Shown here one piece after another: positions 1 to 64,000 of a stretch of DNA of 64,000 bases. The translations under genes and the position numbers were made by a program. How positions within the stretch are numbered: the stretch's first letter is position 1; each line of letters begins with the position of its first letter. The notes under the pieces were generated by a model. It searched no databases and was not told the DNA's origin. It worked only from the letters and a program-made list of their open reading frames with translations. Source of the stretch: Amycolatopsis nigrescens CSC17Ta-90 (GTDB lineage: Bacteria > Actinomycetota > Actinomycetes > Mycobacteriales > Pseudonocardiaceae); the NCBI RefSeq assembly GCF_000384315.1, contig NZ_ARVW01000001.1, forward strand, positions 3,720,157-3,784,156, given 5' to 3'.

Positions 1-2
1 CC

Positions 3-281
3 CGCGGCCTGGTGGACCGGGTGGCGATGGGCTCGATCGACGGCGGCTGCGAAGGCGTGCAGAACGTCAAGGACGGCGAGTACGCGGCGACCGTCATGCA
101 GTTCCCGAAGAAGATGGCCGAGCAGGGGGTGGCCGCGGCGGTCGACTACGCCAAGACCGGCAAGAAGCCGGCCGGGTTCGTGAACACCGGGTCCGTGGTG
201 ATCAGCGACCGGCCGGTGCCGGGCCTGGAGAGCCAGAACACCGACTGGGGACTGCAGAACTGCTGGGGGGACCGGAAATGA
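3..281 (+). CDS. Sugar ABC transporter substrate-binding protein, C-terminal end (partial)
   Basis: Only the last 92 codons are in the window; the gene begins upstream. The visible part has the look of the C-terminal lobe of a periplasmic-binding-protein type 1 (ribose/xylose class) sugar receptor: an AAxxYAKTGKKP stretch and a closing segment rich in Asn, Gln and Trp. The strongest support is position. The stop overlaps the start of a CUT2-type permease by 4 bp, followed by the ATPase. In this family the protein is a lipid-anchored or secreted receptor that delivers a monosaccharide to the permease. The sugar cannot be read from this fragment. Confidence 0.8.
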   Translation, partial: RGLVDRVAMGSIDGGCEGVQNVKDGEYAATVMQFPKKMAEQGVAAAVDYAKTGKKPAGFVNTGSVVISDRPVPGLESQNTDWGLQNCWGDRK

Positions 282-1276
282 CATCCGCAACCGCGACCAA
301 AACCGCGCCGCTCGACGAAAAGCCGAGCGTCGGCGAGCTTTTCCTGCGCGCCCCCGCCGTCGGCCCCGCGCTGGCGCTGCTGGTGGCCATCCTGGTGTTC
401 GCCTTCTCCACCGACACCTTTCTCAACCTGGACAACCTTTCCCTGGTGGTGCAGCAGTCGCTGGTGATCGGCACGCTGGCGCTCGGCCAGACGCTGATCA
501 TCCTGACCTCCGGGATCGACCTGGCCAACGCGGCCGCGATGGTGCTCGGCACCCTGCTGATGGCGAAGCTGTTCGTCGGCGGGGTGGACGGGATCTTCGC
601 GCTGCTGCTTGGCATCGCGGCCACCGCGGTGCTCGGCGCGGTCACCGGCTCGCTGGTCACCAGGATCAAGCTGCCGCCGTTCATCGTCACGCTCGGCATG
701 CTGACCATGCTCACCGCCACCGCGAAACTGGTCGCCGGTGGACAGGGCGTGCAGATCGACAGCGGGCTGCTCACCTGGCTGGGGACTCGGCGTTACCTGT
801 TCGGCGGCATCCCGGTCACCTACGGCATGACGCTGGCGCTGCTGATGTACCTCGGCATGTGGTACGCGCTGACCAAGACCGCGTGGGGCAAGCACGTCTA
901 CGCCGTCGGCAACGCGCCGGAGTCCGCGCGGCTGTCCGGGATCAAGGTCAACCGGACCATTCTTTCGGTGTATGTGACCGCCGGGGTGATCTTCGGGATC
1001 GCTGCCTGGCAGGCGCTGGGCCGGGTGCCCAACGCCGACCCGAACGCCTTCCAGCTCGGCAACCTGGACTCGATCACCGCCGTGGTGCTCGGCGGCACCA
1101 GCCTGTTCGGCGGCCGCGGCTCGGTGATCGGCACCATGCTGGGCGCGCTGGTGGTGGCCGTGCTCCGGTCCGGGCTGACCCAGCTCGGCGTGGACGCGCT
1201 GTACCAGGACGTGGCCACCGGCGCGCTGGTGATCGCCGCGGTGGCGGTGGACCGTTTGGCGAGGAGGAAGTCGTGA
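278..1276 (+). CDS. Sugar ABC transporter permease, RbsC/FrcC family
   Basis: A 332-residue polytopic membrane protein with about 9-10 hydrophobic segments after a hydrophilic N-terminus of about 25 residues. The family hallmark is present near the middle (PPFIVTLGMLTM) and in the C-terminal part (AVVLGGTSLFGGRGSVIGTMLGA), the conserved region of BPD_transp_2 permeases for ribose, xylose and fructose. The ATG overlaps the stop of the binding-protein gene (ATGA), and its own stop overlaps the GTG of the ATPase, so translation is coupled. It forms the membrane channel of the sugar importer. Confidence 0.93.
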   Translation: MTSATATKTAPLDEKPSVGELFLRAPAVGPALALLVAILVFAFSTDTFLNLDNLSLVVQQSLVIGTLALGQTLIILTSGIDLANAAAMVLGTLLMAKLFVGGVDGIFALLLGIAATAVLGAVTGSLVTRIKLPPFIVTLGMLTMLTATAKLVAGGQGVQIDSGLLTWLGTRRYLFGGIPVTYGMTLALLMYLGMWYALTKTAWGKHVYAVGNAPESARLSGIKVNRTILSVYVTAGVIFGIAAWQALGRVPNADPNAFQLGNLDSITAVVLGGTSLFGGRGSVIGTMLGALVVAVLRSGLTQLGVDALYQDVATGALVIAAVAVDRLARRKS

Positions 1277-2088
1277 CCGAAGCAGCGAAGCCCACCCTGG
1301 CGGCCCGCGGGCTGGTCAAGCGCTACGGCCGGGTCACCGCGCTGGACGGCGCCGACTTCGACCTGTACCCGGGCGAGGTGCTGGCCGTGGTCGGCGACAA
1401 CGGCGCCGGCAAGTCCAGCCTGATCAAGGCGCTGTCCGGGGCGCTGGTGCCGGACGCGGGCGAGATCGAGGTGGACGGCGAGACCGTGCACTTCCGCACC
1501 CCGATCGACGCCCGGCGCTACGGGATCGAGACGGTCTACCAGGACCTCGCCGTCGCGCCCGCACTGGACATCGCCACGAACATGTTCCTGGGCAGGGAAA
1601 AGCGGCGCACCGGACCGCTCGGCCTTGTCCGCAAGCTGGACACCGCCGCGATGCGGGCCGAGGCGCAGCGGGTGCTGGACGAGCTGGGCATCAAGGTCAA
1701 GTCGATCACCCAGCCGGTGGAGACGTTGTCCGGTGGGCAACGTCAGGGCGTCGCGGTGGCGCGGGCCGCCGCGTTCGGCACCAAGGCGGTGATCATGGAC
1801 GAGCCGACTGCCGCGCTCGGTGTCGCCGAGTCCGGCAAGGTGCTCGCGCTGATCGACCGGATCCGCGCCCGCGGCCTGCCGGTGGTGCTGATCAGCCACA
1901 ACATGCCGCACGTGTTCGACATCGCGGACCGGATCCACGTGCACCGGCTCGGCCGGCGCGCTGCCGTGGTCACGCCGGAGACGCACAGCATGAACCAGGT
2001 GGTCGGGCTGATCACCGGTGCGCTGCGGATCGGCGAGAACGGTGAGGTGGAAGAGGTGGCGGCGGCGGTGCGGGCCGGGCTGACGTGA
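1273..2088 (+). CDS. Sugar ABC transporter ATP-binding protein, single-domain FrcA type
   Basis: 271 residues starting at the GTG that overlaps the permease stop (GTGA); the frame is open further upstream but that part only mirrors the permease. Visible motifs: Walker A GDNGAGKSS about residues 41-49, signature LSGGQ about 153, Walker B VIMDEPT about 173-179, switch His in LISHN about 207. It carries only one nucleotide-binding domain, unlike RbsA/XylG/AraG, which have two fused copies. The single-domain form is typical of FrcA of the rhizobial frcBCAK fructose system. It energises import through the neighbouring permease. Confidence 0.93.
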   Translation: MTEAAKPTLAARGLVKRYGRVTALDGADFDLYPGEVLAVVGDNGAGKSSLIKALSGALVPDAGEIEVDGETVHFRTPIDARRYGIETVYQDLAVAPALDIATNMFLGREKRRTGPLGLVRKLDTAAMRAEAQRVLDELGIKVKSITQPVETLSGGQRQGVAVARAAAFGTKAVIMDEPTAALGVAESGKVLALIDRIRARGLPVVLISHNMPHVFDIADRIHVHRLGRRAAVVTPETHSMNQVVGLITGALRIGENGEVEEVAAAVRAGLT

Positions 2089-2969
2089 TCCTGCTGGCCG
2101 GACTGTGCACGGTGGACCTGGTGCAGCGGGTGGCCGAGTTCCCCGGTGCGGGCGAGGCGGCGCGGAAGGTGCAGTCGCGGGCCGTGGACGTCGCCGCCGG
2201 GGGGCCGGCGACGAACGCGGCGGTGACCGTGGCCGCGCTCGGTGGGCAGGCCACCCTGCTCACCGTGCTCGGCGCGCATCCGCTGGCCGGCCTCGCCCGC
2301 GCCGATCTGGAGTCCTGCGGCGTCCGGGTGCTCGACGCGCTGCCGGAGCACCTGGCGCCGCCCGCGGTCAGCGCCGTGGTGGTCCGCGAACGCGACGGCG
2401 AACGCACCGTCGTTTCCCACAACGCCGCCGCCCTCGGCGAAAAGCCGGCTTTTTGCCTTCCGTTCGACGGGCAAATAGCCGACTTTTTGCCCGTACGGGC
2501 GGTGCTGGTGGACGGGCACCATCCGGAGCTGGCGCTGGCCGCCGCGCGGTGGGCGCGGGCGAGCGGGGTGCCGGTGCTGCTGGACGCGGGCAGCTGGAAG
2601 CCGGTGCTGGACGAACTGCTGCCGCTGGTGGACATCGCGGCCTGCTCGGCGGACTTCCGCGCGCCGGGGCGGTCGCTGCACGAGCGCGGCGTGCCAGCGG
2701 TGGTCACCACGAACGGCCCCGCCCCGGTTCGGTGGTCCACTTTGGACGATTCGGGTGAGGTGTCGGTGCCGCGGGTGCGAGCGCGCGACACCCTTGGCGC
2801 CGGCGACGTGTGGCACGGCGCGCTCGCTTGGGGTGTGGGCAGGTTCGAGCTGCCCGAGCTGATCGGTTTCGCCAACGAGGTGGCCGCCGAGCGCGTGCGG
2901 CACGCAGGTCCGCGGTCCTGGACGGCCGCGGTAAGAGGACTGGTCGCCGGACTGGAAAGAGGAACTTGA
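2085..2969 (+). CDS. PfkB-family carbohydrate kinase
   Basis: 294 residues, GTG start overlapping the ATPase stop (GTGA). Both PfkB signatures are visible: GGPATNAAVTVAALGG near residue 39, and the C-terminal DTLGAGDVWHGA near residue 234, which holds the anion hole and catalytic Asp. It should phosphorylate the sugar imported by the preceding ABC system. Ribokinase- and fructokinase-like specificities cannot be separated by eye. Oddity: codons about 118-136 (GEKPAFCLPFDGQIADFLP) are made of two palindromic elements of the intergenic family C, so this loop looks acquired. The stop overlaps the next start (TGATG). Confidence 0.9.
   Translation: MILLAGLCTVDLVQRVAEFPGAGEAARKVQSRAVDVAAGGPATNAAVTVAALGGQATLLTVLGAHPLAGLARADLESCGVRVLDALPEHLAPPAVSAVVVRERDGERTVVSHNAAALGEKPAFCLPFDGQIADFLPVRAVLVDGHHPELALAAARWARASGVPVLLDAGSWKPVLDELLPLVDIAACSADFRAPGRSLHERGVPAVVTTNGPAPVRWSTLDDSGEVSVPRVRARDTLGAGDVWHGALAWGVGRFELPELIGFANEVAAERVRHAGPRSWTAAVRGLVAGLERGT
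2436..2492. repeat. Two family-C palindromes inside the pfkB coding sequence
   Basis: Two imperfect dyads lie side by side: 2436-2457 (arms GGCGAAAAGCC / GGCTTTTTGCC, 10 of 11 paired) and 2469-2492 (arms GGGCAAATAGCC / GACTTTTTGCCC, 10 of 12 paired). Both match the intergenic element at 36872-36893 and 39500-39523. Here they are translated in frame and stay open, adding about 19 residues to the kinase. The A/T-rich arms stand out against the surrounding very GC-rich codons. Confidence 0.75.
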
Positions 2970-3604
2970 TGACAACCTTCGACGATTTGCTGGCCAGGGC
3001 GCAGGATTTCGCCTCGAGCGAGCGGCGGACCGTGCTCGGCATCGTGGGCGCACCCGCTTCGGGCAAGACCACTCTGGCCTGGGGATTGGCCGAGAAACTG
3101 GGCACCAGGGCCGCGGTGGTCGGCATGGACGGCTTCCACCTGGCGCAGGTGGAGCTGCAACGGCTTGGCCGCGCCGAGCGCAAGGGCGCGCCGGACACCT
3201 TCGACGCCGACGGTTACGTGCATCTGCTGCGGCGCTTGAAGGACGGCACCGAGACGGTCTACGCGCCGGAGTTCCGGCGGGAGATCGAGGAGCCGATCGC
3301 GGGTGCGGTGCCGGTGCCGCCGGAGGTGCGGCTGGTCATCACCGAAGGCAACTACCTGTTGCTGGACGAGGATCCGTGGCGCGGCATCCGGCCGCTGCTG
3401 GACGAGGCGTGGTTCCTGGCCCCGGACGAACCGGAGCGGCTGGAGCGGCTGGTCACCCGGCACCGGCGGTACGGCCGCACGCTGGTGGAGGCGCAGCAGC
3501 GCGCGCTCGGTTCGGACCAGCGCAACGCGGACCTGATCACCGCCACCGCGCCGAGGGCGGATCTGGTGCTGGAGAACATGCCGCTGGTCAATTTCGCGAT
3601 CTGA
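2969..3604 (+). CDS. Nucleoside/nucleotide kinase family protein, FrcK-like
   Basis: 211 residues from the ATG that overlaps the PfkB stop (TGATG); a GGAAAGAGGAA ribosome binding site lies just upstream. P-loop GAPASGKTT about residues 27-35; the MDGFHLAQ and FDADGYVHLLRRLKDG segments match the uridine kinase/PanK-like P-loop family. FrcK of the rhizobial frcBCAK operon belongs to the same group. The presence of both a PfkB and a P-loop kinase behind the transporter suggests that the imported sugar is phosphorylated here, but which kinase acts first is unknown. Confidence 0.85.
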   Translation: MTTFDDLLARAQDFASSERRTVLGIVGAPASGKTTLAWGLAEKLGTRAAVVGMDGFHLAQVELQRLGRAERKGAPDTFDADGYVHLLRRLKDGTETVYAPEFRREIEEPIAGAVPVPPEVRLVITEGNYLLLDEDPWRGIRPLLDEAWFLAPDEPERLERLVTRHRRYGRTLVEAQQRALGSDQRNADLITATAPRADLVLENMPLVNFAI

Positions 3605-3619
3605 CTCCACTATGGGGAG

Positions 3620-4366
3620 ATGAACGGTGTTCTGATCGTTACCGGGGGTAGTCGGGGTATCGGCGCCGCGGTCTGCACCTTGGCCGCGCACCACGGGTAC
3701 GACGTGGTGGTCAACTACCGCAACGACGCCGACGCGGCGAGCGCGGTGGTGGATTATGCGAAGAGCTGCGGCCGGCGGGCGTTGGCGGTGCGGGCGGACG
3801 TCTCCGACGAGGACGAGGTGCGCGGCATGTTCGAAACCGCGTCCGCGCTGGGCCCGATCACGAATCTGGTGAACAACGCCGGCATCACCGGGTTCAGCCC
3901 GGGGCGGCTGGACGAGCAGACGGTGACCGGGGTGCGCCGGGTGTTCGACGTCAACGTCACCGGCGTTTTCCTGTGCGCGCGGGAGGCCGTGAAGCGGATG
4001 TCCACTCGCTACGGTGGCGGCGGCGGTTCGATCGTGAACGTCTCGTCCACCGCGGCGCGCCTCGGCTCGGCCGGGGAATGGGTGCACTACGCGGCAAGCA
4101 AGGCCGCGGTGGAGACGATGACCCTGGGCCTGGCCCAGGAGGTCGCCGCCGAGCGGATCCGGGTGAACGCGGTCGCGCCCGGCATGGTGGAAACCCAGCT
4201 GCACGCCGAAGCCGGACTGCACGACCGGCTGGAGCGCCTCGCCCCGAGCATCCCGCTCGGCCGGCCCGCCCAGCCCGAAGAGATCGCCGAAGCGGTGCTG
4301 TGGCTGCTTTCCCCGGCCGCGTCCTACGCCACCGGTGCGGTGCTGCCGATCGGCGGCGGCCGTTAG
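3620..4366 (+). CDS. SDR-family oxidoreductase (glucose-1-dehydrogenase/YgfF-like)
   Basis: 248 residues, classical short-chain dehydrogenase. The nucleotide-binding TGGSRGIGAA is at residues 9-18, NNAG near 87, the catalytic Ser in IVNVSSTAA and YxxxK in YAASKAA near residues 156-160. A GGGGAG ribosome binding site precedes the ATG, which is 15 bp after the kinase gene, so it is probably the last gene of the sugar operon. Substrate unknown; a sugar or polyol is suggested by context only. Confidence 0.88.
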   Translation: MNGVLIVTGGSRGIGAAVCTLAAHHGYDVVVNYRNDADAASAVVDYAKSCGRRALAVRADVSDEDEVRGMFETASALGPITNLVNNAGITGFSPGRLDEQTVTGVRRVFDVNVTGVFLCAREAVKRMSTRYGGGGGSIVNVSSTAARLGSAGEWVHYAASKAAVETMTLGLAQEVAAERIRVNAVAPGMVETQLHAEAGLHDRLERLAPSIPLGRPAQPEEIAEAVLWLLSPAASYATGAVLPIGGGR

Positions 4367-4421
4367 CCGGTCACGCGCTACCTGCCGACTCCGATATCTG
4401 CTACCTTCCGTGAATTGATCA

Positions 4422-4455
4422 TGGGAATTTAGCTAGCACGGGTGAGAAATTCCCA
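4422..4455. promoter_or_regulatory. Inverted repeat upstream of the secreted protease
   Basis: Perfect 9-bp arms TGGGAATTT / AAATTCCCA separated by 16 bp, ending 19 bp before the protease ATG. The spacer contains GCTAGCACGG, a 10-mer also present upstream of the VOC gene at 7880-7889. A repressor site or a 5'-UTR hairpin are both possible. Confidence 0.4.
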
Positions 4456-4474
4456 CCCGATTGGAGTTGAATTG

Positions 4475-5215
4475 ATGCGCAGGGTGACGGTCGCTGGTCT
4501 GATCGGTGCGATTCTGGTGCTGGGATTCGGCGCGGCTCCGGCCAACGCCGTCGCCAACGGCAAGGACGCGAGTACCGGGATGTTCCCCTTCGCGGTGAAG
4601 CTGACCATGACGGACATCCCGAAACCGGACGGCAGCACCTACGACAGCGCCTGCTCGGCCGGCCTGATCAGTCCACAGTGGATCGCCACCGCCGGGCACT
4701 GCTTCCACGACGTGAACGGCAAGCCGGTGAGCGGCCCGGTTCCCTACGATACCACCGCGACGGTCGGCAAGGCCAACACCGACGACGAGTCCGGCACCGT
4801 GGTCGACGTGGTGGAGGTCCGCCAGTCCGGGGTGAACGACGTCGCGCTGGCCAAGCTCGCCGAACCGGTGCACGGGGTGACCACGCTGGACGTGGCCACC
4901 AGCGCGCCGGAAAAGGACGATGCCCTCACGCTCGCCGGCTGGGGCGCCACCGAGGAGACGAACCCGGTGCCGTCGACCCAGCTGCGGTACGGGAAGGTCG
5001 CCGTCGGCAGCGTCGCGGAGAGCACCGCCGGCGTGCACGGCGTGTGGCCGTCCGCCGACACCAGCGCCTGCACCTACGACTCGGGCGCACCGTACTTCGC
5101 CGGCAACACCCTGGTCTCGGTGGAGAGCGACGGCCCCGGCTGCCCGCACGACGGCGAGGAGACCACCGCCCGCGTCGACATCCTCGCCGACTGGATCCAC
5201 CAGCAGATCGGCTAG
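4475..5215 (+). CDS. Secreted trypsin-like serine protease (S1 family)
   Basis: 246 residues from the ATG at 4475, which has a GGAG site 8 nt upstream; the frame extends further but without a better start. N-terminal signal peptide of about 25 residues ending APANA. Catalytic triad visible: His in TAGHC about residue 75, Asp in NDVALAKL about 121, Ser in DSGAP about 203 (DSGAP instead of the usual GDSGGP). Acts outside the cell as an endopeptidase. The stop overlaps the stop of the convergent lipoprotein gene by 4 bp. Confidence 0.88.
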   Translation: MRRVTVAGLIGAILVLGFGAAPANAVANGKDASTGMFPFAVKLTMTDIPKPDGSTYDSACSAGLISPQWIATAGHCFHDVNGKPVSGPVPYDTTATVGKANTDDESGTVVDVVEVRQSGVNDVALAKLAEPVHGVTTLDVATSAPEKDDALTLAGWGATEETNPVPSTQLRYGKVAVGSVAESTAGVHGVWPSADTSACTYDSGAPYFAGNTLVSVESDGPGCPHDGEETTARVDILADWIHQQIG

Positions 5216-5781
5216 TACAGCGGTTTCTCCGCCGCCGGGGCGCCTCGCTTGTGCGCCTCGGCGGTGAGATGACAACCGGTGCTCAGCGCGAGTGTGGTGT
5301 TGTTGGCGGTGCCGAAGATGAGCTCGGCCCCGTTCGGATGGCGGAGGATCACCTCGTGGTCGGCGGGTCGGTCGACGTTCACGGCGGGCTCACCGAAACC
5401 GTGCTGCCGTGCCAGTTCGGCGGTCAGCGAGACCGCGCGCGGCCAGTCCGCGTCGGGCAGGTTGCCCGGCGACTTTCCTGATCGATAGAACCGCGTCTGC
5501 CCGTCCGCGCCGAGGCCGGGGAACTTGTCGCCGCAACCCGCGGCGCTCGGCTCATCGTCACTCGGTACCCAGGCCGCGATGCCGATGTCGGTGACCAGCT
5601 TTTCGCGGATCGTGGCCAGCAGTCCCTGGTATTCCGCTTCGGCCTGCTCGATGTCCGGACGTTTCATCAGTTCCGCGAAACTCGCGTCCACACCGGCTCC
5701 CTCGGGTTTCTCCGCGGTGCACCCACCGAGCAGCAGCGGAGCCGCCAGGCAGGCGGCGAGCGCGGCGCGTTTCAGTGTCAT
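5212..5781 (-). CDS. LppA-like lipoprotein
   Basis: 189 residues. Signal peptide with a lipobox LLLGGC, so a lipid-anchored surface protein. Downstream are a helical segment (ELMKRPDIEQAEAEYQGLLATIREKL) written here only by its features: acidic and coiled-coil-like, then a compact domain with two Cys. It resembles mycobacterial LppA-type lipoproteins, which are themselves uncharacterised. The ATG overlaps the stop of the DUF1023 hydrolase (ATGA), so it is co-translated with the WXG-like gene and hydrolase. A role as cognate partner or immunity factor for the hydrolase is inference. Confidence 0.75.
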   Translation of the reverse strand: MTLKRAALAACLAAPLLLGGCTAEKPEGAGVDASFAELMKRPDIEQAEAEYQGLLATIREKLVTDIGIAAWVPSDDEPSAAGCGDKFPGLGADGQTRFYRSGKSPGNLPDADWPRAVSLTAELARQHGFGEPAVNVDRPADHEVILRHPNGAELIFGTANNTTLALSTGCHLTAEAHKRGAPAAEKPLY

Positions 5782-7496
5782 CAGTAGGTCCCGGGTACTG
5801 GCCAGGACAGGATGTCGCCGAGGCCCTTGCCGTCGTCGGTGATCGCACGCTCACGCATCCCGCCCACGACCACCCCCATGTTGTACTGGCTCGTGCTGTT
5901 GTCGTCCAGGTAGTAACTGTGCCACGCGGACTCGGTCATCGGCTTGTCGGAGCCCGGCAGCACGGACTCCTTCGCCGAGAGGTGCTGCATCCCGTCCATG
6001 TGGCTGGGGTCGATGCCGAAATAGCCGAAGTCCCCCACCGGGTCATTGCGCCCCTCGATGTAGTGGGCGTGCCCTTCCGGCACCTTGAGGTCGCCGATGT
6101 CGCTGGTACCGAGGCCGGGCGAGCCGAAGAAGACCGCGTCGTCCACGCCGGTGTTCTGCTGCAAGGCCAAACCGGTCGTGGTCGAACCGTAGGAGTGGCC
6201 GAGGGCGGTGACGTGCGCGTCCTGGTCTCGCGCGGTGTCGATGCCGTTCAGGAAGGGCGCCAGTTTCTTGGCGCCTTCCTGCGCGGAATGGTCGTCCAGC
6301 ACGGTGTTGTCGTCGAACAGCACGCCGCCGGGCGTCATCTGCGGTGCCTGGTAGCCGATCCAGCTGACGGTGGCCACGGACTCGCCCTTGCCATACCTGT
6401 CCTGCAGGTCCCCGGTCCGCTGTTGCAGGTCGTACATGTTCTTGTCGTAGTCGCCGAGGCTGCCGTTGACGGTGGAGGTGAGGCCGGGGGTGAAGACCGC
6501 GACGTGGTCCGCCTTGTCCACATTGCCGTTTGCGACGGCGGCCTCCGCCCGCTCGTTCGACATGTCGAGCACCAGCAGTTGCCTGGTGCCCGGCTGCGAC
6601 AGCGTGTCCTCGATGGCCTTGATCGATTCCAATTTGGCCTTGACCTGGTCCAGTCCGGCGTCGGCGTTGCTGAACAGGCCGCCGAACACGTTGTCGTCCA
6701 GATCGGCCTGCAGCTTGCGGGCCTCGTCCTGGAGACGGGCCTTCTCGGTCTGCAGCCGGGCGCGGTTGGCCTCGTCGCGGGCGGTGAACGGCACGCCGTC
6801 GCGGTTGCCGACCCAGTCCGGGTGCTGGGCGATGACCTGGCGTTTCTCCGCGTCGCTGAGGGTGTCCCACCAGCCGGCGTTGTCGCCGGGGGTGCCGATA
6901 CCGGACGGCGGTTCCAACACGGACAGCCCGCCGTGGCTGGCGCCGGCCTTGGCCGCGGACGCCAGGTCGGTGGCGCCGTCATCGCTGATCTCGCCGTGCA
7001 TGATGCGGCCGAAGACGCCGTTGAGGTCGTTGTCGATGTCCTGGGCGCGGCGCAGGATCTGCTCCACCCTGTCCACCAGCTCGTCCTTGGTCCGCGTCCG
7101 CTCCCGCGCCACGTCGTCGGCCTGCTCGGGCGGCACGTTCTGGGGCGGGGCGGTGTCGGTCACCGAGCCGTCGTCGCCGATGGTGAACCCGCGCGCCTTG
7201 GCCAGGCCGTCGGCCTCTTCGACACCGCGTTTCAGCCCGGCCACCGCGTCCGCGCCCTGCATCAGCCCGGACCTGGCCGCGCCGACCCCGGCGACCACGT
7301 GTTCCATCCGGTCGGTGACCCGCGTCCTGGTGCCCTTCGCGGTCTCGGCCGAGCCGCCGGACCAGCCGGCAGGGGTGCCCATCGCGGTGAACTCGTCGGC
7401 GAGGCCGAGCAGCTGCTCGCCGAGGCCCTTGAGCTGCTGTTCGGCGGTGTCCAGCGGTTCCGGCCGCCACTTCCGGACGTCTCCGTAGCCGACCAT
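5781..7496 (-). CDS. Alpha/beta hydrolase of the DUF1023 family with WXG-like N-terminus
   Basis: 571 residues. The first about 250 residues are helical and Ala/Asp/Gln-rich like WXG100/ESX substrates; the C-terminal half is a DUF1023 alpha/beta hydrolase with the nucleophile elbow GHSYGS about residue 431 and FFGSPGLG shortly after. No signal peptide is seen. It lies between a small WXG-like gene (5 bp upstream) and a lipoprotein (overlapping). Families with this layout are thought to be exported by type VII systems or to act at the envelope. The substrate is not known. Confidence 0.85.
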   Translation of the reverse strand: MVGYGDVRKWRPEPLDTAEQQLKGLGEQLLGLADEFTAMGTPAGWSGGSAETAKGTRTRVTDRMEHVVAGVGAARSGLMQGADAVAGLKRGVEEADGLAKARGFTIGDDGSVTDTAPPQNVPPEQADDVARERTRTKDELVDRVEQILRRAQDIDNDLNGVFGRIMHGEISDDGATDLASAAKAGASHGGLSVLEPPSGIGTPGDNAGWWDTLSDAEKRQVIAQHPDWVGNRDGVPFTARDEANRARLQTEKARLQDEARKLQADLDDNVFGGLFSNADAGLDQVKAKLESIKAIEDTLSQPGTRQLLVLDMSNERAEAAVANGNVDKADHVAVFTPGLTSTVNGSLGDYDKNMYDLQQRTGDLQDRYGKGESVATVSWIGYQAPQMTPGGVLFDDNTVLDDHSAQEGAKKLAPFLNGIDTARDQDAHVTALGHSYGSTTTGLALQQNTGVDDAVFFGSPGLGTSDIGDLKVPEGHAHYIEGRNDPVGDFGYFGIDPSHMDGMQHLSAKESVLPGSDKPMTESAWHSYYLDDNSTSQYNMGVVVGGMRERAITDDGKGLGDILSWPVPGTY

Positions 7497-7501
7497 CTCC
7501 G

Positions 7502-7798
7502 CTACTTCGCCACGGTCGGGAAGGCCGCCGCGGCGGCTTCCTCGTTGGCCGCGTAGCCGTCGGCGGCGATGCTCAGGTCGTTCGCGTAGCCGTCGGCCTG
7601 AGCCACCCAGCCTGACAGGTCGCCGCGCCAGGAGTTGCCCAGCGTGCCGCAGGTTTTGGCGGTCTGGGAACCGGGCATCGCGCTGGCCGCACCGGTGATC
7701 GCGCCGGCCAGGTCCACACCGGACACCTGCCGGCCGGCCGAACGGGCCGCCTCCGCCGCCGTGCGCAGCGCCTGGATCTGCGCTTCGTAGCCGCTCAC
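7502..7798 (-). CDS. Small WXG100-like protein
   Basis: 98 residues from the GTG at 7798, chosen because a GGGGG ribosome binding site lies about 6 nt upstream; the frame is open 10 codons further without a good start. Almost all-helical and Ala-rich, with a W-x-G-like turn in the middle (SWRGDLSGW). Size and helix-turn-helix layout match WXG100-type partners. It is the first gene of a three-gene unit with the DUF1023 hydrolase and the lipoprotein, 5 bp apart, and is probably the secretion partner or chaperone of the hydrolase. Confidence 0.72.
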   Translation of the reverse strand: MSGYEAQIQALRTAAEAARSAGRQVSGVDLAGAITGAASAMPGSQTAKTCGTLGNSWRGDLSGWVAQADGYANDLSIAADGYAANEEAAAAAFPTVAK

Positions 7799-7876
7799 TC
7801 TGTGCCCCCGGGGTAGCCGACCGTGCACACTATGACAGCACAGGTGACGGTTCGGTTCCGAGAATCACGCGAATTG

Positions 7877-7886
7877 GTGCTAGCAC
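7877..7886. promoter_or_regulatory. GTGCTAGCAC dyad in the WXG/VOC divergent region
   Basis: A perfect 10-bp palindrome in the 197-bp region between the WXG-like operon (leftward) and the VOC gene (rightward). Its right part GCTAGCACGG recurs upstream of the protease gene at 4431-4440. It could be a shared operator or a promoter element. The rest of this intergenic region shows nothing else clear. Confidence 0.3.
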
Positions 7887-7995
7887 GGTGTCGGTTACCG
7901 GGAATTCACCGGGGCCGGGTAACTCTGTGCTCCGGCATGGCGCTTTGATGTGCGCGGGGGGTGCGGGCCGGGGCGGGAAAGGACGGCTTTCTTAC

Positions 7996-8409
7996 ATGTC
8001 CAAGCTCACGTGTGTGCACCATCTGGCGCTCACGGTGACCGACGTAGACCGAAGCGTGCCCTGGTACGTGCGGGTGCTCGAACTCGAGGAGCTCACCCGC
8101 CGGGAGGACCCGGACACCGGCCTGCGCAAGGTGGTGCTGCGTTCACCCGACGGCGAGTTCGCGGTGGTGCTGGTGCAGCACCCGGACACCGGCCGCCGCG
8201 GTTTCGACGAGCGCCGGACCGGGCTCGACCACGTCGCGTTCAAGGTGTCCACGCACGAGGAACTGCGCGACTGGGAGAAGCGGCTCGCCGAGTACGGCGT
8301 CACCTTCACCGCGGCCGCACCTTCGCGCACGCTGGCCGGGTCGGAGGTCGTGGTGTTCCGCGATCCGGACGGGATCCAGCTCGAGGTCTGGGCCGACCCC
8401 GAAGACTGA
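7996..8409 (+). CDS. VOC-family (glyoxalase/bleomycin resistance/dioxygenase) protein
   Basis: 137 residues from the ATG at 7996, with AAAGGA about 13 nt upstream; in-frame sequence further upstream is not conserved-looking. One vicinal-oxygen-chelate domain made of two beta-alpha-beta-beta-beta units. Likely metal ligands are His in VHHLALTV (residues 8-9), His in GLDHVAF and Glu in IQLEVW near the C-terminus. Function cannot be narrowed; such proteins include lyases, epimerases and dioxygenases. Convergent with the DedA gene, 6 bp apart. Confidence 0.85.
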   Translation: MSKLTCVHHLALTVTDVDRSVPWYVRVLELEELTRREDPDTGLRKVVLRSPDGEFAVVLVQHPDTGRRGFDERRTGLDHVAFKVSTHEELRDWEKRLAEYGVTFTAAAPSRTLAGSEVVVFRDPDGIQLEVWADPED

Positions 8410-8415
8410 ACGGGC

Positions 8416-9084
8416 TCAGGCGCGGGCGGTCTCGGTGTCGTCCACCGGGCGGCGCATCTCCTGCCGGTAGCGCCACACCCCGAAGCCGGTGCCGAGCACG
8501 AAGAAGGCGACGCTGAGCCAGACCACCACGGTCTTCACCCAGGGAATCTGGTCCAGCAGGCCGGCCCCGTAGTAGCCGAGCAGCACCAGCGTGGGCACCC
8601 AGAGCAGCCCGCCGGCGGCGGTCGCCAGCATGAACCGCCGCGGGTCCATCCTGGCCGCGCCCGCGATCAGCGGCGCCAGCGTGCGGACCCACGGGATCCA
8701 CCTCGCCGCCACGATGGCGAAGAACCCCTTGCGGTCCAGGAACGACCTGGCCCGGTCGAGATTGTGCCGGTTGAGCACCTTGCCGCCCCGGCGCGCGATG
8801 AACTTCGTGCCGGTGCGCTGGCCGATGTAGTAACCGACCTGGTTGCCGACCACGGCCACCACCAGCGCGGCGGCGGAGAGCAGCCAGGCGTTGGCGTCCG
8901 CGCCGTGCTGGGCCAGCACCACCCCGGCGGCGAACAGCAGCGAATCACCGGGCAGGAAAAGCCCGATGATCAGTGCGCATTCGACGAATACGAAGCTCAG
9001 CACGATGACCCAGACCAGTGTCGGACCGGCCGTATCGAGCCAGCTCACGCCGAACCCTGCCGACTCCGCGGAAACCAAACTCAC
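8416..9084 (-). CDS. DedA/SNARE-associated (VTT) family membrane protein
   Basis: 222 residues with about five hydrophobic segments. DedA signatures: GLFLPGDSLLFAAG near the first helix pair and the Arg-containing WIPWVRTLAPLIAGAARM. DedA proteins are thought to be proton-dependent lipid-carrier (undecaprenyl phosphate/phosphatidylethanolamine) flippases in the inner membrane. GTG start; TAGGCT lies 6 nt upstream and no Shine-Dalgarno is visible, pointing to a leaderless mRNA. A second DedA gene lies at 23082-23783. Confidence 0.9.
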   Translation of the reverse strand: MSLVSAESAGFGVSWLDTAGPTLVWVIVLSFVFVECALIIGLFLPGDSLLFAAGVVLAQHGADANAWLLSAAALVVAVVGNQVGYYIGQRTGTKFIARRGGKVLNRHNLDRARSFLDRKGFFAIVAARWIPWVRTLAPLIAGAARMDPRRFMLATAAGGLLWVPTLVLLGYYGAGLLDQIPWVKTVVVWLSVAFFVLGTGFGVWRYRQEMRRPVDDTETARA

Positions 9085-9177
9085 GAACCGAGCCTACGTG
9101 GAGACGGCGAATCGCACGTCGCCTGTGTATGTATTTCTAGGAAAGGTGGCTGGGTGATCACGCTCGGTGAGGCCGAG

Positions 9178-9223
9178 GTCGTGAGTGAAAAACGTTCCCT
9201 CGGCAACACTTTTCACTCACGAC
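9178..9223. repeat. Family A palindrome, copy 1
   Basis: 46 bp, 22-2-22, 19 of 22 arm positions paired. Outer arm GTCGTGAGTGAAAA is identical to the other three copies. It ends 8 bp beyond the yceI stop codon (yceI is on the minus strand), before the dedA gene, which runs the same way. Likely the terminator of the marR-MFS-yceI operon; there is no T-tract. Confidence 0.8.
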
Positions 9224-9230
9224 CCTTCGG

Positions 9231-10052
9231 TCACAGCTCGGGCAGGGTTTCGCCCTGTACGGCCTGGATATCGAGTTCGACCTTGACCTTCGTGCCGACG
9301 GCGGCGACTCCGGCCCGCACCATCGCGTTGTAGTTGATTGCGAAATCATTGCGATGGAGCTGCGTTTCGGCATGGAACGCGGCCCGTACTCCACCCCACG
9401 GATCCGGTCCGTAACCGCCGTAACGCAGGTCGAGATCCACCGGCCGGCGCTCTCCGTGCAGGTTCAGCTCGCCGGACAGCGTCCAGCTGTCGGTGCTCCG
9501 CTGCCGCATGCCGGTACTGCGAAAAGTGATCGTCGGATAGACGTCCACCTCCAGGAAATCGGCGGAACGCAGGTGGTCGTCGCGCATTTTGATGCCGGTG
9601 TCGATACTCGCCGCGTTGATCTCCGCGTGCACCGAGGACTGTTCCGCGGGACGGCCGACCACGATCCGGCCGGACAGCTCGCTGAACCGCGCCTTGATGC
9701 TGGCGATGCCGAGGTGCCGGGCGGTGGCCACCACCGACGAGTGCATCGGGTCGATCACCCACGGCCCCGCCGGCGGCAGCTCGACTGAGTCCGCCGACGG
9801 CTGGAGCCGGATCTCACCGAGCGAGCCGGTGCCGTCCGATGCGACCTGCGCGGTGCGCGCGACCGGGGTGAACCCGGCCGCGGTGAGCACCGCCGTGTAC
9901 ACCCCGGCCGGCAGCGGCTCGGTGGCCAGCCCGCCTTTCGCGTCCGCGGCGACCCGTGCGACCTGGTGGCCGGTCAGGTCGGTCACGGTCAGCACCGCGT
10001 GCTCCACGGCCCAGCCTTCGGCCGTGCGCACGTCCGCCCGCAGCCCGCTCAT
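9231..10052 (-). CDS. YceI-family protein with N-terminal prealbumin-like domain
   Basis: 273 residues. Residues 1 to about 85 form a carboxypeptidase-regulatory-like (transthyretin-type) beta domain (VLTVTDLTGHQVARV ... LPAGVYTAVLTAAGF). From about residue 93 (WVIDPMHSSV) comes a full YceI lipocalin-like domain ending in KVKVELDIQA; YceI proteins bind isoprenoid-type lipids. No signal peptide is visible, unlike E. coli YceI. The start overlaps the stop of the exporter gene (ATGA). The N-terminal domain resembles the three repeats at the exporter C-terminus. Confidence 0.88.
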   Translation of the reverse strand: MSGLRADVRTAEGWAVEHAVLTVTDLTGHQVARVAADAKGGLATEPLPAGVYTAVLTAAGFTPVARTAQVASDGTGSLGEIRLQPSADSVELPPAGPWVIDPMHSSVVATARHLGIASIKARFSELSGRIVVGRPAEQSSVHAEINAASIDTGIKMRDDHLRSADFLEVDVYPTITFRSTGMRQRSTDSWTLSGELNLHGERRPVDLDLRYGGYGPDPWGGVRAAFHAETQLHRNDFAINYNAMVRAGVAAVGTKVKVELDIQAVQGETLPEL

Positions 10053-12712
10053 CGACGGTCCAGCGGCGCGAACTCGTCCAGCACCTGGTCGTAGCCGAGC
10101 CGCACGTCGTGGCCGGCCTCGCCGCCGCCGACCAGGTTCACCTGGCTGGTGGCCGGCGGGTAGCCGCTGGCCACCACGGTGTACTCACCTTCCGGCAGGT
10201 CGTTGACCAGGTAGTGCCCGGCGGCGTCGGTCCTGGCCACCGCGGCCACGTTGCCCTCCTGGTCCAGCACGGTGATCCGCGCGTCCGGCACGATCCGGTC
10301 GCCGTCGGTCCTGGCGGTACCGGCCAGCCGCACGGCCCCGGCCAGCTCGACGTCGTGCCGCAGCCGCCCGCTGTCCGCCACGGTCAGCGTGACCGCGATC
10401 GGCCGGAACTTTTCGGCGCTGGCGACCAGCGTGTAGCTGCCGGCGCCGACCCCGTTGAACCGGTACACCCCGTCGTCGGTGGTGATGCAGGCCCCGGTCA
10501 CTTCGCCGCGCTCGTCGGTCAGCGTGACGGTCGCCCCGGCCAGCGCGCTGCCGCGGCCGGCCACCCGGACCACCCCGGTCAGCTCGCCGGAACCGGTGAG
10601 CGTGATGTCCAGCCTGGCCGGGGCGTTTTCGCCGACCACCACGCTGGACGCCTGCGGCTGGTGTCCGCCGGCGGACACGATCAGCACGTAGGTGCCCGGG
10701 CCGGGGGTGCTCACCGAGTACCCGCCGTCGCCGCCGCCGACGCCCCTGGACACCTGGCGGCCGCGCTGGTCGATCAGGGTCAGCGCGGCGCCCGCCACCG
10801 AGCTGCCGTCCTGTCGCCGGACGTACCCGGTGATCGGCGGTCCGCCGGTGTGCACCGGGTGCCCGGTGCTCGCGGCCGAATTGGTGATCGGGTTGGCCAT
10901 GCTCGACGTGCCGGTCATGGCGGCGTACTCACCGTTGCCGTTCTGCAGCGAGTGCCGCCCGGCGCCGACGAGCTGGGGTTCGCGGATCGCGTCCAGTGCC
11001 GCGTCCGCGTCCGCCCAGGTGGTGTCCCGGTTCGCCGGGACGAGCGTTTCGGTGGGCTCGTCCTCGAACAGGGCTTCGCCGCCTTCCAGCGTCGAAGCCG
11101 CCGGAGCACCGCTGGCCAGCGGGATCTCCTTCATGAACAGCAGCACCACGAAGGCCAGCAGCGCCACCGCGCCCGCCACGTAGAACACCGTGCTGATCGA
11201 GTCGGTGAAGCCGACCAGCACCGGCACCCTGATCTGCTCGGGCAGGTTCGCGATCCCGCTGGTGTTGGTCTGCAGGTCGCCGAGCGCACCGGCGCCGCCG
11301 GGCGGCGGGTTGCCGCCGAAGGCCTTGGTGATGTTGCCCGGCAGCACGTTGAACAGGATGGTCAGGAACACTGCGACACCCGCGGTACCACCGATCTGCC
11401 GGAAGAACGTGGCCGAAGCGGTGGACACGCCCATGTCGCGCCGCGGGCCGGCGTTCTGCACCGCGATGATCAGCGTCTGCATGCAGTTGCCGAGGCCGAA
11501 GCCGATGATCGCGGCCGCGACCAGCGGGTGCCACAGCGCGCTGTCGTACTCGACCTGGGCGAACAGGAACGCGCCCGCCGCGATCAGCAGGGTGCCGATC
11601 ACCGGGAACACCTTGTACCGCCCGGTCTTCTTGGTGAGCTGGCCGGAGATGATGGACGCGCTCATGATGCCCGCCATCAGCGGCAGCATCAGCAGCCCGG
11701 ACTCGGTCGGCGTGTAGCCCTGCACCACCTGCATGTACTGCGGGATCATCATGATCGCGCCGAACATCGCGACGCCGACGATGATGCCGCCGATGATCGC
11801 CACGGTGAAGGTGGAGTTCTTGAACAGCCGCAGCGGGATCAGCGCGGCATCCTTCATCACGCGTTCGACCAGGATGAACGACACCACGCCGACGGCGCCG
11901 ATCACGTAGCAGAGGATCGCGCTGCCGGAGCCCCAGCCCCACTTGTTGCCCTGCTCGGCGATGATCAGGAAGGGCACCACGGCGATCACCAGGGTGAGCC
12001 CGCCCCACCAGTCGATCTTGTGGTCGTGCCGCTCGTGCGGCACGTTGAGCACCCTGGCCACCACGAACAGCGCGATGATGGCGATCGGCACGTTGATCAG
12101 AAACACCCAGCGCCAGCCGCTGATCTCGAAGCCGCCGATGCTGCCGAGCTTGTCGAACCCGGCGAAGAAGCCGCCGAGCACCGGCCCGAGCACCGTCGAG
12201 ATGCCGAACACGGCGAGGAAGTAGCCCTGGTAGCGGGCCCGTTCCCGGGGCGGCACGAGGTCGCCAAGGATGGTCATGGCCAGCGACATCAGGCCACCGG
12301 CGCCGAGGCCCTGCACGGCGCGGAACGCGGCCAACTCGTACATCGAGGTCGCGAACGAGGACGCCACCGAGCCGACCAGGAAGATCGAGATCGCGATCAG
12401 GTACAGCGGCTTGCGGCCGTAGATGTCGGAGAGCTTGCCGTAGATCGGCGTGACGATGGTCGAGGTGATCAGGTAGGCGGTGGTGATCCACGCCTGCAGG
12501 TCGAACCCGTCCAGGTCGTTCGCGATCTTGACGATCGAGGTGCCCACGATGGTCTGGTCCAGCGCGGCCAGGAACATGCCGGACATCAGGCCGATCAGGA
12601 TGGTGACGATCTGCCGGTGGGACAGGTTGGGGTGGCTGTCGGTGTCCGCGGCCTTGGCCTGGTCGGCTGTCTGGTCGCCTGGTGGCGGTTGGTCTGCGAT
12701 GGAGCGAGTCAT
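10049..12712 (-). CDS. DHA2-type MFS exporter fused to three carboxypeptidase-regulatory-like domains
   Basis: 887 residues, far longer than the usual 450-550 of the family. About residues 1-535 are a 14-helix drug:H+ antiporter (EmrB/QacA class): motif LDQTIVGTS in helix 1, GKLSDIYGRKP in loop 2-3, the motif-C-like GPVLGGF. After a linker of about 95 residues come three repeats of about 85 residues (GYVRRQDG..., GVVRVAG..., GTARTDG...), each ending in a Y-LVASA-type strand. A 14-helix topology would place them in the cytoplasm, unusual for this fold. Start overlaps the MarR stop (ATGA), so the marR-MFS-yceI genes are translationally coupled. Substrate unknown. Confidence 0.92.
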   Translation of the reverse strand: MTRSIADQPPPGDQTADQAKAADTDSHPNLSHRQIVTILIGLMSGMFLAALDQTIVGTSIVKIANDLDGFDLQAWITTAYLITSTIVTPIYGKLSDIYGRKPLYLIAISIFLVGSVASSFATSMYELAAFRAVQGLGAGGLMSLAMTILGDLVPPRERARYQGYFLAVFGISTVLGPVLGGFFAGFDKLGSIGGFEISGWRWVFLINVPIAIIALFVVARVLNVPHERHDHKIDWWGGLTLVIAVVPFLIIAEQGNKWGWGSGSAILCYVIGAVGVVSFILVERVMKDAALIPLRLFKNSTFTVAIIGGIIVGVAMFGAIMMIPQYMQVVQGYTPTESGLLMLPLMAGIMSASIISGQLTKKTGRYKVFPVIGTLLIAAGAFLFAQVEYDSALWHPLVAAAIIGFGLGNCMQTLIIAVQNAGPRRDMGVSTASATFFRQIGGTAGVAVFLTILFNVLPGNITKAFGGNPPPGGAGALGDLQTNTSGIANLPEQIRVPVLVGFTDSISTVFYVAGAVALLAFVVLLFMKEIPLASGAPAASTLEGGEALFEDEPTETLVPANRDTTWADADAALDAIREPQLVGAGRHSLQNGNGEYAAMTGTSSMANPITNSAASTGHPVHTGGPPITGYVRRQDGSSVAGAALTLIDQRGRQVSRGVGGGDGGYSVSTPGPGTYVLIVSAGGHQPQASSVVVGENAPARLDITLTGSGELTGVVRVAGRGSALAGATVTLTDERGEVTGACITTDDGVYRFNGVGAGSYTLVASAEKFRPIAVTLTVADSGRLRHDVELAGAVRLAGTARTDGDRIVPDARITVLDQEGNVAAVARTDAAGHYLVNDLPEGEYTVVASGYPPATSQVNLVGGGEAGHDVRLGYDQVLDEFAPLDRR

Positions 12713-13251
12713 GCGGTGTGTTCCCCCTTGGCCTGAGCCTGAGCGGGCTCGTCGGCGATCTGCGGAGTGTGTAGTTCCATGTCGGAGTTGAGCCGGTCGA
12801 AGAGCCGGTTCAGCGTCTGGCGGTCTTCCTCCGGCCAGTCGGCGAGTACGCCGGCCAGCCAGAGGTTCCGCTGCTTGCGGTTCTCTTCGAAGACCCGGTG
12901 CCCCTCAGCGGTGGGTGCCAGCAGGCAGGCGCGGCCGTCCTCGGGATCGGACTGGCGCTCGACCAGGCCGTGCTGCACCAGTGAGCTGCTCTGCCTGCTG
13001 ATCGTGGAGATCTCGGAGTGCAGCGCTTCGGCCAGCTTGCTGGTGCGCTGCGGCCCGTCGTGGATCAGGGAGAACAAGATCGCGTAGGCGGCTCGCTCGA
13101 TGCCGTCCGGGCCCTGCTTCGCGTGCTGGGACTTGACCTTGTTGATCAGGCGGATGAACCGGACGAGCTGGTGGCCGAGCTGGTCCGCGAGGTCCAGTTC
13201 GGCCGGTGTCGCCGGGCCGGCGTCATGGGGCCGATCGGTGCTGAGTGCCAT
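12709..13251 (-). CDS. MarR-family transcriptional regulator
   Basis: 180 residues from the ATG at 13251 (a GTG one codon earlier is possible). The winged-helix core is visible: GPQRTSKLAEALHSEISTIS (recognition helix region), then SLVQHGLVERQSDPEDGRACLLAPTAEG (wing). MarR proteins are ligand-responsive repressors of efflux genes. This one heads the operon with the MFS exporter and yceI, and a tandem TTGC/GCAA operator lies about 30-60 bp upstream, so autoregulated repression of the operon is very likely. Confidence 0.9.
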   Translation of the reverse strand: MALSTDRPHDAGPATPAELDLADQLGHQLVRFIRLINKVKSQHAKQGPDGIERAAYAILFSLIHDGPQRTSKLAEALHSEISTISRQSSSLVQHGLVERQSDPEDGRACLLAPTAEGHRVFEENRKQRNLWLAGVLADWPEEDRQTLNRLFDRLNSDMELHTPQIADEPAQAQAKGEHTA

Positions 13252-13282
13252 CACGTGGGTCTTTCGTAGAGAAATGTCTTAT

Positions 13283-13312
13283 TTGCCTGCTGCAACTAGT
13301 TGCCTAGAGCAA
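13283..13312. promoter_or_regulatory. Tandem MarR-type operator
   Basis: The layout is TTGC-N5-GCAA, then CTAG, then TTGC-N5-GCAA: two identical 13-bp dyads on centres 17 bp apart, with GCAACTAGTTGC forming a third perfect palindrome across the join. It lies 32-61 bp upstream of the marR start. Two in-phase sites fit cooperative binding of two MarR dimers. Confidence 0.65.
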
Positions 13313-13379
13313 GGATGCACCCACGGTGACGGTTTCTGCCACTGGTTTACGCCGAGTGTGTGGCAAGACACTTTAGTTG

Positions 13380-13694
13380 CTACACGCAAGCTTGTTGGGC
13401 CTGCGCCTTCGTCCACCTGATCCGGACCGATCCGAGCAGCTCACCGCGCCCCTCGGTACCGGGGCCGGTCCGCCAGACGGTGATCAACCAGAGACCGGGC
13501 TTGGCCCGCACGCGCCCGAGGAAGTCCTCCGCGCACCCGGACGTGTAGCGGCTGAACCACTCCCGCCGGGCTTCGGGTTTGTGCGCGAAGGTCCAGCCGT
13601 GGTCCTCGACGCGCTCGGTGTACTCGTGCACGCGGTTGTCCTTGGCGATCTCTCGCCGGTACTCGAGCCGGTACCAGTAGTCCCAGGTGGGCAT
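13380..13694 (-). CDS. Hypothetical protein, Trp/Arg-rich
   Basis: About 104 residues (ATG 13694; ATG 13703 also possible). I do not recognise a family. The sequence is dense in aromatic and charged residues (MPTWDYWYRLEYRREIAKDN at the start; WLITVWRTGPGTEGRGELLGSVRIRW near the end, described here as two strand-like stretches) and looks like a small soluble alpha/beta domain, not a GC-rich artefact. No signal or membrane segment. It is divergent from the XRE regulator at 13803. Confidence 0.55.
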   Translation of the reverse strand: MPTWDYWYRLEYRREIAKDNRVHEYTERVEDHGWTFAHKPEARREWFSRYTSGCAEDFLGRVRAKPGLWLITVWRTGPGTEGRGELLGSVRIRWTKAQAQQACV

Positions 13695-13802
13695 TACCCG
13701 CATGGTGCGGGCGGAAACCGAGGTCGGAACGGGTGTCGCGGAATTCCGCATCGGTATTGCGGAGGGATGATTGCGAACACGCCGCGTGTCGGGAGGTAAC
13801 CG

Positions 13803-14648
13803 GTGAGTACCCAGCAGTCGCCGCCGTTTCATCGCAGGCGCCTGGGCAAGGTGCTGCGTGAGCTGCGGGAGTCGGCGCGGCTGTCGCCCGGTGAGGTGTG
13901 CCGGGCGCTGGAGTTCTCCCCGGCCAGGCTGAGCCGGATGGAGAACGGTCAGACCGCGCCGGAGGTGATCGTGGTCAAGGGCATGCTCGACCTCTACGGC
14001 ATCCCGGTCAACGACTGGGAGCCCTACCTGGAGATGACCCGCGAAGCCAGGAAAAAAGGCTGGTGGCAAGCCTATGGCGTGCCCGCGCACGCCTACGTCA
14101 GCTTGGAGACGGCCGCGAACTCGGTGAAGGAGTTTGCGCTTGCTTTCATCCCTGGGCTCCTGCAGACCGAGTCATACGCGCGGGCGGCGTTCCAGATATC
14201 GCTACTTCGGCGAGTCGCCGCAGAGCCGGGTCCGCAGGCGCTGGTGCGAATCCAGCGGCAGCAGCGACTGACCGATCCGGATGATGAGCTGGAGTTCGAG
14301 GCGATCATCGATGAGGGCGCCCTGAGGCGGCCGGTCGGCGGTGATGCGGTGATGCGCGAGCAGTTGTCGAAGGTGGTTGCACTGGGGGCCCTGCCCAATG
14401 TCACCGTGCGGGTGCTTCCGACGAGTGCGGGCGCGCATCTCGGGATGAACAGCGCCTTCATTCTGCTCGGCTTTCCCAGCGAGGAGGAGCCCGACATGGG
14501 CTATGTCGATCACGTTGGCGGCTCGGTCCGAATGGAGAAGGAGGACCAGGTCCGGACCTGTAAACTCACCTTCGACCGATTGCGTACCAAGGCGTTGTCG
14601 CCTCCCGACTCGGTGGCGCTTGTCGGGCGGTTGATCGCCGGGATGTAG
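13803..14648 (+). CDS. XRE-family regulator with DUF5753 domain
   Basis: 281 residues, GTG start behind a GGGAGGT ribosome binding site. N-terminal helix-turn-helix about residues 14-70 (LRELRESARLSPGEVCRALE, then SPARLSRMENGQ), followed by a DUF5753 sensor-like domain beginning about residue 90 (FIPGLLQTESYARA). This architecture is abundant in filamentous actinomycetes, where members pair with a small DUF397 protein, as here (12 bp downstream). The partners are thought to form regulator/antagonist pairs affecting development; the target of this one is unknown. Confidence 0.92.
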   Translation: MSTQQSPPFHRRRLGKVLRELRESARLSPGEVCRALEFSPARLSRMENGQTAPEVIVVKGMLDLYGIPVNDWEPYLEMTREARKKGWWQAYGVPAHAYVSLETAANSVKEFALAFIPGLLQTESYARAAFQISLLRRVAAEPGPQALVRIQRQQRLTDPDDELEFEAIIDEGALRRPVGGDAVMREQLSKVVALGALPNVTVRVLPTSAGAHLGMNSAFILLGFPSEEEPDMGYVDHVGGSVRMEKEDQVRTCKLTFDRLRTKALSPPDSVALVGRLIAGM

Positions 14649-14660
14649 AGGGGCGCTGCC

Positions 14661-14855
14661 ATGTCCACTGTGGACCTATCCGGTACCCGGTGGCGTAAGA
14701 GCAGCTTCAGCGGCTCCAACGAGTACAGCTCGTGTGTCGAGGTCGCTTTTCTGGAGCGGGCGGTGGCCGTCCGGGATTCCAAGGATCCCGCCGCCGGTGC
14801 GCTGCTCCTTTCCGCCGCCGCCTGGCGGTCAGCGCTGGACGAGTTCGTGCAGTAG
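14661..14855 (+). CDS. DUF397-domain protein
   Basis: 64 residues. Canonical DUF397: W-R-K-S-S-F-S-G near the start, C-V-E-V-A, V-A-V-R-D-S-K in the middle and a W near the C-terminus. Small cytosolic partner of the preceding XRE/DUF5753 regulator, likely in the same transcript. The last 27 bp overlap the end of the convergent hydrolase gene. Confidence 0.92.
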   Translation: MSTVDLSGTRWRKSSFSGSNEYSSCVEVAFLERAVAVRDSKDPAAGALLLSAAAWRSALDEFVQ

Positions 14856-15485
14856 CCCGGCGATCCGGTCCGGGTTGGTGAGCATGGCCAGGTGGTCCGC
14901 GCGCTCGCGCAGCACCGGCCAGCCGCGCCGGCCGGCTTCGTCGGCCACCGGGGCGTACGGCTCGCTGAGCTGGAGGTAGGCGCTCGGCGGCGCGGCCACC
15001 ACCGGGGCGGCTTCTTCCAGGTAGGCCAGCGGTGTCGGTTCCAGCTCGGCCACGAACCGGTCCCGCAGCCCTTCGTCCGGGAGCAGCCCGGTGAACATCT
15101 CGGGCGGGAACCATTCGTGCCAGCGCGGCAGCAGTCCGTTGCGGGCCAGGCCGAGCAACTGCTCGCGGCGTTCGGGCGGTGCGGAGTCGAACCAGCTCGC
15201 GCCGGGGTGCGGCAGGGTCGCGTCCACGTAGATCGCCGCGCGTACCTCCAGCGCCTCCGCGATCGCGGGCAGCAGGGTACCGGCCGAACTGTGCCCGACC
15301 AGCACCACTTCGCCGGTGGCGCGCACCGATTCGGCCAGCCGCCGGTGGTACGGCGGGCCGCCGGGCAGGATTCCGGCGAACGACGGCACTTCGGCCCGAT
15401 GGCCGTGTTCGCGCAGCCGGGCCGCGACCGGCTGCCAGGTCAGCGGTCCGGTGAACGGGCTGTGCAGCAGTACCAGCGTGGCCAT
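14829..15485 (-). CDS. Alpha/beta hydrolase
   Basis: 218 residues from ATG 15485; the open frame continues upstream but that part lies opposite the PPOX gene. Core features: LVLLHSPFTG oxyanion region at the start, nucleophile elbow VGHSSAGT about residue 67-74, catalytic Asp/His candidates toward the C-terminus (AGRRGWPVLRERADHLAML). Looks like the small-molecule esterase/thioesterase subgroup. No signal peptide. Reaction not assignable. Confidence 0.82.
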   Translation of the reverse strand: MATLVLLHSPFTGPLTWQPVAARLREHGHRAEVPSFAGILPGGPPYHRRLAESVRATGEVVLVGHSSAGTLLPAIAEALEVRAAIYVDATLPHPGASWFDSAPPERREQLLGLARNGLLPRWHEWFPPEMFTGLLPDEGLRDRFVAELEPTPLAYLEEAAPVVAAPPSAYLQLSEPYAPVADEAGRRGWPVLRERADHLAMLTNPDRIAGLLHELVQR

Positions 15486-15545
15486 CAGCCCATTCTGGCG
15501 GGCAGCGCCGGAATGGGGCGTCCGCCGTTCGGTGTTGAGCCGGTC

Positions 15546-15971
15546 ATGTCGAATGACCAAGCACTGCACGCCCTGCTGGCCGCCCGCGACCTCGGGGTGC
15601 TGGTGACGCTCAAGCGCGACGGGCGTCCGCAGCTTTCCAACGTCAACCACCACTACGACGCGGCGAACCGCAGGATCCTGGTCTCGCTGACCGACGGCCG
15701 CGCCAAGACCTCGAACATCCGCCGCGATCCGCGGGTGAGCTACCACGTGAGCAGCGCCGACGGCTGGCAATACGTGGTCGCGGAAGGGAATGCCGAGCTT
15801 TCCGAGGTCGCCGCGGACCCGCATGACGCGGCCGTCGAGGAGCTGATCGAGCTGTATCGCGTGATCCGCGGCGAGCATCCCGACTGGGACGAGTACCGCG
15901 CGGCGATGGTGGCCGACCGCCGCCTGGTGTTCCGCCTGCCGGTGGACCGCGTCTACGGCATGGCCCGTTGA
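15546..15971 (+). CDS. PPOX-class (F420/FMN-dependent) split-barrel protein
   Basis: 141 residues. Pyridoxamine-5'-phosphate-oxidase-like split barrel: LGVLVTLKRDGRPQLSNV at the start, SLTDGRAKTSNIRRDPRVSYHV in the middle, ending FRLPVDRVYGMAR. In actinobacteria this group (Rv1155-like) mostly uses F420 or FMN to reduce small molecules. Divergent from the hydrolase; its stop lies within the promoter of the ArsR-SRPBCC gene. Substrate unknown. Confidence 0.85.
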   Translation: MSNDQALHALLAARDLGVLVTLKRDGRPQLSNVNHHYDAANRRILVSLTDGRAKTSNIRRDPRVSYHVSSADGWQYVVAEGNAELSEVAADPHDAAVEELIELYRVIRGEHPDWDEYRAAMVADRRLVFRLPVDRVYGMAR

Positions 15972-15997
15972 CATGTGACCTTTTGGTCACCTATTCT
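15968..15997 (+). promoter_or_regulatory. Promoter with embedded operator for the ArsR-SRPBCC gene
   Basis: A near-consensus -35 TTGACA (15968-15973) and -10 TATTCT (15992-15997) are separated by 18 bp. The spacer holds a perfect dyad GTGACC-TTTT-GGTCAC (15975-15990). The ATG follows 6 nt after the -10, so the transcript should be leaderless. A dimer bound to the dyad would directly block RNA polymerase; the ArsR domain encoded next is the obvious candidate. Confidence 0.75.
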
Positions 15998-16003
15998 TCT
16001 CGT

Positions 16004-16810
16004 ATGACGGACGACGACCGCGTGTTCAAAGCGCTCGCCGACCCGACGCGCCGCTTCCTGCTCGACCGGCTCTTCGACCGTGACGGCCGCACGCTCACCG
16101 AGCTGGAGTCCGAACTGGAGATGACGCGCTTCGGCGTCATGAAGCACCTGCGCGTGCTCGAGGAGGCCAATCTCCTCGTGGTGCGCAAGTCGGGCCGGGA
16201 AAAGCTGCATTTCCTGAACGCGGTGCCGATCCGGCTGATCCACGACCGGTGGATCGACAAGTACACCGAGCGTCGGATCGCCGCGCTCACCGATCTCAAG
16301 GCCGAACTAGAGGAGAAGACCATGCCCACCAAGACCGAGAACAAGGTCGTGTACGTCCACCGCGTCTACATCAAGGCCACCCCGGAGGCGATCTGGGACG
16401 CGATCACGAAGCCGGAATGGACGCAGAAGTACGGCTACCAGTGCCCGGTCGAATACGACCTGCGCCCCGGTGGCGAGTACAAGGCGTTCGCCAGCGACGC
16501 GATGAAGGCGTACGGGGACACGCCGGACGTGCTGATCACCGGCGAGGTCATCGAGTGCGACCCGCCGCGCAGGCTGGTGCAGACCTGGCACCCGCAGTGG
16601 GAGCCGGTGGAGGGCGTCACCCGGCTCGTGCACGAGATCGTGCCCGGCGCGGACGGTGTCACGTCACTGACGGTCACGCACGAGCTCGCGGACTCGCCGA
16701 ACACCGCGGCCATGGTCAACGGCGAGGTGGAGAACGCAGGCGGCGGCTGGCCGGAAATCCTCAGCGACCTCAAGACCCTCCTCGAAACCGGCAAGTCCCT
16801 GCACTCCTGA
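16004..16810 (+). CDS. ArsR-type regulator fused to an SRPBCC (AHSA1-like) domain
   Basis: 268 residues from ATG 16004, fixed by the promoter just upstream. Residues about 1-100: winged helix of the ArsR type (FKALADPTRRFLLDRL, then LTELESELEMTRFGVMKHLR, then the wing). Residues about 110-268: an SRPBCC/AHSA1 ligand-binding fold (VYIKATPEAIWDAITKPEWT ... DLRPGGEYKAF ... GGGWPEILSDLKTLLETG). The fusion implies a one-component sensor whose hydrophobic-pocket domain controls DNA binding. ArsR metal-site Cys residues are not seen. Likely autoregulated. Confidence 0.9.
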   Translation: MTDDDRVFKALADPTRRFLLDRLFDRDGRTLTELESELEMTRFGVMKHLRVLEEANLLVVRKSGREKLHFLNAVPIRLIHDRWIDKYTERRIAALTDLKAELEEKTMPTKTENKVVYVHRVYIKATPEAIWDAITKPEWTQKYGYQCPVEYDLRPGGEYKAFASDAMKAYGDTPDVLITGEVIECDPPRRLVQTWHPQWEPVEGVTRLVHEIVPGADGVTSLTVTHELADSPNTAAMVNGEVENAGGGWPEILSDLKTLLETGKSLHS

Positions 16811-16817
16811 CCTTTAG

Positions 16818-16870
16818 TCCGTGAAGGTGCCCTTGCCTACCTTCAAGGTAGGCAAGGTGCCCTTCACGGA
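16818..16870. repeat. Family B palindrome, copy 1
   Basis: 53 bp, 26-1-26 around a central TTCAA, 23 of 26 positions paired (the mismatches are one 3-bp block). It sits between the convergent ArsR-SRPBCC and Kelch genes, 7 bp past the first stop. The Kelch stop codon (16864-16866) lies inside its right arm. Likely bidirectional terminator. Confidence 0.8.
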
Positions 16871-18084
16871 CGCCAGGCGCGGGCGGGGGTGGAGAGGACG
16901 CGGGGGGTGCGGACGCCGGGGCGGACTTCGCCGCTGATCACCAGCAGCTCGTCGTCCCAGGTGACGGCCGGGGTGGTCACCGGCGGCGGTCCGGGGAACA
17001 GGCCGGCCACCTCCCACCGCCGCCGGCGCAGGTCGTAGCGCAGGATCTCGGTGTTGTCGCCGGTGTGGTGGTCGTAGATCCAGGTGATCGCGTCGTTGTG
17101 CACAGCCCATTCCGGCGAGCCCGGTGGATACCGGGCGGCTAACGCGGTTTCGCGCTGGATCAGGTTCCAGCGGTCCAGATCCTTGTCCCCGCCGACGACG
17201 AGCAGATACCGGTCGTCCACCGGGTAGGCCAGTCCGGCGGTGACGCACCAGGGCAGGTCCGCCTCCCGTTGCCAGCGGGCGCGGACCGGGTCGTAGGAGT
17301 AGACGTCACGGTGGAACCGCCATTCGCCGTCGCGTTGCCCGCGCCCGCTGAGCAGGAAGAACCGGCCACCGAGGGCGGCGCCGACGGCGACCGTGCGGGG
17401 TTCGCCGGGCCAGCGCGGCAGCACCTGCCAGCCGGTGTGCGGGCGGTCGGTGTCCAGCGCGAAGAAGTCGCCGCCCTCGGCGATGTACACCGTGGAGCCG
17501 ATCATCCCGGCCACCGCGTAGGACATCGGCCTCGGCAGCGGCGGCAACGGCTCGGTGACCAGTTCTCCTTGGTAGCGAAGGAAGAAGACGTCCGCGAAGA
17601 TCTGCACAGGGCTGTTCTTGGCGCCGTCCGGCCCATGGCGGAAACCCTCGCCGCCGAGCACCAGCAGCCCGCGGCTGGTGCGCACGGTGGCCGCGTACGC
17701 CAGGCTCGTCGGCAGCCGCAACGGCTGGTCAATCCACTGTGGACCGTCCGGGGTTCGGCGTAGCACGAAGGCCTCGTCCCAATAGACCTTGCCGAGCACG
17801 GTGGCCCGGTTGCTGGTCAGCGCGGGCTCGGGGAAGTTCGCGCCGCCGGCGGCGAGCACGTACTCGCCGGACTGGCCGGCGACCATCCCGGCCAGCCCGA
17901 GCTGCCGCCAGAAGGGCGCGTGCACCGGTACGTGCGGTGAGAAGTCCACCCGGTTCGGCGGCAGCTCCGGCAGTTCCGTCCACAGTGGACCCGTGGAGGT
18001 GGCTTCGGCTTTTGGCGCACCCGCCATCGCCACGCCGGTCAGGCCCAGCGCGCCGAGCGCGGCCCGCCGGGTGAACCCGCTCAT
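16864..18084 (-). CDS. Kelch-repeat protein, sialic-acid mutarotase (NanM)-like, Tat-exported
   Basis: 406 residues. Twin-arginine signal at the N-terminus (TRRAALGALGL ... AEA). The mature part is a six-blade Kelch beta-propeller of the cyclically permuted mutarotase type: repeated GG motifs (AAGGANFPE, LVLGGEGF, LLSGRGQRDG, LVVGGDKD) and WxxLP-type strands. NanM interconverts alpha and beta anomers of N-acetylneuraminate, and the gene is coupled (ATGA) to an exo-sialidase that releases this sugar. The stop codon lies inside family B palindrome 1. Confidence 0.8.
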   Translation of the reverse strand: MSGFTRRAALGALGLTGVAMAGAPKAEATSTGPLWTELPELPPNRVDFSPHVPVHAPFWRQLGLAGMVAGQSGEYVLAAGGANFPEPALTSNRATVLGKVYWDEAFVLRRTPDGPQWIDQPLRLPTSLAYAATVRTSRGLLVLGGEGFRHGPDGAKNSPVQIFADVFFLRYQGELVTEPLPPLPRPMSYAVAGMIGSTVYIAEGGDFFALDTDRPHTGWQVLPRWPGEPRTVAVGAALGGRFFLLSGRGQRDGEWRFHRDVYSYDPVRARWQREADLPWCVTAGLAYPVDDRYLLVVGGDKDLDRWNLIQRETALAARYPPGSPEWAVHNDAITWIYDHHTGDNTEILRYDLRRRRWEVAGLFPGPPPVTTPAVTWDDELLVISGEVRPGVRTPRVLSTPARAWRP

Positions 18085-19259
18085 CCGGCCACCTCGGCCA
18101 GCGCAAGCCGGTGGAAGACGATCTTCTCGTACGGCCCGGCGTCGCCGGTTTCGTAGAGCAGCCCGAGGTTCCGCCGGTCGAGCTGCACCAGGTCGGAGTA
18201 CGCGGCGGGCGCGGGCGACACCGGGTGGCCGTCGCGCCAGCTGCGTCCGCCGTCTGCGCTGACCCGGACGCGCATGGCGGCACGGCTGTCCGGCGAGGAC
18301 GGGCCGGAGAACAGCAGCACGTCCGGCCGCGACGTTTGCAGCACGCTGCCCTGCACTTGCGGCCCGGCCAGCGCGGGCCGTCCGGTGTAGGGCGCGGTCA
18401 GGCTCCGGCCGCCGTCGCGGCTGTAGGCGTCCACCCGGTTGCCCGGTTCGCTGCCGCCCTGGTCGCGCGCGTTGAAGTACACCGTGCCGTCCGGCAGCTC
18501 GGCCGCGGTGCTCTCGTTCGCGTTGACCCGACCGTCCGGCTCACTGTCGGTGAACCCGATCCGCCAGTTCCGGCCGCCGTCGTCGCTGTAGATCGCGTGC
18601 CCGCCGTAGTACTTCTTCTCCGTGCCCACGTCCGCCGAACCGGCCGGCGGCGCGCTGGAATGGTTGGCGGGCACCACGATCCGGCCGCTTCGCAACACGA
18701 TCGCATGCCCGGGGCCGGTGGCGTACCAGCGCCAGTCCGCGGCCTTGGTGTCCGCCGTGATGTCCCTGGTGGCGCTGAAGTCGCGCCCGTCGTTGTCGCT
18801 GTACTGCACGTGGACCCGGCGCGTTTCGGCGTCGGACGCCTGGCCGGACATGATCACCGACTCGGTCGCCTCCGGCCCGTTGTGCGTGGTCAGCAGCACC
18901 ACTCGGCCGTTCGCGGTCACCACCGGGCTCGGGTTTCCCGCGGTACCACCGGTTTTCGAGGTGGTCACCACGCTCAGCGGCCCCCAGTGGCAGCCGCCGT
19001 CGGACGAGCGCCGGAGCACGGTGTCGATGGCGCCGGTGTCCCCGGCCGAGTCGTGCCGCCCTTCGGCGAACGCGAGCAGCGTGCCGCGTTTCGTCTCGAC
19101 CACGGCCGGGATGCGGAAGGTGTGATAGCCCGCGTCACCTGCCGCGTAGGGCACCGAACTCCGGCAGGACGCCGGGCTCGCCCCCGCTTCCGGAATCCCG
19201 GCCAGCCCCGCCGTCAGCACCACGGCCACCGCCGCGCCAGTCCACCGGAATCCCACCAT
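18081..19259 (-). CDS. Secreted exo-alpha-sialidase (GH33)
   Basis: 392 residues with a signal peptide of about 27 residues. Sialidase marks: FRIP motif about residue 48, three Asp-boxes (SSDGGCHW, YSDDGGRNW, VSADGGRSW), the catalytic Asp region GRHDSAGDTGAIDTV, and the C-terminal LYETGDAG segment that carries the nucleophile-assisting Glu. It removes terminal sialic acid from glycans outside the cell. No sialic-acid uptake or catabolic genes are in this window. A GGGAGG motif is only 1-4 nt from the possible ATG/GTG starts, and the upstream dyad abuts it. Confidence 0.9.
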   Translation of the reverse strand: MVGFRWTGAAVAVVLTAGLAGIPEAGASPASCRSSVPYAAGDAGYHTFRIPAVVETKRGTLLAFAEGRHDSAGDTGAIDTVLRRSSDGGCHWGPLSVVTTSKTGGTAGNPSPVVTANGRVVLLTTHNGPEATESVIMSGQASDAETRRVHVQYSDNDGRDFSATRDITADTKAADWRWYATGPGHAIVLRSGRIVVPANHSSAPPAGSADVGTEKKYYGGHAIYSDDGGRNWRIGFTDSEPDGRVNANESTAAELPDGTVYFNARDQGGSEPGNRVDAYSRDGGRSLTAPYTGRPALAGPQVQGSVLQTSRPDVLLFSGPSSPDSRAAMRVRVSADGGRSWRDGHPVSPAPAAYSDLVQLDRRNLGLLYETGDAGPYEKIVFHRLALAEVAG

Positions 19260-19266
19260 GCCTCCC

Positions 19267-19288
19267 AGACATAGGACATCCTATGTCT
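19267..19288. promoter_or_regulatory. Operator-like perfect palindrome upstream of the sialidase
   Basis: Arms AGACATAGGA and TCCTATGTCT, 10 of 10 paired, with a 2-bp centre, 8 bp upstream of the start codon. A weaker dyad (CTAGG-AAA-CCTAG, 19287-19299) overlaps its edge. Length, symmetry and position fit a GntR- or LacI-type repressor site controlling the sialidase-mutarotase pair; the regulator is not in the window. Confidence 0.6.
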
Positions 19289-19443
19289 AGGAAACCTAGA
19301 TCGCGCTGTACTTCTCGTCAATGGTTCGCTGAGCGGTGGTGCGGAAATCGTGGTTCGTCCCAGCCCCAGCCCCCCACCCTCCCTGGGGGGCGGCCCCGCT
19401 CCAGCCTATCGCCGCACGGGCCGGCGGCTGCCGCTGAAGGGTG

Positions 19444-19477
19444 AGTTGTCCACAGGGGGCGGCAACTGTGGACAACT
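19444..19477. repeat. 12-10-12 inverted repeat made of two opposed DnaA-box-like 9-mers
   Basis: Perfect arms AGTTGTCCACAG / CTGTGGACAACT with a 10-bp loop, 11 bp beyond the tetR stop. Each arm contains TTGTCCACA, the actinobacterial DnaA-box consensus, in opposite orientation. It could be a terminator hairpin for tetR, or a DnaA-binding site. The rest of the 229-bp region between sialidase and tetR (19300-19443) shows only G/C-rich runs. Confidence 0.55.
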
Positions 19478-19488
19478 TCGCGCGGGGG

Positions 19489-20010
19489 TCAGAGGCCGAG
19501 GCGGCGCAGGGTGGTGGGGAGGTCGTCGAGCAGCGGGGTTTCGGTCTCGCCGAGGGCGGCGCGGAGGTAGAGGCCGTCGCCGACGGTGGCGATCAGGTCG
19601 GCAGTCAGTGCGTCCGGGGTGTGTTCCAGCAGCAGGGCGCGCCATTTCGCGGTCGCCTCGCGCATGGCGTCGGAAACCCGTGGCAGGTGCATCATGCGGA
19701 TCGCGGCGAGCGTGGTCCGGTACAGCCGCTCGTCCCGCAGCACCTCGGCCATCGAGGACCGGATGTAGTAGCTCGCCACCCCCTCCGGCGACTCGCGGGC
19801 GGTGGCCAGATCCTCCTCGGTCAGCTCGTACAGCCGGCCGATCAAACCTTCGAGCAGGGCGTCCTTCGAGCCGAAGTGATAAAGCAGGCCGCCCTTGGAC
19901 ACCCCCGCCTCCGCGGCGACGGCTTCGAGCGTGACCGACGAAGGGCCGTGCTCGATGAGGACGTCCTGGTAGGCGTCGAGGACCCGGTCGCGTGCTGAGG
20001 GCTTCGCCAT
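19489..20010 (-). CDS. TetR-family transcriptional regulator
   Basis: 173 residues from ATG 20010. N-terminal TetR helix-turn-helix: RDRVLDAYQDVLIEHG, then TLEAVAAEAGVSKGGLLYHFGSKDALLEG. The rest is a helical ligand-binding domain. Divergent from an MFS exporter, with two operator-like dyads in the 91-bp gap. The usual job of this layout is ligand-relieved repression of the exporter and of itself. Confidence 0.9.
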   Translation of the reverse strand: MAKPSARDRVLDAYQDVLIEHGPSSVTLEAVAAEAGVSKGGLLYHFGSKDALLEGLIGRLYELTEEDLATARESPEGVASYYIRSSMAEVLRDERLYRTTLAAIRMMHLPRVSDAMREATAKWRALLLEHTPDALTADLIATVGDGLYLRAALGETETPLLDDLPTTLRRLGL

Positions 20011-20025
20011 AATGAGTTGGACTAT

Positions 20026-20080
20026 ACCGTCTGGACGGTTTACTCTCGATGCGAGGCGGAAACTGTACCGTCTGGACTGT
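20026..20080. promoter_or_regulatory. Two TetR operators between tetR and the MFS gene
   Basis: ACCGTC-TG-GACGGT (20026-20039, perfect) and ACCGTC-TG-GACTGT (20067-20080, one mismatch) share the TACCGTCTGGAC core and lie 41 bp apart centre to centre, about four helical turns. Each covers one side of the divergent promoter region. Confidence 0.75.
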
Positions 20081-20101
20081 AAAGTTTTAGGAGAGTGCGC
20101 C

Positions 20102-21586
20102 ATGACCGGGCGCAGGCAATGGTGGGCACTGGCGGTGCTGGTGCTGCCGGTGTTGTTGATCAGCGTGGACATGACCGTGCTCGGGTTCGCGCTGCCGTAC
20201 CTGAGCGAAGACCTCGCGCCCACCGGCGCCGAGCAGCTCTGGATCGTGGACATCTACTCGTTCATGCTGGCCGGGCTGCTGGTGGTGATGGGCACCCTCG
20301 GCGACCGGATCGGCCGCCGCAAGCTGCTGCTCGCCGGCGCCGCCGCGTTCGGCGCCGCCTCGGTGCTGGCCGCGTTCGCGACCACGCCGCTGATGCTGAT
20401 CGCGGCCCGCGCGTTGCTCGGCGTCGGCGGGGCCACCCTGATGCCGTCCACCCTTTCCCTGATCCGCAGCATCTTCACCGACGGGAACCGGCGCCGGATC
20501 GCGATCGCGGTGTGGAGCGCCGGGTTCTCCGGCGGGATGGCGCTCGGCCCGGTGATCGGCGGCTGGCTGCTGGAGCACTTCTGGTGGGGCTCGGTGTTCC
20601 TGATCAACGTGCCGGTGATGGTGCTGCTGCTCGTCGCCGGTCCGATCCTGCTGCCGGAGGCGCGCGACCCGCGGCCGGGCAGGTTCGACCTGTTCTCCGC
20701 GGTGCTTTCGCTGGCCGCGATGCTGCCGGTGGTCTACGGCATCAAGCTGACCGCCGAGCACGGCCTCAGCCTCACCGCCGTGGTCAGCGTGCTCGCCGGC
20801 CTCGCCGTCGGTGTGCTGTTCGTCCGCCGCCAGCGCGCACTGCCGGAACCGATGCTGGACCTCGACCTGTTCCGCAACCGCGCGTTCAGCGTCTCGGTGG
20901 CCACCAACCTGCTCGGCGTGTTCGCCATGGTCGGCCTGCTTTTCCTGGTGCCGCAGTACCTCCAGCTGGTGCTCGGGCTCCGGCCGCTGACCGCGGCGCT
21001 GTGGATGTTGCCGGCCACCGTGGCCGGGGTGGCCGGCGCGCTGCTCGCCGCCCAGCTGGCCAAGCGGTACAGCACCACGGCGCTGATCGGCGGCGGGCTG
21101 CTCGCCGGTGCCGTCGGTTTCGCGCTGCTGACCCAGCTCGGCGTGCACACCGGACTGGCCTGGCTGGTCGCCGGGTTCGTGCTGGTGGGCGGTGGGATCG
21201 CGCTGTCCGAGACGCTCACCAACGACCTGGTCGTCTCGGCCGCGCCCGCCGAACGGGCCGGTGCCGCGTCCGCCATCTCCGAGACCGGCTACGAGCTCGG
21301 TGGGGCACTGGGCACCGCGATCCTCGGCAGCGTGGCCACCGCGGTCTACCGCGCCGGGCTGCCCGCGGGCACCCCGGAAACGGCGCGCGAGACGCTCGGC
21401 GGTGCGGCCGCCACCGCCGGGCAGCTGCCCGCGGACCAGGGCGGTGCACTGCTCGACGTGGCGCGCGAGGCGTTCGTGCAGGGTCTGCACGTCACCGCCT
21501 ATGCCGGAACCGCACTGCTGATCTACACCGGGGTGCAGGCGATGCTCCTGCTCAATCGGAAAAAGAATTCCGTAGTGCGGATCTGA
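20102..21586 (+). CDS. DHA2-family MFS exporter (QacA/SmvA-like)
   Basis: 494 residues from ATG 20102 (TAGGAGAG ribosome binding site 7 nt upstream). Fourteen-helix drug:H+ antiporter: helix-1 motif D1 in VDMTVLGFALPYL, motif A GDRIGRRKLLL in loop 2-3, motif C in GMALGPVIGGWLLE. Expected to pump a hydrophobic or cationic compound out of the cell in exchange for protons. Controlled by the divergent TetR regulator. Confidence 0.93.
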   Translation: MTGRRQWWALAVLVLPVLLISVDMTVLGFALPYLSEDLAPTGAEQLWIVDIYSFMLAGLLVVMGTLGDRIGRRKLLLAGAAAFGAASVLAAFATTPLMLIAARALLGVGGATLMPSTLSLIRSIFTDGNRRRIAIAVWSAGFSGGMALGPVIGGWLLEHFWWGSVFLINVPVMVLLLVAGPILLPEARDPRPGRFDLFSAVLSLAAMLPVVYGIKLTAEHGLSLTAVVSVLAGLAVGVLFVRRQRALPEPMLDLDLFRNRAFSVSVATNLLGVFAMVGLLFLVPQYLQLVLGLRPLTAALWMLPATVAGVAGALLAAQLAKRYSTTALIGGGLLAGAVGFALLTQLGVHTGLAWLVAGFVLVGGGIALSETLTNDLVVSAAPAERAGAASAISETGYELGGALGTAILGSVATAVYRAGLPAGTPETARETLGGAAATAGQLPADQGGALLDVAREAFVQGLHVTAYAGTALLIYTGVQAMLLLNRKKNSVVRI

Positions 21587-21605
21587 CCGGGTTTACCATG
21601 AGGGC

Positions 21606-22997
21606 ATGAGCAACGACGCCCTGCTGCAGACCCTTCGCGATGAGCTCGGCCGGGACGCCGTGCTCACCGACTCCGACGTCACCGGCAGCTACTCGCGGGA
21701 CATGATGCCGCTCGCCCCGGTCGGCAGGCCGCTGGCGGTGGTGCTGCCGGTGGACGTCGCCGGGGTGCAGGCCGTGGTCCGGGCCTGCGCCGCGGCCGGG
21801 GTGCCGATCGTGCCGCGTGGTGCGGGCAGCGGGCTTTCCGGTGCGGCCAACGCGATCGACGGCTGCGTGATGCTGGTGCTGACCAAGCTCAACGAGATCG
21901 TGGAGGTCGACGCGGGCAACCGGCTCGCGGTGGTCCAGCCGGGCGTGGTCAACCTGGACTTCCGGAACGCGGTGGAGAAGCACGGGCTGTTCTATCCGCC
22001 GGACCCGTCCAGCTACGACTGGTGCACCATCGGCGGGAACCTCTCCACCAACGCCGGCGGGCTGTGCTGCGTGAAGTACGGGGTCACCACGGATTCCGTG
22101 CTGGGCTTGGAAGTCGTGCTCGCCGACGGCTCGATCCTGAAGACCGGCCGGCGCACCGTGAAAGGCGTCGCGGGCTACGACCTGGCCAGGCTGTTCGTCG
22201 GCAGCGAGGGCACGCTCGGCGTGATCACCCAGGCCACCGTCGCGCTGCGCCCGCTGCCGCAGGCGCCCGGCACCCTGGTCGCCGGGTTCACCAGCACCGA
22301 GGCCGCCGGGGCGGCGGTGGCGCAGATGGTGCGCGAGGGGCTGGTGCCGTCGCTGCTGGAGATCATGGACGCCAGTTCGATCAAGGCCGCCGAGAGCTAC
22401 CTGAAGACCGACCTCGGCGCCGGCTCGGACTGCCAGGCGCTGCTGCTCGCGCAGTCCGACGCGGGTGGCGAGGTGGCCCGCCGCGAACTGGCCGCGCTGG
22501 AACAGATCTGCCTGGACTCCGGCTCGGACATGACCTACGCGACCGACGATCTGGCCGAGGGCAACATGTTGCTGCAGGCGCGCCGGGTGGTGCTGACCGC
22601 GCTGGAGCAGTACGGGCTGTGGCTCACCGACGACGTGTGCGTGCCGCGCACCCGGATCGCCGAGCTGATCGCCGGCTGCCAGCGGGTGAGCGAGGAGGTC
22701 GGGCTGCGGATCGCGGTGGTCGGGCACGCCGGGGACGGCAACATGCACCCGACGATCGTCTACCAGCCCGACTCGGCGGACGAGTTCGAGCGCGCCCAGC
22801 GGGCGTTCGACGCGATCCTGGAGATCGGCCTCTCGCTCGGTGGCACGGTGACCGGCGAGCACGGCGTCGGCAAGATCAAAAAAGACTGGCTGGCCAAGGA
22901 AATCGGGCCGGTTGGCCTGCGCGTGCACCGCCAGATCAAGGCCGCCCTCGACCCGGACAACCTCTTCAACCCCGGCTCCATGTTCTCCCTGACCTGA
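21606..22997 (+). CDS. FAD-linked 2-hydroxyacid oxidase/dehydrogenase, GlcD-like
   Basis: 463 residues. Vanillyl-alcohol-oxidase-type FAD domain (PLAVVLPVDVAGVQAVV ... VPRGAGSGLSG ... TIGGNLSTNAGG ... VGSEGTLGVI) followed by the FAD-oxidase C-terminal domain with VGHAGDGNMHPTI and the closing GEHGVGKIKK. Family members oxidise glycolate, D-lactate or related acids and pass electrons to a carrier. No GlcE/GlcF partner is adjacent. TACCAT lies 6 nt before the ATG without a Shine-Dalgarno, a leaderless layout. Confidence 0.9.
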   Translation: MSNDALLQTLRDELGRDAVLTDSDVTGSYSRDMMPLAPVGRPLAVVLPVDVAGVQAVVRACAAAGVPIVPRGAGSGLSGAANAIDGCVMLVLTKLNEIVEVDAGNRLAVVQPGVVNLDFRNAVEKHGLFYPPDPSSYDWCTIGGNLSTNAGGLCCVKYGVTTDSVLGLEVVLADGSILKTGRRTVKGVAGYDLARLFVGSEGTLGVITQATVALRPLPQAPGTLVAGFTSTEAAGAAVAQMVREGLVPSLLEIMDASSIKAAESYLKTDLGAGSDCQALLLAQSDAGGEVARRELAALEQICLDSGSDMTYATDDLAEGNMLLQARRVVLTALEQYGLWLTDDVCVPRTRIAELIAGCQRVSEEVGLRIAVVGHAGDGNMHPTIVYQPDSADEFERAQRAFDAILEIGLSLGGTVTGEHGVGKIKKDWLAKEIGPVGLRVHRQIKAALDPDNLFNPGSMFSLT

Positions 22998-23010
22998 GTT
23001 CCCCTTGAAC

Positions 23011-23063
23011 GCCGTGAAGGGCACCTTCCCTACCTTCAAGGTAGGCAAGGTGCCCTTCACGGA
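23011..23063. repeat. Family B palindrome, copy 2
   Basis: 53 bp, 26-1-26, 24 of 26 positions paired, centre TTCAA. It sits between the convergent FAD oxidase (ends 22997) and DedA gene (ends 23082). Likely bidirectional terminator. Confidence 0.8.
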
Positions 23064-23081
23064 CAGACGGGACCGCCGGGG

Positions 23082-23783
23082 TCAGTCGGTGACGCGGGGG
23101 ATGTGCTGAGTGGCCTCGGGATCCGGGGCCTGCTCGGCGGCGAGCTTCTTTTCCTTGCGCCCCTTGAAGTACTCGATCACGATCGGGACAACGGAGATCA
23201 CCACGATCAGGATGAAGATCGCGTCGACGTTGTCCCGGATGAAGCCGATGTTGCCCAGCAGCGCGCCCAGCACGGTGATGCCGGCGGCCCACAGAATGCC
23301 GCCGATCACGGTGTAGGTGAAGTACCGCTTGGGATCCATCTTGCCGATACCGGCGATCCAGGTGATGAAAGTACGGACGAATGGAACAAAACGGGCCAGC
23401 ACCACGGCTTTCGGGCCGTGCTTGTCCAGGAAGGCGTGCGTCTTCTCCACATACTCCTGTTTGAAGAATCGCGAGTCCGGCCGTTTGAACAACGCGGGAC
23501 CGGCCTTGTAGCCGATCAGATAACCCACCACGTTGCCGAGCAGGGCGGCGACCGTGACCAGCACGCAGACCAGCCACAACGGCGACTTGATGCTGCCGTT
23601 GGCGATGAACAGGCCGGCGGTGAACAACAGCGAATCACCCGGCAGTACCGGGAAAATGCTGCTCTCGATGAAGATGATCAGGCAGAGGCCGACGATTACG
23701 TACCCACCGAACTCGGTGAGCAGGTAGTCAGGGCTGAACCAGTCGGGCATCAACGCCAGAGTGGTCGTGGACTGGGTGAACAT
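23082..23783 (-). CDS. DedA/SNARE-associated (VTT) family membrane protein, second copy
   Basis: 233 residues from ATG 23783; the longer open frame upstream runs opposite other genes. Signatures: IESSIFPVLPGDSLLF and ARFVPFVRTFITWIAGIGKM. About five hydrophobic segments, Lys/Glu-rich cytoplasmic tail (FKGRKEKKLAAE). Putative lipid-carrier flippase. A DedA gene (Rv0364, from memory) also neighbours fba in M. tuberculosis; here fba is about 8 kb away. Confidence 0.9.
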   Translation of the reverse strand: MFTQSTTTLALMPDWFSPDYLLTEFGGYVIVGLCLIIFIESSIFPVLPGDSLLFTAGLFIANGSIKSPLWLVCVLVTVAALLGNVVGYLIGYKAGPALFKRPDSRFFKQEYVEKTHAFLDKHGPKAVVLARFVPFVRTFITWIAGIGKMDPKRYFTYTVIGGILWAAGITVLGALLGNIGFIRDNVDAIFILIVVISVVPIVIEYFKGRKEKKLAAEQAPDPEATQHIPRVTD

Positions 23784-23839
23784 CACCAAAGTAACGGTAC
23801 AGGGTCGGCTTTTCGCGCGGCGCCAACCCTTCGCCTGCG

Positions 23840-24328
23840 CTAAAGCAGGGTCAGCAGGCCGATCACCGAGCCGGAGGCGAGCCCGAGCAGCACCGCCAGT
23901 ACCAGCACCCAATGCGCCGCGAGCGGATGGCTCGCCGGAACTTGCCTGGTGGTGCCCGCTCGCTGGGCCGGCGGTGCCGGCGCGAACGCGGGGTTGGCGT
24001 CCAGCGCGGCCCGCTCGCGTTCGAGCGAGCTCGCCCCGGCGCCGGAAAGCAGGCCGTAGCGGGGCGGCAGTCGATCTGTCGCATTGTCTGTCAGGTGCTC
24101 CGAAGGACTCGGCGAAGAGATCGGCGGGGTGGTCGCCGACTCGTCCGATTCGCGAAGTTCCTGGTCCAGCGCCTTGAAGTCCGGCAACTCGCCGGGATCC
24201 TCGGCGAGTTCGGCGGAGTCCGTGTTCGTCGCCGGCCGCGCCGTTTTCGGAGCGGGCTGCGGCACGCTTCGCGCCTGCGCGCGCAGCGCCTGAGCCAGCA
24301 GCTTCTCCGGGTCGTCGGCTTCGGTCAC
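23840..24328 (-). CDS. Tail-anchored hypothetical protein
   Basis: 162 residues, GTG start with TAGCGT 6 nt upstream (leaderless layout). Residues 1-135 are hydrophilic, Ala/Pro/Asp/Glu/Ser-rich and probably disordered. The last about 22 residues (HWVLVLAVLLGLASGSVIGL) form one membrane segment ending at the C-terminus. No recognised domain. Orientation N-in with a cytoplasmic linker is expected. It lies between dedA and the AurF gene, all on the minus strand. Confidence 0.65.
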   Translation of the reverse strand: MTEADDPEKLLAQALRAQARSVPQPAPKTARPATNTDSAELAEDPGELPDFKALDQELRESDESATTPPISSPSPSEHLTDNATDRLPPRYGLLSGAGASSLERERAALDANPAFAPAPPAQRAGTTRQVPASHPLAAHWVLVLAVLLGLASGSVIGLLTLL

Positions 24329-24358
24329 CCGTCCACGCTAACCCATGGCGGGCAACGG

Positions 24359-25261
24359 CTAGACGATCAGCTTCGAGCGACGCCAGAAGTACTTGGTCGG
24401 CCCGCCGATCAGGTCGGCTTCGGTCAGGAACCCGACCACCCGGCCGGCGCCGTGCCGGAACGCCTCGTGCATGTTCGGGTTGGCCCGTGCCTGCCGCTGC
24501 GCCTCGCGGCCGTTGAGTCCGGCGCGCTCGTACTGCTCGCGCCTGGTCAGCGAGGTGGCCAGCAGCAGCGCGCCGCGCGCGGCGACCAGCCGCGCGAACT
24601 CCTTCTCCAGCCGGTTGACCCGGCCCATCCCGCGCAGCAGGTCCTCCCTGGCGTAGCGCACGTGCCTGGCCTCCTCGGTGACGTGGATCCGCATCACCGC
24701 GCGCACGATCGGCTGCAGGTTCTCGTCGCGCATGGTGTCGCGCTGGAGCACGTCGAAGACCTCTTCGCCCATCAGCGTGGCGGCCCACATGGCGGGCCCG
24801 CGGAGCACGAACGGCAGCACCTGGCCGAGCAGGTACCAGCGGAGGTCCTGCCGGTAGGGCCGGCCGCCGACCCGGTCGATCAGCCTGCCGAACATCATCG
24901 AGTGCCGGCACTCCTCGGCCACCTCGGTGTAGGCGTAGTGCACGTGGGCCGTGGTCGGGTCCTTGCGGTAGGCCAGCCGCATCAGCATCTGGATCAGGAT
25001 GGTCTCGAACCAGATGCCAACGCTGATCGTGTTGATCATCTCCTGCTTGGACAGCTCGATCCGCTGCTCCTGGCTCATCCGGCCCCAGAGCTCGGTGCCG
25101 TACAGGGTGACCAGCTGCTCCGGCACGAAGTACTTGCCCGGCTCCAGCGGCGCGTCCCAGTCGATGTCCACGTCGGGGTCGTAGGACAGCTTCGCCGAGG
25201 ACGCGAGCAGGCGGTTCGCGGTGGTCTCCCGGCTCGGCGGGGTGTCCGTGCGACGGTTCAT
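24359..25261 (-). CDS. AurF-family (PABA N-oxygenase-like) diiron oxygenase
   Basis: 300 residues, ferritin-like four-helix bundle. Diiron ligand motifs: QRIELSKQE, EVAEECRHSMMF and HVTEEARHVRYA, with paired E and ExxH in the right spacing. AurF and CmlI oxidise arylamines to nitro compounds; many actinobacterial members sit outside biosynthetic clusters, and their substrates are unknown. Preceded by a MerR regulator 37 bp upstream in the same direction. No biosynthetic enzymes are nearby. Confidence 0.85.
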   Translation of the reverse strand: MNRRTDTPPSRETTANRLLASSAKLSYDPDVDIDWDAPLEPGKYFVPEQLVTLYGTELWGRMSQEQRIELSKQEMINTISVGIWFETILIQMLMRLAYRKDPTTAHVHYAYTEVAEECRHSMMFGRLIDRVGGRPYRQDLRWYLLGQVLPFVLRGPAMWAATLMGEEVFDVLQRDTMRDENLQPIVRAVMRIHVTEEARHVRYAREDLLRGMGRVNRLEKEFARLVAARGALLLATSLTRREQYERAGLNGREAQRQARANPNMHEAFRHGAGRVVGFLTEADLIGGPTKYFWRRSKLIV

Positions 25262-25298
25262 GGGTAAACGTTAGAACGGTCATTGAAATAATGGAAGA

Positions 25299-26084
25299 TT
25301 AAGACGTCGATTCGGCCGAGTCGTCTTCGCGCTGCTGCAGCAACGGGCCGAATCGTGCCGCGAGCCAGTCCTGCAGCTCGCGGCTCATCGACGCGGCCAG
25401 CGAGGCGGCCACCGCGGACTGCGCGAGCGGCCGCAGCCGCTTGGCCTGCGCGGTCAGCTCCGGCACCTCTTCGGCGGACGGCGTCCAGTCCCCATCGGGC
25501 AGCACGTGCCGGTCGACCAGCTCCAGGAACAGCCCGGCCAGCTCGTCGGTATGCCGTTTGACCTGCTCGGCGATCTCCAGCACCACCGGCATCGGCACCC
25601 CGGCGGACAGCAGCTCCCGGCCGGCCTGCAGCAGCCGCGGGCTGCGCACCAGCACGTGCGCGCCCTCCCGCTCCACCACCCCGAGCCGCAGCGCCCTGCT
25701 GATCGTGGCCGGGCTGGCGTACTTGCCGAACTCCCTGGTCACCTCGGCCAGCGACATCCGCTGCGGCACCTCGTCCGACCAGGGCTGGGTGATCACCTCT
25801 TCCAGCCCGAGCAGGTCGCCGAGGTCGCGGCCCTCGGCCCAGGCCGCGAGCATCTCGCCGATCTGGGCGAAGGCGTAACCCCGGCCGAGCAGCCCGAGGA
25901 TCAGCCGCAACCTGGCCAGGTGCGCCTCGGTGTACACCGCGACGCGGCCGCGTCGCAGCGGCGGCGGGAGCAGCCCGCGGTCCTGGTAGACCCGCACGTT
26001 GCCGACCGTGGTGCCGGCCACCCGCGCCAGGTCGTCCACCCGGTACTCCCGGCCGCCGCCGCTGCCCGCAGTGTCTGGATCCAT
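25299..26084 (-). CDS. MerR-family transcriptional regulator
   Basis: 261 residues. N-terminal MerR winged helix about residues 15-80 (YRVDDLARVAGTTVGNVRVY, then RGLLPPPLRRGRVAVYTEAHL). The long C-terminal helical region (about 180 residues) is larger than in metal-sensing MerR and has no Cys cluster, so a non-metal ligand is likely. Located directly upstream of the AurF-like gene, probably in one transcript and controlling it. Confidence 0.88.
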   Translation of the reverse strand: MDPDTAGSGGGREYRVDDLARVAGTTVGNVRVYQDRGLLPPPLRRGRVAVYTEAHLARLRLILGLLGRGYAFAQIGEMLAAWAEGRDLGDLLGLEEVITQPWSDEVPQRMSLAEVTREFGKYASPATISRALRLGVVEREGAHVLVRSPRLLQAGRELLSAGVPMPVVLEIAEQVKRHTDELAGLFLELVDRHVLPDGDWTPSAEEVPELTAQAKRLRPLAQSAVAASLAASMSRELQDWLAARFGPLLQQREDDSAESTS

Positions 26085-26126
26085 TGGCCGGAGTCTAGTG
26101 CTGGCCGGTGTTTCCCCTGGTCAACG

Positions 26127-26172
26127 GTCGTGAGTGGAAACGGTTGCCAGGACAACACTTTTCACTCACGAC
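26127..26172. repeat. Family A palindrome, copy 2
   Basis: 46 bp, 22-2-22, 18 of 22 positions paired, the most degenerate copy. It lies between nagA and merR, which run the same way. The nagA stop codon TGA (26166-26168) is inside its right arm. Confidence 0.75.
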
Positions 26173-27347
26173 GTCTGACCTGCGCCGACGCCGGCCACCC
26201 ATTCGCCACGGCGCAGCACCTTCGACGGGCACAGGTCCGCGTCCAGCACCACCAGGTCGGCGGCCAGTCCCGCGCGCAGCGCGCCGGTCTTCCCGGTCAG
26301 GCCGAGCAGCGCGGCCGGTTTGGCCGAGGTCGCGTGCACCGCGTCCATGACGTCCAGCCGGGCGCTGTGCACCAGGTTGCGGAAGGCGTTGTCCATGGTC
26401 AGCGTGCTGCCGGCGAGCGAGCCGTTGTCGGCCAGCGTGGCCACCCCGTCCCGCACGTCCACCTCGAGCCTGCCGAGCCGGTAGCTGCCATCCGCCGCGT
26501 CGGTGGCCGACATCGCGTCGGTGATCAGCACCGTGCGGCCCTTGCCGGCGTGCGTCGCGGCCAGCCGGACCACGGTGGGGTGCATGTGCACCAGGTCGCA
26601 GATCAGTTCCACGGTGACCCGCTCGTCGTCCAGCAGCGCGCCGATCGGGCCGGGCTCGCGGTGGTGCAGCGGGCGCATCCCGTTGAACAGGTGGGTGGCC
26701 ACGGTGGCGCCGGCGTCGATCGCGGGCCGGATCTGCTCCTCCACGCCGTCCGTGTGCCCGATCGCGGCGATCACCCCGGACTCGGCCAGCTGGCGTACCG
26801 CGCGCACCCCGCCGTGCAGCTCCGGGGCGAGGGTGACCATCCGGACCGAGCCCTTGCCGGCGGCCAGCAGCCGGTCCACGGTGGCGGCGTCCGGCTCGCG
26901 CAGCGCGTCCGGGTCGTGCGCGCCGCACCTGGCCTGGGAGATGAACGGCCCCTCCAGGTGGATGCCGGCCAGCTCGCCGTCGGCCACCAGCTCGTTCAGC
27001 ACGGCCATCTGGCCGGCCAGCTCGCCGATCGGGTCGGAGACCAGGCTGGCCAGCAGGGTGGTGGTGCCGTGCCGCCGGTGCGCGGCGATGGCGCTGGTCA
27101 GCTCCTTCTCCTCGCCGCTGGAGAACGAGCCGCCGCCACCGCCGTGGCAGTGCGTGTCCACGAAGCCGGGGACCACCAGGGCGCCCTGGACGTCCACCTG
27201 TTTGCCCGGGGGCGGGGAGCCGGTCCCGACGTTCTCGATCAGCTCGCCGGAAATGGCCAGCCAGCCATTTTCCAACAGCCCGGCAGGGGTGGCCAATTTT
27301 CCACCCATGATCACGAAGTCCTCGGCGCCCGTCACATCTGACAGCAT
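26166..27347 (-). CDS. nagA: N-acetylglucosamine-6-phosphate deacetylase
   Basis: 393 residues. Amidohydrolase TIM barrel: metal motif GFVDTHCHGGGG about residue 60, HLEGPFIS, a conserved HLFNGMRPLHHREPG segment about residue 215, and the catalytic Asp in VLITDAMSATD about residue 280. It deacetylates GlcNAc-6-phosphate in amino-sugar catabolism and cell-wall recycling. The start is next to a dre-like DasR site, so DasR repression relieved by amino-sugar phosphates is expected. The stop lies in a family A palindrome. Confidence 0.93.
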   Translation of the reverse strand: MLSDVTGAEDFVIMGGKLATPAGLLENGWLAISGELIENVGTGSPPPGKQVDVQGALVVPGFVDTHCHGGGGGSFSSGEEKELTSAIAAHRRHGTTTLLASLVSDPIGELAGQMAVLNELVADGELAGIHLEGPFISQARCGAHDPDALREPDAATVDRLLAAGKGSVRMVTLAPELHGGVRAVRQLAESGVIAAIGHTDGVEEQIRPAIDAGATVATHLFNGMRPLHHREPGPIGALLDDERVTVELICDLVHMHPTVVRLAATHAGKGRTVLITDAMSATDAADGSYRLGRLEVDVRDGVATLADNGSLAGSTLTMDNAFRNLVHSARLDVMDAVHATSAKPAALLGLTGKTGALRAGLAADLVVLDADLCPSKVLRRGEWVAGVGAGQTS

Positions 27348-27348
27348 A

Positions 27349-27362
27349 TTGGTCTAAACCAA
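27349..27362. promoter_or_regulatory. dre-like DasR operator at nagA
   Basis: TTGGTCTAAACCAA: TTGGT and ACCAA arms around CTAA, close to the Streptomyces DasR consensus core TGGTCTAGACCA. It is 1 bp upstream of the annotated nagA ATG, so it lies at the transcription or translation start. A downstream ATG (27308) is a possible alternative start. Confidence 0.75.
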
Positions 27363-27405
27363 GTCATGGGGGTGCAACCCCGGTGTTCGTTACCGGCTGG
27401 TGTCC

Positions 27406-27981
27406 CTAGTTGGGGTTCTGCATGGCCTTCTGGAGGGCTTCCAGTGCCCTGCTCGCGGTGGATTTTACGGTCCCTTTGGAAATGCCGGCCGCTTCCGAGA
27501 TCTCCGCCTCGGACAACCCGCCGTAGTACCTCAGCACCAGCACCTCCCGCTGCCTTGGCGGCAACTTGGACAGTGCGCTGACCACGGCCTGGTGCTCGGT
27601 GGACAGCATCGCCAGGCTCTCCGCGGAGCGCGCGTTGACCGCGTGCGGCGGCACGTACTCGCGCGCGGTCTTGCGGCGGCGCAGTACGCTTCGTGACCCA
27701 TTCACTACCGCCGTTCGCAGGTATCCGACTGCGGCCGCGGCGTCGCGCAGCTTCCCCCAGTTGCGGTGCAGCCCGGTGAACGCCTCCTGCACCACGTCCT
27801 CCGCGGTGGCGGGCTCGTCGACAAGCAGGATGGCCAGCCGGACCAGCCGCATCCGGTGCGTCCGGTAGAGGTCCTCCAGGTTCAGCGGCGCGGCCGGCGG
27901 TGCCGCCGGTGCCGGCCCGTCGATCGTCCGCAGGTGCCCGAGCGTGCGTTCCACGCTGCTTTCCGCACTGCCCTCCGGCAT
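27406..27981 (-). CDS. SigE-family ECF RNA polymerase sigma factor
   Basis: 191 residues from ATG 27981; in-frame codons upstream lack a good start. Region 2: LEDLYRTHRMRLVRLAILLVDE and AEDVVQEAFTGLH; region 4: LPPRQREVLVLRYYGGLSEAEISEAAGIS and VKSTASRALEAL. Matches the SigE/SigM-like ECF41-type group common in Streptomyces and Amycolatopsis. No anti-sigma gene is adjacent. Divergent from the YciI gene across 185 bp in which I see no clear signal apart from GC-rich sequence. Confidence 0.88.
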   Translation of the reverse strand: MPEGSAESSVERTLGHLRTIDGPAPAAPPAAPLNLEDLYRTHRMRLVRLAILLVDEPATAEDVVQEAFTGLHRNWGKLRDAAAAVGYLRTAVVNGSRSVLRRRKTAREYVPPHAVNARSAESLAMLSTEHQAVVSALSKLPPRQREVLVLRYYGGLSEAEISEAAGISKGTVKSTASRALEALQKAMQNPN

Positions 27982-28166
27982 GAATCCCCGCTCACTTTCG
28001 GCCGACCTGGATGAGGCTGACTGGTAGTCGTCAAGCCCACGCTGCGGACAGCGTATCGGGTTGGCTCGCCCGGTGGCACTGCTCGAATCGTGGGACGGCC
28101 CGCTCACGCTGTGGGCGCCGGCCGGTAGCGTCCATCCTGCCCGTCCGGTACGGAGGAGGAGACGCA

Positions 28167-28451
28167 GTGGCCTGGTATCTGGTGGAAATCCGCTATGTCC
28201 AAGAAAAACTGGCCGAGGTTCGGCCACGGCACCGGGAGTTCCTGAACCGGCTGGCCGCCGAAGGCGTGGTGGCCGTGGCCGGCCCGCTCGGCGACAACAG
28301 TGGCGGGATCTCGCTCTACCGTGCCGAGAACGAAGCCGCGCTCCAGGAACTGATCGACCAGGACCCCTATCACCTCGAAGGGGCCATCGCCGAGCGGACC
28401 GTGCGCGAGTTCAAGCCGGTGATCGGCGCCTGGGTGCCTGACGCTCAGTAA
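28167..28451 (+). CDS. YciI-family protein
   Basis: 94 residues from GTG 28167, behind a strong GGAGGAGGA site. YciI ferredoxin-like fold: VEIRYVQEKLAEVRPRHREFLNRLAAEG, the AGPLGDNSGG turn and DQDPYHLEGAIAERTVREF. The conserved His and Asp of the family are present. Small soluble protein, function unclear (dehalogenase- or lyase-like activities are known in relatives). The last 7 bp overlap the convergent PPOX gene. Confidence 0.85.
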   Translation: MAWYLVEIRYVQEKLAEVRPRHREFLNRLAAEGVVAVAGPLGDNSGGISLYRAENEAALQELIDQDPYHLEGAIAERTVREFKPVIGAWVPDAQ

Positions 28452-28918
28452 ACGCCGCCGAGCTTGGTGTGGTCCCAGCTGACCACCTTGGTCGGCTTGA
28501 ACAGCAGGCCGACCCGCTTCGGCGCCTGTTTGCCGATGAACTCGGCGAGCGCGTCCGGCACCGGGTCGCCGGGCTGGGCGCCGGCGTAGCGCTGGGTCAG
28601 CGTGATGCCGATTTCGGTGACCTTCGCGGTGTCCTCGACGAGTTCGACGTCGGCCTCCAGCGAGACCCCGCGGAGGGTCTCGTACGTGTCCCCCGACTCG
28701 ATCAGCACCGTGGCCTGCGGCAGGCGGCGCAGGTTGACCGTCTTCTGCGCGCTGCCGTAGGTCCAGGTCGCGACCCCGTCACCGTGCGGGAAGTACCAGA
28801 GCGGGGCCAGGTGCGGGCGCCCGTTCGGCCCGATCGTCGCCACGTTGATGACCTTCTGCTCGGCCAGGTACGCGCGTACCTCGTCGGGCGTCATCCGGAT
28901 CTGGTCGCGGCGTGACAT
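28445..28918 (-). CDS. PPOX-class split-barrel protein
   Basis: 157 residues from ATG 28918, selected because AGGAGG lies 5 nt upstream. Split barrel: VINVATIGPNGRPHLAPLWYFPHGDGVATWTY region, then TVNLRRLPQATVLIESGDTYE. In actinobacteria such proteins bind F420 or FMN. Second PPOX-type gene of the window; unlike the one at 15546, it has the W-x-F signature at the barrel mouth. Confidence 0.83.
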   Translation of the reverse strand: MSRRDQIRMTPDEVRAYLAEQKVINVATIGPNGRPHLAPLWYFPHGDGVATWTYGSAQKTVNLRRLPQATVLIESGDTYETLRGVSLEADVELVEDTAKVTEIGITLTQRYAGAQPGDPVPDALAEFIGKQAPKRVGLLFKPTKVVSWDHTKLGGVY

Positions 28919-29002
28919 CCGCACCTCCTGTCGTCGCAGCTGACGGCACTCTCGCCGAGCGGCGCCCTGCTGTCGAGCCCGGCGTGTCGCTGAGCGGTAC
29001 GG

Positions 29003-29911
29003 CTAGCGCTTGGTCGCGGCCCGGCCGCCGTGCCCGGCGACGGAGGACTCCAGCGCACCGCGTTCCTTGATGTCGGCCAGCGCCGCCTTGTCCGCGCCGG
29101 GCACCCTGGACCGGGACCCGATCTCGATGATCGGCGGCAGGAAGGCGCGGATCAGCTTGAGCCCGCCGACCCAGCGCGGCACGTGGATCGTGCGGGCCCG
29201 GCGCAGCACGCCCTGCTCCAGGGACTCCAGCGCGACGTTCAGCGGGTAGGTCTTGCCGAGCAGCCCCGGCATCCCGGCCCGCAGCCTGCCGAACACCGGG
29301 TGCGCGTCCGCGCTCTCCACCAGGTCGGTGCGGATCCAGGTGGGGTGCGCGACGCCGACCTTGACCTTGAGGTGGGCCAGCTCGGCGCGCAGGCTGTTGC
29401 AGAACGCCTCCACCCCGGCCTTCGCGGCGGCGTAGTTCGCCATGCCAGGGGCGTGCGTGATGGCGGCCAGCGAGGAAATCGCCAGCAGGTAGCCCTTGCG
29501 CTCGATCACGTGCGGCAGGGTGACCCGGAAGGTCCGCCAGACGCCGAGCAGGTCGACCTCGATCACCTTCTCGAACGCGGCCGGGTCGACCGAGCGCACG
29601 AACCCGGTGGTCGCGATGCCGGCGTTGGCGATCACCACGTCGATCCCGCCGAAGTGCGCGACCACGCCCGCGGTGGCCCGCTCCAGCGCGTCCCAGTCGG
29701 TGACGTCCGCCTCCCAGGCCCGCGCGTTCGGCCCGATCCGCTCCGCGACCTTGCGCTGTTCCTCGGCTTCGAGCCCGACCAGCGCCACCTTCGCGCCACG
29801 CGCGGCGAGCCGCTCGGCCAGCCCGGCGCCGATGCCCCTTGCCGCGCCGGTGATGAGTACGACCTTGCCGTTGACCTGGCGTTTGCCGGTCAGCAGGGAG
29901 AGCGGGTTCAC
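29003..29911 (-). CDS. SDR-family oxidoreductase
   Basis: 302 residues, GTG start. TGAARGIGAGLA at residue about 21-32, NAGI near 95, catalytic Ser in AISSLA and YxxxK in YAAAKAGVEAF near residue 158-162. C-terminal extension of about 50 residues beyond the classical core. Resembles short-chain dehydrogenases of mycolic/fatty-acid modification operons, but the substrate is not assignable. Its ribosome binding site is locked in an 11-bp perfect hairpin (29910-29940). Confidence 0.87.
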   Translation of the reverse strand: MNPLSLLTGKRQVNGKVVLITGAARGIGAGLAERLAARGAKVALVGLEAEEQRKVAERIGPNARAWEADVTDWDALERATAGVVAHFGGIDVVIANAGIATTGFVRSVDPAAFEKVIEVDLLGVWRTFRVTLPHVIERKGYLLAISSLAAITHAPGMANYAAAKAGVEAFCNSLRAELAHLKVKVGVAHPTWIRTDLVESADAHPVFGRLRAGMPGLLGKTYPLNVALESLEQGVLRRARTIHVPRWVGGLKLIRAFLPPIIEIGSRSRVPGADKAALADIKERGALESSVAGHGGRAATKR

Positions 29912-29940
29912 GGTGCCTCCTCATTCGTCGGAGGCACCGT
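29910..29940 (-). promoter_or_regulatory. Hairpin sequestering the SDR ribosome binding site and start
   Basis: Arms ACGGTGCCTCC / GGAGGCACCGT, 11 of 11 paired, loop of 9. Read on the minus strand, the 3' arm contains the GGAGG ribosome binding site and the first two bases of the GTG start. If transcribed, it would mask initiation. Alternatively the dyad is an operator. Confidence 0.7.
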
Positions 29941-29962
29941 ACCTTGACTTACTACGAGTAGG

Positions 29963-30904
29963 CTACTGGCTAGTAGTAGACGCCACGGTCAGCTTCCGCA
30001 GCTCGTCCTCGGTCAGCTCGAGCTGGGCCGCGGCGAGCAGGCCGGTGAGCTGGCCGGTGTTGCGGGCGCTGGCGATCGGCGCGGCCACGGTCGGCTGGGC
30101 GGCCAGCCAGGCCAGCGCCACCGCGGCCACCGGCACCCGGTGCGCGGCCGCCGCCTCGTCCAGCGCGGCCAGCACGCGCTCGCCGCGCTCGTCCAGGTAG
30201 GCCAGCGCGCCGTCGGCACGCGGACTGTCACCCGCGCCGTCGGCCGACCGGTACTTGCCGGTCAGGAAGCCCTTGGCCAGTGCGAAGTACGGCAGGGTGC
30301 CGAGGCCCTCGCGCTCGGCCAGTGGCGCCAGCTCGCGTTCGTAGTCGCGTTCCACCAGGTTGTAGTGCGGTTGCAGGGCGGCGTAGCGGGCAAGGCCCGC
30401 ACTGTCCGAAATGGACAATGCCTCGGCCAGCCGGTCGGCGGTGTAGTTCGAAGCCGCGATGTAGCGGACTTTTCCGGCGCGGACCAGTTCGTCGAAAGCG
30501 CCCAGGGTTTCTTCCAGCGGGGTGTCCGGGTCGTCCCGGTGTGCGTAGTACAGATCGATATGGTCGGTGCGCAGCCGTCGCAGCGAATCCTCGGCGGCTT
30601 CTTTGATGTTCTTCGCCGAAAGCCCCGGCCGTTTCCCCCACATGCCCACCTTGGTGGCCACCACGGTGTCGTCGCGCCGGCCGCGGCTGGCCAGCCAGTT
30701 GCCGATGATGGTCTCCGATTCACCACCGGAGTTGCCCTCGATCCGCGCCATGTACACGTCCGCGGTGTCCAGGAAGTTACCCCCGGCCGCGGCATAGGCG
30801 TCCAGCACGGCAAAGGACTCCGCCTCGTCGGCGGTCCAGCCGAATACGTTGCCGCCGAGGTTGATGCCGAACACGTCCAGGTCCGTATTGCCGATCTTCA
30901 CCAT
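29963..30904 (-). CDS. Aldo/keto reductase
   Basis: 313 residues from ATG 30904. AKR barrel: GNFLDTADVYM (catalytic Asp and Tyr), DTVVATKVGMWG (Lys), DHIDLYYAHRDD (His), and the NADPH-binding segment near the C-terminus (PTVAAPIASARNTGQLTGLL). Class resembling YajO/Tas-type reductases; NADPH-dependent reduction of an aldehyde or ketone. Divergent from an F420-type oxidoreductase, sharing a 52-bp promoter gap with a symmetric dyad. Confidence 0.9.
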   Translation of the reverse strand: MVKIGNTDLDVFGINLGGNVFGWTADEAESFAVLDAYAAAGGNFLDTADVYMARIEGNSGGESETIIGNWLASRGRRDDTVVATKVGMWGKRPGLSAKNIKEAAEDSLRRLRTDHIDLYYAHRDDPDTPLEETLGAFDELVRAGKVRYIAASNYTADRLAEALSISDSAGLARYAALQPHYNLVERDYERELAPLAEREGLGTLPYFALAKGFLTGKYRSADGAGDSPRADGALAYLDERGERVLAALDEAAAAHRVPVAAVALAWLAAQPTVAAPIASARNTGQLTGLLAAAQLELTEDELRKLTVASTTSQ

Positions 30905-30914
30905 GATTCGAACG

Positions 30915-30957
30915 TAACCCGGAATGAAACGGAGTGCTGGTGGAGTTGTCCGGGTTA
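30915..30957. promoter_or_regulatory. Symmetric dyad across the AKR/LLM divergent promoter
   Basis: TAACCCGG (30915-30922) and CCGGGTTA (30950-30957) are perfect inverted arms 27 bp apart, each beside one of the two start codons; the right arm ends on the A of the LLM ATG. This could be one operator pair or two mirrored promoter elements. Confidence 0.4.
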
Positions 30958-31781
30958 TGACTGTGAATCTGGGCAGGATCGGTATCTGGCGGCCCGTGTG
31001 GGACCTCACCCCCGGACTGGCGGTCGAGATCGAGAAGCTGGGCTACGGCGCCATCTGGGTCGGCGGGTCGCCGGACGGCGGGCTCGAACTGGAGGAGAGC
31101 CTGCTGGACGCGACCAGCTCGATCGCGGTGGCCACCGGCATCGTGAACATGTGGAAGGACGACGCGGCCACCGTGGGCGCCTCCTACCACCGGCTCGCGG
31201 CCAAGCACCCCGGCCGGTTCCTGCTTGGCGTCGGCATCGGGCACCCGGAAGCGACCCAGGTCTACCAGAAGCCCTACGACAAGATCGTCTCCTACCTGGA
31301 CGAGCTGGACGAGGCCGGTGTGCCGGTCGAAGACAGGGTGCTGGCCGCGCTCGGGCCGAAGGTGCTGAAGCTCTCCGGCGAGCGGACCGCCGGCGCGCAC
31401 CCGTACCTGACCGTGCCCGCGCACACCCGCGAGGCGCGCCAGGTCCTCGGCGACGGGCCGCTGCTCGCGCCGGAGCAGAAGGTGGTGCTGGAGACCGACC
31501 CGGACAAGGCCCGCGCGATCGGCCGTCCCGCGGTGCAGCACCCCTATCTCGGCCTGGTCAACTACACCAGGAACCTGCTGCGGCTCGGCTACTCCGAGCA
31601 GGACATCGCCGACGGCGGCAGCGACCGGCTGATCGACGACCTCGCGTTGCACGGTGACGCGGAGACCATCGCCCGCGGCGTGCGCGCGCACCTCGAAGCC
31701 GGCGCGGACCACGTCAACATCCAGGTCCTCGGCGACGACCCGCTGCCCGGCTACCGCGCCCTCGCCCCCCTCCTCCTCTGA
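30957..31781 (+). CDS. LLM-class F420-dependent oxidoreductase
   Basis: 274 residues from ATG 30957. Luciferase-like TIM barrel: GRIGIWRPVWDLTP start, ATGIVNMWKDDAATV, ASYHRLAAKHPGRFLLGVGIGHPEATQVYQKPYDK region (split here for length), and SDRLIDDLALHGDAETIARGV near the C-terminus. Matches the Rv-type probable F420-dependent family. Probably uses reduced F420 or FMN. Downstream is the diverged family B palindrome. Confidence 0.88.
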   Translation: MTVNLGRIGIWRPVWDLTPGLAVEIEKLGYGAIWVGGSPDGGLELEESLLDATSSIAVATGIVNMWKDDAATVGASYHRLAAKHPGRFLLGVGIGHPEATQVYQKPYDKIVSYLDELDEAGVPVEDRVLAALGPKVLKLSGERTAGAHPYLTVPAHTREARQVLGDGPLLAPEQKVVLETDPDKARAIGRPAVQHPYLGLVNYTRNLLRLGYSEQDIADGGSDRLIDDLALHGDAETIARGVRAHLEAGADHVNIQVLGDDPLPGYRALAPLLL

Positions 31782-31782
31782 T

Positions 31783-31835
31783 GCAGCGAAGGCCACCTTG
31801 CCTGCGTTCAACGCAGGCAAGGTGGCCTTCGCTGC
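31783..31835. repeat. Family B-like palindrome, diverged copy with perfect symmetry
   Basis: 53 bp, 26-1-26, all 26 positions paired, centre TTCAA as in family B. Only about 20 of 26 arm positions match family B, so both arms changed together. It starts 2 bp after the LLM stop and lies 97 bp upstream of fba on the same strand. Confidence 0.8.
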
Positions 31836-31932
31836 GTTCGCGGTGCAAGGGTGGGGACGGGGACATAGTGCGAGGGGGTGCGGACCTCGTACGATGCGGC
31901 CGAACAGGGAAACTTCTCGAGGAGGACCAACG

Positions 31933-32964
31933 ATGCCCATCGCCACCCCCGAGGTCTACGCGGAGATGCTCGACCGGGCCAAGGCGAACGAGTTCGCCTA
32001 CCCGGCCATCAACGTGACTTCGTCGGAAACCCTGAACGCCGCCCTGCGCGGGTTCGCCGAGGCGGAGAGCGACGGCATCATCCAGTTCTCCACCGGCGGT
32101 TCGGAGTTCGCTTCCGGCACCAAGGTCAAGGACATGGTGGTCGGCTCGACCGCGCTGGCCGAGTTCGCGCACGTGGTCGCCGAGCGGTACCCGGTGAACA
32201 TCGCGCTGCACACCGACCACTGCCCGAAGGACAAGCTGGACGGCTTCGTCCGCCCGCTGATCGAGATCTCCCAGGAGCGGGTGAACCGCGGCCTGAACCC
32301 GCTGTTCCAGTCGCACATGTGGGACGGCTCCGCGATCGACCTCGAGGAGAACCTGGAGATCGCGGCCGAGCTGCTGGCGAAGACGGCCGCGGCCAAGATC
32401 ATCCTCGAGGTGGAGATCGGCGTGGTCGGCGGCGAAGAGGACGGCGTCGCCAACGACATCAACGACAAGCTGTACACCGCCGAAGGTGACTTCGTCCGGA
32501 CCGTGGAGACCCTCGGCGCCGGCGAGAAGGGCCGCTACCTGCTGGCCGCGACCTTCGGCAACGTGCACGGCGTCTACAAGCCGGGCAACGTCCAGCTGCG
32601 CCCGGACGTGCTCAAGGGCGGGCAGCGGGTGGCCGCGCAGAAGCTCGGGCTCGCCGAGGGTTCGAAGCCGTTCGAGCTGGTGTTCCACGGCGGTTCCGGC
32701 TCGGCGCTGGAGGACATCCAGGCCGCGGTGTCCTACGGCGTGGTCAAGATGAACGTGGACACCGACACCCAGTACGCCTTCACCCGGCCGATCGCGGAGC
32801 ACTTCTTCAAGAACTACGACGGGGTGCTCAAGATCGACGGCGAGGTCGGCAACAAGAAGGTGTACGACCCGCGCAGCTACCTCAAGGTCGCCGAGGCCGC
32901 GATGGCCGACCGCGTGGTCGAGGCCGCCCAGTCGCTCAAGTCCGCGGGCCAGAAGATCTCCTGA
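31933..32964 (+). CDS. fbaA: Class II fructose-bisphosphate aldolase
   Basis: 343 residues from ATG 31933 (GAGGAGGA site 6 nt upstream); the open frame continues upstream without sense. Zinc ligands and active site: HTDHCPKDKLDG, EVEIGVVGGEEDG, NVHGVYKPG and LVFHGGSGS. Zn-dependent cleavage of fructose-1,6-bisphosphate to DHAP and glyceraldehyde-3-phosphate in glycolysis/gluconeogenesis; length fits the class IIA FbaA group. Near DUF3151 and purA as recalled for Mycobacterium. Confidence 0.95.
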   Translation: MPIATPEVYAEMLDRAKANEFAYPAINVTSSETLNAALRGFAEAESDGIIQFSTGGSEFASGTKVKDMVVGSTALAEFAHVVAERYPVNIALHTDHCPKDKLDGFVRPLIEISQERVNRGLNPLFQSHMWDGSAIDLEENLEIAAELLAKTAAAKIILEVEIGVVGGEEDGVANDINDKLYTAEGDFVRTVETLGAGEKGRYLLAATFGNVHGVYKPGNVQLRPDVLKGGQRVAAQKLGLAEGSKPFELVFHGGSGSALEDIQAAVSYGVVKMNVDTDTQYAFTRPIAEHFFKNYDGVLKIDGEVGNKKVYDPRSYLKVAEAAMADRVVEAAQSLKSAGQKIS

Positions 32965-33026
32965 GTTTCACCCGTCGGGGTGGTGAGTTTGCGCAGAGCG
33001 GCGATCGCCGGGCATCGTGTCCGGCG

Positions 33027-33113
33027 ATGATGTCGAAACGTGTTGTCGCCGCGGTCCTGATCGCCGCTCTGCTGCTCGCCGGCGGCGGGGTACTGGGCAG
33101 CCTGTTCCTCTGA
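33027..33113 (+). CDS. Small single-pass membrane peptide (28 aa)
   Basis: 28 residues (ATG 33027, or the next ATG 33030). A short basic start (SKRVV) is followed by about 20 hydrophobic residues (AAVLIAALLLAGGGVLGSLF). Hydrophobicity and a positive-inside start argue for a real membrane peptide, but the ribosome binding site is weak (CCGGCG). Lies between fbaA and the DUF3151 gene. No known family. Confidence 0.35.
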   Translation: MMSKRVVAAVLIAALLLAGGGVLGSLFL

Positions 33114-33134
33114 CCGGACGGCTAGATTGGCTTC

Positions 33135-33548
33135 ATGACGCACGCCAATCTTCTCGGCCCCGAGCCGACCAGGCTGCCCGAGCACACCGCCGCACAGGCC
33201 GCGCTGGACGCCGGTACCGACCCGGCCGAAGTCGCCGCCGAGCACCCGTATTTCAGCGAGGCGTGGGCCGCGCTGGGTGAGGCCGCGCTGGCGTCCGGTG
33301 AAACGGTCGCCGCGTACGCCTACGCCCGCACCGGTTACCACCGGGGTTTGGACCAGTTGCGCCGCAACGGGTGGAAGGGTTTCGGCCCGGTGCCGTGGAG
33401 CCACCGGCCGAACCAGGGCTTCCTGCGCGCGGTCGCCGTGCTGGCCCAGGCCGCGCGCACCATCGGCGAGACCGACGAGTACCACCGCTGCAAGCAGCTG
33501 CTCGACGACTCGGACCCGGCCGCCGCGTCGGCCGCCGGGCTTTCCTGA
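33135..33548 (+). CDS. DUF3151-domain protein
   Basis: 137 residues. Conserved actinobacterial family: NLLGPEPTRLPEH at the start, HPYFSEAWAALGEAAL, AYAYARTGYHRGLDQLRRNGWKGFGPVPWSH in the middle (listed as a feature) and NQGFLRAVAVLAQAA. Helical, TPR-like. Function unknown; from memory a member (Rv0360c) lies between purA and fba in M. tuberculosis. TAGATT 6 nt before the ATG and no Shine-Dalgarno suggest a leaderless mRNA. Confidence 0.9.
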   Translation: MTHANLLGPEPTRLPEHTAAQAALDAGTDPAEVAAEHPYFSEAWAALGEAALASGETVAAYAYARTGYHRGLDQLRRNGWKGFGPVPWSHRPNQGFLRAVAVLAQAARTIGETDEYHRCKQLLDDSDPAAASAAGLS

Positions 33549-33594
33549 GCGCCCCGCCGGGCGCACCCGGAGCTTCCGGGTACGCCCGGCGGGA

Positions 33595-34818
33595 TCAGAA
33601 CGTTCCGCAGTTGACCGGCGGGGCCTTGCCTTCGAACCGGTCGCCGAGCCAGGTCAAGCCCTCCGGGTACGCGCCGATGGCGCCGCCGACGTGGGTCGGT
33701 GCCAGTGACGTGCTGAACTGCACCTTCGCGCCGAGGCCGCACCAGTCCCGCGCCATTTCCCGGCCCTGCGGGTACGGCACGATGTCGTCCAGCGCGCTGT
33801 GCACCACCAGGGTCGGCACGCCCGGCTTGCGCAGGCCGATCCGCTGCTCGGCGACCCGCGACTTGTACGGTTCCTCGTCGAGGTAGTCGGCGAGCGGGCG
33901 GCCGTCTGCGGTCAGGTCCGCGGACCGGGTGAAGGCGTGGTTGGCGATGCCGTCCAGCAGGCACTCGTGGCGCACCTGCTCGTACAGCTTCTTGCCCTTG
34001 TCGTTGAGCAGCGCCGGAATGTCCAGCTCCGGGTACGCGGTGTTCATGCTGACCAGCGCGAAACCGAGGAACGCCACCGCGTAGTGCCCGTCCAGCTGCT
34101 TGGCCACCGCGCCGAGCTCGGCCGGTGGCGCGCCCGCGTAGGCGCCCTTGAGGTCCAGTTCCGGCGCGTACTCCGGCTGCAGCTCGGCCGCGGCAGCCGA
34201 GGCGCCGCCGCCCTGGGAGTAGCCGGCGATCCCCACCGGGCCATCGCCGGGCAGGTTCGCTTCGGGCAGGCGCTGGGCGGCCCGAAGCGAGTCCAGCACC
34301 GCGTGTCCCTCGGCGGCCCGGTTCACGTAGGTGTGGTCGCCCGGTGTGCCTAGACCTTCGTAGTCGGTGACCACCACGCCGTAGCCGCGCAGCAGCAGGG
34401 CGGCGATGGACGGACCCTCGTACTCGGCGCCGGCGGCCAGCGCGCGGGACGGCGCGCAGTCGTCGCGCATGCCCTGGGTGCCGACTGCGTAGCCGACCAG
34501 CGGGCGCTCGCCCTTGCCGGTCCACGCGCCCTTCGGCGTGAGCACCAGGCCGGTGACCGCGATCCGCCGGTCGTGGGTGTCCCGGCTCAGGTACATGATC
34601 CGCTGCACGTCGGCGTCGACGCGGATCAGTTTCACCGGATCGATGAAGAATTCGGCGGGCTCGTGCTTGATGATGTCTCCGTCGCGGCCCGCGGGCAGCG
34701 GGGACGGCGGATCGTAGAAGGATGCCGCGGCGGCCGGGGACGATCCGGCCGTCAGCAGGGCGAAGACCAGCGCACCAGTGAGCCCGGCGGCCACCAGACG
34801 GCGGAAGTGGATGAGCAT
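33595..34818 (-). CDS. Secreted lipase (fungal-type LIP family)
   Basis: 407 residues from ATG 34818 (GAGGAG site 7 nt upstream). Signal peptide of about 32 residues ending SPAAAA. Secretory-lipase family marks: YAVGTQGM region, GYGVVVTDYEGLGTPG, nucleophile elbow GYSQGG about residue 204, Asp in VVHSALDDIVPY, His in PTHVGG. It hydrolyses extracellular lipids or esters. A second secreted lipase lies at 36895-37818. Confidence 0.88.
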   Translation of the reverse strand: MLIHFRRLVAAGLTGALVFALLTAGSSPAAAASFYDPPSPLPAGRDGDIIKHEPAEFFIDPVKLIRVDADVQRIMYLSRDTHDRRIAVTGLVLTPKGAWTGKGERPLVGYAVGTQGMRDDCAPSRALAAGAEYEGPSIAALLLRGYGVVVTDYEGLGTPGDHTYVNRAAEGHAVLDSLRAAQRLPEANLPGDGPVGIAGYSQGGGASAAAAELQPEYAPELDLKGAYAGAPPAELGAVAKQLDGHYAVAFLGFALVSMNTAYPELDIPALLNDKGKKLYEQVRHECLLDGIANHAFTRSADLTADGRPLADYLDEEPYKSRVAEQRIGLRKPGVPTLVVHSALDDIVPYPQGREMARDWCGLGAKVQFSTSLAPTHVGGAIGAYPEGLTWLGDRFEGKAPPVNCGTF

Positions 34819-34981
34819 TTCTCGCTCCTCGCTGAGCGTTCTGCGCGGTCGGGGTGGGAAAGACGATCGGGGAGGCGGCACCCCCTGTCAAGCGGGCGAT
34901 CGGGTGTCCATTGTGGAGATAAGGCTTCTCACCTGCTGGACGGGCTCGGTTCCGGCGGCCGCCGGCCGTAGCTTCGGAATC

Positions 34982-36880
34982 ATGACGTCACCGGCCGCGC
35001 TCGCGATCGTGGGCGCGGGCCCGCGGGGAATCTGCGTGCTGGAACGGATCTCCGCCAACGCCGCGGAGCTGCTCGGGGACCGCCCGCTGGTGGTGCACCT
35101 GATCGACCCGTTCCCGCCGGGGCCGGGCCGGGTATGGCGCTACCGGCAGTCACCGCTGCTGCGGATGAACTCGATGCCGGAGGACGTCACCATGTTCACC
35201 GACGAGACGGTCCGCATCGACGGCCCGGTCCGCCCCGGCCCGTCGCTGGCCGAGTGGGCACGGCAGGTGCGTGACGGCGGACTGGACGTCGAAGTCGCCC
35301 CGGACCTGCGCGCGGAGCTGGCCGGGCTGTCCTCGACCTCGTTCCCCACCCGGCGGCTGCAGAGCGAGTACCTGACCTGGGTGTACCGGCACGTGCTGGC
35401 CGGGCTCCCGCCGGGGATCGAGGTGCGGGAGCACCGCGCGAAGGCGGTCCGGCTCACCGCGACCGGCGACCGGCAGGAGGTGTGGCTGGACGGCGAGCCG
35501 GAGCCGGTGCGGGCGGACGCGGTGCTGCTCACCGTCGGTCACCTGGACGCCGAACCGGACGAGTCTTCCGCCGGGCTGGTGGCTTTCGCCGAGCGGCACG
35601 GGCTCGGCTACTACCCGGCCGGCTACACCGCCGACGTGGACTATTCCGCGGTGGCTCCCGGTGAGGACGTGCTGGTGCGCGGGTTCGGGCTGGCGTTCGT
35701 GGACCTGATGCTGGTGCTCACCGAGGGTCGCGGCGGCCGGTTCACCGAGCAGCCCTGCGGCGGGCTGCGGTACCGGCCCAGCGGTGCGGAGCCGGTGCTG
35801 CACATCGGTTCCCGGCGCGGCGTGCCCTACCACGCCAAGACCGGCTACCGGCTGCGCGGGAAACCGTTGCGGCTGCCCAGGTTCTTCGACGAGCGCGCGA
35901 TCGCCGAGCTGGCCGCGGCGCCGGGCCCGCTGGACTTCTTCGCCGACGTCTGGCCGCGGATCGCCAAGGAGATCGCCTGGGGTTACTACAGCGAGCTGTT
36001 CACCGGCCATCCGGACCGGGTCCGGCTGGATTTCGCGGTGTTCGCCGACGCCTTCGCGGACACCCGCTGGGACAGCCCGGAAATGCTCGACCTGGTGCGC
36101 CGCGCGGTGCCGGCCGAGCAGGACCGGCTCGACCTGCGCCTGCTGGACCGGCCGTTGGAGGGCCTGCGCTTCGGCACCGCGGAGGAGTTCGGCAAGCACC
36201 TGCGCGAGTACATCGAGGCCGACCTCGCCCGCCGCGCGGACAGCTCGTACAGCGCGGATCTCGGTGCTTTCATGGCTTTGCTGTCGGTGGTCGGCCAGCT
36301 GCCCGCGCTGGTCGCCACCGGGCGGCTGGACGCCGACTCGCAAGTGTCCGATTTGGACGGTTGGTGGCACGGCTTCTTCAGCTACTTCGCCAGCGGCCCG
36401 CCGCCGCGCCGGCTGGAGGAGCTGCTCGCCCTGCAGCAGGCCGGGGTGGTCTCCTTCCTCGGCGCCGGGATGCGGGTGACCGCGGACGACGAGCGGGGCG
36501 TTTTCGTCGCCAGCGGCGAGAGTTTCCCCGGCACCGTCCAAGCCCGCGCGTTGATCGAGGCGCGCCTGCCGCACCCGAGCGTGCGGCTTGCTTCGGACCC
36601 GCTGCTGCGTGCACTGCGGGACAGCGGAGAACTGGCCGAGGAGACCGTGCTGGACGCGGCTTCGGGCACCAGGCTGCCGTCCGGCCGGATCCACACCAGG
36701 GTCGGTGACTCCCGGCTGCTCGACGGCGACGGCGTCCCGCATCCGCGCCGGTTCGCCCTCGGCCCGCACACCAGCGCCCGTTCCGCCGGCGCGTTCACCC
36801 GCCCTCGGATGAACGCGCTTCCGTTCCGCCAAAACGACGCCGTCGCCAGGCAGCTCCTCGCGATCCTCCCCGGCAAATAG
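34982..36880 (+). CDS. FAD/NAD(P)-binding protein (NAD_binding_9 family)
   Basis: 632 residues from ATG 34982. N-terminal Rossmann dinucleotide motif in LAIVGAGPRGICVLER (residues about 7-22), then RVWRYRQSPLLRMNSMP, RRLQSEYLTWVYR and a second nucleotide region (VLLTVGHLDAEPD). C-terminal half helical, ending FTRPRMNALPFRQ. Large cytosolic flavoprotein family with no firm function; some relatives act in peptide or siderophore pathways. The stop codon lies in the family C palindrome. Confidence 0.85.
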   Translation: MTSPAALAIVGAGPRGICVLERISANAAELLGDRPLVVHLIDPFPPGPGRVWRYRQSPLLRMNSMPEDVTMFTDETVRIDGPVRPGPSLAEWARQVRDGGLDVEVAPDLRAELAGLSSTSFPTRRLQSEYLTWVYRHVLAGLPPGIEVREHRAKAVRLTATGDRQEVWLDGEPEPVRADAVLLTVGHLDAEPDESSAGLVAFAERHGLGYYPAGYTADVDYSAVAPGEDVLVRGFGLAFVDLMLVLTEGRGGRFTEQPCGGLRYRPSGAEPVLHIGSRRGVPYHAKTGYRLRGKPLRLPRFFDERAIAELAAAPGPLDFFADVWPRIAKEIAWGYYSELFTGHPDRVRLDFAVFADAFADTRWDSPEMLDLVRRAVPAEQDRLDLRLLDRPLEGLRFGTAEEFGKHLREYIEADLARRADSSYSADLGAFMALLSVVGQLPALVATGRLDADSQVSDLDGWWHGFFSYFASGPPPRRLEELLALQQAGVVSFLGAGMRVTADDERGVFVASGESFPGTVQARALIEARLPHPSVRLASDPLLRALRDSGELAEETVLDAASGTRLPSGRIHTRVGDSRLLDGDGVPHPRRFALGPHTSARSAGAFTRPRMNALPFRQNDAVARQLLAILPGK

Positions 36881-36893
36881 CCGGCTATTTGCC
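36872..36893. repeat. Family C palindrome, best copy
   Basis: A perfect 22-bp palindrome: GGCAAATAG and its complement flank CCGG. The FAD/NAD gene stop (36878-36880) lies inside the left arm, and the convergent lipase stop begins 2 bp to the right. Likely a compact bidirectional terminator. Confidence 0.75.
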
Positions 36894-36894
36894 C

Positions 36895-37818
36895 TTAGCT
36901 GAGCACGGGCGGGACGAACTGGCAGACCGGGGTCCGCGCGTTCGCGGGGTCGAGCGCGTTGAGCACCAGGCGGCCGGTGATCGGGTCGTAGGGAATGCCG
37001 AGGTGGTCGGTGAAGTCCAGGCCGCAGACGTCCTGCAGCAGGATGTTCTTGACGTTCGGCGCCGGCTTCAGGAACGCGTTGGTGTAAGGCGTGACCACCT
37101 CGTCGTACCGGGTCTGGATCACCGTGTAGTCCACGCCCGGCACGGTGTCGCCGCCCTCGTTCAGGTCCTTCAGGAACGCCGAGTGCTTCTCCTGCTCGTT
37201 GCAGGCCGGGCAGACCCCGCCCAGCAGGTCCCGCACCGGCGGGATCGCGTTCACCGCGGTGAGCAGGCCGAACAGGTCGGTGCCGTAGTTCGACGGGGAA
37301 AGCCCGACCAGCTTGCCGATCTTGTCCGCCCCGCCGAGGTACTTGATCCAGTAGCGGATGTTCATCCCGCCCTGCGAATGCCCGACCACGTCCAGCTTCG
37401 TGGCGCCGGTCGCTTTCAGGATCTTCTCGCCGAAGGTCGCCAGCTGCCCGGCCGTGCCGGCCACCGGTCCGACGGTCTGCAGGAAACTGCCCGGTGAGCC
37501 GCCGAAGTTGCCGGCGAACACGCAGTACCCGGCGTCGGCCAGCCGTTTCGACAGGCCAGCCCAGTTCTCGTACGCGTTCGCGGTGGTGCCGTTGGAAAGC
37601 AGCACCGGGTTCGGGTGCTTCGCGCTGGGCTTGCAGCTCCAGTCGTTCGCGCCCGGCGGCGCGAGGGTCGGGTCGCTCAGCGAGTACAGCGCGGCCGCGA
37701 TGATGTTGGGCTGCACGGGCCCGGTCGGTTCCTTCGCCCCGGCTTCGGCCGTCCCGGTACCGATGACCAGTCCCGCGGTCGCCGTGACCAGAGCCAGTGA
37801 CCGCACGAATTTCCGCAC
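36895..37818 (-). CDS. Secreted lipase/esterase (lipase class 2-like)
   Basis: 307 residues. Signal peptide of about 28 residues (LALVTATAGLVIGTGTAEAG). Alpha/beta hydrolase: PVLLSNGTTANAYENW oxyanion region, nucleophile elbow VVGHSQGGMN about residue 146, Asp/His candidates in TRYDEVVTPY and DFTDHLGIPYD. Disulfide-like Cys pairs (CPAC, DVCG, PVCQF) fit an exported enzyme. A CRP-like GTGA-N6-TCAC site lies 33 bp upstream. Confidence 0.87.
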   Translation of the reverse strand: MRKFVRSLALVTATAGLVIGTGTAEAGAKEPTGPVQPNIIAAALYSLSDPTLAPPGANDWSCKPSAKHPNPVLLSNGTTANAYENWAGLSKRLADAGYCVFAGNFGGSPGSFLQTVGPVAGTAGQLATFGEKILKATGATKLDVVGHSQGGMNIRYWIKYLGGADKIGKLVGLSPSNYGTDLFGLLTAVNAIPPVRDLLGGVCPACNEQEKHSAFLKDLNEGGDTVPGVDYTVIQTRYDEVVTPYTNAFLKPAPNVKNILLQDVCGLDFTDHLGIPYDPITGRLVLNALDPANARTPVCQFVPPVLS

Positions 37819-37848
37819 GCCCGTCCCGTCCCACCTCTCTGTGGTCCA

Positions 37849-37866
37849 GGGTGACCCGCGTCACCC
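37849..37866. promoter_or_regulatory. CRP-like dyad upstream of the lipase
   Basis: GGGTGAC-CCGC-GTCACCC; its core GTGA-N6-TCAC equals the CRP/Cmr half-site spacing. It is 31-48 bp upstream of the lipase ATG, and a further half-site GGGTGAC lies at 37917-37923, in the promoter of the divergent VOC gene. Confidence 0.45.
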
Positions 37867-37936
37867 GCCTGTTCTAACGCGTGAGCGGATCGAGGGATGC
37901 GCAAAATTGTCGGTGCGGGTGACTAGCTTTCCCGAC

Positions 37937-38698
37937 ATGAGTCTTGTGACGAAGAATCAGCCGGAGGGCACCCCGACCTGGATCGACCTGGAAGTGCCGG
38001 ACCTGGACCGGGCGATGGACTTCTACGGCGCGCTGTTCGGCTGGGACTTCGAGGTGGGCCCGGAAGCGGCCGGCGGCTACACGATCTGCCTGCTGCGCGA
38101 CCGCGCGGTCGCGGCGCTGTCGCCGAATCCGGCGGCGGAGAAGCACTCGTGGAGCGTCTACCTCGCGACGGACGACTGCGACGCGGCTGCCGCGCGGGTC
38201 ACCGAGGCGGGCGGCACCGTGCCGCTCGCGCCGATGGACGTGCTGGACAAGGGCCGGATGGCGCTCGTGCGCGACCCGGTCGGTGCGCGGTTCGCGCTGT
38301 GGCAGGGTCGGGCGCGGCTCGGGGTGGAGCTGGTCAACGAGCCGGGCACGCTGGTCCGCAACGACCTGGTCACCGCGGATGCCGGGCCGGCGAGGGAGTT
38401 CTACGCCGCGGTCTTCGGCTTCAGCCTGGACCGCAACGAGGACGTCCCGGAGTTCGACTTCACCTTCCTGCGCCGGACGGACGGGCACGAGGTGGCCGGG
38501 ATCTTCGGACTGCCGGAGGCGCCGGAGTCCGCGTGGAACACCACCTTCGAGGTGGCCGACACCGACGACGTGGTGCGCCGTGCCGTCGAGGCGGGCGGCA
38601 CGGCCGGTGCCGTCGAAGACATGCTGTACGGCCGGATCGCGACCATCACCGACCCGTTCGGCGCGGAGTTCTCGGTGATCACCAGGCCGCCGGCGTGA
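37937..38698 (+). CDS. Two-domain VOC-family protein
   Basis: 253 residues from ATG 37937. Two glyoxalase-like repeats: PTWIDLEVPDLDRAMDFYGALFGWDF (about 15-40, feature list only) and VTADAGPAREFYAAVFGFSLDR (about 140-165). First repeat ends in a W-Q-G-R-A strand, typical of the CFP-30 / hydroxylase-type VOC group of Streptomyces. Metal ligands are poorly conserved. TAGCTT 7 nt before the ATG suggests a leaderless transcript. Function unknown. Confidence 0.85.
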   Translation: MSLVTKNQPEGTPTWIDLEVPDLDRAMDFYGALFGWDFEVGPEAAGGYTICLLRDRAVAALSPNPAAEKHSWSVYLATDDCDAAAARVTEAGGTVPLAPMDVLDKGRMALVRDPVGARFALWQGRARLGVELVNEPGTLVRNDLVTADAGPAREFYAAVFGFSLDRNEDVPEFDFTFLRRTDGHEVAGIFGLPEAPESAWNTTFEVADTDDVVRRAVEAGGTAGAVEDMLYGRIATITDPFGAEFSVITRPPA

Positions 38699-38746
38699 AC
38701 GGGCCGGGCGCCTTCGCCCGGCCCGCCGCCCCAGTAGCGGCTGCTG

Positions 38747-39385
38747 TCAGCAGCGGCCGAGCATGTCGGTCAGCGCGGTCTTCTCCGCGGAGCTGATGGT
38801 GAGCTTGTACTTGGACTTCACCGCGGTCCACATGCTGGCGTAGGTGCACCAGTAGCCGACCGTCGGCGGCTTCCACTGGTCCGGCGACTTGTCGCCCTTC
38901 TCCTGGTTGACGTTGTCGGTCACCGCGATCAGCTGCGGGTCGGACAGGTCGTTGGCGTAGGACTGGCGCTGCGCGGTGGTCCAGGACGAGGCCCCGGTCC
39001 GCCAGGCGGCGGCCAGCGGCACCACGTGGTCGATGTCCACGTCGCCGGGCGCGGTCCAGGTGGCGTCGTCGTAGGGGCTGAACCAGCTGCCCGAGGTGGG
39101 TGCGCAGTCGGAGCCGGTCTGCACGTTCGTGCCGTCGCGCTTGAGCACGACCTCGCGGGTGTTGCAGCTGTCGCCCTGGTCGATCCAGTGCGGGAACTTG
39201 TCCCGCGAGTAGCCGTCCTGGGAGCCGTCCGGCTGCACCTTGAGCGAGGCCAGCATCGACTTTGCGGCGTCACCGGACGGAATGTTGGGCGGCTCGGCCG
39301 CGGCGGTGCCGGCAAGGCCGACAGTGAAGACCGCGGAAGCGACAACGGCCGTGAAAGAATTACGAAGTGTGCGAGACGTTGGCAT
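38747..39385 (-). CDS. Secreted HNH endonuclease-type protein (DUF1524-like)
   Basis: 212 residues from ATG 39385 (GGAGG site nearby). Signal peptide ending AGTAAA. The mature protein has the nuclease core VDIDHVVPLAAAWRTGA (HNH-type DH..P motif), followed by NDLSDPQLIAVTDNVNQEKGDK and a Cys pair. This family of secreted actinomycete nucleases is thought to degrade extracellular DNA. Substrate not proven. Downstream is the VOC gene (convergent). Confidence 0.88.
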   Translation of the reverse strand: MPTSRTLRNSFTAVVASAVFTVGLAGTAAAEPPNIPSGDAAKSMLASLKVQPDGSQDGYSRDKFPHWIDQGDSCNTREVVLKRDGTNVQTGSDCAPTSGSWFSPYDDATWTAPGDVDIDHVVPLAAAWRTGASSWTTAQRQSYANDLSDPQLIAVTDNVNQEKGDKSPDQWKPPTVGYWCTYASMWTAVKSKYKLTISSAEKTALTDMLGRC

Positions 39386-39499
39386 TTTGCTGCCTCCGCG
39401 TCGGGTGTGGGGACCTGTCAACCCTTGCTCACGGAAGTGGCGAAATCAACACCTGCGAGTGACACGTTGCCGACTATTAGTTAACGCTGTGTCACAGCA

Positions 39500-39523
39500 G
39501 GGCAAATAGCCGGCTTTTTGCCC
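39500..39523. repeat. Family C palindrome, copy 2
   Basis: 24 bp with arms GGGCAAATAGCC / GGCTTTTTGCCC, 11 of 12 positions paired. It ends 8 bp beyond the stop of the minus-strand gene at 39532. Likely terminator; the TTTTT run in one arm would give a partial U-tract when read from the plus strand. Confidence 0.7.
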
Positions 39524-39531
39524 GCTGGGGT

Positions 39532-40215
39532 CTAGAGCAGGCCGCGGATGAGGCGGAGGTCTTCGGTGTGCCGGTACCAGGTCCAGCGGTTCACCGCGCG
39601 CGGGTGCGCGACCCCGTCCAGGGTGGGCACGGCGGGCACGCAGCCGAGCTGGAACGCCCGCCCTGCCACCGTCACCGGCCGTTTGAACAGCAGCCCCTTG
39701 GTCACCCGCGCGACCAGCCCTGGCCCGCCCGCGTCGTCCGGCTCGACCACGATCGACCGCGCCGCCCCGCGCAGCGCGACTTCGTCGTCGCAGTACGCGA
39801 CCCCGCGGACCGGGCCGACCGAACCGCGGCCGAGGAGCACCCCGCCGGAGTCGTCACGGATCAGCGGCACCGGATCGACCTCACCTTCGACGGCCAGCGC
39901 CAGCGCGCGACGCGGATCGACCGGCAGCTGCCAGAGCGACGCCACCGCGGACTCCGGTCCGGCCGGCACGAACCCGACGGTGACCGCGGCGAGGCGGTCC
40001 TTGCGGAGTAATCGCACGACTACCGCGGCGAGGTCGGCGTCCGTGCCCGCGACGATCACCCGGTCGTGTTCCCCCAGTACGGGGTCCACATCCGCCTTGC
40101 CGGGACGCTCTGGAACGGGCACCACCTCGAGTCCGGTCACGGCCGGAATTTCCGGCGCGCCCCGCCCGCAAGCCAGCACCAGTCCACGCACCGCTTCATC
40201 CTCCGTTACGCTCAT
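39532..40215 (-). CDS. Conserved hypothetical protein next to purA
   Basis: 227 residues from ATG 40215. No clear catalytic motif: an alpha/beta start (VRGLVLACGRGAPEIPAV), LRKDRLAAVTVGFVPAG and a Trp/His-rich C-terminus (AVNRWTWYRHTEDLRL). Looks like a nucleotide- or sugar-binding fold related in part to lipid-kinase-like proteins, but not assignable. From memory, M. tuberculosis has an uncharacterised gene (Rv0358) beside purA, which supports a conserved pairing. Divergent from purA. Confidence 0.7.
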   Translation of the reverse strand: MSVTEDEAVRGLVLACGRGAPEIPAVTGLEVVPVPERPGKADVDPVLGEHDRVIVAGTDADLAAVVVRLLRKDRLAAVTVGFVPAGPESAVASLWQLPVDPRRALALAVEGEVDPVPLIRDDSGGVLLGRGSVGPVRGVAYCDDEVALRGAARSIVVEPDDAGGPGLVARVTKGLLFKRPVTVAGRAFQLGCVPAVPTLDGVAHPRAVNRWTWYRHTEDLRLIRGLL

Positions 40216-40228
40216 GCACCGGCATTGA

Positions 40229-41584
<1,356 letters not shown>

Positions 41585-41591
41585 GCCTTAG

Positions 41592-41644
41592 TCCGTGAAG
41601 GTGCCCTTCCCTACCTTCAAGGTAGGCAAGGGCACCTTCACGGA
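41592..41644. repeat. Family B palindrome, copy 3
   Basis: 53 bp, 26-1-26, 25 of 26 positions paired, centre TTCAA. It lies between the convergent purA (ends 41584) and osmC (ends 41648) genes. Likely bidirectional terminator. Confidence 0.82.
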
Positions 41645-41647
41645 CGA

Positions 41648-42145
41648 TTAGGCGAGAGTGGTGGTGACGGGGGTGGGGTTGGCGAAGAGGTCGAGGACCG
41701 GGCAGTGCTCGTCGACCTGGCGCTTGAGGTCGGCGTAGGTCTCCGGTGACGCGGGGCCGGTCAGCTCGACGTGCACGCGCACATCGTTGAAGCCGGGCCG
41801 GGTGCCTTCGGTGAAGCCGAAAAAGCCGTGCAGGTCGAGATCGCCGTCCACGGTGACGCGCACCGAGTCCAGCGGCACGCCGAGCTTCGCCGCCCAGAAC
41901 TGGTACGTGATCACCTGGCACGAGCCGAGCGCGGCCAGTGCGTACTCCACCGGGTTCGCCGCGGTGTCCGCGCCGCCGAGGGTGGCCGGCTCGTCCACCG
42001 CGAAGGTGTGGTCGCGCACCCGCACGTCCACCGTGGTCGCGGTGCCGGGCACGAGCGTGTGGCCGACGCTGAACCGCGCGGCGGCGTTGGCCGCGTCGGC
42101 CCGCACGGCTTCGCGGGTTCCTTCGATCACTGCGGCGAGCGACAT
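41648..42145 (-). CDS. OsmC-family peroxiredoxin-like protein
   Basis: 165 residues from ATG 42145. OsmC/Ohr fold with both redox Cys: one in ALGSCQVITYQFW and one in DEHCPVLDLF, plus VEYALAALGSC region. Members reduce organic hydroperoxides with lipoyl or thiol partners. No OhrR gene is adjacent. A small dyad (GTTGC-GGT-GCAAC, 42166-42178) lies just upstream of its start. Confidence 0.88.
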   Translation of the reverse strand: MSLAAVIEGTREAVRADAANAAARFSVGHTLVPGTATTVDVRVRDHTFAVDEPATLGGADTAANPVEYALAALGSCQVITYQFWAAKLGVPLDSVRVTVDGDLDLHGFFGFTEGTRPGFNDVRVHVELTGPASPETYADLKRQVDEHCPVLDLFANPTPVTTTLA

Positions 42146-42268
42146 GACGAACTCCCTGGATATTGGTTGCGGTGCAACGCCGAGGGTGCGGCATCGGCTC
42201 GGAAACGTCGCCGTCTCCCATATCCTGGAAGGGGAATTGCCGGCTACTGGCAGCGAGTTGTGCGGAAT

Positions 42269-43204
42269 ATGACCATCGGAGTAGCGCTGCCGGCCGGCCT
42301 GACCGAAGCCCCCGCCAACCACGTCGAGCACCTGATCGAGCTGACCAGGGAGGCCGCCGACGCCGGGCTCGGCTCGGCCTGGTTCTCCCAGCAGTTCGCG
42401 ACGGACGCGATCACGATCGCCGCCCTGGCCGGTAGGGCGGTGCCGGGGATCGCGGTCGGCACCTCGGTGGTGCCGATCTACCCGCGGCACCCGATCCTGT
42501 TGTCCGGTCTGGCGAAAACGGCGCAGGCCGCGACCGGCGGGCGGTTCACCCTCGGCGTCGGGCTCGGCGCGAAGAACCTGCTGGAACCGGCTTACGGCGT
42601 GCCGTACCCGCCGCCGATCAAGCACCTGCGCGAGTACCTGGCCGCATTGGAACCCCTGCTCGCCGGCCAGAACACCTTCTTCGAGGGCGAGACGGTCGCT
42701 TCTCGCCCGTCGTGGCCGACCGCGGTGCCCGGTGCGGAGCCGGAGATCCCGGTGGTGGTGGCCGCGATGGGCCCGCAGGCGCTGCGGGTGACCGGCGAGC
42801 TGGCCGACGGCACGCTGCCGTACCTGGCCGGTCCGCGTGCGCTGGGCGAGTACATCGTGCCGGAGATCGTGGCCGCGGCGGAGAAGGCGGGACGCCGCGC
42901 GCCGCGGATCGTGGCGGCGGTGCCCGTGGTGGTCACCGCGGACGTTCCCAGGGCGCGGGAACTTGCCGCGGAGCAGACCGCCTTGTACGACACGATTCCC
43001 TCCTACCAGCGGGTTCTCGAGTGGGAAGGGGTGCAGAAGGCGGCCGAGCTGGTGGTGGTCGGTGACGAGGAAACCGTGGCGAAGGAGCTGAAGCGCTACT
43101 TCGACGCCGGGGCGACCGAAATCGTGCTCACCGAGACCGCGCTGACCGGTTCCGCCGATCGGGTCAGGACCTGGCGGCTGGGCGGCGCCCTCGCGCGAAG
43201 TTAG
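42269..43204 (+). CDS. LLM-class F420-dependent oxidoreductase
   Basis: 311 residues from ATG 42269. Luciferase-like barrel: GLGSAWFSQQFATDAITIAALAG, VGTSVVPIYPRHPILLSGLAKTAQ, RFTLGVGLGAKNLLEPAYGVPY, PEIPVVVAAMGPQALRVTGEL. Close in layout to F420-dependent methylene-tetrahydromethanopterin-type reductases (MSMEG-like). Second LLM gene of the window. Immediately followed by the molybdenum hydroxylase operon but with its own 93-bp gap. Confidence 0.88.
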   Translation: MTIGVALPAGLTEAPANHVEHLIELTREAADAGLGSAWFSQQFATDAITIAALAGRAVPGIAVGTSVVPIYPRHPILLSGLAKTAQAATGGRFTLGVGLGAKNLLEPAYGVPYPPPIKHLREYLAALEPLLAGQNTFFEGETVASRPSWPTAVPGAEPEIPVVVAAMGPQALRVTGELADGTLPYLAGPRALGEYIVPEIVAAAEKAGRRAPRIVAAVPVVVTADVPRARELAAEQTALYDTIPSYQRVLEWEGVQKAAELVVVGDEETVAKELKRYFDAGATEIVLTETALTGSADRVRTWRLGGALARS

Positions 43205-43297
43205 TTCGTTCGCCCAGAGGTTAATGGTTTGCCGTGGCTTTCGATCGCCCGCTAGCGTCGGATTTCCCGGGAAACCTGCCACGAGGAGTACCAGCCC

Positions 43298-43777
43298 TTG
43301 TCCCCCGATGGCGAGCACACCACCACCTTCACCGTCAACGGCACCGAATCGGAACTGGCACTCGATCCGCGGACCACCCTGGCCGACGCCCTGCGTGACG
43401 GCCTCGGCCTGACCGGCACCAAGAAGGGCTGCGACCGGGGTGAATGCGGCGCCTGCACGGTCCTGGTCGACGGCCGCCGCGTGCTTTCCTGCCTGACCCT
43501 CGCGATCGCCGTCGGCGGCGCCGAGGTGACCACCGTGGAAGGGCTCGCCGATGACGGTGAGCTGAGCCCGGTGCAGCAGGCGTTCCTCGCCGAAGACGCC
43601 TTCCAGTGCGGGTTCTGCACGCCTGGCCAGCTCATGTCGGCGACCGCCTGCATCGCCGAGGGGCACGCCGGTTCGACCGCGGAGATCCGGGAGTGGATGA
43701 GCGGCAACATCTGCCGCTGCGCTGCGTACCCGCAGATCGCCGCGGCCGTCGCGAAGGCCGCCGGGAGTGTCCAATGA
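43298..43777 (+). CDS. Molybdenum hydroxylase 2Fe-2S subunit (PaoA/CoxS type)
   Basis: 159 residues. TTG start, chosen because GAGGAG lies about 9 nt upstream and no in-frame ATG or GTG precedes the domain. N-terminal plant-type 2Fe-2S cluster: KKGCDRGECGACTVL then C in VLSCLTL; C-terminal helical domain with the second cluster FQCGFCTPG and NICRCAAYP. It carries electrons between the molybdenum and FAD subunits encoded next. No Tat signal is seen, so unlike E. coli PaoABC the enzyme should be cytosolic. Confidence 0.93.
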   Translation: MSPDGEHTTTFTVNGTESELALDPRTTLADALRDGLGLTGTKKGCDRGECGACTVLVDGRRVLSCLTLAIAVGGAEVTTVEGLADDGELSPVQQAFLAEDAFQCGFCTPGQLMSATACIAEGHAGSTAEIREWMSGNICRCAAYPQIAAAVAKAAGSVQ

Positions 43778-44754
43778 GGACATTTAGCTACCGGCGCGCG
43801 AACGCGCTCGAAGACGCACTGGCGGCGCTGCGCGAGCCGGGCACGCAGCTGCTCGCGGGCGGGACAGAGCTGGTCAACTGGCTCAAGGAGGGCATCGAGT
43901 CGCCTTCCGGCCTGGTCGACATCACCGGCCTTGACCTGGCCGGCATCGAGCACGGACCGGACGGGCTGACCCTGGGCGCACTGGTCCGGATGAGTGACGC
44001 CGCCGCCGATCCGCACCTTCAGCGTGACTATCCGGTTTTCACCCAGTCCTTGCTGAAGGCCGCTTCGCCGCAGCTGAGGAACATGGCCACCCTCGGCGGC
44101 AACCTGATGCAGCGCACCCGCTGCCCGTACTTCCGCGCGGACACCGCGCTGCCCTGCAACAAACGCGCGCCCGGTTCCGGCTGCTCGGCCAGGCACGGCG
44201 AAAACGGGTCGCACGCGATCTTCGGCTGGAGTGACGAGTGCGTCGCCACCCACCCGTCCGATCTCGCGGTGGCGCTGTCCGCGCTGGACGCGGAGGTCTT
44301 GGTGCGTGGTGAGAACGGCGAGCGGCGGATTCCGGCGGCGGAGTTCCACCGGCTGCCCGGCGAGGAACCCGCCAGGCACAACGAACTGGCCCCGGACGAG
44401 CTGATCACCGCGATCCGGCTGCCCGCCACGGCAAGGGCCTCGCATTACCTGAAGGTGCGGGAGCGGGTGTCCTACGAGTTCGCGGTGGTCTCCGCGGCCG
44501 CCGTGGTCGAGGTCGAAGGGGGCGTGCTCACCTCGGCGAAGGTGGCGCTCGGCGGGGTCGCGCACCGGCCGTGGCGGCTGTACGAGGCGGAAGCCGCGCT
44601 GCCCGGTATCGCGCTCGATGACGTGAAGGGCCTCAGGGCCGCCGTCGCCGAATCTTTCACCGAGGCGAAACCCTTGTCCGGCAACGAGTACAAGGTGGTG
44701 CTGGCGCAGCGGGCTGCGGTCCGCGCGCTGCGGGACGCTGGAGCGACGGCATGA
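43774..44754 (+). CDS. Molybdenum hydroxylase FAD subunit with 4Fe-4S insertion (PaoB type)
   Basis: 326 residues; ATG overlaps the previous stop (ATGA). FAD-binding motif LAGGTELVNWLKEG (about residues 26-40) and ATLGGNLMQRTRCPYF. Four Cys at about residues 116, 126, 136 and 155 (TRCPYF, LPCNK, GSGCSA, DECVA) match the extra 4Fe-4S cluster of PaoB/HcrB-type subunits, absent from ordinary CoxM proteins. Passes electrons from the 2Fe-2S subunit to FAD and on to the acceptor. Confidence 0.9.
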   Translation: MRTFSYRRANALEDALAALREPGTQLLAGGTELVNWLKEGIESPSGLVDITGLDLAGIEHGPDGLTLGALVRMSDAAADPHLQRDYPVFTQSLLKAASPQLRNMATLGGNLMQRTRCPYFRADTALPCNKRAPGSGCSARHGENGSHAIFGWSDECVATHPSDLAVALSALDAEVLVRGENGERRIPAAEFHRLPGEEPARHNELAPDELITAIRLPATARASHYLKVRERVSYEFAVVSAAAVVEVEGGVLTSAKVALGGVAHRPWRLYEAEAALPGIALDDVKGLRAAVAESFTEAKPLSGNEYKVVLAQRAAVRALRDAGATA

Positions 44755-46862
44755 ACGCCGGACTGCGGAGGCCGGACGGGCCGGCCAAGCTCACCGGCGC
44801 CGCGCGGTACACCGCGGACCAGCCGGTGCCGGACGCGCTGGTCGCGGCGCTGGTCGGCGCCACCGTGCCGACCGGCAGGTTGACCGGCCTGGACGTCGAG
44901 CGGGCGGCCGCGGCACCCGGGGTGGTCCGCGTGCTGGGCCGGGCGGACCTGCCGCCGCTCACCGAGGTCAGCGCGCCACCGGCCGGGCACGTGCTGCCGA
45001 TGCGGGACGACCTCGTGCACCACGAAGGCCAGGCGGTGGCGATCGTGCTCGCGCAGACCGCCGAGCAGGCGCGATACGCCGCGGGTCTGGTCGAGGCGAC
45101 CTATGCCGAGGTCACGCCCCCGCTGTTGTTCGGGCAGGCCGAGGACGTGGTGCCGGTGGGCGGCAACGTGCTCGGTGAGCCGGACGAGCGCAAGGGCGAC
45201 CCCGAAGATGGCCTTGCCGTCGCGGACGTGGTCGTCTCGGAGACCTACGGCACCGCGGACCGGCACCACAGCCCGATCGAGCCCGCCGCCACGACCGCGT
45301 GGTGGGAGGGCGGGGAACTGGTCGTGCACGCGTCGGTGCAGGCCGCCGGGCTGACCCAGCAGGCGCTAGCCGTCGTCTTCGGCCTGCGCCCGGAACAGGT
45401 CCGGGTGCATTGCCGCTACATCGGCGGCGGTTTCGGCTCGAAGGGCTATCTGTGGCCGCAGGTGGTGCTGGCCGCGGCCGCCGCGAAGGCGGTGGAGCGG
45501 CCGGTCAAGCTGGTGCTGACCAGGGCGGAGATGTTCACCATGGCCGGGCACCAGCCGGCCACCAGGCAGGTGGTCACGCTCGGCGCCACGGCCGACGGTG
45601 ATCTCACCGCGATCCGGCATCACAGCAGCAACGCCAGTGCCAGGGCGGTGGACTACGCGGAGGCCACCACGCACACCAGCACCTGGCTCTACCGCAGCCC
45701 GGCGATCGAGACCGCGTTCCGGATCCAGCGGGTGGACCGGCCGGGGCCGACCCCGATGCGCGCGCCGCACGAGGGGCCGGGCATGTTCGCGCTGGAGTCC
45801 GCGATGGACGAGCTGGCCTACGGACTGGGCATGGATCCGGTGGAACTTCGGCTGCGCAACGAACCCGAGGTGGATCCGCTCACCGGGCGCCCGTTCTCCT
45901 CGCGCAAGCTGGTCGAATGCCTGCGCGAGGGCGCCGACCGCTTCGGCTGGGCGGACCGACCCGCCGCCACCGGTGCCCTGCGCGATGGGGACGACCTGGT
46001 CGGCTGGGGAATGGCGGTGGCGTCCATGGACACCTTCCGCAGCCCGTCCGCGGTGCGCCTCCGGGTGGACGCGGACGGCCACGTGGTGATCGAAAGTTCC
46101 GTGCAGGAGATCGGCACCGGGCTGCCGGCGATGGTGCGGGCGGCAGCCGCCGAAGTGCTCGGCTGTGCCCCGGACGACGTGGACCTGTCGCACGGGGACA
46201 CCGGTCTGCCGCCGCACGGCGGCACCATCGGCTCGATGTCGACCATGGGTCTGGGCTCGGCGGTGCAGGCGGCCGCGGCGGATGTGCTGGCGAAACTCGG
46301 CGCGGAGCCGGGTGGCGGCCGTCCGCTGGCGGACCTGATGGCCGAAGCGGGCCTGGACGAGCTGACCGCCGAGGGCCGCTGGGCGCCGGAGGCGAGCGCA
46401 CTGGTCGGGGGACGTTCGGCCGAGTATTCGATGCACACCTACGGCTCGATCTTCGTCGAGGTGCGGGTGGACGCGGAGCTGGGGCTGGTCCGGATGAGCC
46501 GGGCTGTCGGCACCTACGGGGCCGGCCGGATCCTGAACCCGCTGGCCGCGCGCAGCCAGATGATCGGCGGCATCACCTGGGGCTACGGCCAGGCGGTGCT
46601 GGAGGAGTCGGTGTTCGAGCCGGATCTCGGCCGGTTCCTGTCCAAGAACCTGGCCGGTTACGTGGTGCCGGTGAACGCAGACATCGGCGAGATCGATGTG
46701 TCCTTTGTGGACGATGAGGATCGGCTGGCCAGCGCGATCGGCGCGAAGGGCATCGGCGAGCTTGGTGCGGTCGGTGTTTCGGCGGCCGTCGCGAACGCCG
46801 TCTTCCACGCCACCGGCCGGCGCGTCCGCAACCTGCCGATCAAGATTCCAGACCTGCTTTAA
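44751..46862 (+). CDS. Molybdenum hydroxylase large (Mo-cofactor) subunit (PaoC type)
   Basis: 703 residues; ATG overlaps the previous stop (ATGA). Two aldehyde-oxidase domains: N-terminal a/b hammerhead (KLTGAARYTADQPVPDAL) and the molybdopterin-binding domain with GGGFGSKGYLWP, the PMRAPHEGPG segment and, near the C-terminus, AKGIGELGAVG with the catalytic Glu. Oxidises an aldehyde or N-heterocycle. With the two preceding subunits it is a complete alpha-beta-gamma hydroxylase; substrate specificity unknown, PaoABC-like aldehyde oxidation is plausible. Confidence 0.93.
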   Translation: MNAGLRRPDGPAKLTGAARYTADQPVPDALVAALVGATVPTGRLTGLDVERAAAAPGVVRVLGRADLPPLTEVSAPPAGHVLPMRDDLVHHEGQAVAIVLAQTAEQARYAAGLVEATYAEVTPPLLFGQAEDVVPVGGNVLGEPDERKGDPEDGLAVADVVVSETYGTADRHHSPIEPAATTAWWEGGELVVHASVQAAGLTQQALAVVFGLRPEQVRVHCRYIGGGFGSKGYLWPQVVLAAAAAKAVERPVKLVLTRAEMFTMAGHQPATRQVVTLGATADGDLTAIRHHSSNASARAVDYAEATTHTSTWLYRSPAIETAFRIQRVDRPGPTPMRAPHEGPGMFALESAMDELAYGLGMDPVELRLRNEPEVDPLTGRPFSSRKLVECLREGADRFGWADRPAATGALRDGDDLVGWGMAVASMDTFRSPSAVRLRVDADGHVVIESSVQEIGTGLPAMVRAAAAEVLGCAPDDVDLSHGDTGLPPHGGTIGSMSTMGLGSAVQAAAADVLAKLGAEPGGGRPLADLMAEAGLDELTAEGRWAPEASALVGGRSAEYSMHTYGSIFVEVRVDAELGLVRMSRAVGTYGAGRILNPLAARSQMIGGITWGYGQAVLEESVFEPDLGRFLSKNLAGYVVPVNADIGEIDVSFVDDEDRLASAIGAKGIGELGAVGVSAAVANAVFHATGRRVRNLPIKIPDLL

Positions 46863-46875
46863 CTCACCTGGGGGT

Positions 46876-46921
46876 GTCGTGAGTGAAAAGTGTTGCCGGG
46901 GCAACACTTTTCACTCACGAC
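46876..46921. repeat. Family A palindrome, copy 3 (perfect)
   Basis: 46 bp, 22-2-22, all 22 positions paired; best preserved copy. It begins 13 bp after the stop of the molybdenum hydroxylase operon and lies upstream of a same-strand XRE gene. Likely operon terminator. Confidence 0.85.
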
Positions 46922-47014
46922 CTTTACTTGCCAGTTGGTCATGCGGACATACCTTCCGGTGAATGCGTCGCGCGCTTCGGGGGTGTAGGTGCTGCCCGGT
47001 TCTAGCGTGGCGGT

Positions 47015-47902
47015 ATGGCCCAAAAGAAAAGAAGGACCCCCGCGCGATCGCGGGAAATCGGCGCTGTGCTTGGTGAGGTGCGTACGCGCGCGAAGCTGAC
47101 GGAGCGCGCGTTGGCGCGAAAGATGGGTTGTTCGGAGAGCAAGATCTCCCGGATGGAGAACGGCGCGCGCGGCGCCACCGAGTTCGACGTGATCACCTTC
47201 ATGGCGCACTGCGGCTGCCCGAACGAGGAGATCCAAGGTGTGCTGGCGTTGGTGCGGGAGGACAACGACAGCTACCGCCTTCGCCCCCACGGCGACCAGA
47301 TCCCGGACGATCTCGGCGCCCTGATCGCCCAGGAAGCCACGGCTGGAGGCATCGCTGCCTTCGAGCCGCAGTTGATTCCCGGTATCTTGCAGACTCGCGA
47401 ATACGCACGCGCGCTCTTTCATGCGTTCGGTATTACGCCGAAGGAGAAGATCGAGTCGTGTGTCGTGCGCCGCATCAACAGGCAGAAGCTGCTGCGTCGG
47501 TCTGAACCCGTTCGATTCACCTTCTTCGTGCACGAGCAGGCCTTTCGCGGGGTCATCGGTGGCAGTCGCGTGATGCAGGAACAACTCCTAAAGTTGATCT
47601 TCGAAACCTCGCAAGACCACTGCGTGATTCGGGTGGTCCCGGAGCCGGCTTTGGTCGGTGGCATTCCTGGCGGGGCCTTCAGGCTGATGAGGTATGCCGA
47701 CAGCGGCCCGGTGGCGTATGTGCCGCTCTTGAACTCAAGTCTGTTCTTCGAGGAGCCGTCGGACGTGTCGGCATATCAAGAGGTCCTCTCTTACCTGCCC
47801 AGGCTCGCATTGAGTGGGCAGGAGTCGAGGCACTGGCTTGCCGAACTGGCAAGTGACTACGAGAGGCGGGCCGACGTTGCCGAAGAACTTCAGCGCGCCT
47901 GA
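47015..47902 (+). CDS. XRE-family regulator with DUF5753 domain
   Basis: 295 residues. Helix-turn-helix about residues 15-75 (AVLGEVRTRAKLTERALARK, CSESKISRMENG) and a DUF5753 domain starting near FEPQLIPGILQTREYARAL. No DUF397 partner is adjacent, unlike the pair at 13803. Base use is richer in A/T and in less favoured codons than its neighbours, suggesting a later acquisition. TAGCGT 6 nt before the ATG, leaderless layout. Its end overlaps the convergent CGNR gene by 13 bp. Confidence 0.9.
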   Translation: MAQKKRRTPARSREIGAVLGEVRTRAKLTERALARKMGCSESKISRMENGARGATEFDVITFMAHCGCPNEEIQGVLALVREDNDSYRLRPHGDQIPDDLGALIAQEATAGGIAAFEPQLIPGILQTREYARALFHAFGITPKEKIESCVVRRINRQKLLRRSEPVRFTFFVHEQAFRGVIGGSRVMQEQLLKLIFETSQDHCVIRVVPEPALVGGIPGGAFRLMRYADSGPVAYVPLLNSSLFFEEPSDVSAYQEVLSYLPRLALSGQESRHWLAELASDYERRADVAEELQRA

Positions 47903-48471
47903 TGGCGGGTGCGGTAGGCGCTGACCTTGTGCCGGTTGCCGCAGCGCTGCATGGAGCACCAGCGGCGGTTGCCGGGGCGTGAGGTGTCCAGGAAGACCAG
48001 CTTGCAGCCGTCGCCTTCGCAGCGGCGTACCCGGCTGGCCGAGGGGCCGCCGATCAGTTCGATCGCGTCGCGGGCGGCGGCGCCGAGCACCTGAACGCCG
48101 GTGATCGGGGTCGCCCAGCCGCGGGCGCCGCTGTTCGGGACCAGCCGCGGCCGCAGCGTGGCGCCCGCGGAGTCGTTGATCAGCGTCAGTTCGCCGGACC
48201 TTGGGCGTTTGCCCGCCGCCAGCCGGTTCGCTGCCGAGCGCATGCTGCCGCGGAAGTCCCGGATCCGGTCCAGTTCGGCGGGCCGGATCCGGAAGTCCTC
48301 GGCGGCCAGCGGCCCGGACAGGGCCAGCCGCGAACCGGCCAGCCACTCCGCCAGCGCGCCCGCCTCCGTCAACAGCTCCGGATCACCCGTGAGCAGCAGT
48401 TCCAGGCAGAAGGCACCCGGGTCGAACGAGTAGCGCTCGCCATCAGGGCCGGTGAGCTGCCGGGCGGTCAT
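47890..48471 (-). CDS. CGNR zinc-finger regulator (ABATE domain)
   Basis: 193 residues. N-terminal ABATE-like domain, then the C-terminal zinc finger: CEGDGCKLVFLDTSRPGNRRWCS and MQRCGNRHKVSAYR (C-x4-C ... C-x4-C with the CGNR signature), described here by its Cys pairs. CGNR proteins are probable DNA-binding regulators. TATGCT lies 6 nt before the ATG, a leaderless layout. Convergent with the XRE gene. Confidence 0.88.
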   Translation of the reverse strand: MTARQLTGPDGERYSFDPGAFCLELLLTGDPELLTEAGALAEWLAGSRLALSGPLAAEDFRIRPAELDRIRDFRGSMRSAANRLAAGKRPRSGELTLINDSAGATLRPRLVPNSGARGWATPITGVQVLGAAARDAIELIGGPSASRVRRCEGDGCKLVFLDTSRPGNRRWCSMQRCGNRHKVSAYRTRHQAR

Positions 48472-48488
48472 GTAACCAGCATAACCAG

Positions 48489-50141
48489 TTAGCTGAGCCT
48501 GGAGGTCAGCGCGTTCGTCAGCGCCAGCTCTTCCAGGTCGAGCTCGCGCAGCACCTTGCGCACCACGTCGTCGTCCACCCGGCCCGCCTCGCGCTCGGCG
48601 AGCACGGTCTCCCGCTGGGTGATCAGCAGCGCCTTGCGCGCCCTGGTGAACGCCGCGTGCGGGCTAGCCTCGCGTTCCTCCGCGCTGAGCGAGATCGCCG
48701 CCACCGCGCCCCGGTACCGGGTCTCCACCAGCGCCTTGAGCCTGGCCGACAGCTTCTCCGCGCGTTCCTCGCTGATGTCCAAATTGGACAGCATTTCCGG
48801 CAGCAGCTCGTCCAGCTTCGCCATCGCGGCCTTCATCGCGGCGGACCGGGCTTCCAGCTCCTCCGCCTCGTCGCGTTCCGCTTCACCGGGGTCGCGCACC
48901 TTCAGCACCCGGATCAGCGTGGGCAGCGTGAGCCCCTGCACCAGCACGGTGCCGATCGCCACGCTGAACGCGAAGAGCTGGATCTCGTCCCGCCCGGGGA
49001 ACGGGTCGCCGGTCGCGGTCACCAGCGGCACACCGGTGGCCGCGGCGAGCGTGACCACCCCGCGCATGCCTGTCCAGGACAGCACCGTCAGATACCGCCA
49101 GGACGGCGCCGCCCGCTCCCGGCCGAACAGCCGCACCGCCTGCGGCAGCGTCGCGCTCAGGAAGACGTACGGAATCCGCACCGCCATCGTCACCACCAGC
49201 ACCACCAGCGCGCACACGACCAGCGTGCCGTTGTCGCGGGCGTTGCTCTGCACGCTTTCCAGCACGAACGGCAGCTGCAAGCCCATCAGCGCGAAGACCA
49301 GCGCCTCCAGCAGCACGTCGATCGACGCCCAGACCGAGGAGTCCTGCAGCCGGGTGGCCGGCCCGGCGTGCAGCGATCTGTTGCCGAGGTACAGCCCGGC
49401 GGCGACCACCGCCAGCACCCCGGAACCGCTGAAGTCCGAGGAGAACGGGTGCAGGTGCTCGGCGGTCACGTACACCGCGAACGGCACGATGATGCCGATG
49501 GTGGACTCCATCAGCGGGTCGTCCAGCTTGCGCCGGATCAGGCCGACCAGCAGCGCGCCGGCCAGCCCGACCGCGATGCCGAGCACCGCGGCCACCAGGA
49601 AGACCAGGAAACCGTGTCCGATCGAGCCCGCGGTACCGAGCACCGCAGCCAGGGTGATCTTGTAGAGGGTCAGCGCGGCGGCGTCGTTGACCAGCGACTC
49701 GCCGGTCAGCACGGTCATCAGCCGCCGGGGCAGGCCGAGCCGCCGTCCGATGGCGACCGCGGTGACCGCGTCCGGCGGCGCCACCACCGCGCCGAGCACC
49801 AGCGCGGAGGCCAGCGGCAGGTCCGGCAGCAGCAGGTGCACGGTGAACCCGACCACCAGCGCGGTCACCACCACCAGCAGCACGCCGAGCGCGATGATCG
49901 GCCGCAGGGTGGCGCGGAACTGGCTGAACGAGCTGTCCAGCGACGTGGAGTAGAGCAGCGGCGGCAGCACCAGGGTCAGGATCAGCTCGGGGTCCAGCTC
50001 CACCGGCGGCACCCCGGGGATGAACGAGACCCCGAGCGCCACCAGCACGATCAGCAGCGGGGCGGACAGGTTCCACCGGCGCGCGAACGCGGTCAGCCCC
50101 AGCGAACCGGCCAGCACCCCCATCAGCGTCAAGATCTCCAC
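48489..50141 (-). CDS. Na+/H+ antiporter, CPA1 family
   Basis: 550 residues from GTG 50141; a longer version is open upstream but without a supported start. About 12 hydrophobic segments with the CPA1 motif VLTGESLVNDAAALTLYK (the ND pair of the ion site) and PPDAVTAVAIGRRLGLP. Cytoplasmic tail of about 140 charged residues from around residue 405. Expected to exchange Na+ (or other cations) for H+ in pH and salt homeostasis. Confidence 0.88.
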   Translation of the reverse strand: MEILTLMGVLAGSLGLTAFARRWNLSAPLLIVLVALGVSFIPGVPPVELDPELILTLVLPPLLYSTSLDSSFSQFRATLRPIIALGVLLVVVTALVVGFTVHLLLPDLPLASALVLGAVVAPPDAVTAVAIGRRLGLPRRLMTVLTGESLVNDAAALTLYKITLAAVLGTAGSIGHGFLVFLVAAVLGIAVGLAGALLVGLIRRKLDDPLMESTIGIIVPFAVYVTAEHLHPFSSDFSGSGVLAVVAAGLYLGNRSLHAGPATRLQDSSVWASIDVLLEALVFALMGLQLPFVLESVQSNARDNGTLVVCALVVLVVTMAVRIPYVFLSATLPQAVRLFGRERAAPSWRYLTVLSWTGMRGVVTLAAATGVPLVTATGDPFPGRDEIQLFAFSVAIGTVLVQGLTLPTLIRVLKVRDPGEAERDEAEELEARSAAMKAAMAKLDELLPEMLSNLDISEERAEKLSARLKALVETRYRGAVAAISLSAEEREASPHAAFTRARKALLITQRETVLAEREAGRVDDDVVRKVLRELDLEELALTNALTSRLS

Positions 50142-50200
50142 CCGCCGATCTTCGCCCACCTCCGCCCCATCCGCCGCCCAGCGCACGCTGCGGGGAACGG

Positions 50201-50249
50201 GCCCAACGTGACGTTCGGCCAATAGAACGAGCCAAACGTCACGTTGGGC
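50201..50249. repeat. Element D: 49-bp palindrome between divergent genes
   Basis: 19-11-19, 18 of 19 positions paired; outer arm begins GCCCAACGTGACGTT. Unlike families A-C it lies between divergently transcribed genes (antiporter and AAHS transporter), so a terminator makes less sense. Operator, 5'-UTR hairpin or a mobile palindrome are open. Only one copy seen here. Confidence 0.7.
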
Positions 50250-50290
50250 GGGATCGAGGCTTCCGGTGAATGGAAGGAGGCTGGCCGTTG

Positions 50291-50328
50291 ATGTTCGCTT
50301 TGCGCATCATCGGTCGCCAAGCGAACAT
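50291..50328. promoter_or_regulatory. Operator-like dyad upstream of the AAHS transporter
   Basis: ATGTTCGCTT and AAGCGAACAT, 10 of 10 paired, separated by 18 bp, ending 22 bp before the ATG. The left half can also be read as TGTTCGC-TTT-GCGCATCA and the right as TCGGTCGC-CAA-GCGAACA, two weaker dyads, a pattern typical of IclR/PcaR-type operators of aromatic-acid genes. No IclR gene is in the window. Confidence 0.5.
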
Positions 50329-50349
50329 TCCGAGGACCGGAGGCCGCCA

Positions 50350-51561
50350 ATGCCGCCCGACACTTCCGCCCGCAACTGGGTACTGCCGCTGTGCTGGGCG
50401 GCCGTGCTGCTGGACGGCTTCGACCTGGTGGTGCTCGGCACGGTGCTGCCGGTGCTGCTGCGCGACCACGTCTGGGGGCTCACCCCTGGCACCGCGTCCG
50501 CGATCTCCACGGTCGGCCTGCTCGGCATGATGCTCGGCGCGCTCGCGATCGGCACCGTCACCGACGTGATCGGCCGCCGCAAGGCACTGATCCTCGCGGT
50601 CACCGCCTTCTCGGCGTTCACCGCCCTGTGCGCGCTGTCCCCGTCGGCCTGGGTCTTCGGCCTGCTGCGCTTCCTGGCCGGGCTCGGCCTCGGCGGCTGC
50701 CTGCCGACCGCGATCACGCTGGTCACCGAATACGCGCGCGGCGGCAAGAGCAGCAGCGCGACCACCACGATCATGACCGGCTACCACGTCGGCGCGGTGC
50801 TCACCGCGCTGCTTGGCATCGCGGTCATCCCCGGCCTCGGCTGGCGGGCGATGTTCGTCATCGGCGCGGCCCCGGCGCTGCTGCTGGTGCCGCTGATGCT
50901 GAAGTACCTGCCGGAATCCCTGAGCTTCCAGGAGCGGGCCAAGGCACCTGCGAGCCGCGAGGTGGTCAGCGGCCTGTTCAGCGGCGGCCGGCTGCGCGCC
51001 ACGATCGCTTTCTGGGTGGCTTCGTTCATGGGCCTGCTGCTGGTCTACGGGCTGAACACCTGGCTGCCGGAGATCATGCGCCAGGCCGGTTATCCGCTCG
51101 GTGCCGCGTTGAGCCTGCTGCTCACGCTGAACGTCGGCGCGGTGGTGGGGCTGCTGGTCGCCGGGTTCGTCGCGGACCGGGCCGGGGTGCGGCGGTCCAC
51201 CATCGGCTGGTTCGTCGCGGCCGCGGTGTTCCTCAGCCTGCTCAGCGTGCGGCTGCCCAGCTTCGGGCTGTACGTGGCGGTGTTCCTGGCCGGCTTCTTC
51301 GTGTTCAGCGCGCAGGTGCTGGTGTACGCCTACATCGGCCGCACCTACCCGGCCGCCAACCGCGCGACCGGGCTCGGCTGGGCTGCCGGCGTCGGCCGGA
51401 TCGGCGCGATCTCCGGACCGCTGCTCGGCGGCGCGCTGCTGACGGCGGGAATCGCCTACCCGTGGGGCTTCTACGCGTTCGCCGTGGTCGGTGCCCTCGG
51501 CGCGGTGGCCATCACCGCCGGCCGCGCCAAGGCCACCGAGCCTGCCCACGCCGGGTCGTGA
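50350..51561 (+). CDS. MFS aromatic acid:H+ symporter (AAHS family)
   Basis: 403 residues from ATG 50350 (GGAGG 8 nt upstream). Twelve helices; AAHS signature in helix 1 LLDGFDLVVLGTVLPVLL and the loop 2-3 motif VTDVIGRRKALI; second-half motif FVADRAGVRRS. PcaK/BenK-type carriers import benzoate, 4-hydroxybenzoate or similar with protons. No aromatic catabolic genes are adjacent. Its stop lies inside family A palindrome 4. Confidence 0.9.
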   Translation: MPPDTSARNWVLPLCWAAVLLDGFDLVVLGTVLPVLLRDHVWGLTPGTASAISTVGLLGMMLGALAIGTVTDVIGRRKALILAVTAFSAFTALCALSPSAWVFGLLRFLAGLGLGGCLPTAITLVTEYARGGKSSSATTTIMTGYHVGAVLTALLGIAVIPGLGWRAMFVIGAAPALLLVPLMLKYLPESLSFQERAKAPASREVVSGLFSGGRLRATIAFWVASFMGLLLVYGLNTWLPEIMRQAGYPLGAALSLLLTLNVGAVVGLLVAGFVADRAGVRRSTIGWFVAAAVFLSLLSVRLPSFGLYVAVFLAGFFVFSAQVLVYAYIGRTYPAANRATGLGWAAGVGRIGAISGPLLGGALLTAGIAYPWGFYAFAVVGALGAVAITAGRAKATEPAHAGS

Positions 51562-51600
51562 GTGAAAAGTGTTGCCGGAACAACACTTTTCACTCACGAC
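51555..51600. repeat. Family A palindrome, copy 4
   Basis: 46 bp, 22-2-22, 20 of 22 positions paired (the two innermost differ). The AAHS gene TGA stop (51559-51561) lies in the left arm. It separates the convergent AAHS and GDPD genes and ends 1 bp before the GDPD stop. Likely bidirectional terminator. Confidence 0.82.
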
Positions 51601-51601
51601 G

Positions 51602-52717
51602 TCAGTGGGCGCGGAGGGCTTCTAGGGCGGTGTCGGGCTGGTCGGCGAAGAAGCCGTCCACGCCCGCGTCCAGGAACGCCTTCTCCTCGGCGAAGACGTC
51701 GCCCCACGCGGCCGGGCCGCCGGCCGAGCGCAGGTTCGTCGGCAGGAAGTTGTTCTCGTTGCGGAAGGTGTAGGGCACCACCTCGAGCCGGGCCGCGTGC
51801 GCGTCACGGACCAGTGCGGACGGCTTGGTCAGGTTGCCGGCCGCATCACGCGGGATGATCTGGTTCTTCTCCGGGCCAAGGTAGTCCGCGTAGGTCGCGA
51901 TTTCGCGCAGGCCGGCCGGGGTCACCAGGTCGGCGTAGGTACGCGGGTCGCCCTTGGCCACGAAATCCGCGGGCGCGCCGGACGCCTCGGTCAGCTGCAC
52001 CAGCGGCACCCGGACCACCTCGTTCAGCTCCTTGAGGTTGCTCACCTCGAAGGACTGGATGATCACCGGGGCACCGCGCCGGTTCAGCCCGTTGCGGTTG
52101 AGGATCTCCACCAGCTTCGGCTCGGTCGGGTTCTTGATCGAGGCGAAGTAGGTGGAGTGCTTGACCTCCGGGTAGGTGCCGAGGGTGCGGTGCAGCTCGC
52201 GGCCGAGCCGCTTGGTCAGGTCCAGCACCTCCTGGTAGGTGGCGATCTGCCAGCGGCCGTTGTAGATCGTGTTGTTCGGCCTCAGCTCCGGGATCCGCTC
52301 GACCGCGCGCAGCGTCTTGAGCTCGGCCAGGGTGAAGTCCTCGGTGAACCAACCGGTGATCGGCTTACCGTCGATCGTCTTCGTGGCCTTGCGGCCGGCG
52401 AACTCCGGGTGCTTGGCCACGTCCGTGGTGCCGGTGATGTCGTTCTCGTGCCGCGCCACCAGCTGGCCGTCCTTGGTCGGCACCAGGTCCACGTCCACCC
52501 AGTCCACGCCCTGGCGGTAGGCCAGCTCGTAGGAGGCCAGCGTGTGCTCGGGCCGATAGCCGGGCGCGCCCCGGTGTCCGACGATCACCGGGCCATCGTG
52601 CCCGCGGCCCGCGGCGACCGCATCATCACCCGCGCTGGCCGGTCCGGTGCCGAGACCGACCACGCCGAGCACGGCCAGTCCGGACAGGGCGAGCACGCCG
52701 AGTCGTTTCCGCATCAT
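51602..52717 (-). CDS. Secreted glycerophosphodiester phosphodiesterase
   Basis: 371 residues. Signal peptide of about 30 residues (LGVLALSGLAVLGVVGLGTGPASA). GDPD TIM barrel: IVGHRGAPGYRPEHTLASY (His/Arg and Glu), VDLVPTKDGQLVARHEND (Asp, His), and YADYLGPEKNQIIPRD further on. It splits glycerophosphodiesters to alcohol and glycerol-3-phosphate, releasing phosphate/glycerol outside the cell. Similar to GlpQ-type secreted enzymes. Confidence 0.93.
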   Translation of the reverse strand: MMRKRLGVLALSGLAVLGVVGLGTGPASAGDDAVAAGRGHDGPVIVGHRGAPGYRPEHTLASYELAYRQGVDWVDVDLVPTKDGQLVARHENDITGTTDVAKHPEFAGRKATKTIDGKPITGWFTEDFTLAELKTLRAVERIPELRPNNTIYNGRWQIATYQEVLDLTKRLGRELHRTLGTYPEVKHSTYFASIKNPTEPKLVEILNRNGLNRRGAPVIIQSFEVSNLKELNEVVRVPLVQLTEASGAPADFVAKGDPRTYADLVTPAGLREIATYADYLGPEKNQIIPRDAAGNLTKPSALVRDAHAARLEVVPYTFRNENNFLPTNLRSAGGPAAWGDVFAEEKAFLDAGVDGFFADQPDTALEALRAH

Positions 52718-52886
52718 CTTCCGACCTCATCTCGAAAATCCGGTAACCGCAAGCGCCGCAACACTGACCTTCTCGCACGTCCGCTCGGCCAATCCTGGGA
52801 GACATACGGGTAAACGCCTCGTAGATCAACCCTTTGCCTGTGACTGGCGACACCGTAACGTGCGATCAGCGCGAACCGGAGGATCG

Positions 52887-54914
52887 ATGATCAAATCGGC
52901 TGAACAGGGTGCTGCCGAGCCCGGCCCGGCGGAGGAGGAACGGCGGGCAGCCGAGATCGCCGCCGAGCACGACGAGGAACGCCCGGCGCGACGGCTGTCC
53001 CGGCGCCCGGACCTGCTCGTCTACCTGGTCGCGCTGGCCGCCGCGCTGCTGGTGCTCAAGCAGGTGTTCTTCCCGTTCAGCAAGGGCAACCAGTTCTACC
53101 TGGTGATCTTCCTCGGCTGCACGCTGCCGCTGGTCTTCCTCTGCTACCGGCCGCGCGGGCGCAAGTCGCCGGACGGCCGCGACGACCCCGGCTGGCTGGA
53201 CTGGGCGCTTTCCGCGGTGTCGCTCGTGGTCGGCCTGTACCCGGTGCTGCCGCCCGGCTACGACGCGTTCCTGGACCGACAGGGCGTTCTGTCCAGTGTG
53301 GACATCGTGGCCGGTGCGTTACTGCTCGTGCTGATCCTGGAGGCCACCCGGCGCACCACCGGCCTGGTGCTGCCGATCGTCTGCGTGGCCTTCCTCGCCT
53401 ACGCCTACTACGGCGGGTTCCTGCCGCAGGACTGGGGCATCGCGCACGCCGGGGTGGACTTCAGCCAGATCATCAACGCGCTCTACAACGACGCCAGCGG
53501 GTTCTACGGCACTCCGCTGGACGTGGCGGCCAGCTACATCGTGCTGTTCACCATCTACGGCGCGGTGCTGAACGCCTCCGGCGCGGGCCGCTTCTTCGTC
53601 GACATCTCCTTCGCCGCCTTCAAGCGCTCGCGCACCGCGCCGGGACGCACCACGGTGCTGTCCGGCTTCCTGCTCGGCACGGTGTCCGGCTCCGGCACCG
53701 CGACCACGGTCAGTCTCGGCTCGATCACCTGGCCGATCCTGCGCCGCGCGGGCTACCCGAAGGAGAACGCGGGCGGCCTGCTCGCCGCGTCCGGGATCGG
53801 CGCGATCCTGTCCCCGCCGACCCTCGGCGCGGCCGCGTTCATCATCGCCGAGTACCTGCAGACCTCGTACCTGACCGTGTTGATCTGGGCCATCGTGCCG
53901 ACCCTGCTGTACTACCTCGGCATCGTGTTCGCGGTGGAGGCCGACGCCCGCCGGTTCGGTGCGAAATCGGTGGACCCGAGCACCCAAAACGCGTGGAAAC
54001 TGTTGCTGCGCGGCGGTTATCACTTCCTGTCGCTGATCATCATCGTGGTCTTCCTGGCGCTGGACATCCCGCCGTTCGCGGCCGTGGTCTACGCGACCGC
54101 GACCGCGGCGCTGTTCGCGCTGATCTCGCGGCTGGTGCGGCGCGAATCGGTGCTGGAGTGGGCCAAGGAGATGGTCGGCGCGCTGTCCACCGGGGTGCGC
54201 GGGGCGCTGCCGGTGGTCGCGGTCTGCGCCGCCGCCGGCATCATCACCTCGACCATCACCAAGACCGGCCTCGGTCAGGAGTTGGCCAGCGCGCTGGTGG
54301 AGGCGGCCCGCGCGATCAGCGACAACGGCACCGTGGTGCTGGTGCTGACCGTGTTCTTCAGCGCGATCGCGGTCGGCGTGCTCGGGTTGGCGGTACCGGT
54401 GACCGCGTCCTTCATCATCGCCTGGGTGGTGATCGGCCCGGCGCTGGCCGGGCTCGGCGTCGCGGACGCGGAACGCGCGATGTTCATCTTCTACTACGCG
54501 GTGCTTTCCGAGGTCACCCCGCCGACCGCGCTGGCCGCGGTGGCGGCGGCCGCGATCACCGGCGGTTCGGTGCTCAAGACCATGTGGCAGTGCTGGAAGT
54601 ACACCCTGCCCGCGTTCCTGGTGCCGATCGCCTTCGTGCTCACCGACAACGGTTCCGCGTTGCTGCTGCAGAAGCCGCTGACCACGGTGCTCTGGGTGGT
54701 GGCGGTGTCCGTGCTCGCGGTGGCCGCGCTGGGCGTGGTGACCGGCGGCTACCTGTTCGGCGAGGTGCGCCGCGAAGTGCGCGTGCTGCTGGTGCCGGCC
54801 GCGTTGTGCCTGCTCTACCTGGAGCCGGTGCCGGTCATGGTCGGCCTCGGCTGCTGCCTGGTCGCGGTGGCGCTGCACCTGATTTTCCGGTCCAGACAAC
54901 TGCTCGAAACCTAA
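52887..54914 (+). CDS. TRAP transporter fused permease (4TM-12TM)
   Basis: 675 residues from ATG 52887 (GGAGGATC site). N-terminal hydrophilic acidic stretch of about 45 residues, then about 16 helices. The small DctQ-like and large DctM-like parts are fused; conserved large-subunit motifs include GRTTVLSGFLLGTVSGSGTATTVS and GGLLAASGIGAILSPPTLGAA, plus EVTPPTALAAVAAAAITGG. Paired with a TAXI binding protein 10 bp downstream, typical of TAXI-TRAP importers for 2-oxo acids or amino acids, driven by Na+/H+. Confidence 0.93.
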   Translation: MIKSAEQGAAEPGPAEEERRAAEIAAEHDEERPARRLSRRPDLLVYLVALAAALLVLKQVFFPFSKGNQFYLVIFLGCTLPLVFLCYRPRGRKSPDGRDDPGWLDWALSAVSLVVGLYPVLPPGYDAFLDRQGVLSSVDIVAGALLLVLILEATRRTTGLVLPIVCVAFLAYAYYGGFLPQDWGIAHAGVDFSQIINALYNDASGFYGTPLDVAASYIVLFTIYGAVLNASGAGRFFVDISFAAFKRSRTAPGRTTVLSGFLLGTVSGSGTATTVSLGSITWPILRRAGYPKENAGGLLAASGIGAILSPPTLGAAAFIIAEYLQTSYLTVLIWAIVPTLLYYLGIVFAVEADARRFGAKSVDPSTQNAWKLLLRGGYHFLSLIIIVVFLALDIPPFAAVVYATATAALFALISRLVRRESVLEWAKEMVGALSTGVRGALPVVAVCAAAGIITSTITKTGLGQELASALVEAARAISDNGTVVLVLTVFFSAIAVGVLGLAVPVTASFIIAWVVIGPALAGLGVADAERAMFIFYYAVLSEVTPPTALAAVAAAAITGGSVLKTMWQCWKYTLPAFLVPIAFVLTDNGSALLLQKPLTTVLWVVAVSVLAVAALGVVTGGYLFGEVRREVRVLLVPAALCLLYLEPVPVMVGLGCCLVAVALHLIFRSRQLLET

Positions 54915-54924
54915 GGAGACGGCG

Positions 54925-55911
54925 ATGCGCGTCAAGCACTGGCTGGTGCTGGCAGCCATGAGTACCTCGGTCGCCATGGTGGCGGCCGGCTGCGGCGGGA
55001 AGCAGACCCAGGACCCCGCGGCGGGCGGCCAGGTCAGCTGCGAAGCCTCGGACGGCCGGATCACCATCGCCACCGGCAACAGCGGCGGCGTTTACTACGT
55101 GCTCGGCGGCGGCCTGGCCCAGGTGGTCAGCAACAACTCCAAGCTGAAGGCGACCGCGGCCGAGACCGGCGCGTCGGTGCAGAACGTGCAGCAGCTGGTG
55201 GCCGGGGACTACGACGTGGCCTTCTCGCTCGCGGACACCGCGGCGGACGCGGTGGCCGGCAAGGGCGCCTTCGACGGCAAGCCGCAGCAGGTGCAGGCGC
55301 TGGCCAGGATCTACCCGAACTCCACCCAGGTGCTGGTGCGCGCGGACGCGGGCATCAACAGCGTCGCCGACCTGCGCGGCAAGCGGCTGTCCACCGGCTC
55401 GCCGAAGTCCGGTACCGAAGTGATCGCGAACCGGCTGCTGCAAGCTGCCGGTCTGAACCCGGAGACCGACGTGCAGGCGCAGCGGCTCGACCTGGCGAAG
55501 ACCGCGGACGGCATGAAGGCCGGCACCATCGACGGCCTGGTCTGGTCCGGCGGGCTGCCCACCGCGCAGATCACCGATCTGACCACGTCCCTCAAGGCGC
55601 AGGTGAAGTTCCTCGACATCACCCCGCAGCTGGACGCGTTGAAGCAGATCAACCCGGTGTACGACCGGGGCGTCATCCCGGCCGCCACCTACGGCCAGCC
55701 CGCCGACGTGCCGACCATCGTGGTGCCGAACGTGTTGCTGGTGCGCGAGGACTTCCCGGCGAACAACGCCTGCGCGCTGACCAAGCTGATCTTCGACCGC
55801 AAGGCCGATCTGGAACAGGTGCACCCGTCGGCGAAGGAGATCAGCCGCGATATCGCCGCGCAGACCGGCCCGGTTCCGCTGCATCCCGGCTCCCGGCAAG
55901 CGCTCGGCTGA
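54925..55911 (+). CDS. TAXI-family TRAP solute-binding lipoprotein
   Basis: 328 residues, ATG with AAGGAGAC site. Lipoprotein signal ending VAAGCGG. TAXI-family sequence: [21 protein letters not shown] at the start of the mature domain (split in features), [30 protein letters not shown], and [24 protein letters not shown]. It presents the solute to the fused TRAP permease encoded 10 bp upstream. Ligand not assignable. Confidence 0.93.
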
Positions 55912-55934
55912 CTCGCACGGCTACCCTTTGCCCC

Positions 55935-57197
55935 GTGCGTGTCCTGGTTGTCGGGTCCGGTGCCCGCGAACATGCCCTTGTCCTCGCCGCGTCGCATGAC
56001 CCGGCGGTGACCGCGATCGCCTGTGCCCCCGGCAACGCCGGCACCGCCGCGCATGCCGAGCAGCTCGGCGTGCAGGCGGTGGATCCGGCCGCGGTGGCCG
56101 CGCTGGCCGTCGACTGGCAGGCCGACCTGGTGGTGATCGGGCCGGAAGTGCCGTTGGTCGCCGGGGTGGCGGACGCGGTGCGCAAGGCGGGCATCGCCTG
56201 TTTCGGCCCGTCCGCCGAGGCCGCCCGCATCGAGGGCTCCAAGGCTTTCGCCAAGGATGTGATGGCGGCCGCGAAGGTGCCGACGGCGCACAGCGAGATC
56301 GTCGACAACCCCGCACACCTCGACGCCGCGCTGGCCCGGTTCGGGCCGACCTGGGTGGTCAAGGACGACGGCCTCGCCGCTGGCAAGGGCGTGGTGGTCA
56401 CCCCCGACTACGACACCGCCCGCGCGCACGCGATGACCCTGCTCGACGGCGGCCACCCTGTCCTGCTGGAGTCCTTTTTGGACGGACCGGAGGCCTCGCT
56501 GTTCTGCCTGGTGGACGGCCGCACCGTGGTGCCCTTGCTGCCCGCGCAGGACTTCAAGCGGGTCGGCGACGGCGATGCCGGCCCGAACACCGGCGGCATG
56601 GGCGCGTATGCGCCGCTTCCGTGGGCTTCGCCGACGCTGGTCGACGAGCTCGTCCGCGACATCGTGCAGCCGGTGGTGGACGAACTCGCGGCCAGGGACG
56701 CGGCGTTCACCGGCCTGCTCTACGCCGGCCTCGCGCTGACCTCCGACGGCCCGCAGGTGATCGAGTTCAACTGCCGCTTCGGCGACCCGGAGACCCAGGT
56801 CGTGCTGGCCCTGCTGAACACCCCGCTGGCCGGGCTGCTGCACGCCACCGCCACCGGCAGGCTGGCCGAGCAGCCGCCGCTGGACTGGCACCCCGGCGCC
56901 GCGGTCACCGTGGTGATCGCCGCCGACGGCTACCCCGGTGTCCCACGAGCGGGTGACGTGATCACCGGTGGGGAGACCGAGGGCGTGCTGCACGCGGGCA
57001 CCCGCCGCCGCGAGGACGGCGCGGTCGTCTCGCACGGCGGCCGGGTGCTGTCCGTGGTCGGCATCGGCGATGACCTGGCCGCGGCCAGGGAACAGGCGTA
57101 CGCGCGGGTGGCCAAGGTGCACCTGCCCGGCTCGCACCACCGCACCGACATCGCGCTGCGTGCCGTCGAAGGCGCGATCGCGGTGCCGGTCCGGTAA
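55935..57197 (+). CDS. purD: Phosphoribosylamine-glycine ligase
   Basis: 420 residues, GTG start. N-terminal Rossmann-like domain [21 protein letters not shown]-grasp core with [14 protein letters not shown] and [19 protein letters not shown], metal-binding [31 protein letters not shown] near residue 270. Converts phosphoribosylamine + glycine + ATP to GAR in purine synthesis. TACCCT lies 7 nt before the GTG with no Shine-Dalgarno, a leaderless layout. Unlinked to purA in this window. Confidence 0.97.
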
Positions 57198-57317
57198 AAG
57201 ATCCCGGGAACCGGACGGGCGGCTTCTTCGTCAAAACTCAGGCCGTCGTCACACGCACGTTGGTAGCCTTTCAGAGGAGACTGGTCGGTTACCGTCCGTA
57301 ACCCGGGGGTGTGCAAC

Positions 57318-57743
57318 ATGTCAGAGACCCGCCAGGCCGTCGAGGCCGGGCCCGTCGCGCACGAGCCGAGGTCGGTGCACGACCTCGCCAGGTCCGTGCC
57401 GGACGTGCCGGGGCTCAAGGACATCCAGGTCGACCCGGACGACGTGCTCAAGGTCGCCGGCATCATCCAGGCCCAAGCCGACGCGCTCTCCGAGAAGCTC
57501 GCCGACAGGCTGGGCGGCATGCGCATCCCGCCGCCCTCGGACGACGTGGTCTCCAAACATGCCGTTTCGGCCTGGAACGAGGTCGTCTGCACCGGCGAGG
57601 ACTCCTACGAGAAGCGCGTTCGCGACTACGTTTCCGGCCTGCGCAACCTGGCCGAGCAGCTGCGGAAATCGGCCGACGTCTACCAGCTCAGCGACGACGA
57701 GAAAGCGGCTACGTTCAAGGACAGGCATGTCTACGAGGCTTAG
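57318..57743 (+). CDS. ESX/WXG100-like helical protein
   Basis: 141 residues from ATG 57318 (GTG 57309 also possible). Helical, charged C-terminal part (SAWNEVVCTGEDSYEKRVRDYVSGLRNLAEQLRKSADVYQ region) with W-N-E near the middle; resembles the PE/ESX-partner proteins of Amycolatopsis. First gene of a tight ESX-type cluster; the end overlaps the DUF3558 lipoprotein start by 17 bp. Probably a secreted substrate partner or chaperone. Confidence 0.65.
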   Translation: MSETRQAVEAGPVAHEPRSVHDLARSVPDVPGLKDIQVDPDDVLKVAGIIQAQADALSEKLADRLGGMRIPPPSDDVVSKHAVSAWNEVVCTGEDSYEKRVRDYVSGLRNLAEQLRKSADVYQLSDDEKAATFKDRHVYEA

Positions 57744-58320
57744 GGCCGCCGCTCTCGGCGGACTCGCGGTGTTCGCCCTCGCCGGGTGCAGTTCACCGAC
57801 GCAGGGGGTGGCCGAGCCGTCGGCGCCGGCACCTTCGCCCGGTGGCCAGGCCGTGGATCTCCCGTCCCGGCCGAAGGAGATGCCGCTGGCCGGGATCGAC
57901 CCGTGCACGCTGTTCACCGAACAGCAGCTCGACGAGCTCAAGGTGAACAGCGAGCCGCGTTCGCGCGCCGGGCGTGAGGGCCAGACCTGCTCACTGGGAG
58001 TGAATCTCACCGAGCCGTACTACTCGTACAACGTCGAGGCCGTCACCACGGCGGACCTCCAGGACTGGCTCACCGGCGGGCACCACAACGCCAGCCTCAA
58101 CACCGAGCCGACCCAGGTCGGCGGCTTTCCGGCGTTGACCAGCCACGCCAAGGGCTCGTCGCCGAGCGACTGCGAGACCTTGGTCGGGGTGGCCCGCGGC
58201 CAGACGCTGCGGGCGCAGATGTATCCGGAAAGCCAGGGCGCTTTCGACCAGAAGCAGCTTTGCGACATGGCCAAACAGGTGGCGACCATGGCCGTCGAGA
58301 CCTTGCAGACCAGGAATTGA
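57727..58320 (+). CDS. DUF3558 lipoprotein
   Basis: 197 residues from ATG 57727. Lipobox ALAGCSS. DUF3558 hallmark: GIDPCTLFTEQQLDEL (the DPC-T-L motif), then Cys in GQTCSLGV, DCETLVGV and QLCDMAKQVATMAVETL. Surface lipoprotein family common in ESX clusters of Pseudonocardiaceae, function unknown. It resembles the ectodomain of the receptor kinase at 60804-62681. Confidence 0.88.
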   Translation: MSTRLRAAALGGLAVFALAGCSSPTQGVAEPSAPAPSPGGQAVDLPSRPKEMPLAGIDPCTLFTEQQLDELKVNSEPRSRAGREGQTCSLGVNLTEPYYSYNVEAVTTADLQDWLTGGHHNASLNTEPTQVGGFPALTSHAKGSSPSDCETLVGVARGQTLRAQMYPESQGAFDQKQLCDMAKQVATMAVETLQTRN

Positions 58321-58328
58321 GGGCGGGC

Positions 58329-60011
58329 ATGAACATTGCGGCTCTGGTGGAGAAGATCCGCGACCAGCGGTTCGAGGGCTACACCGGCAACATGCTCGCG
58401 GACGAGGTGGACAGGTTCCTGTCCGGGCCGGGCGCCGGCGGGATCGGCAACGCGGTGCACTCCCTGCAGGAGGTGGCGAAGTCCCTCGCCGAGACCGACC
58501 AGACCCTGCGCGAGGAGTTGGACAAGCTCGGCGTGGTCTGGCAGAGCAAGGCGGGCGGCCAGGCCGGTGCGGTGCTCACCGAGCAGGCCGGATTTTCCGC
58601 CGACGCGAACACCAAGGTCGGCAACTCGGCGAACCTGATCTTCGCCCAGGGCGACGCGTTCAGCCAGACCAAGAACAAGCTTCCGCGCGACACCTCCGCG
58701 TTGCGCAAGGACGCCGGGAACCAGGGCTTTTCGCTCGGTGACGTGCTGTTCAGCCTGCTCGGTTTCGAGACCGACCACGCCAAGGACGTGCGCGCCGCGC
58801 AGGAGGCCAAGACCCAGGTCGTCGAGGCGCTCAACGGCTACGCCAGGGAGAGCGGCGACAACCTGGCCGCGACCGAGTCGCTGGCCAGGCCGGAGGACCT
58901 GCAGCTGGTGTCCGGCGACCGGCCGTGGACCGGCGGTTCCGGTCCCGGTTTGGCGGTGCCGGACGTCACCGACGTCCAGCCCGGCACCTCGCCGGCACAG
59001 GCCCAGCCCGGCGTCGGCCCGGTCACCCCGATCGAGCCGGGACCGACCAGGTCCAGCGGCGCCGACGTGCATCCGCCTTCCGCCCCGCCGATCGGCGTGC
59101 CGACCAGGCACACCGGCGTGACGGGACCGGCTCCGCAGACCACCGCGCCCAGCTCCGCACCGAGCGCACCGGCCGCTTCCGGGCCGTCGATCGTGCCCGG
59201 CGGCGTGGTCGGCACCGGCCCGCGGCCACGGCCGGGCAGCTCCGAACCGGGCCGGCCGACCGGCCATGGCGTCCCGCCGGGCACCGGAACAGGGACCGGT
59301 ACCGGAACCGGAACGGGAACCGGTATCGGCACGCCGGTCGGCGGGTCCGGGTCGACCAACACCGGTGCCCCGGCTTCGCGTCCCGGTGTCGTCGGTGCCG
59401 GTCCCCTTGGCAAGGGTGTCGTTCCCGGCTTCCCCGGTGGTGCCGAGTCCGGCACCGCTCCCCGACCGGGTGGCGGCTCGGGCGCGATCGAAGGCGCGCC
59501 GGGCAAGGGCGCGGCCGGTGGCGGCGGTGACCCGGCACTGGGCAAGGGCCGCGTGATGGGCTCCGGACCGAACCTGACCGGTGGCGCGGTCACCAGTTCC
59601 GGGCCGGGCTTCACCGCGGTGCCGAGGGCAGGCATGGGCGCCGACCTCGGCGCCGGTGCCACCGCGCTGGGCGCGGCCGGCGCCGGCGGTGCGGTGAGCG
59701 GCGAGAAGGACAGGCAGGGACGCGGCTTCGGACGGGGTACCGCCGGTGGCGGCCGGCCGGCCCAGCAGCTCCCGATCGGCGACCTGCCGGAAGAGGAGGC
59801 CAGGGCGGCTCGCAGCTCCGAGAAGCTCAACCCGCGTTCCGGCAAGGGACAGGAAGGCTTCATGGAGCGAGCCGCACCGCAGCACGCCGATGGCGAGGAG
59901 GACGCCGAGCACGTGCGGCGCTACGGCATCGACGACCAGGACCTGTTCGCGGACCAGCGGATGGTGTCTCCCGACCTGATCGGCGAAGACAACGCCGGCG
60001 ACCCGCGCTAG
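58329..60011 (+). CDS. PPE/WXG-like ESX substrate with Gly/Pro-rich tail
   Basis: 560 residues from ATG 58329. Residues 1 to about 180 are a helical WXG/PPE-like domain (WQSKAGGQAG as the W-x-G turn). About residues 215-520 are low complexity, Pro/Gly/Thr-rich, including eight GT dipeptides coded by a GGAACC-type microrepeat (59283-59330). The C-terminal about 40 residues (YGIDDQDLFADQR) are conserved-looking. Likely exported by a type VII system; the EspG-like gene follows 16 bp downstream. Confidence 0.78.
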   Translation: MNIAALVEKIRDQRFEGYTGNMLADEVDRFLSGPGAGGIGNAVHSLQEVAKSLAETDQTLREELDKLGVVWQSKAGGQAGAVLTEQAGFSADANTKVGNSANLIFAQGDAFSQTKNKLPRDTSALRKDAGNQGFSLGDVLFSLLGFETDHAKDVRAAQEAKTQVVEALNGYARESGDNLAATESLARPEDLQLVSGDRPWTGGSGPGLAVPDVTDVQPGTSPAQAQPGVGPVTPIEPGPTRSSGADVHPPSAPPIGVPTRHTGVTGPAPQTTAPSSAPSAPAASGPSIVPGGVVGTGPRPRPGSSEPGRPTGHGVPPGTGTGTGTGTGTGTGIGTPVGGSGSTNTGAPASRPGVVGAGPLGKGVVPGFPGGAESGTAPRPGGGSGAIEGAPGKGAAGGGGDPALGKGRVMGSGPNLTGGAVTSSGPGFTAVPRAGMGADLGAGATALGAAGAGGAVSGEKDRQGRGFGRGTAGGGRPAQQLPIGDLPEEEARAARSSEKLNPRSGKGQEGFMERAAPQHADGEEDAEHVRRYGIDDQDLFADQRMVSPDLIGEDNAGDPR

Positions 60012-60027
60012 GGGGACGTCGCCACCG

Positions 60028-60801
60028 ATGGGTTCGCCGAACGGCAGCGTCGTGCTGTCCACACTGGAGTTCGACATGCTGTGGGAGGCCGAGCGGCTGC
60101 CCGCCCGGCATCCGGCGCTGGAGGTGGCCAGCCCCGGCGCCACTCACACCGAGCGCCGGGCGCTGGTCGAACAGGCGTGGGACTCGCTGCGCGCACGGGG
60201 ACTCGCGCGCGGCGGCAAGGCCTCCGGCGAGCTGATCGACATGCTCAACCTGTTCGTGCGCCCGAAGGTCGGCATCGATGTCTGGGTGTGGGCCGAGCGC
60301 GAGATCAAGGGCCTCGCGGTGAGCACCGGCAGCCAGGCGCTGCTCGGGGTGGTGGACGGCGACGAGGTCTGGCTGATCCCGGCCAGGGACGCCCTGCTGC
60401 CCGAGGCGGCGATTTCGGTGACCGGTGAGCTGCAGGCCGGGGTCGGCCGCTCGGTCAGCCTGCCGCACGACGTGCTGCGCGCCGCCGACGCGGACGCCCG
60501 CGGCGACGCGAAGGCACTGGTCACCGCGCTGGAGGACCGCCAGGTCCCGCTCGGGCAGGCCCAGGAATTGGCCGGCATGCTGGTCGGCATGGTCGCCCGC
60601 GGCCAGTTCGGCGTGGAGCGCCTCGGCCGGGACGGTCACCCCCGCCGCGCCGGCCGGGTGATCGCGTTCCACGACACCGATGCCGGCCGCTACCTCTTCC
60701 AGCTCGCCCGCAACAGCGACGGCCGCGACTGGAGCACCATCGCCCCCGCCGACAACCACCTGCTCGCCAAGCGCGTCTGGGAACTCCTCGACGAAGTCTG
60801 A
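60028..60801 (+). CDS. EspG-family ESX secretion chaperone
   Basis: 257 residues from ATG 60028. EspG-like: VVLSTLEFDMLWEAERLPARHPAL (N-terminal strand-helix), IDVWVWAERE, and LVGMVARGQFGVERL with FHDTDAGRYLFQLAR near the end. EspG proteins keep PE/PPE substrates soluble and hand them to the ESX secretion machinery. Follows the PPE-like gene directly and is tail-to-tail (2 bp) with the receptor kinase. Confidence 0.83.
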   Translation: MGSPNGSVVLSTLEFDMLWEAERLPARHPALEVASPGATHTERRALVEQAWDSLRARGLARGGKASGELIDMLNLFVRPKVGIDVWVWAEREIKGLAVSTGSQALLGVVDGDEVWLIPARDALLPEAAISVTGELQAGVGRSVSLPHDVLRAADADARGDAKALVTALEDRQVPLGQAQELAGMLVGMVARGQFGVERLGRDGHPRRAGRVIAFHDTDAGRYLFQLARNSDGRDWSTIAPADNHLLAKRVWELLDEV

Positions 60802-60803
60802 GT

Positions 60804-62681
60804 TCAGGGCTTCGGCAGCCCGGGAATGATCGCCTTGGCGATAGCCTCCGCCTTCGAGCAGGTCGATTCCTTGTTCTCGTGGGAGTTGAGCACCTGAAGG
60901 TGGACCATCTCACTGGTGCGCTGGCCGATTCGATGGTGCCAGGCCAGTTCGCACGCCCAGGTCTGCCCGTCCTCCGGCGTTTCGACGGCTTTTACACCAT
61001 TGAGGTCGACTTCCTTGCCTTTGATCAAGCTGGAAGAGTTCGACAAACCTATGTTCACATCCTGGGTGGCTGACCACTGGCAGCTGTGCAACCCCCGGCC
61101 GTCCTCGTCATCGATGGTGGAAATCGGGCCTACGATGCTCTGCAGCATTTCCTTGTTCGCGACGGTACACAGGTTGACCGGAAGCAGGCTTCCCGGTGTC
61201 ATCGGGTAGAGTTTAGGGGTGCCGCGCAGTGTCCTTATCGCGACATCGAGCATTTCCTTTGCGATCTGACATCGGTCCGGTGCTTTGTTGATGGCTACGG
61301 CCTGGATTCCGAGCGAGGGATCCACTGGATTTCGTGCGGTGATATGGCAGCTGTCACCCTTTTCGCTGCGAACCGCGTCGAGGCCTTGGACGTTGTCTAG
61401 TTCGCCTTTTTCCGAGAACATCTGCACGGCGACGGTGATTCCGCCGATAAGACCGCTGTAGTCAGAGAAGTTCAAGTACGCGCAATTATCTAGATTTGCT
61501 GGCAAGGCGCCGTTGTCGAAGGTTCCGTATCGGGAAAATGATTGTTCATCAAGCAGGGTGCACGGATCGACCAGGCGGAGCCGGTCCGGGCTGAGTGGGT
61601 CCACCGGTGGCGGTGCGGCCGCGGCGGAGGTCTGGGCCGGCGGATCGCCGTCCGAGAACTGGTTCGACAGAAGTGCGACTCCGGCGGAGACCGCCAGAAT
61701 CGCCGCCGCACACCCGGTCGCGACCCAGGCGGTTCGACGCTTGCGGCCGGCGCGTGATGCCGGGGCCTGTGAGAGGGCGGGCGAAGGCGCCGGGCGCGCC
61801 AGAAAAGCGTTGACCTCGGCCTTCTGCTGGGCGATCTGTGCGTGCACGGGATGCGGCCAAGGTGCCGAGGTGGGCGCGGCGGGGCCGAGGAAGTCCAGAA
61901 GCTGTGCCGGAGTGGGCCGCTTGGCCGGGTTCTTGGCCAGGCAGGGGCCGGCCAGTCGCCGCAGCTCCGGCGGAACCATCCGCAGGTCGGGATGCGTGTG
62001 CACCACGTTGTAGAGGGTTTGCGGGGTGGAGGCACCGGTGAACGGACCTTGGCCGGTGGACGCCATCACCAGCAGCGCGCCGAGCGAGAACATATCGCTG
62101 GCAGGCGTGATCGGGCGGCTCTCCGCCTGCTCGGGGGACATGAAACCGGGCGAGCCGATGATCGAGCCGGTGTGTGTTAGTTCGGTGTCGCCCTCGACAG
62201 CTCGCGCGATGCCGAAGTCGATCACGCGCGGACCATCATCGGTGAGCAGCACGTTGCTCGGCTTGAGATCGCGATGGATCAGTCCGACCCGGTGGATCTC
62301 GGTCAACGCGGAGGCCAGCCCGGCGGCGAGGTACCGCACCGAGTGCGGCGGCAGCGGTCCGGCCGCATCGATGGCCTGCCGCAGCGACGGTCCGGATACG
62401 AATACCGACGCCAGCCACGGGGTCGCCGCGTCGGGGTCGGCGTCCATCACGGCCGCGGTGTAGGCGCCGGACACCATGCGCGAGGTCTCCACCTCGCGGC
62501 GGAACCGGGAGCGGAAGCCTTCATCGTGCGCGAAGCCGGGATGCACCTGCTTGACCGCGACCAGCCGGCCGTCCGGCGACACGCCGAGCAGGACCCGGCC
62601 CATCCCGCCCTCACCCAGCGCGGCCAGTAGCCGGTAACGCCCGATCAGTAGCGGTTCGCCCGGATTCAACGGCTTCAGCAC
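60804..62681 (-). CDS. Receptor Ser/Thr protein kinase with DUF3558-like ectodomain
   Basis: 625 residues. Hanks-type kinase about residues 15-280: G-loop GEGGMGRVL, Lys in VAVKQVHP, HRDLKPSNVLL about 134, DFGIAR about 154, SPEQAE P+1 region. One membrane helix about residues 315-340 (WVATGCAAAILAVSAGVALL), then an exported Cys-containing domain with two DUF3558-like modules (DPCTLLDEQSF... and NLCTVANKEML...). The ectodomain codons are more A/T-rich (CTA, TTG, AAT) than the kinase half. Senses an extracellular signal related to the nearby DUF3558 lipoprotein (inference). Confidence 0.9.
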   Translation of the reverse strand: MLKPLNPGEPLLIGRYRLLAALGEGGMGRVLLGVSPDGRLVAVKQVHPGFAHDEGFRSRFRREVETSRMVSGAYTAAVMDADPDAATPWLASVFVSGPSLRQAIDAAGPLPPHSVRYLAAGLASALTEIHRVGLIHRDLKPSNVLLTDDGPRVIDFGIARAVEGDTELTHTGSIIGSPGFMSPEQAESRPITPASDMFSLGALLVMASTGQGPFTGASTPQTLYNVVHTHPDLRMVPPELRRLAGPCLAKNPAKRPTPAQLLDFLGPAAPTSAPWPHPVHAQIAQQKAEVNAFLARPAPSPALSQAPASRAGRKRRTAWVATGCAAAILAVSAGVALLSNQFSDGDPPAQTSAAAAPPPVDPLSPDRLRLVDPCTLLDEQSFSRYGTFDNGALPANLDNCAYLNFSDYSGLIGGITVAVQMFSEKGELDNVQGLDAVRSEKGDSCHITARNPVDPSLGIQAVAINKAPDRCQIAKEMLDVAIRTLRGTPKLYPMTPGSLLPVNLCTVANKEMLQSIVGPISTIDDEDGRGLHSCQWSATQDVNIGLSNSSSLIKGKEVDLNGVKAVETPEDGQTWACELAWHHRIGQRTSEMVHLQVLNSHENKESTCSKAEAIAKAIIPGLPKP

Positions 62682-62869
62682 TGCCCCACCTCCCCGTGCC
62701 GATGCTACAAAGCGTGCACACCGTCCCTGGCCGGTGTGCCGCCGAGTGAAGAGTTGGCCGGAATCGCTCCCTGACAGGGGCCGAAGTCTTAGAGTATGCG
62801 CGGGAACCGCGGCGGTGACGCACGCGTCTGACCAGGCGGATACGAGCTTCTTGAAGGGGATGACGAGGC

Positions 62870-63232
62870 GTGCCGGAGTACGATCTGGAATCGATGGAAC
62901 TGGTGGAAGGCAAGATCAGGGCCATTCATGACAAGTTCCAGGAGTCCAAGGCCAAGGTCACCGGCGTCACCGGGCAGAACCCCTTCGGCAAGATCCGGCA
63001 TCCTGACGACAACACAGACCCGAACAATCCCGGCACGGAAATGGCGCCGTCTCCTTCTGACGACGCGGCCAAGGCGGTGCAGGGTTTCACCGAGGGAGCC
63101 CAGGGCGAGCTTGAGGCCGGCGCGCAGCTGATGACGGATACCAGCGACTCCTTGCGCGCGGCGATCAAGATGATCCGGGAGCAAGAAGCGGCCGCGAAGG
63201 ACAGCGTCACCATCAAGGGCGAGCCGGCGTGA
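62870..63232 (+). CDS. WXG100-like/ESX-partner small protein
   Basis: 120 residues, GTG start behind a GAAGGGG site. Helical ends (LESMELVEGKIRAIHDKFQE and AIKMIREQEAAAKDS) flanking a Pro/Asp-rich linker; no W-x-G but the size and hairpin layout fit an ESX-type partner. The gene is directly upstream of the WXG protein at 63273 and divergent from the kinase. Base use is less GC-rich than upstream genes. Confidence 0.6.
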   Translation: MPEYDLESMELVEGKIRAIHDKFQESKAKVTGVTGQNPFGKIRHPDDNTDPNNPGTEMAPSPSDDAAKAVQGFTEGAQGELEAGAQLMTDTSDSLRAAIKMIREQEAAAKDSVTIKGEPA

Positions 63233-63272
63233 GCCGCGGCGCGCATTCGGCATCGACAGTCAGGGGGGCCTG

Positions 63273-64000
63273 ATGGCTAGCGTGGAAATCCCGCCCGAAT
63301 GGGGCAAAGTCGTCGAAAAGGCCAATCAGGTCAACGATATCCAGCCGGTTGGCATTCAGGAGATCGTCCAGCAGTACACCGACGCGTCGAAGAACTCGGC
63401 GGACCATGCCAACCACCTCAAGCAGGTCAGTGAGCCGCTCAAGGGCATTTGGAAGGGCACAGACGCCGACGCCTTCTTCGCCCAGGTGACCAAGGTTCTC
63501 GACGCGGGCAAGAACTTCAACGACCGGCTCGACGATGTCGCGAAGAAGTACGCCGAGCTTCAGGAAACGCTTTCGACCATCAAGAACAACATCGTCACCG
63601 AGCGCGAAGGCGCGAACACCGATATCCAGAAGATCGTCGGGGACGCGAACCGGGCGATCACCACCGCGCAGGCCGCCGTGGACGCGCACAACGCAGACAA
63701 CAGCAAGCCCATGCCGAGCCCGACGCCGGAAGAGATCGCGCAAAAGGAACAGGGCCGCGCGGATGCCAGGGCCAAGGCAGCCGGTGACCGCGTCAGCGGT
63801 CTGCTGACGGAGGCGAACAACGCGCTGAAGACGACCAGTGCGGCGGCCCAGAAGGAGATCAGCGGCGGCTACTCCTCGGTCAAGCCCACCGGGGGCGGTG
63901 GCGCGACCCGCCAGGCCAAGAGCAGCGGCGGGCTCTCCAGCGGTGGCGGCGGCGGACCGAGCACCGGTGGCGGCGGCAGCGGGGGGCTCGGCCCCAGCGG
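63273..64000 (+). CDS. WXG-domain ESX substrate with Gly-rich tail (partial, runs off the window)
   Basis: Starts at ATG 63273 and is open to the window end: at least 242 residues, no stop. N-terminal about 100 residues are WXG100-like with WKGTDADAFF as the W-x-G turn and a following long helix; then a coiled-coil-like stretch and, from about residue 210, a Gly/Ser-rich linker (GGGGATRQAKSSGG, SSGGGGGPSTGGGG). Such linkers often lead to a C-terminal effector or peptidase, but that part is not in view. Likely a type VII substrate. Confidence 0.75.
   Translation, partial: MASVEIPPEWGKVVEKANQVNDIQPVGIQEIVQQYTDASKNSADHANHLKQVSEPLKGIWKGTDADAFFAQVTKVLDAGKNFNDRLDDVAKKYAELQETLSTIKNNIVTEREGANTDIQKIVGDANRAITTAQAAVDAHNADNSKPMPSPTPEEIAQKEQGRADARAKAAGDRVSGLLTEANNALKTTSAAAQKEISGGYSSVKPTGGGGATRQAKSSGGLSSGGGGGPSTGGGGSGGLGPS

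Follow-up and report, generated by a model that had tools for sequence, protein, structure and literature searches.

A repeated 44-bp palindrome at gene ends in Amycolatopsis and its bacterial family

Introduction

REP elements are short (20-40 bp) palindromes that occur in high copy number in intergenic DNA. They are reported in GTAG- and CGTC-tagged forms; the GTAG REPs are linked to RAYT enzymes and the CGTC REPs are said to be without a dedicated transposase (PMC3733652). In E. coli, approximately 11% of predicted REPs are reported to have a stop codon no more than 15 nt away (PMC12306157). A study of Streptomyces clavuligerus counted 535 highly structured RNA 3' ends, of which 353 are without a U-rich tract, and its authors relate these U-lacking ends to "I-shaped" terminators or to Rho-dependent transcript ends (PMC8269248). 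The uptake sequence (USS) of Haemophilus occurs as inverted dyads that have been reported as terminators (PMC5217627). In addition, template switching has been reported to homogenise the arms of inverted repeats and invert their spacers (PMC8604942), and to create and maintain RNA hairpins (PMC8794818).

The Amycolatopsis palindromes described here resemble each of these systems in part. Like REPs, they are short, high-copy palindromes of intergenic DNA, and they resemble the CGTC REPs as these are described in that no dedicated transposase was found for them. However, they have no Y1/RAYT-type match in 80 genomes and no fixed tag, they often hold a stop codon, their span is constant while their interior is free, and their link to stop codons is tighter than that reported for the REPs of E. 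coli. With the U-lacking ends of GC-rich bacteria they share a stable hairpin after the stop codon and the want of a U-rich tract. Those ends, as reported, are defined by structure, whereas here the ends and the length form one sequence common to many copies. The USS dyads offer the likeness of an inverted conserved word that forms a hairpin at 3' gene ends, but beyond its palindromes the Amycolatopsis word occurs no more often than expected, so that it is no genome-wide uptake signal, and there is no T-tract. Finally, paired changes in both arms and inversion of the spacer are common to the palindromes and to template switching. As described, the latter acts between the two arms of one repeat, whereas in Amycolatopsis the arms are, in addition, exchanged for types that are frequent at other sites of the same genome.

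A preliminary description of this DNA knew of no described family with this sequence. Our literature search, which covered open-licence PMC articles judged mostly on titles and the beginnings of abstracts, agrees, as no description of this palindrome family was found in it.

Results

Structure of the palindrome

The window is the whole 64,000-nt stretch of DNA that was analysed, from the soil actinomycete Amycolatopsis nigrescens, and it gave no Rfam match at the gathering threshold. The four 46-bp palindromes that the preliminary description placed in it were recovered at the same coordinates, and the sequence check confirmed pairing at 18 to 22 of 22 positions (Table 1). Two of them had been said to supply a stop codon, and both codons do lie inside palindromes. 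An outer arm had been given as common to all four; GTCGTGAGTGAAAA is exact in seven of the eight arms, the exception being the left arm at 26127, which reads GTCGTGAGTGGAAA. The two arms of that copy are unlike (left GGAAACGG, right of the AAAAGTG type), and such copies suggest that the arms behave as exchangeable halves. The palindrome at 9178 lies downstream of the YceI-domain gene and ends 7 nt short of its stop codon, and the palindrome at 46876 begins 13 nt past the stop of the xanthine-dehydrogenase-type gene.

Table 1. Palindromes and neighbouring features in the window.
Feature	Position	Strand	Remarks
Family-A palindrome	9178..9223	.	19/22 pairs; tandem junction
Family-A palindrome	26127..26172	.	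18/22 pairs; supplies stop of amidohydrolase gene
Stop codon TGA of amidohydrolase gene	26166..26168	-	inside 26127 palindrome
Flanking tail, imperfect copy (consensus GTTTCCGCAGGTCAGCGG)	26110..26127	+	
Family-A palindrome	46876..46921	.	22/22 pairs; tandem junction
Family-A palindrome	51555..51600	.	20/22 pairs; between convergent MFS and GDPD genes
Stop codon TGA of MFS gene	51559..51561	+	inside 51555 palindrome
YceI	9231-10052	-	Pfam
Amidohydrolase (nagA in the preliminary description)	26166-27335	-	Pfam
Molybdopterin-binding xanthine-dehydrogenase type	44751-46862	+	Pfam
MFS	50350-51561	+	Pfam; AAHS in the preliminary description
GDPD	51602-52717	-	Pfam

Fifty-two copies were compared in the source genome (9.11 Mb, a single contig): 25 in a 400-kb stretch picked for its richness in copies, the four in the window and 23 in loci found through the 14-mer of the outer arm. 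The filter accepted only copies with nearly complete ends and 12 or more pairs, and it favours symmetric copies; the interrupted or truncated copies L001, L012, L017 and L030 failed it and stand outside the 52. The conserved part is a unit of 44 bp, TCGTGAGTG-N26-CACTCACGA, rather than the 46 bp first proposed. Its ends, the outer 9 bp, are near-invariant, while most inner arms read AAAAGTGTTG and variation is seen in the six bases at the centre. The base next outward of the 44-mer is G or C in 104 of 104 flanks and its pairing is optional (left/right G/C in 22 copies, G/G in 15, C/C in 14 and C/G in one); the second base outward is nearly always G or C as well. A flanking tail with the consensus GTTTCCGCAGGTCAGCGG occurs in a fixed register, 16 of the 104 flanks having CAGGTCA at -11, and is loosely matched beside 16 of the 52 copies (at most four mismatches in 14, a count made without a shuffled control). 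Across the 400-kb stretch together with the window, exact TTTCCGCAGGTCA adjoins a palindrome in four of four cases, and in nine of 20 when up to two mismatches are allowed.

The predicted GC-rich hairpin has a mean folding energy of -29.5 kcal/mol (-36.8 to -19.5; 80 readings) and, as in a canonical intrinsic terminator, it stands just after the stop codon, with 75 of 80 gene ends at -10 to +23. The T-tract of such a terminator is missing, as the preliminary description had observed. The eight nucleotides after the stem hold 1.3 T on average against 1.2 in the background; at least three T occur in eight of the 80 readings, and in the background 9.8% of windows have as many. Outside palindromes the conserved words are not enriched: lone TCGTGAGTG occurs twice in 400 kb where 2.3 are expected, and lone CGTGAGTG is at or below expectation both in 400 kb (5 against 11.8) and in the window (0 against 1.9).

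Position relative to genes

The copies are not placed at random with respect to gene ends, the alternative that the preliminary description had raised against its own reading. In the 400-kb stretch all 25 copies overlap a stop codon or lie within 23 nt of one, where random placement gives 2.9; in 10,000 random intergenic placements 25 was never reached. Fourteen of these copies lie between convergent genes against 4.0 expected, a number also never reached, and none lies between divergent genes against 7.9 expected, which occurred once in the 10,000 placements. The full set of 52 divides into 28 convergent and 24 tandem junctions with no divergent one, and most of the tandem copies directly follow the stop of the upstream gene.

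The stop codon itself is inside the palindrome at 35 of the 80 gene ends that face one, at positions 4-6 of the 44-mer in 26 and at positions 8-10 in nine. These are the positions at which TCGTGAGTGA contributes a TGA; the third frame is open. A single palindrome may also terminate the reading frames of two convergent genes, with both stops inside (for example, L020 and L022). A further 10 of the 80 gene ends finish 2 nt before the 44-mer. Beyond the 75 close ends, one was called at -50 and four at 95-1008 nt; the far distances probably reflect missed genes. The gene calls came from a codon-score script and were not curated.

Relatives show the same bias toward gene ends, although it is looser than in the source genome. 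At named Amycolatopsis loci, 128 copies (nine at locus edges were left out of this count) comprise 78 convergent, 46 tandem and four divergent cases; the nearest stop is at -10 to +30 in 90 of 124 cases, and 22 of 202 gene ends have their stop within the palindrome. In stretches of single genomes, this was the case at 4 of 20 gene ends in G030, 9 of 21 in G031, 1 of 14 in G060, 0 of 13 in G026 and 0 of 8 in G004. One site common to G030 and G031 was called divergent in both.

Distribution of copies

The four palindromes of the window belong to a genome-wide family, so that the preliminary description, which had considered that copies might prove few, understated its own observation. The 14-mer has 197 matches in the source genome, and the end pair CGTGAGTG-N14..44-CACTCACG occurs at 186 places, 184 of them with a spacer of 24-28; the reversed controls gave 0 in both cases. 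Of the 80 genus genomes, the source genome included, 76 hold the end pair (interior 14-44). The number of places ranges from 0 to 496, with none in G001, G028, G058 and G072, and the reversed control gave one match in each of two genomes. The arm type of the source genome is its own. As an exact 19-mer it occurs 204 times here and not once in 79 other species of the genus, and a scan of named genomes, which may leave out the source genome, also gave 0 exact matches. Among the matches listed for the first few genus genomes, each species has interiors of its own and most spans are 42. Each examined genome thus has its own few arm types, and the ends and the span recur across genera.

In the bacterial family, the end pair was found in 94 of the 249 genomes sampled, which belong to 22 of the 46 genera, with up to 450 copies. 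Many of these genomes hold few copies, often 1-3, which may be chance matches, and a hand count gave 49 genomes and 11 genera with at least 10; the reversed control gave one match in each of two of the 249 genomes. Outside the family, 395 further genomes of Actinomycetota, including 15 from the same order, were searched, and only two had the end pair, with one match each. Two viral contigs gave a match.

Search for signatures of mobile elements

The palindromes satisfy the description of REPs as high-copy intergenic palindromes (186 places; 52 of 52 copies in convergent or tandem junctions), but the REP/RAYT assignment was rejected on two grounds. No Y1 transposase (PF01797) was found in the 80 genus genomes by a search that was positive in five of 14 control genomes, and there is no fixed tag, with CGTC at one end of 22 of the 52 copies and at neither end of 30. 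An adjacent GTAG is not possible, since position -1 of the flanks is always G or C and position -2 almost always. A MITE with target duplication was likewise rejected, as exact flanking direct repeats of at least 4 bp were found at none of the 52 copies and repeats of 3 bp at three. Four close-spaced pairs of copies in the source genome enclose five genes. The four that were scanned encode an AbiEi-type protein (a weak match, below cut-off), a purine-phosphorylase-family protein, a LysR regulator and a DUF5753 regulator, and have no family in common; the fifth is L112:4680-5852.

Comparison between related genomes

At the junction of the MFS and GDPD genes, whose region was scanned for palindromes in 20 relatives and which was aligned in G004, this closest relative examined has no palindrome and the gene ends with its own TGA. 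The junction at 46876 was unreadable in G004, where the downstream sequence is not homologous. In all, six junctions could be read in G004 or G058; five are without a palindrome and one holds a palindrome of another family. Those from the 400-kb stretch account for four of the former and the latter (4 of 11 sites readable in G004 and 1 of 7 in G058, the remainder having been dropped where there was no close anchor or a large rearrangement). Because no remnant stands at the readable junctions of relatives, gain in the source genome is the simpler reading; loss in G004 and G058 may nevertheless have occurred, because they are only 83.5% and 82.8% identical to it where aligned. The proposal that the palindromes are spreading and possibly mobile finds support in these junctions, in the 19-mer counts (204 against 0 in 79 species) and in the range of 0-496 end pairs.

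Concerted change was read from relatives, the source genome being without one close enough for a direct test. Over 486 kb of alignment, G030 and G031 share 90.9% identity. The G030 stretch has 12 copies, and their orthologous sites in G031 hold a member of the family in six cases, another palindrome family in one and none in two, while three sites were unreadable; for the 13 copies in the G031 stretch the corresponding numbers in G030 are six, three, one and three. At the six shared sites the alignment reaches the palindrome on both sides, yet at none of them are the two copies identical. They differ by 21 base pairs changed on both arms (three of them the centre pair) and by none changed on one arm, with one site differing at eight base pairs and another at six, and the centre, TTCTAA/TTAGAA, is inverted at three of the six. 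G060 and G026 (94.0% identity over 186 kb) share six sites out of eight copies and seven. One site is identical, 11 pairs are changed on both arms and four positions on one arm, and no inversion was found in the five sites with a comparable centre. Over both species pairs, a sample of 12 sites, both arms have changed at 32 base pairs and a single arm at four positions.

Two copies at orthologous sites are about as unlike as two copies of one genome. Their mean distance is 7.0 for G030 and G031 against 7.1 and 8.7 within the genomes, and 4.3 for G060 and G026 against 3.9 and 8.8. The retention of the ends, the rewriting of the interiors and the joint change of both arms are findings added to the preliminary description. 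In a re-pairing test, which for G002 and G004 used only 42-base copies (16 of 25 listed for G002 and 20 of 25 for G004), inner arms matched far better than random re-pairing in G030 (0.983 against 0.711), G031 (0.985 against 0.632), G060 and G026 together (0.973 against 0.751) and G002 (0.744 against 0.511). The source genome was only slightly above random re-pairing (0.912 against 0.885), and the arms of G004 paired no better than random (0.675 against 0.726). Arm perfection is not kept in every genome.

The sense strand of 24 tandem copies from seven stretches has six G-U and eight A-C mispairs, and all positions of the 24 tandem copies of the source genome have 11 and 18. RNA-level pairing is not demonstrated, because G-U is not preferred over A-C; this wobble count neither proves nor excludes an RNA function.

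Discussion

The bacterial family that holds Amycolatopsis carries a repeated 44-bp palindrome at the end of the gene on one or both of its sides. We consider it, with a probability of roughly 0.6, a gene-end hairpin that lacks a T-tract, spreads and evolves in concert. Transcribed from either side, the palindrome would form a hairpin of approximately -30 kcal/mol and fix where the message ends although it has no T-tract, either through intrinsic termination that lacks the U-tract or as a block to exonuclease after Rho termination. Its position right after stop codons and between convergent genes would follow, because such a hairpin would define the 3' end from either side. From its gene-end position and its stable hairpin, the element may be a bidirectional terminator without a T-tract or a 3'-end block. 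The term terminator, used in the preliminary description, fits the anatomy of a stable hairpin at the 3' ends of convergent and tandem genes, but it stays a proposal, since the palindromes show neither a T-tract nor a preference for G-U.

A terminator hairpin needs no conserved outer sequence, and the conserved ends ask for another reason.

The symmetry of the arms and the inversion of the centre could arise from template switching between the two arms during replication. As template switching is reported to yield paired change and spacer inversion, the symmetry is explicable without selection on RNA. It leaves unexplained, however, that arms match types frequent at other sites of the same genome, for which copying between copies or re-insertion is needed. 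Uniformity within a genome might come from ectopic template switching, in which one copy is copied from another, or alternatively from re-insertion by a putative enzyme that recognises the conserved ends. A bolder form of the latter is a mobile gene-end cassette, in which a non-Y1 enzyme recognising the TCGTGAGTG ends would insert palindromes at stops and swap them in place, including those of other families, so that genomes would rewrite their terminators in concert while the gene ends stay. We offer this tentatively, with the odds somewhat against it.

Several other explanations were weighed. The element could be a selfish, REP- or MITE-like one with no host function, inserted by a putative enzyme and surviving only at gene ends since insertions elsewhere harm the cell and its built-in TGAs render those near stops harmless. 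Conserved ends around a free interior, copy numbers of 0-496 between species, junctions of relatives without the palindrome and stops in two of three frames are all in keeping with this, and the fixed-register tail beside 16 of the 52 copies, loosely matched and without a shuffled control, could belong to a longer mobile unit. However, tolerance alone predicts divergent and mid-intergenic copies, whereas the 400-kb stretch has 0 of 25 divergent against 7.9 expected. In addition, no Y1 transposase was found in 80 genomes, no target duplication in 52 copies, no gene common to the four close-spaced pairs (four of five genes scanned) and just two matching viral contigs, and we regard a purely selfish element as unlikely. 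A DNA-level site would account for the nearly invariant outer 9 bp, since a protein would bind there and recognise the outer TCGTGAGTG, or a cruciform might form between genes and, for example, absorb supercoiling between convergent ones. The end pair in 22 of 46 genera (11 with a genome of at least 10 copies, by hand count) while inner arms vary, the lack of a strand-specific G-U preference and the excess of convergent junctions (14 of 25 against 4.0) point the same way. Such a site is nonetheless improbable, as lone TCGTGAGTG is not enriched (2 against 2.3 expected in 400 kb) and the 24 of 52 copies in tandem junctions, most of them right after the upstream stop, are not predicted by a supercoiling role.

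Two readings fare worse still. That these are ordinary intrinsic terminators, alike by common descent only and each evolving independently in place, would agree with the gene-end position, the hairpin and the 12 sites common to the members of two species pairs. It is contradicted by the species-specific, homogenised arms: 204 exact 19-mers occur here against none in 79 other species, and orthologous copies are as different as copies within a genome. The missing T-tract and the junctions of relatives without a palindrome also argue against it, and we give it very little credence. A DNA uptake sequence whose inverted pairs also act as terminators, the arrangement described in Haemophilus, would have the same anatomy, an inverted fixed short word at gene ends (PMC5217627). 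Here single copies of the word are not over-represented, lone CGTGAGTG outside palindromes numbering 5 against 11.8 expected in 400 kb and 0 against 1.9 in the window, which contradicts this reading and leaves it scarcely credible.

Conclusions

Gene-end signals of bacteria appear here as a spreading, homogenising repeat family. The preferred reading, a spreading gene-end hairpin, would help to explain how transcripts end without T-tracts in GC-rich actinomycetes, and it would show that a stop codon and a hairpin can arrive as one unit. The many near-identical natural hairpins of recent history also offer a testing ground for template switching and concerted evolution in bacteria. Amycolatopsis are antibiotic producers, and the elements are candidate compact bidirectional terminators for engineering such organisms.

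Additional palindromes and flanking sequences

Apart from the 44-bp gene-end palindromes of family A, a second palindrome family is present in the window as four near-perfect copies of 51-55 bp. Their arms are CCGTGAAGG...CCTTCACGG or close to that, with TTCAA or TTCAAC at the centre, and they lie at gene ends, three of the four lying between convergent genes. An imperfect palindrome at 50201-50249 (GCCCAACGTGACGTTCGG...) lies between divergent genes and differs from the gene-end families.

At three further family-A loci of the same genome (L012, L017 and L030), a second short palindromic piece, near CGGGTGCGGGTGTCCCGC, splits the copy at its centre, giving nested repeats. Some family-A palindromes of this genome are adjoined on either side by the tail GTTTCCGCAGGTCAGCGG in fixed register (e.g., window 26110-26127). 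Another flank, TCTGCCGCGGCT, was spotted by eye beside one copy in G030 and one in G031, two genomes of the same genus, at different sites. DUF5753/helix-turn-helix proteins are encoded beside tandem palindromes at window 47066-47902 and at another family-A locus (L018:571-1332), a coincidence that may be due to chance.

Positions of second-family copies and of junctions with differing palindrome families
Feature	Sequence	Position
Second-family copy	window	16817-16871
Second-family copy	window	23012-23062
Second-family copy	window	31783-31835
Second-family copy	window	41591-41645
Junction, G031 vs G030	G031 merged stretch (starts C1:2746796)	242695
Junction, G031 vs G030	same	304676
Junction, G031 vs G030	same	321091

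Apparent family exchange at orthologous junctions

At three orthologous junctions, G031 carries a GTGAGTG palindrome whereas G030 carries a GTGAAGG or GTGAATG palindrome. Entire palindrome families seem to take one another's place at the same gene end.
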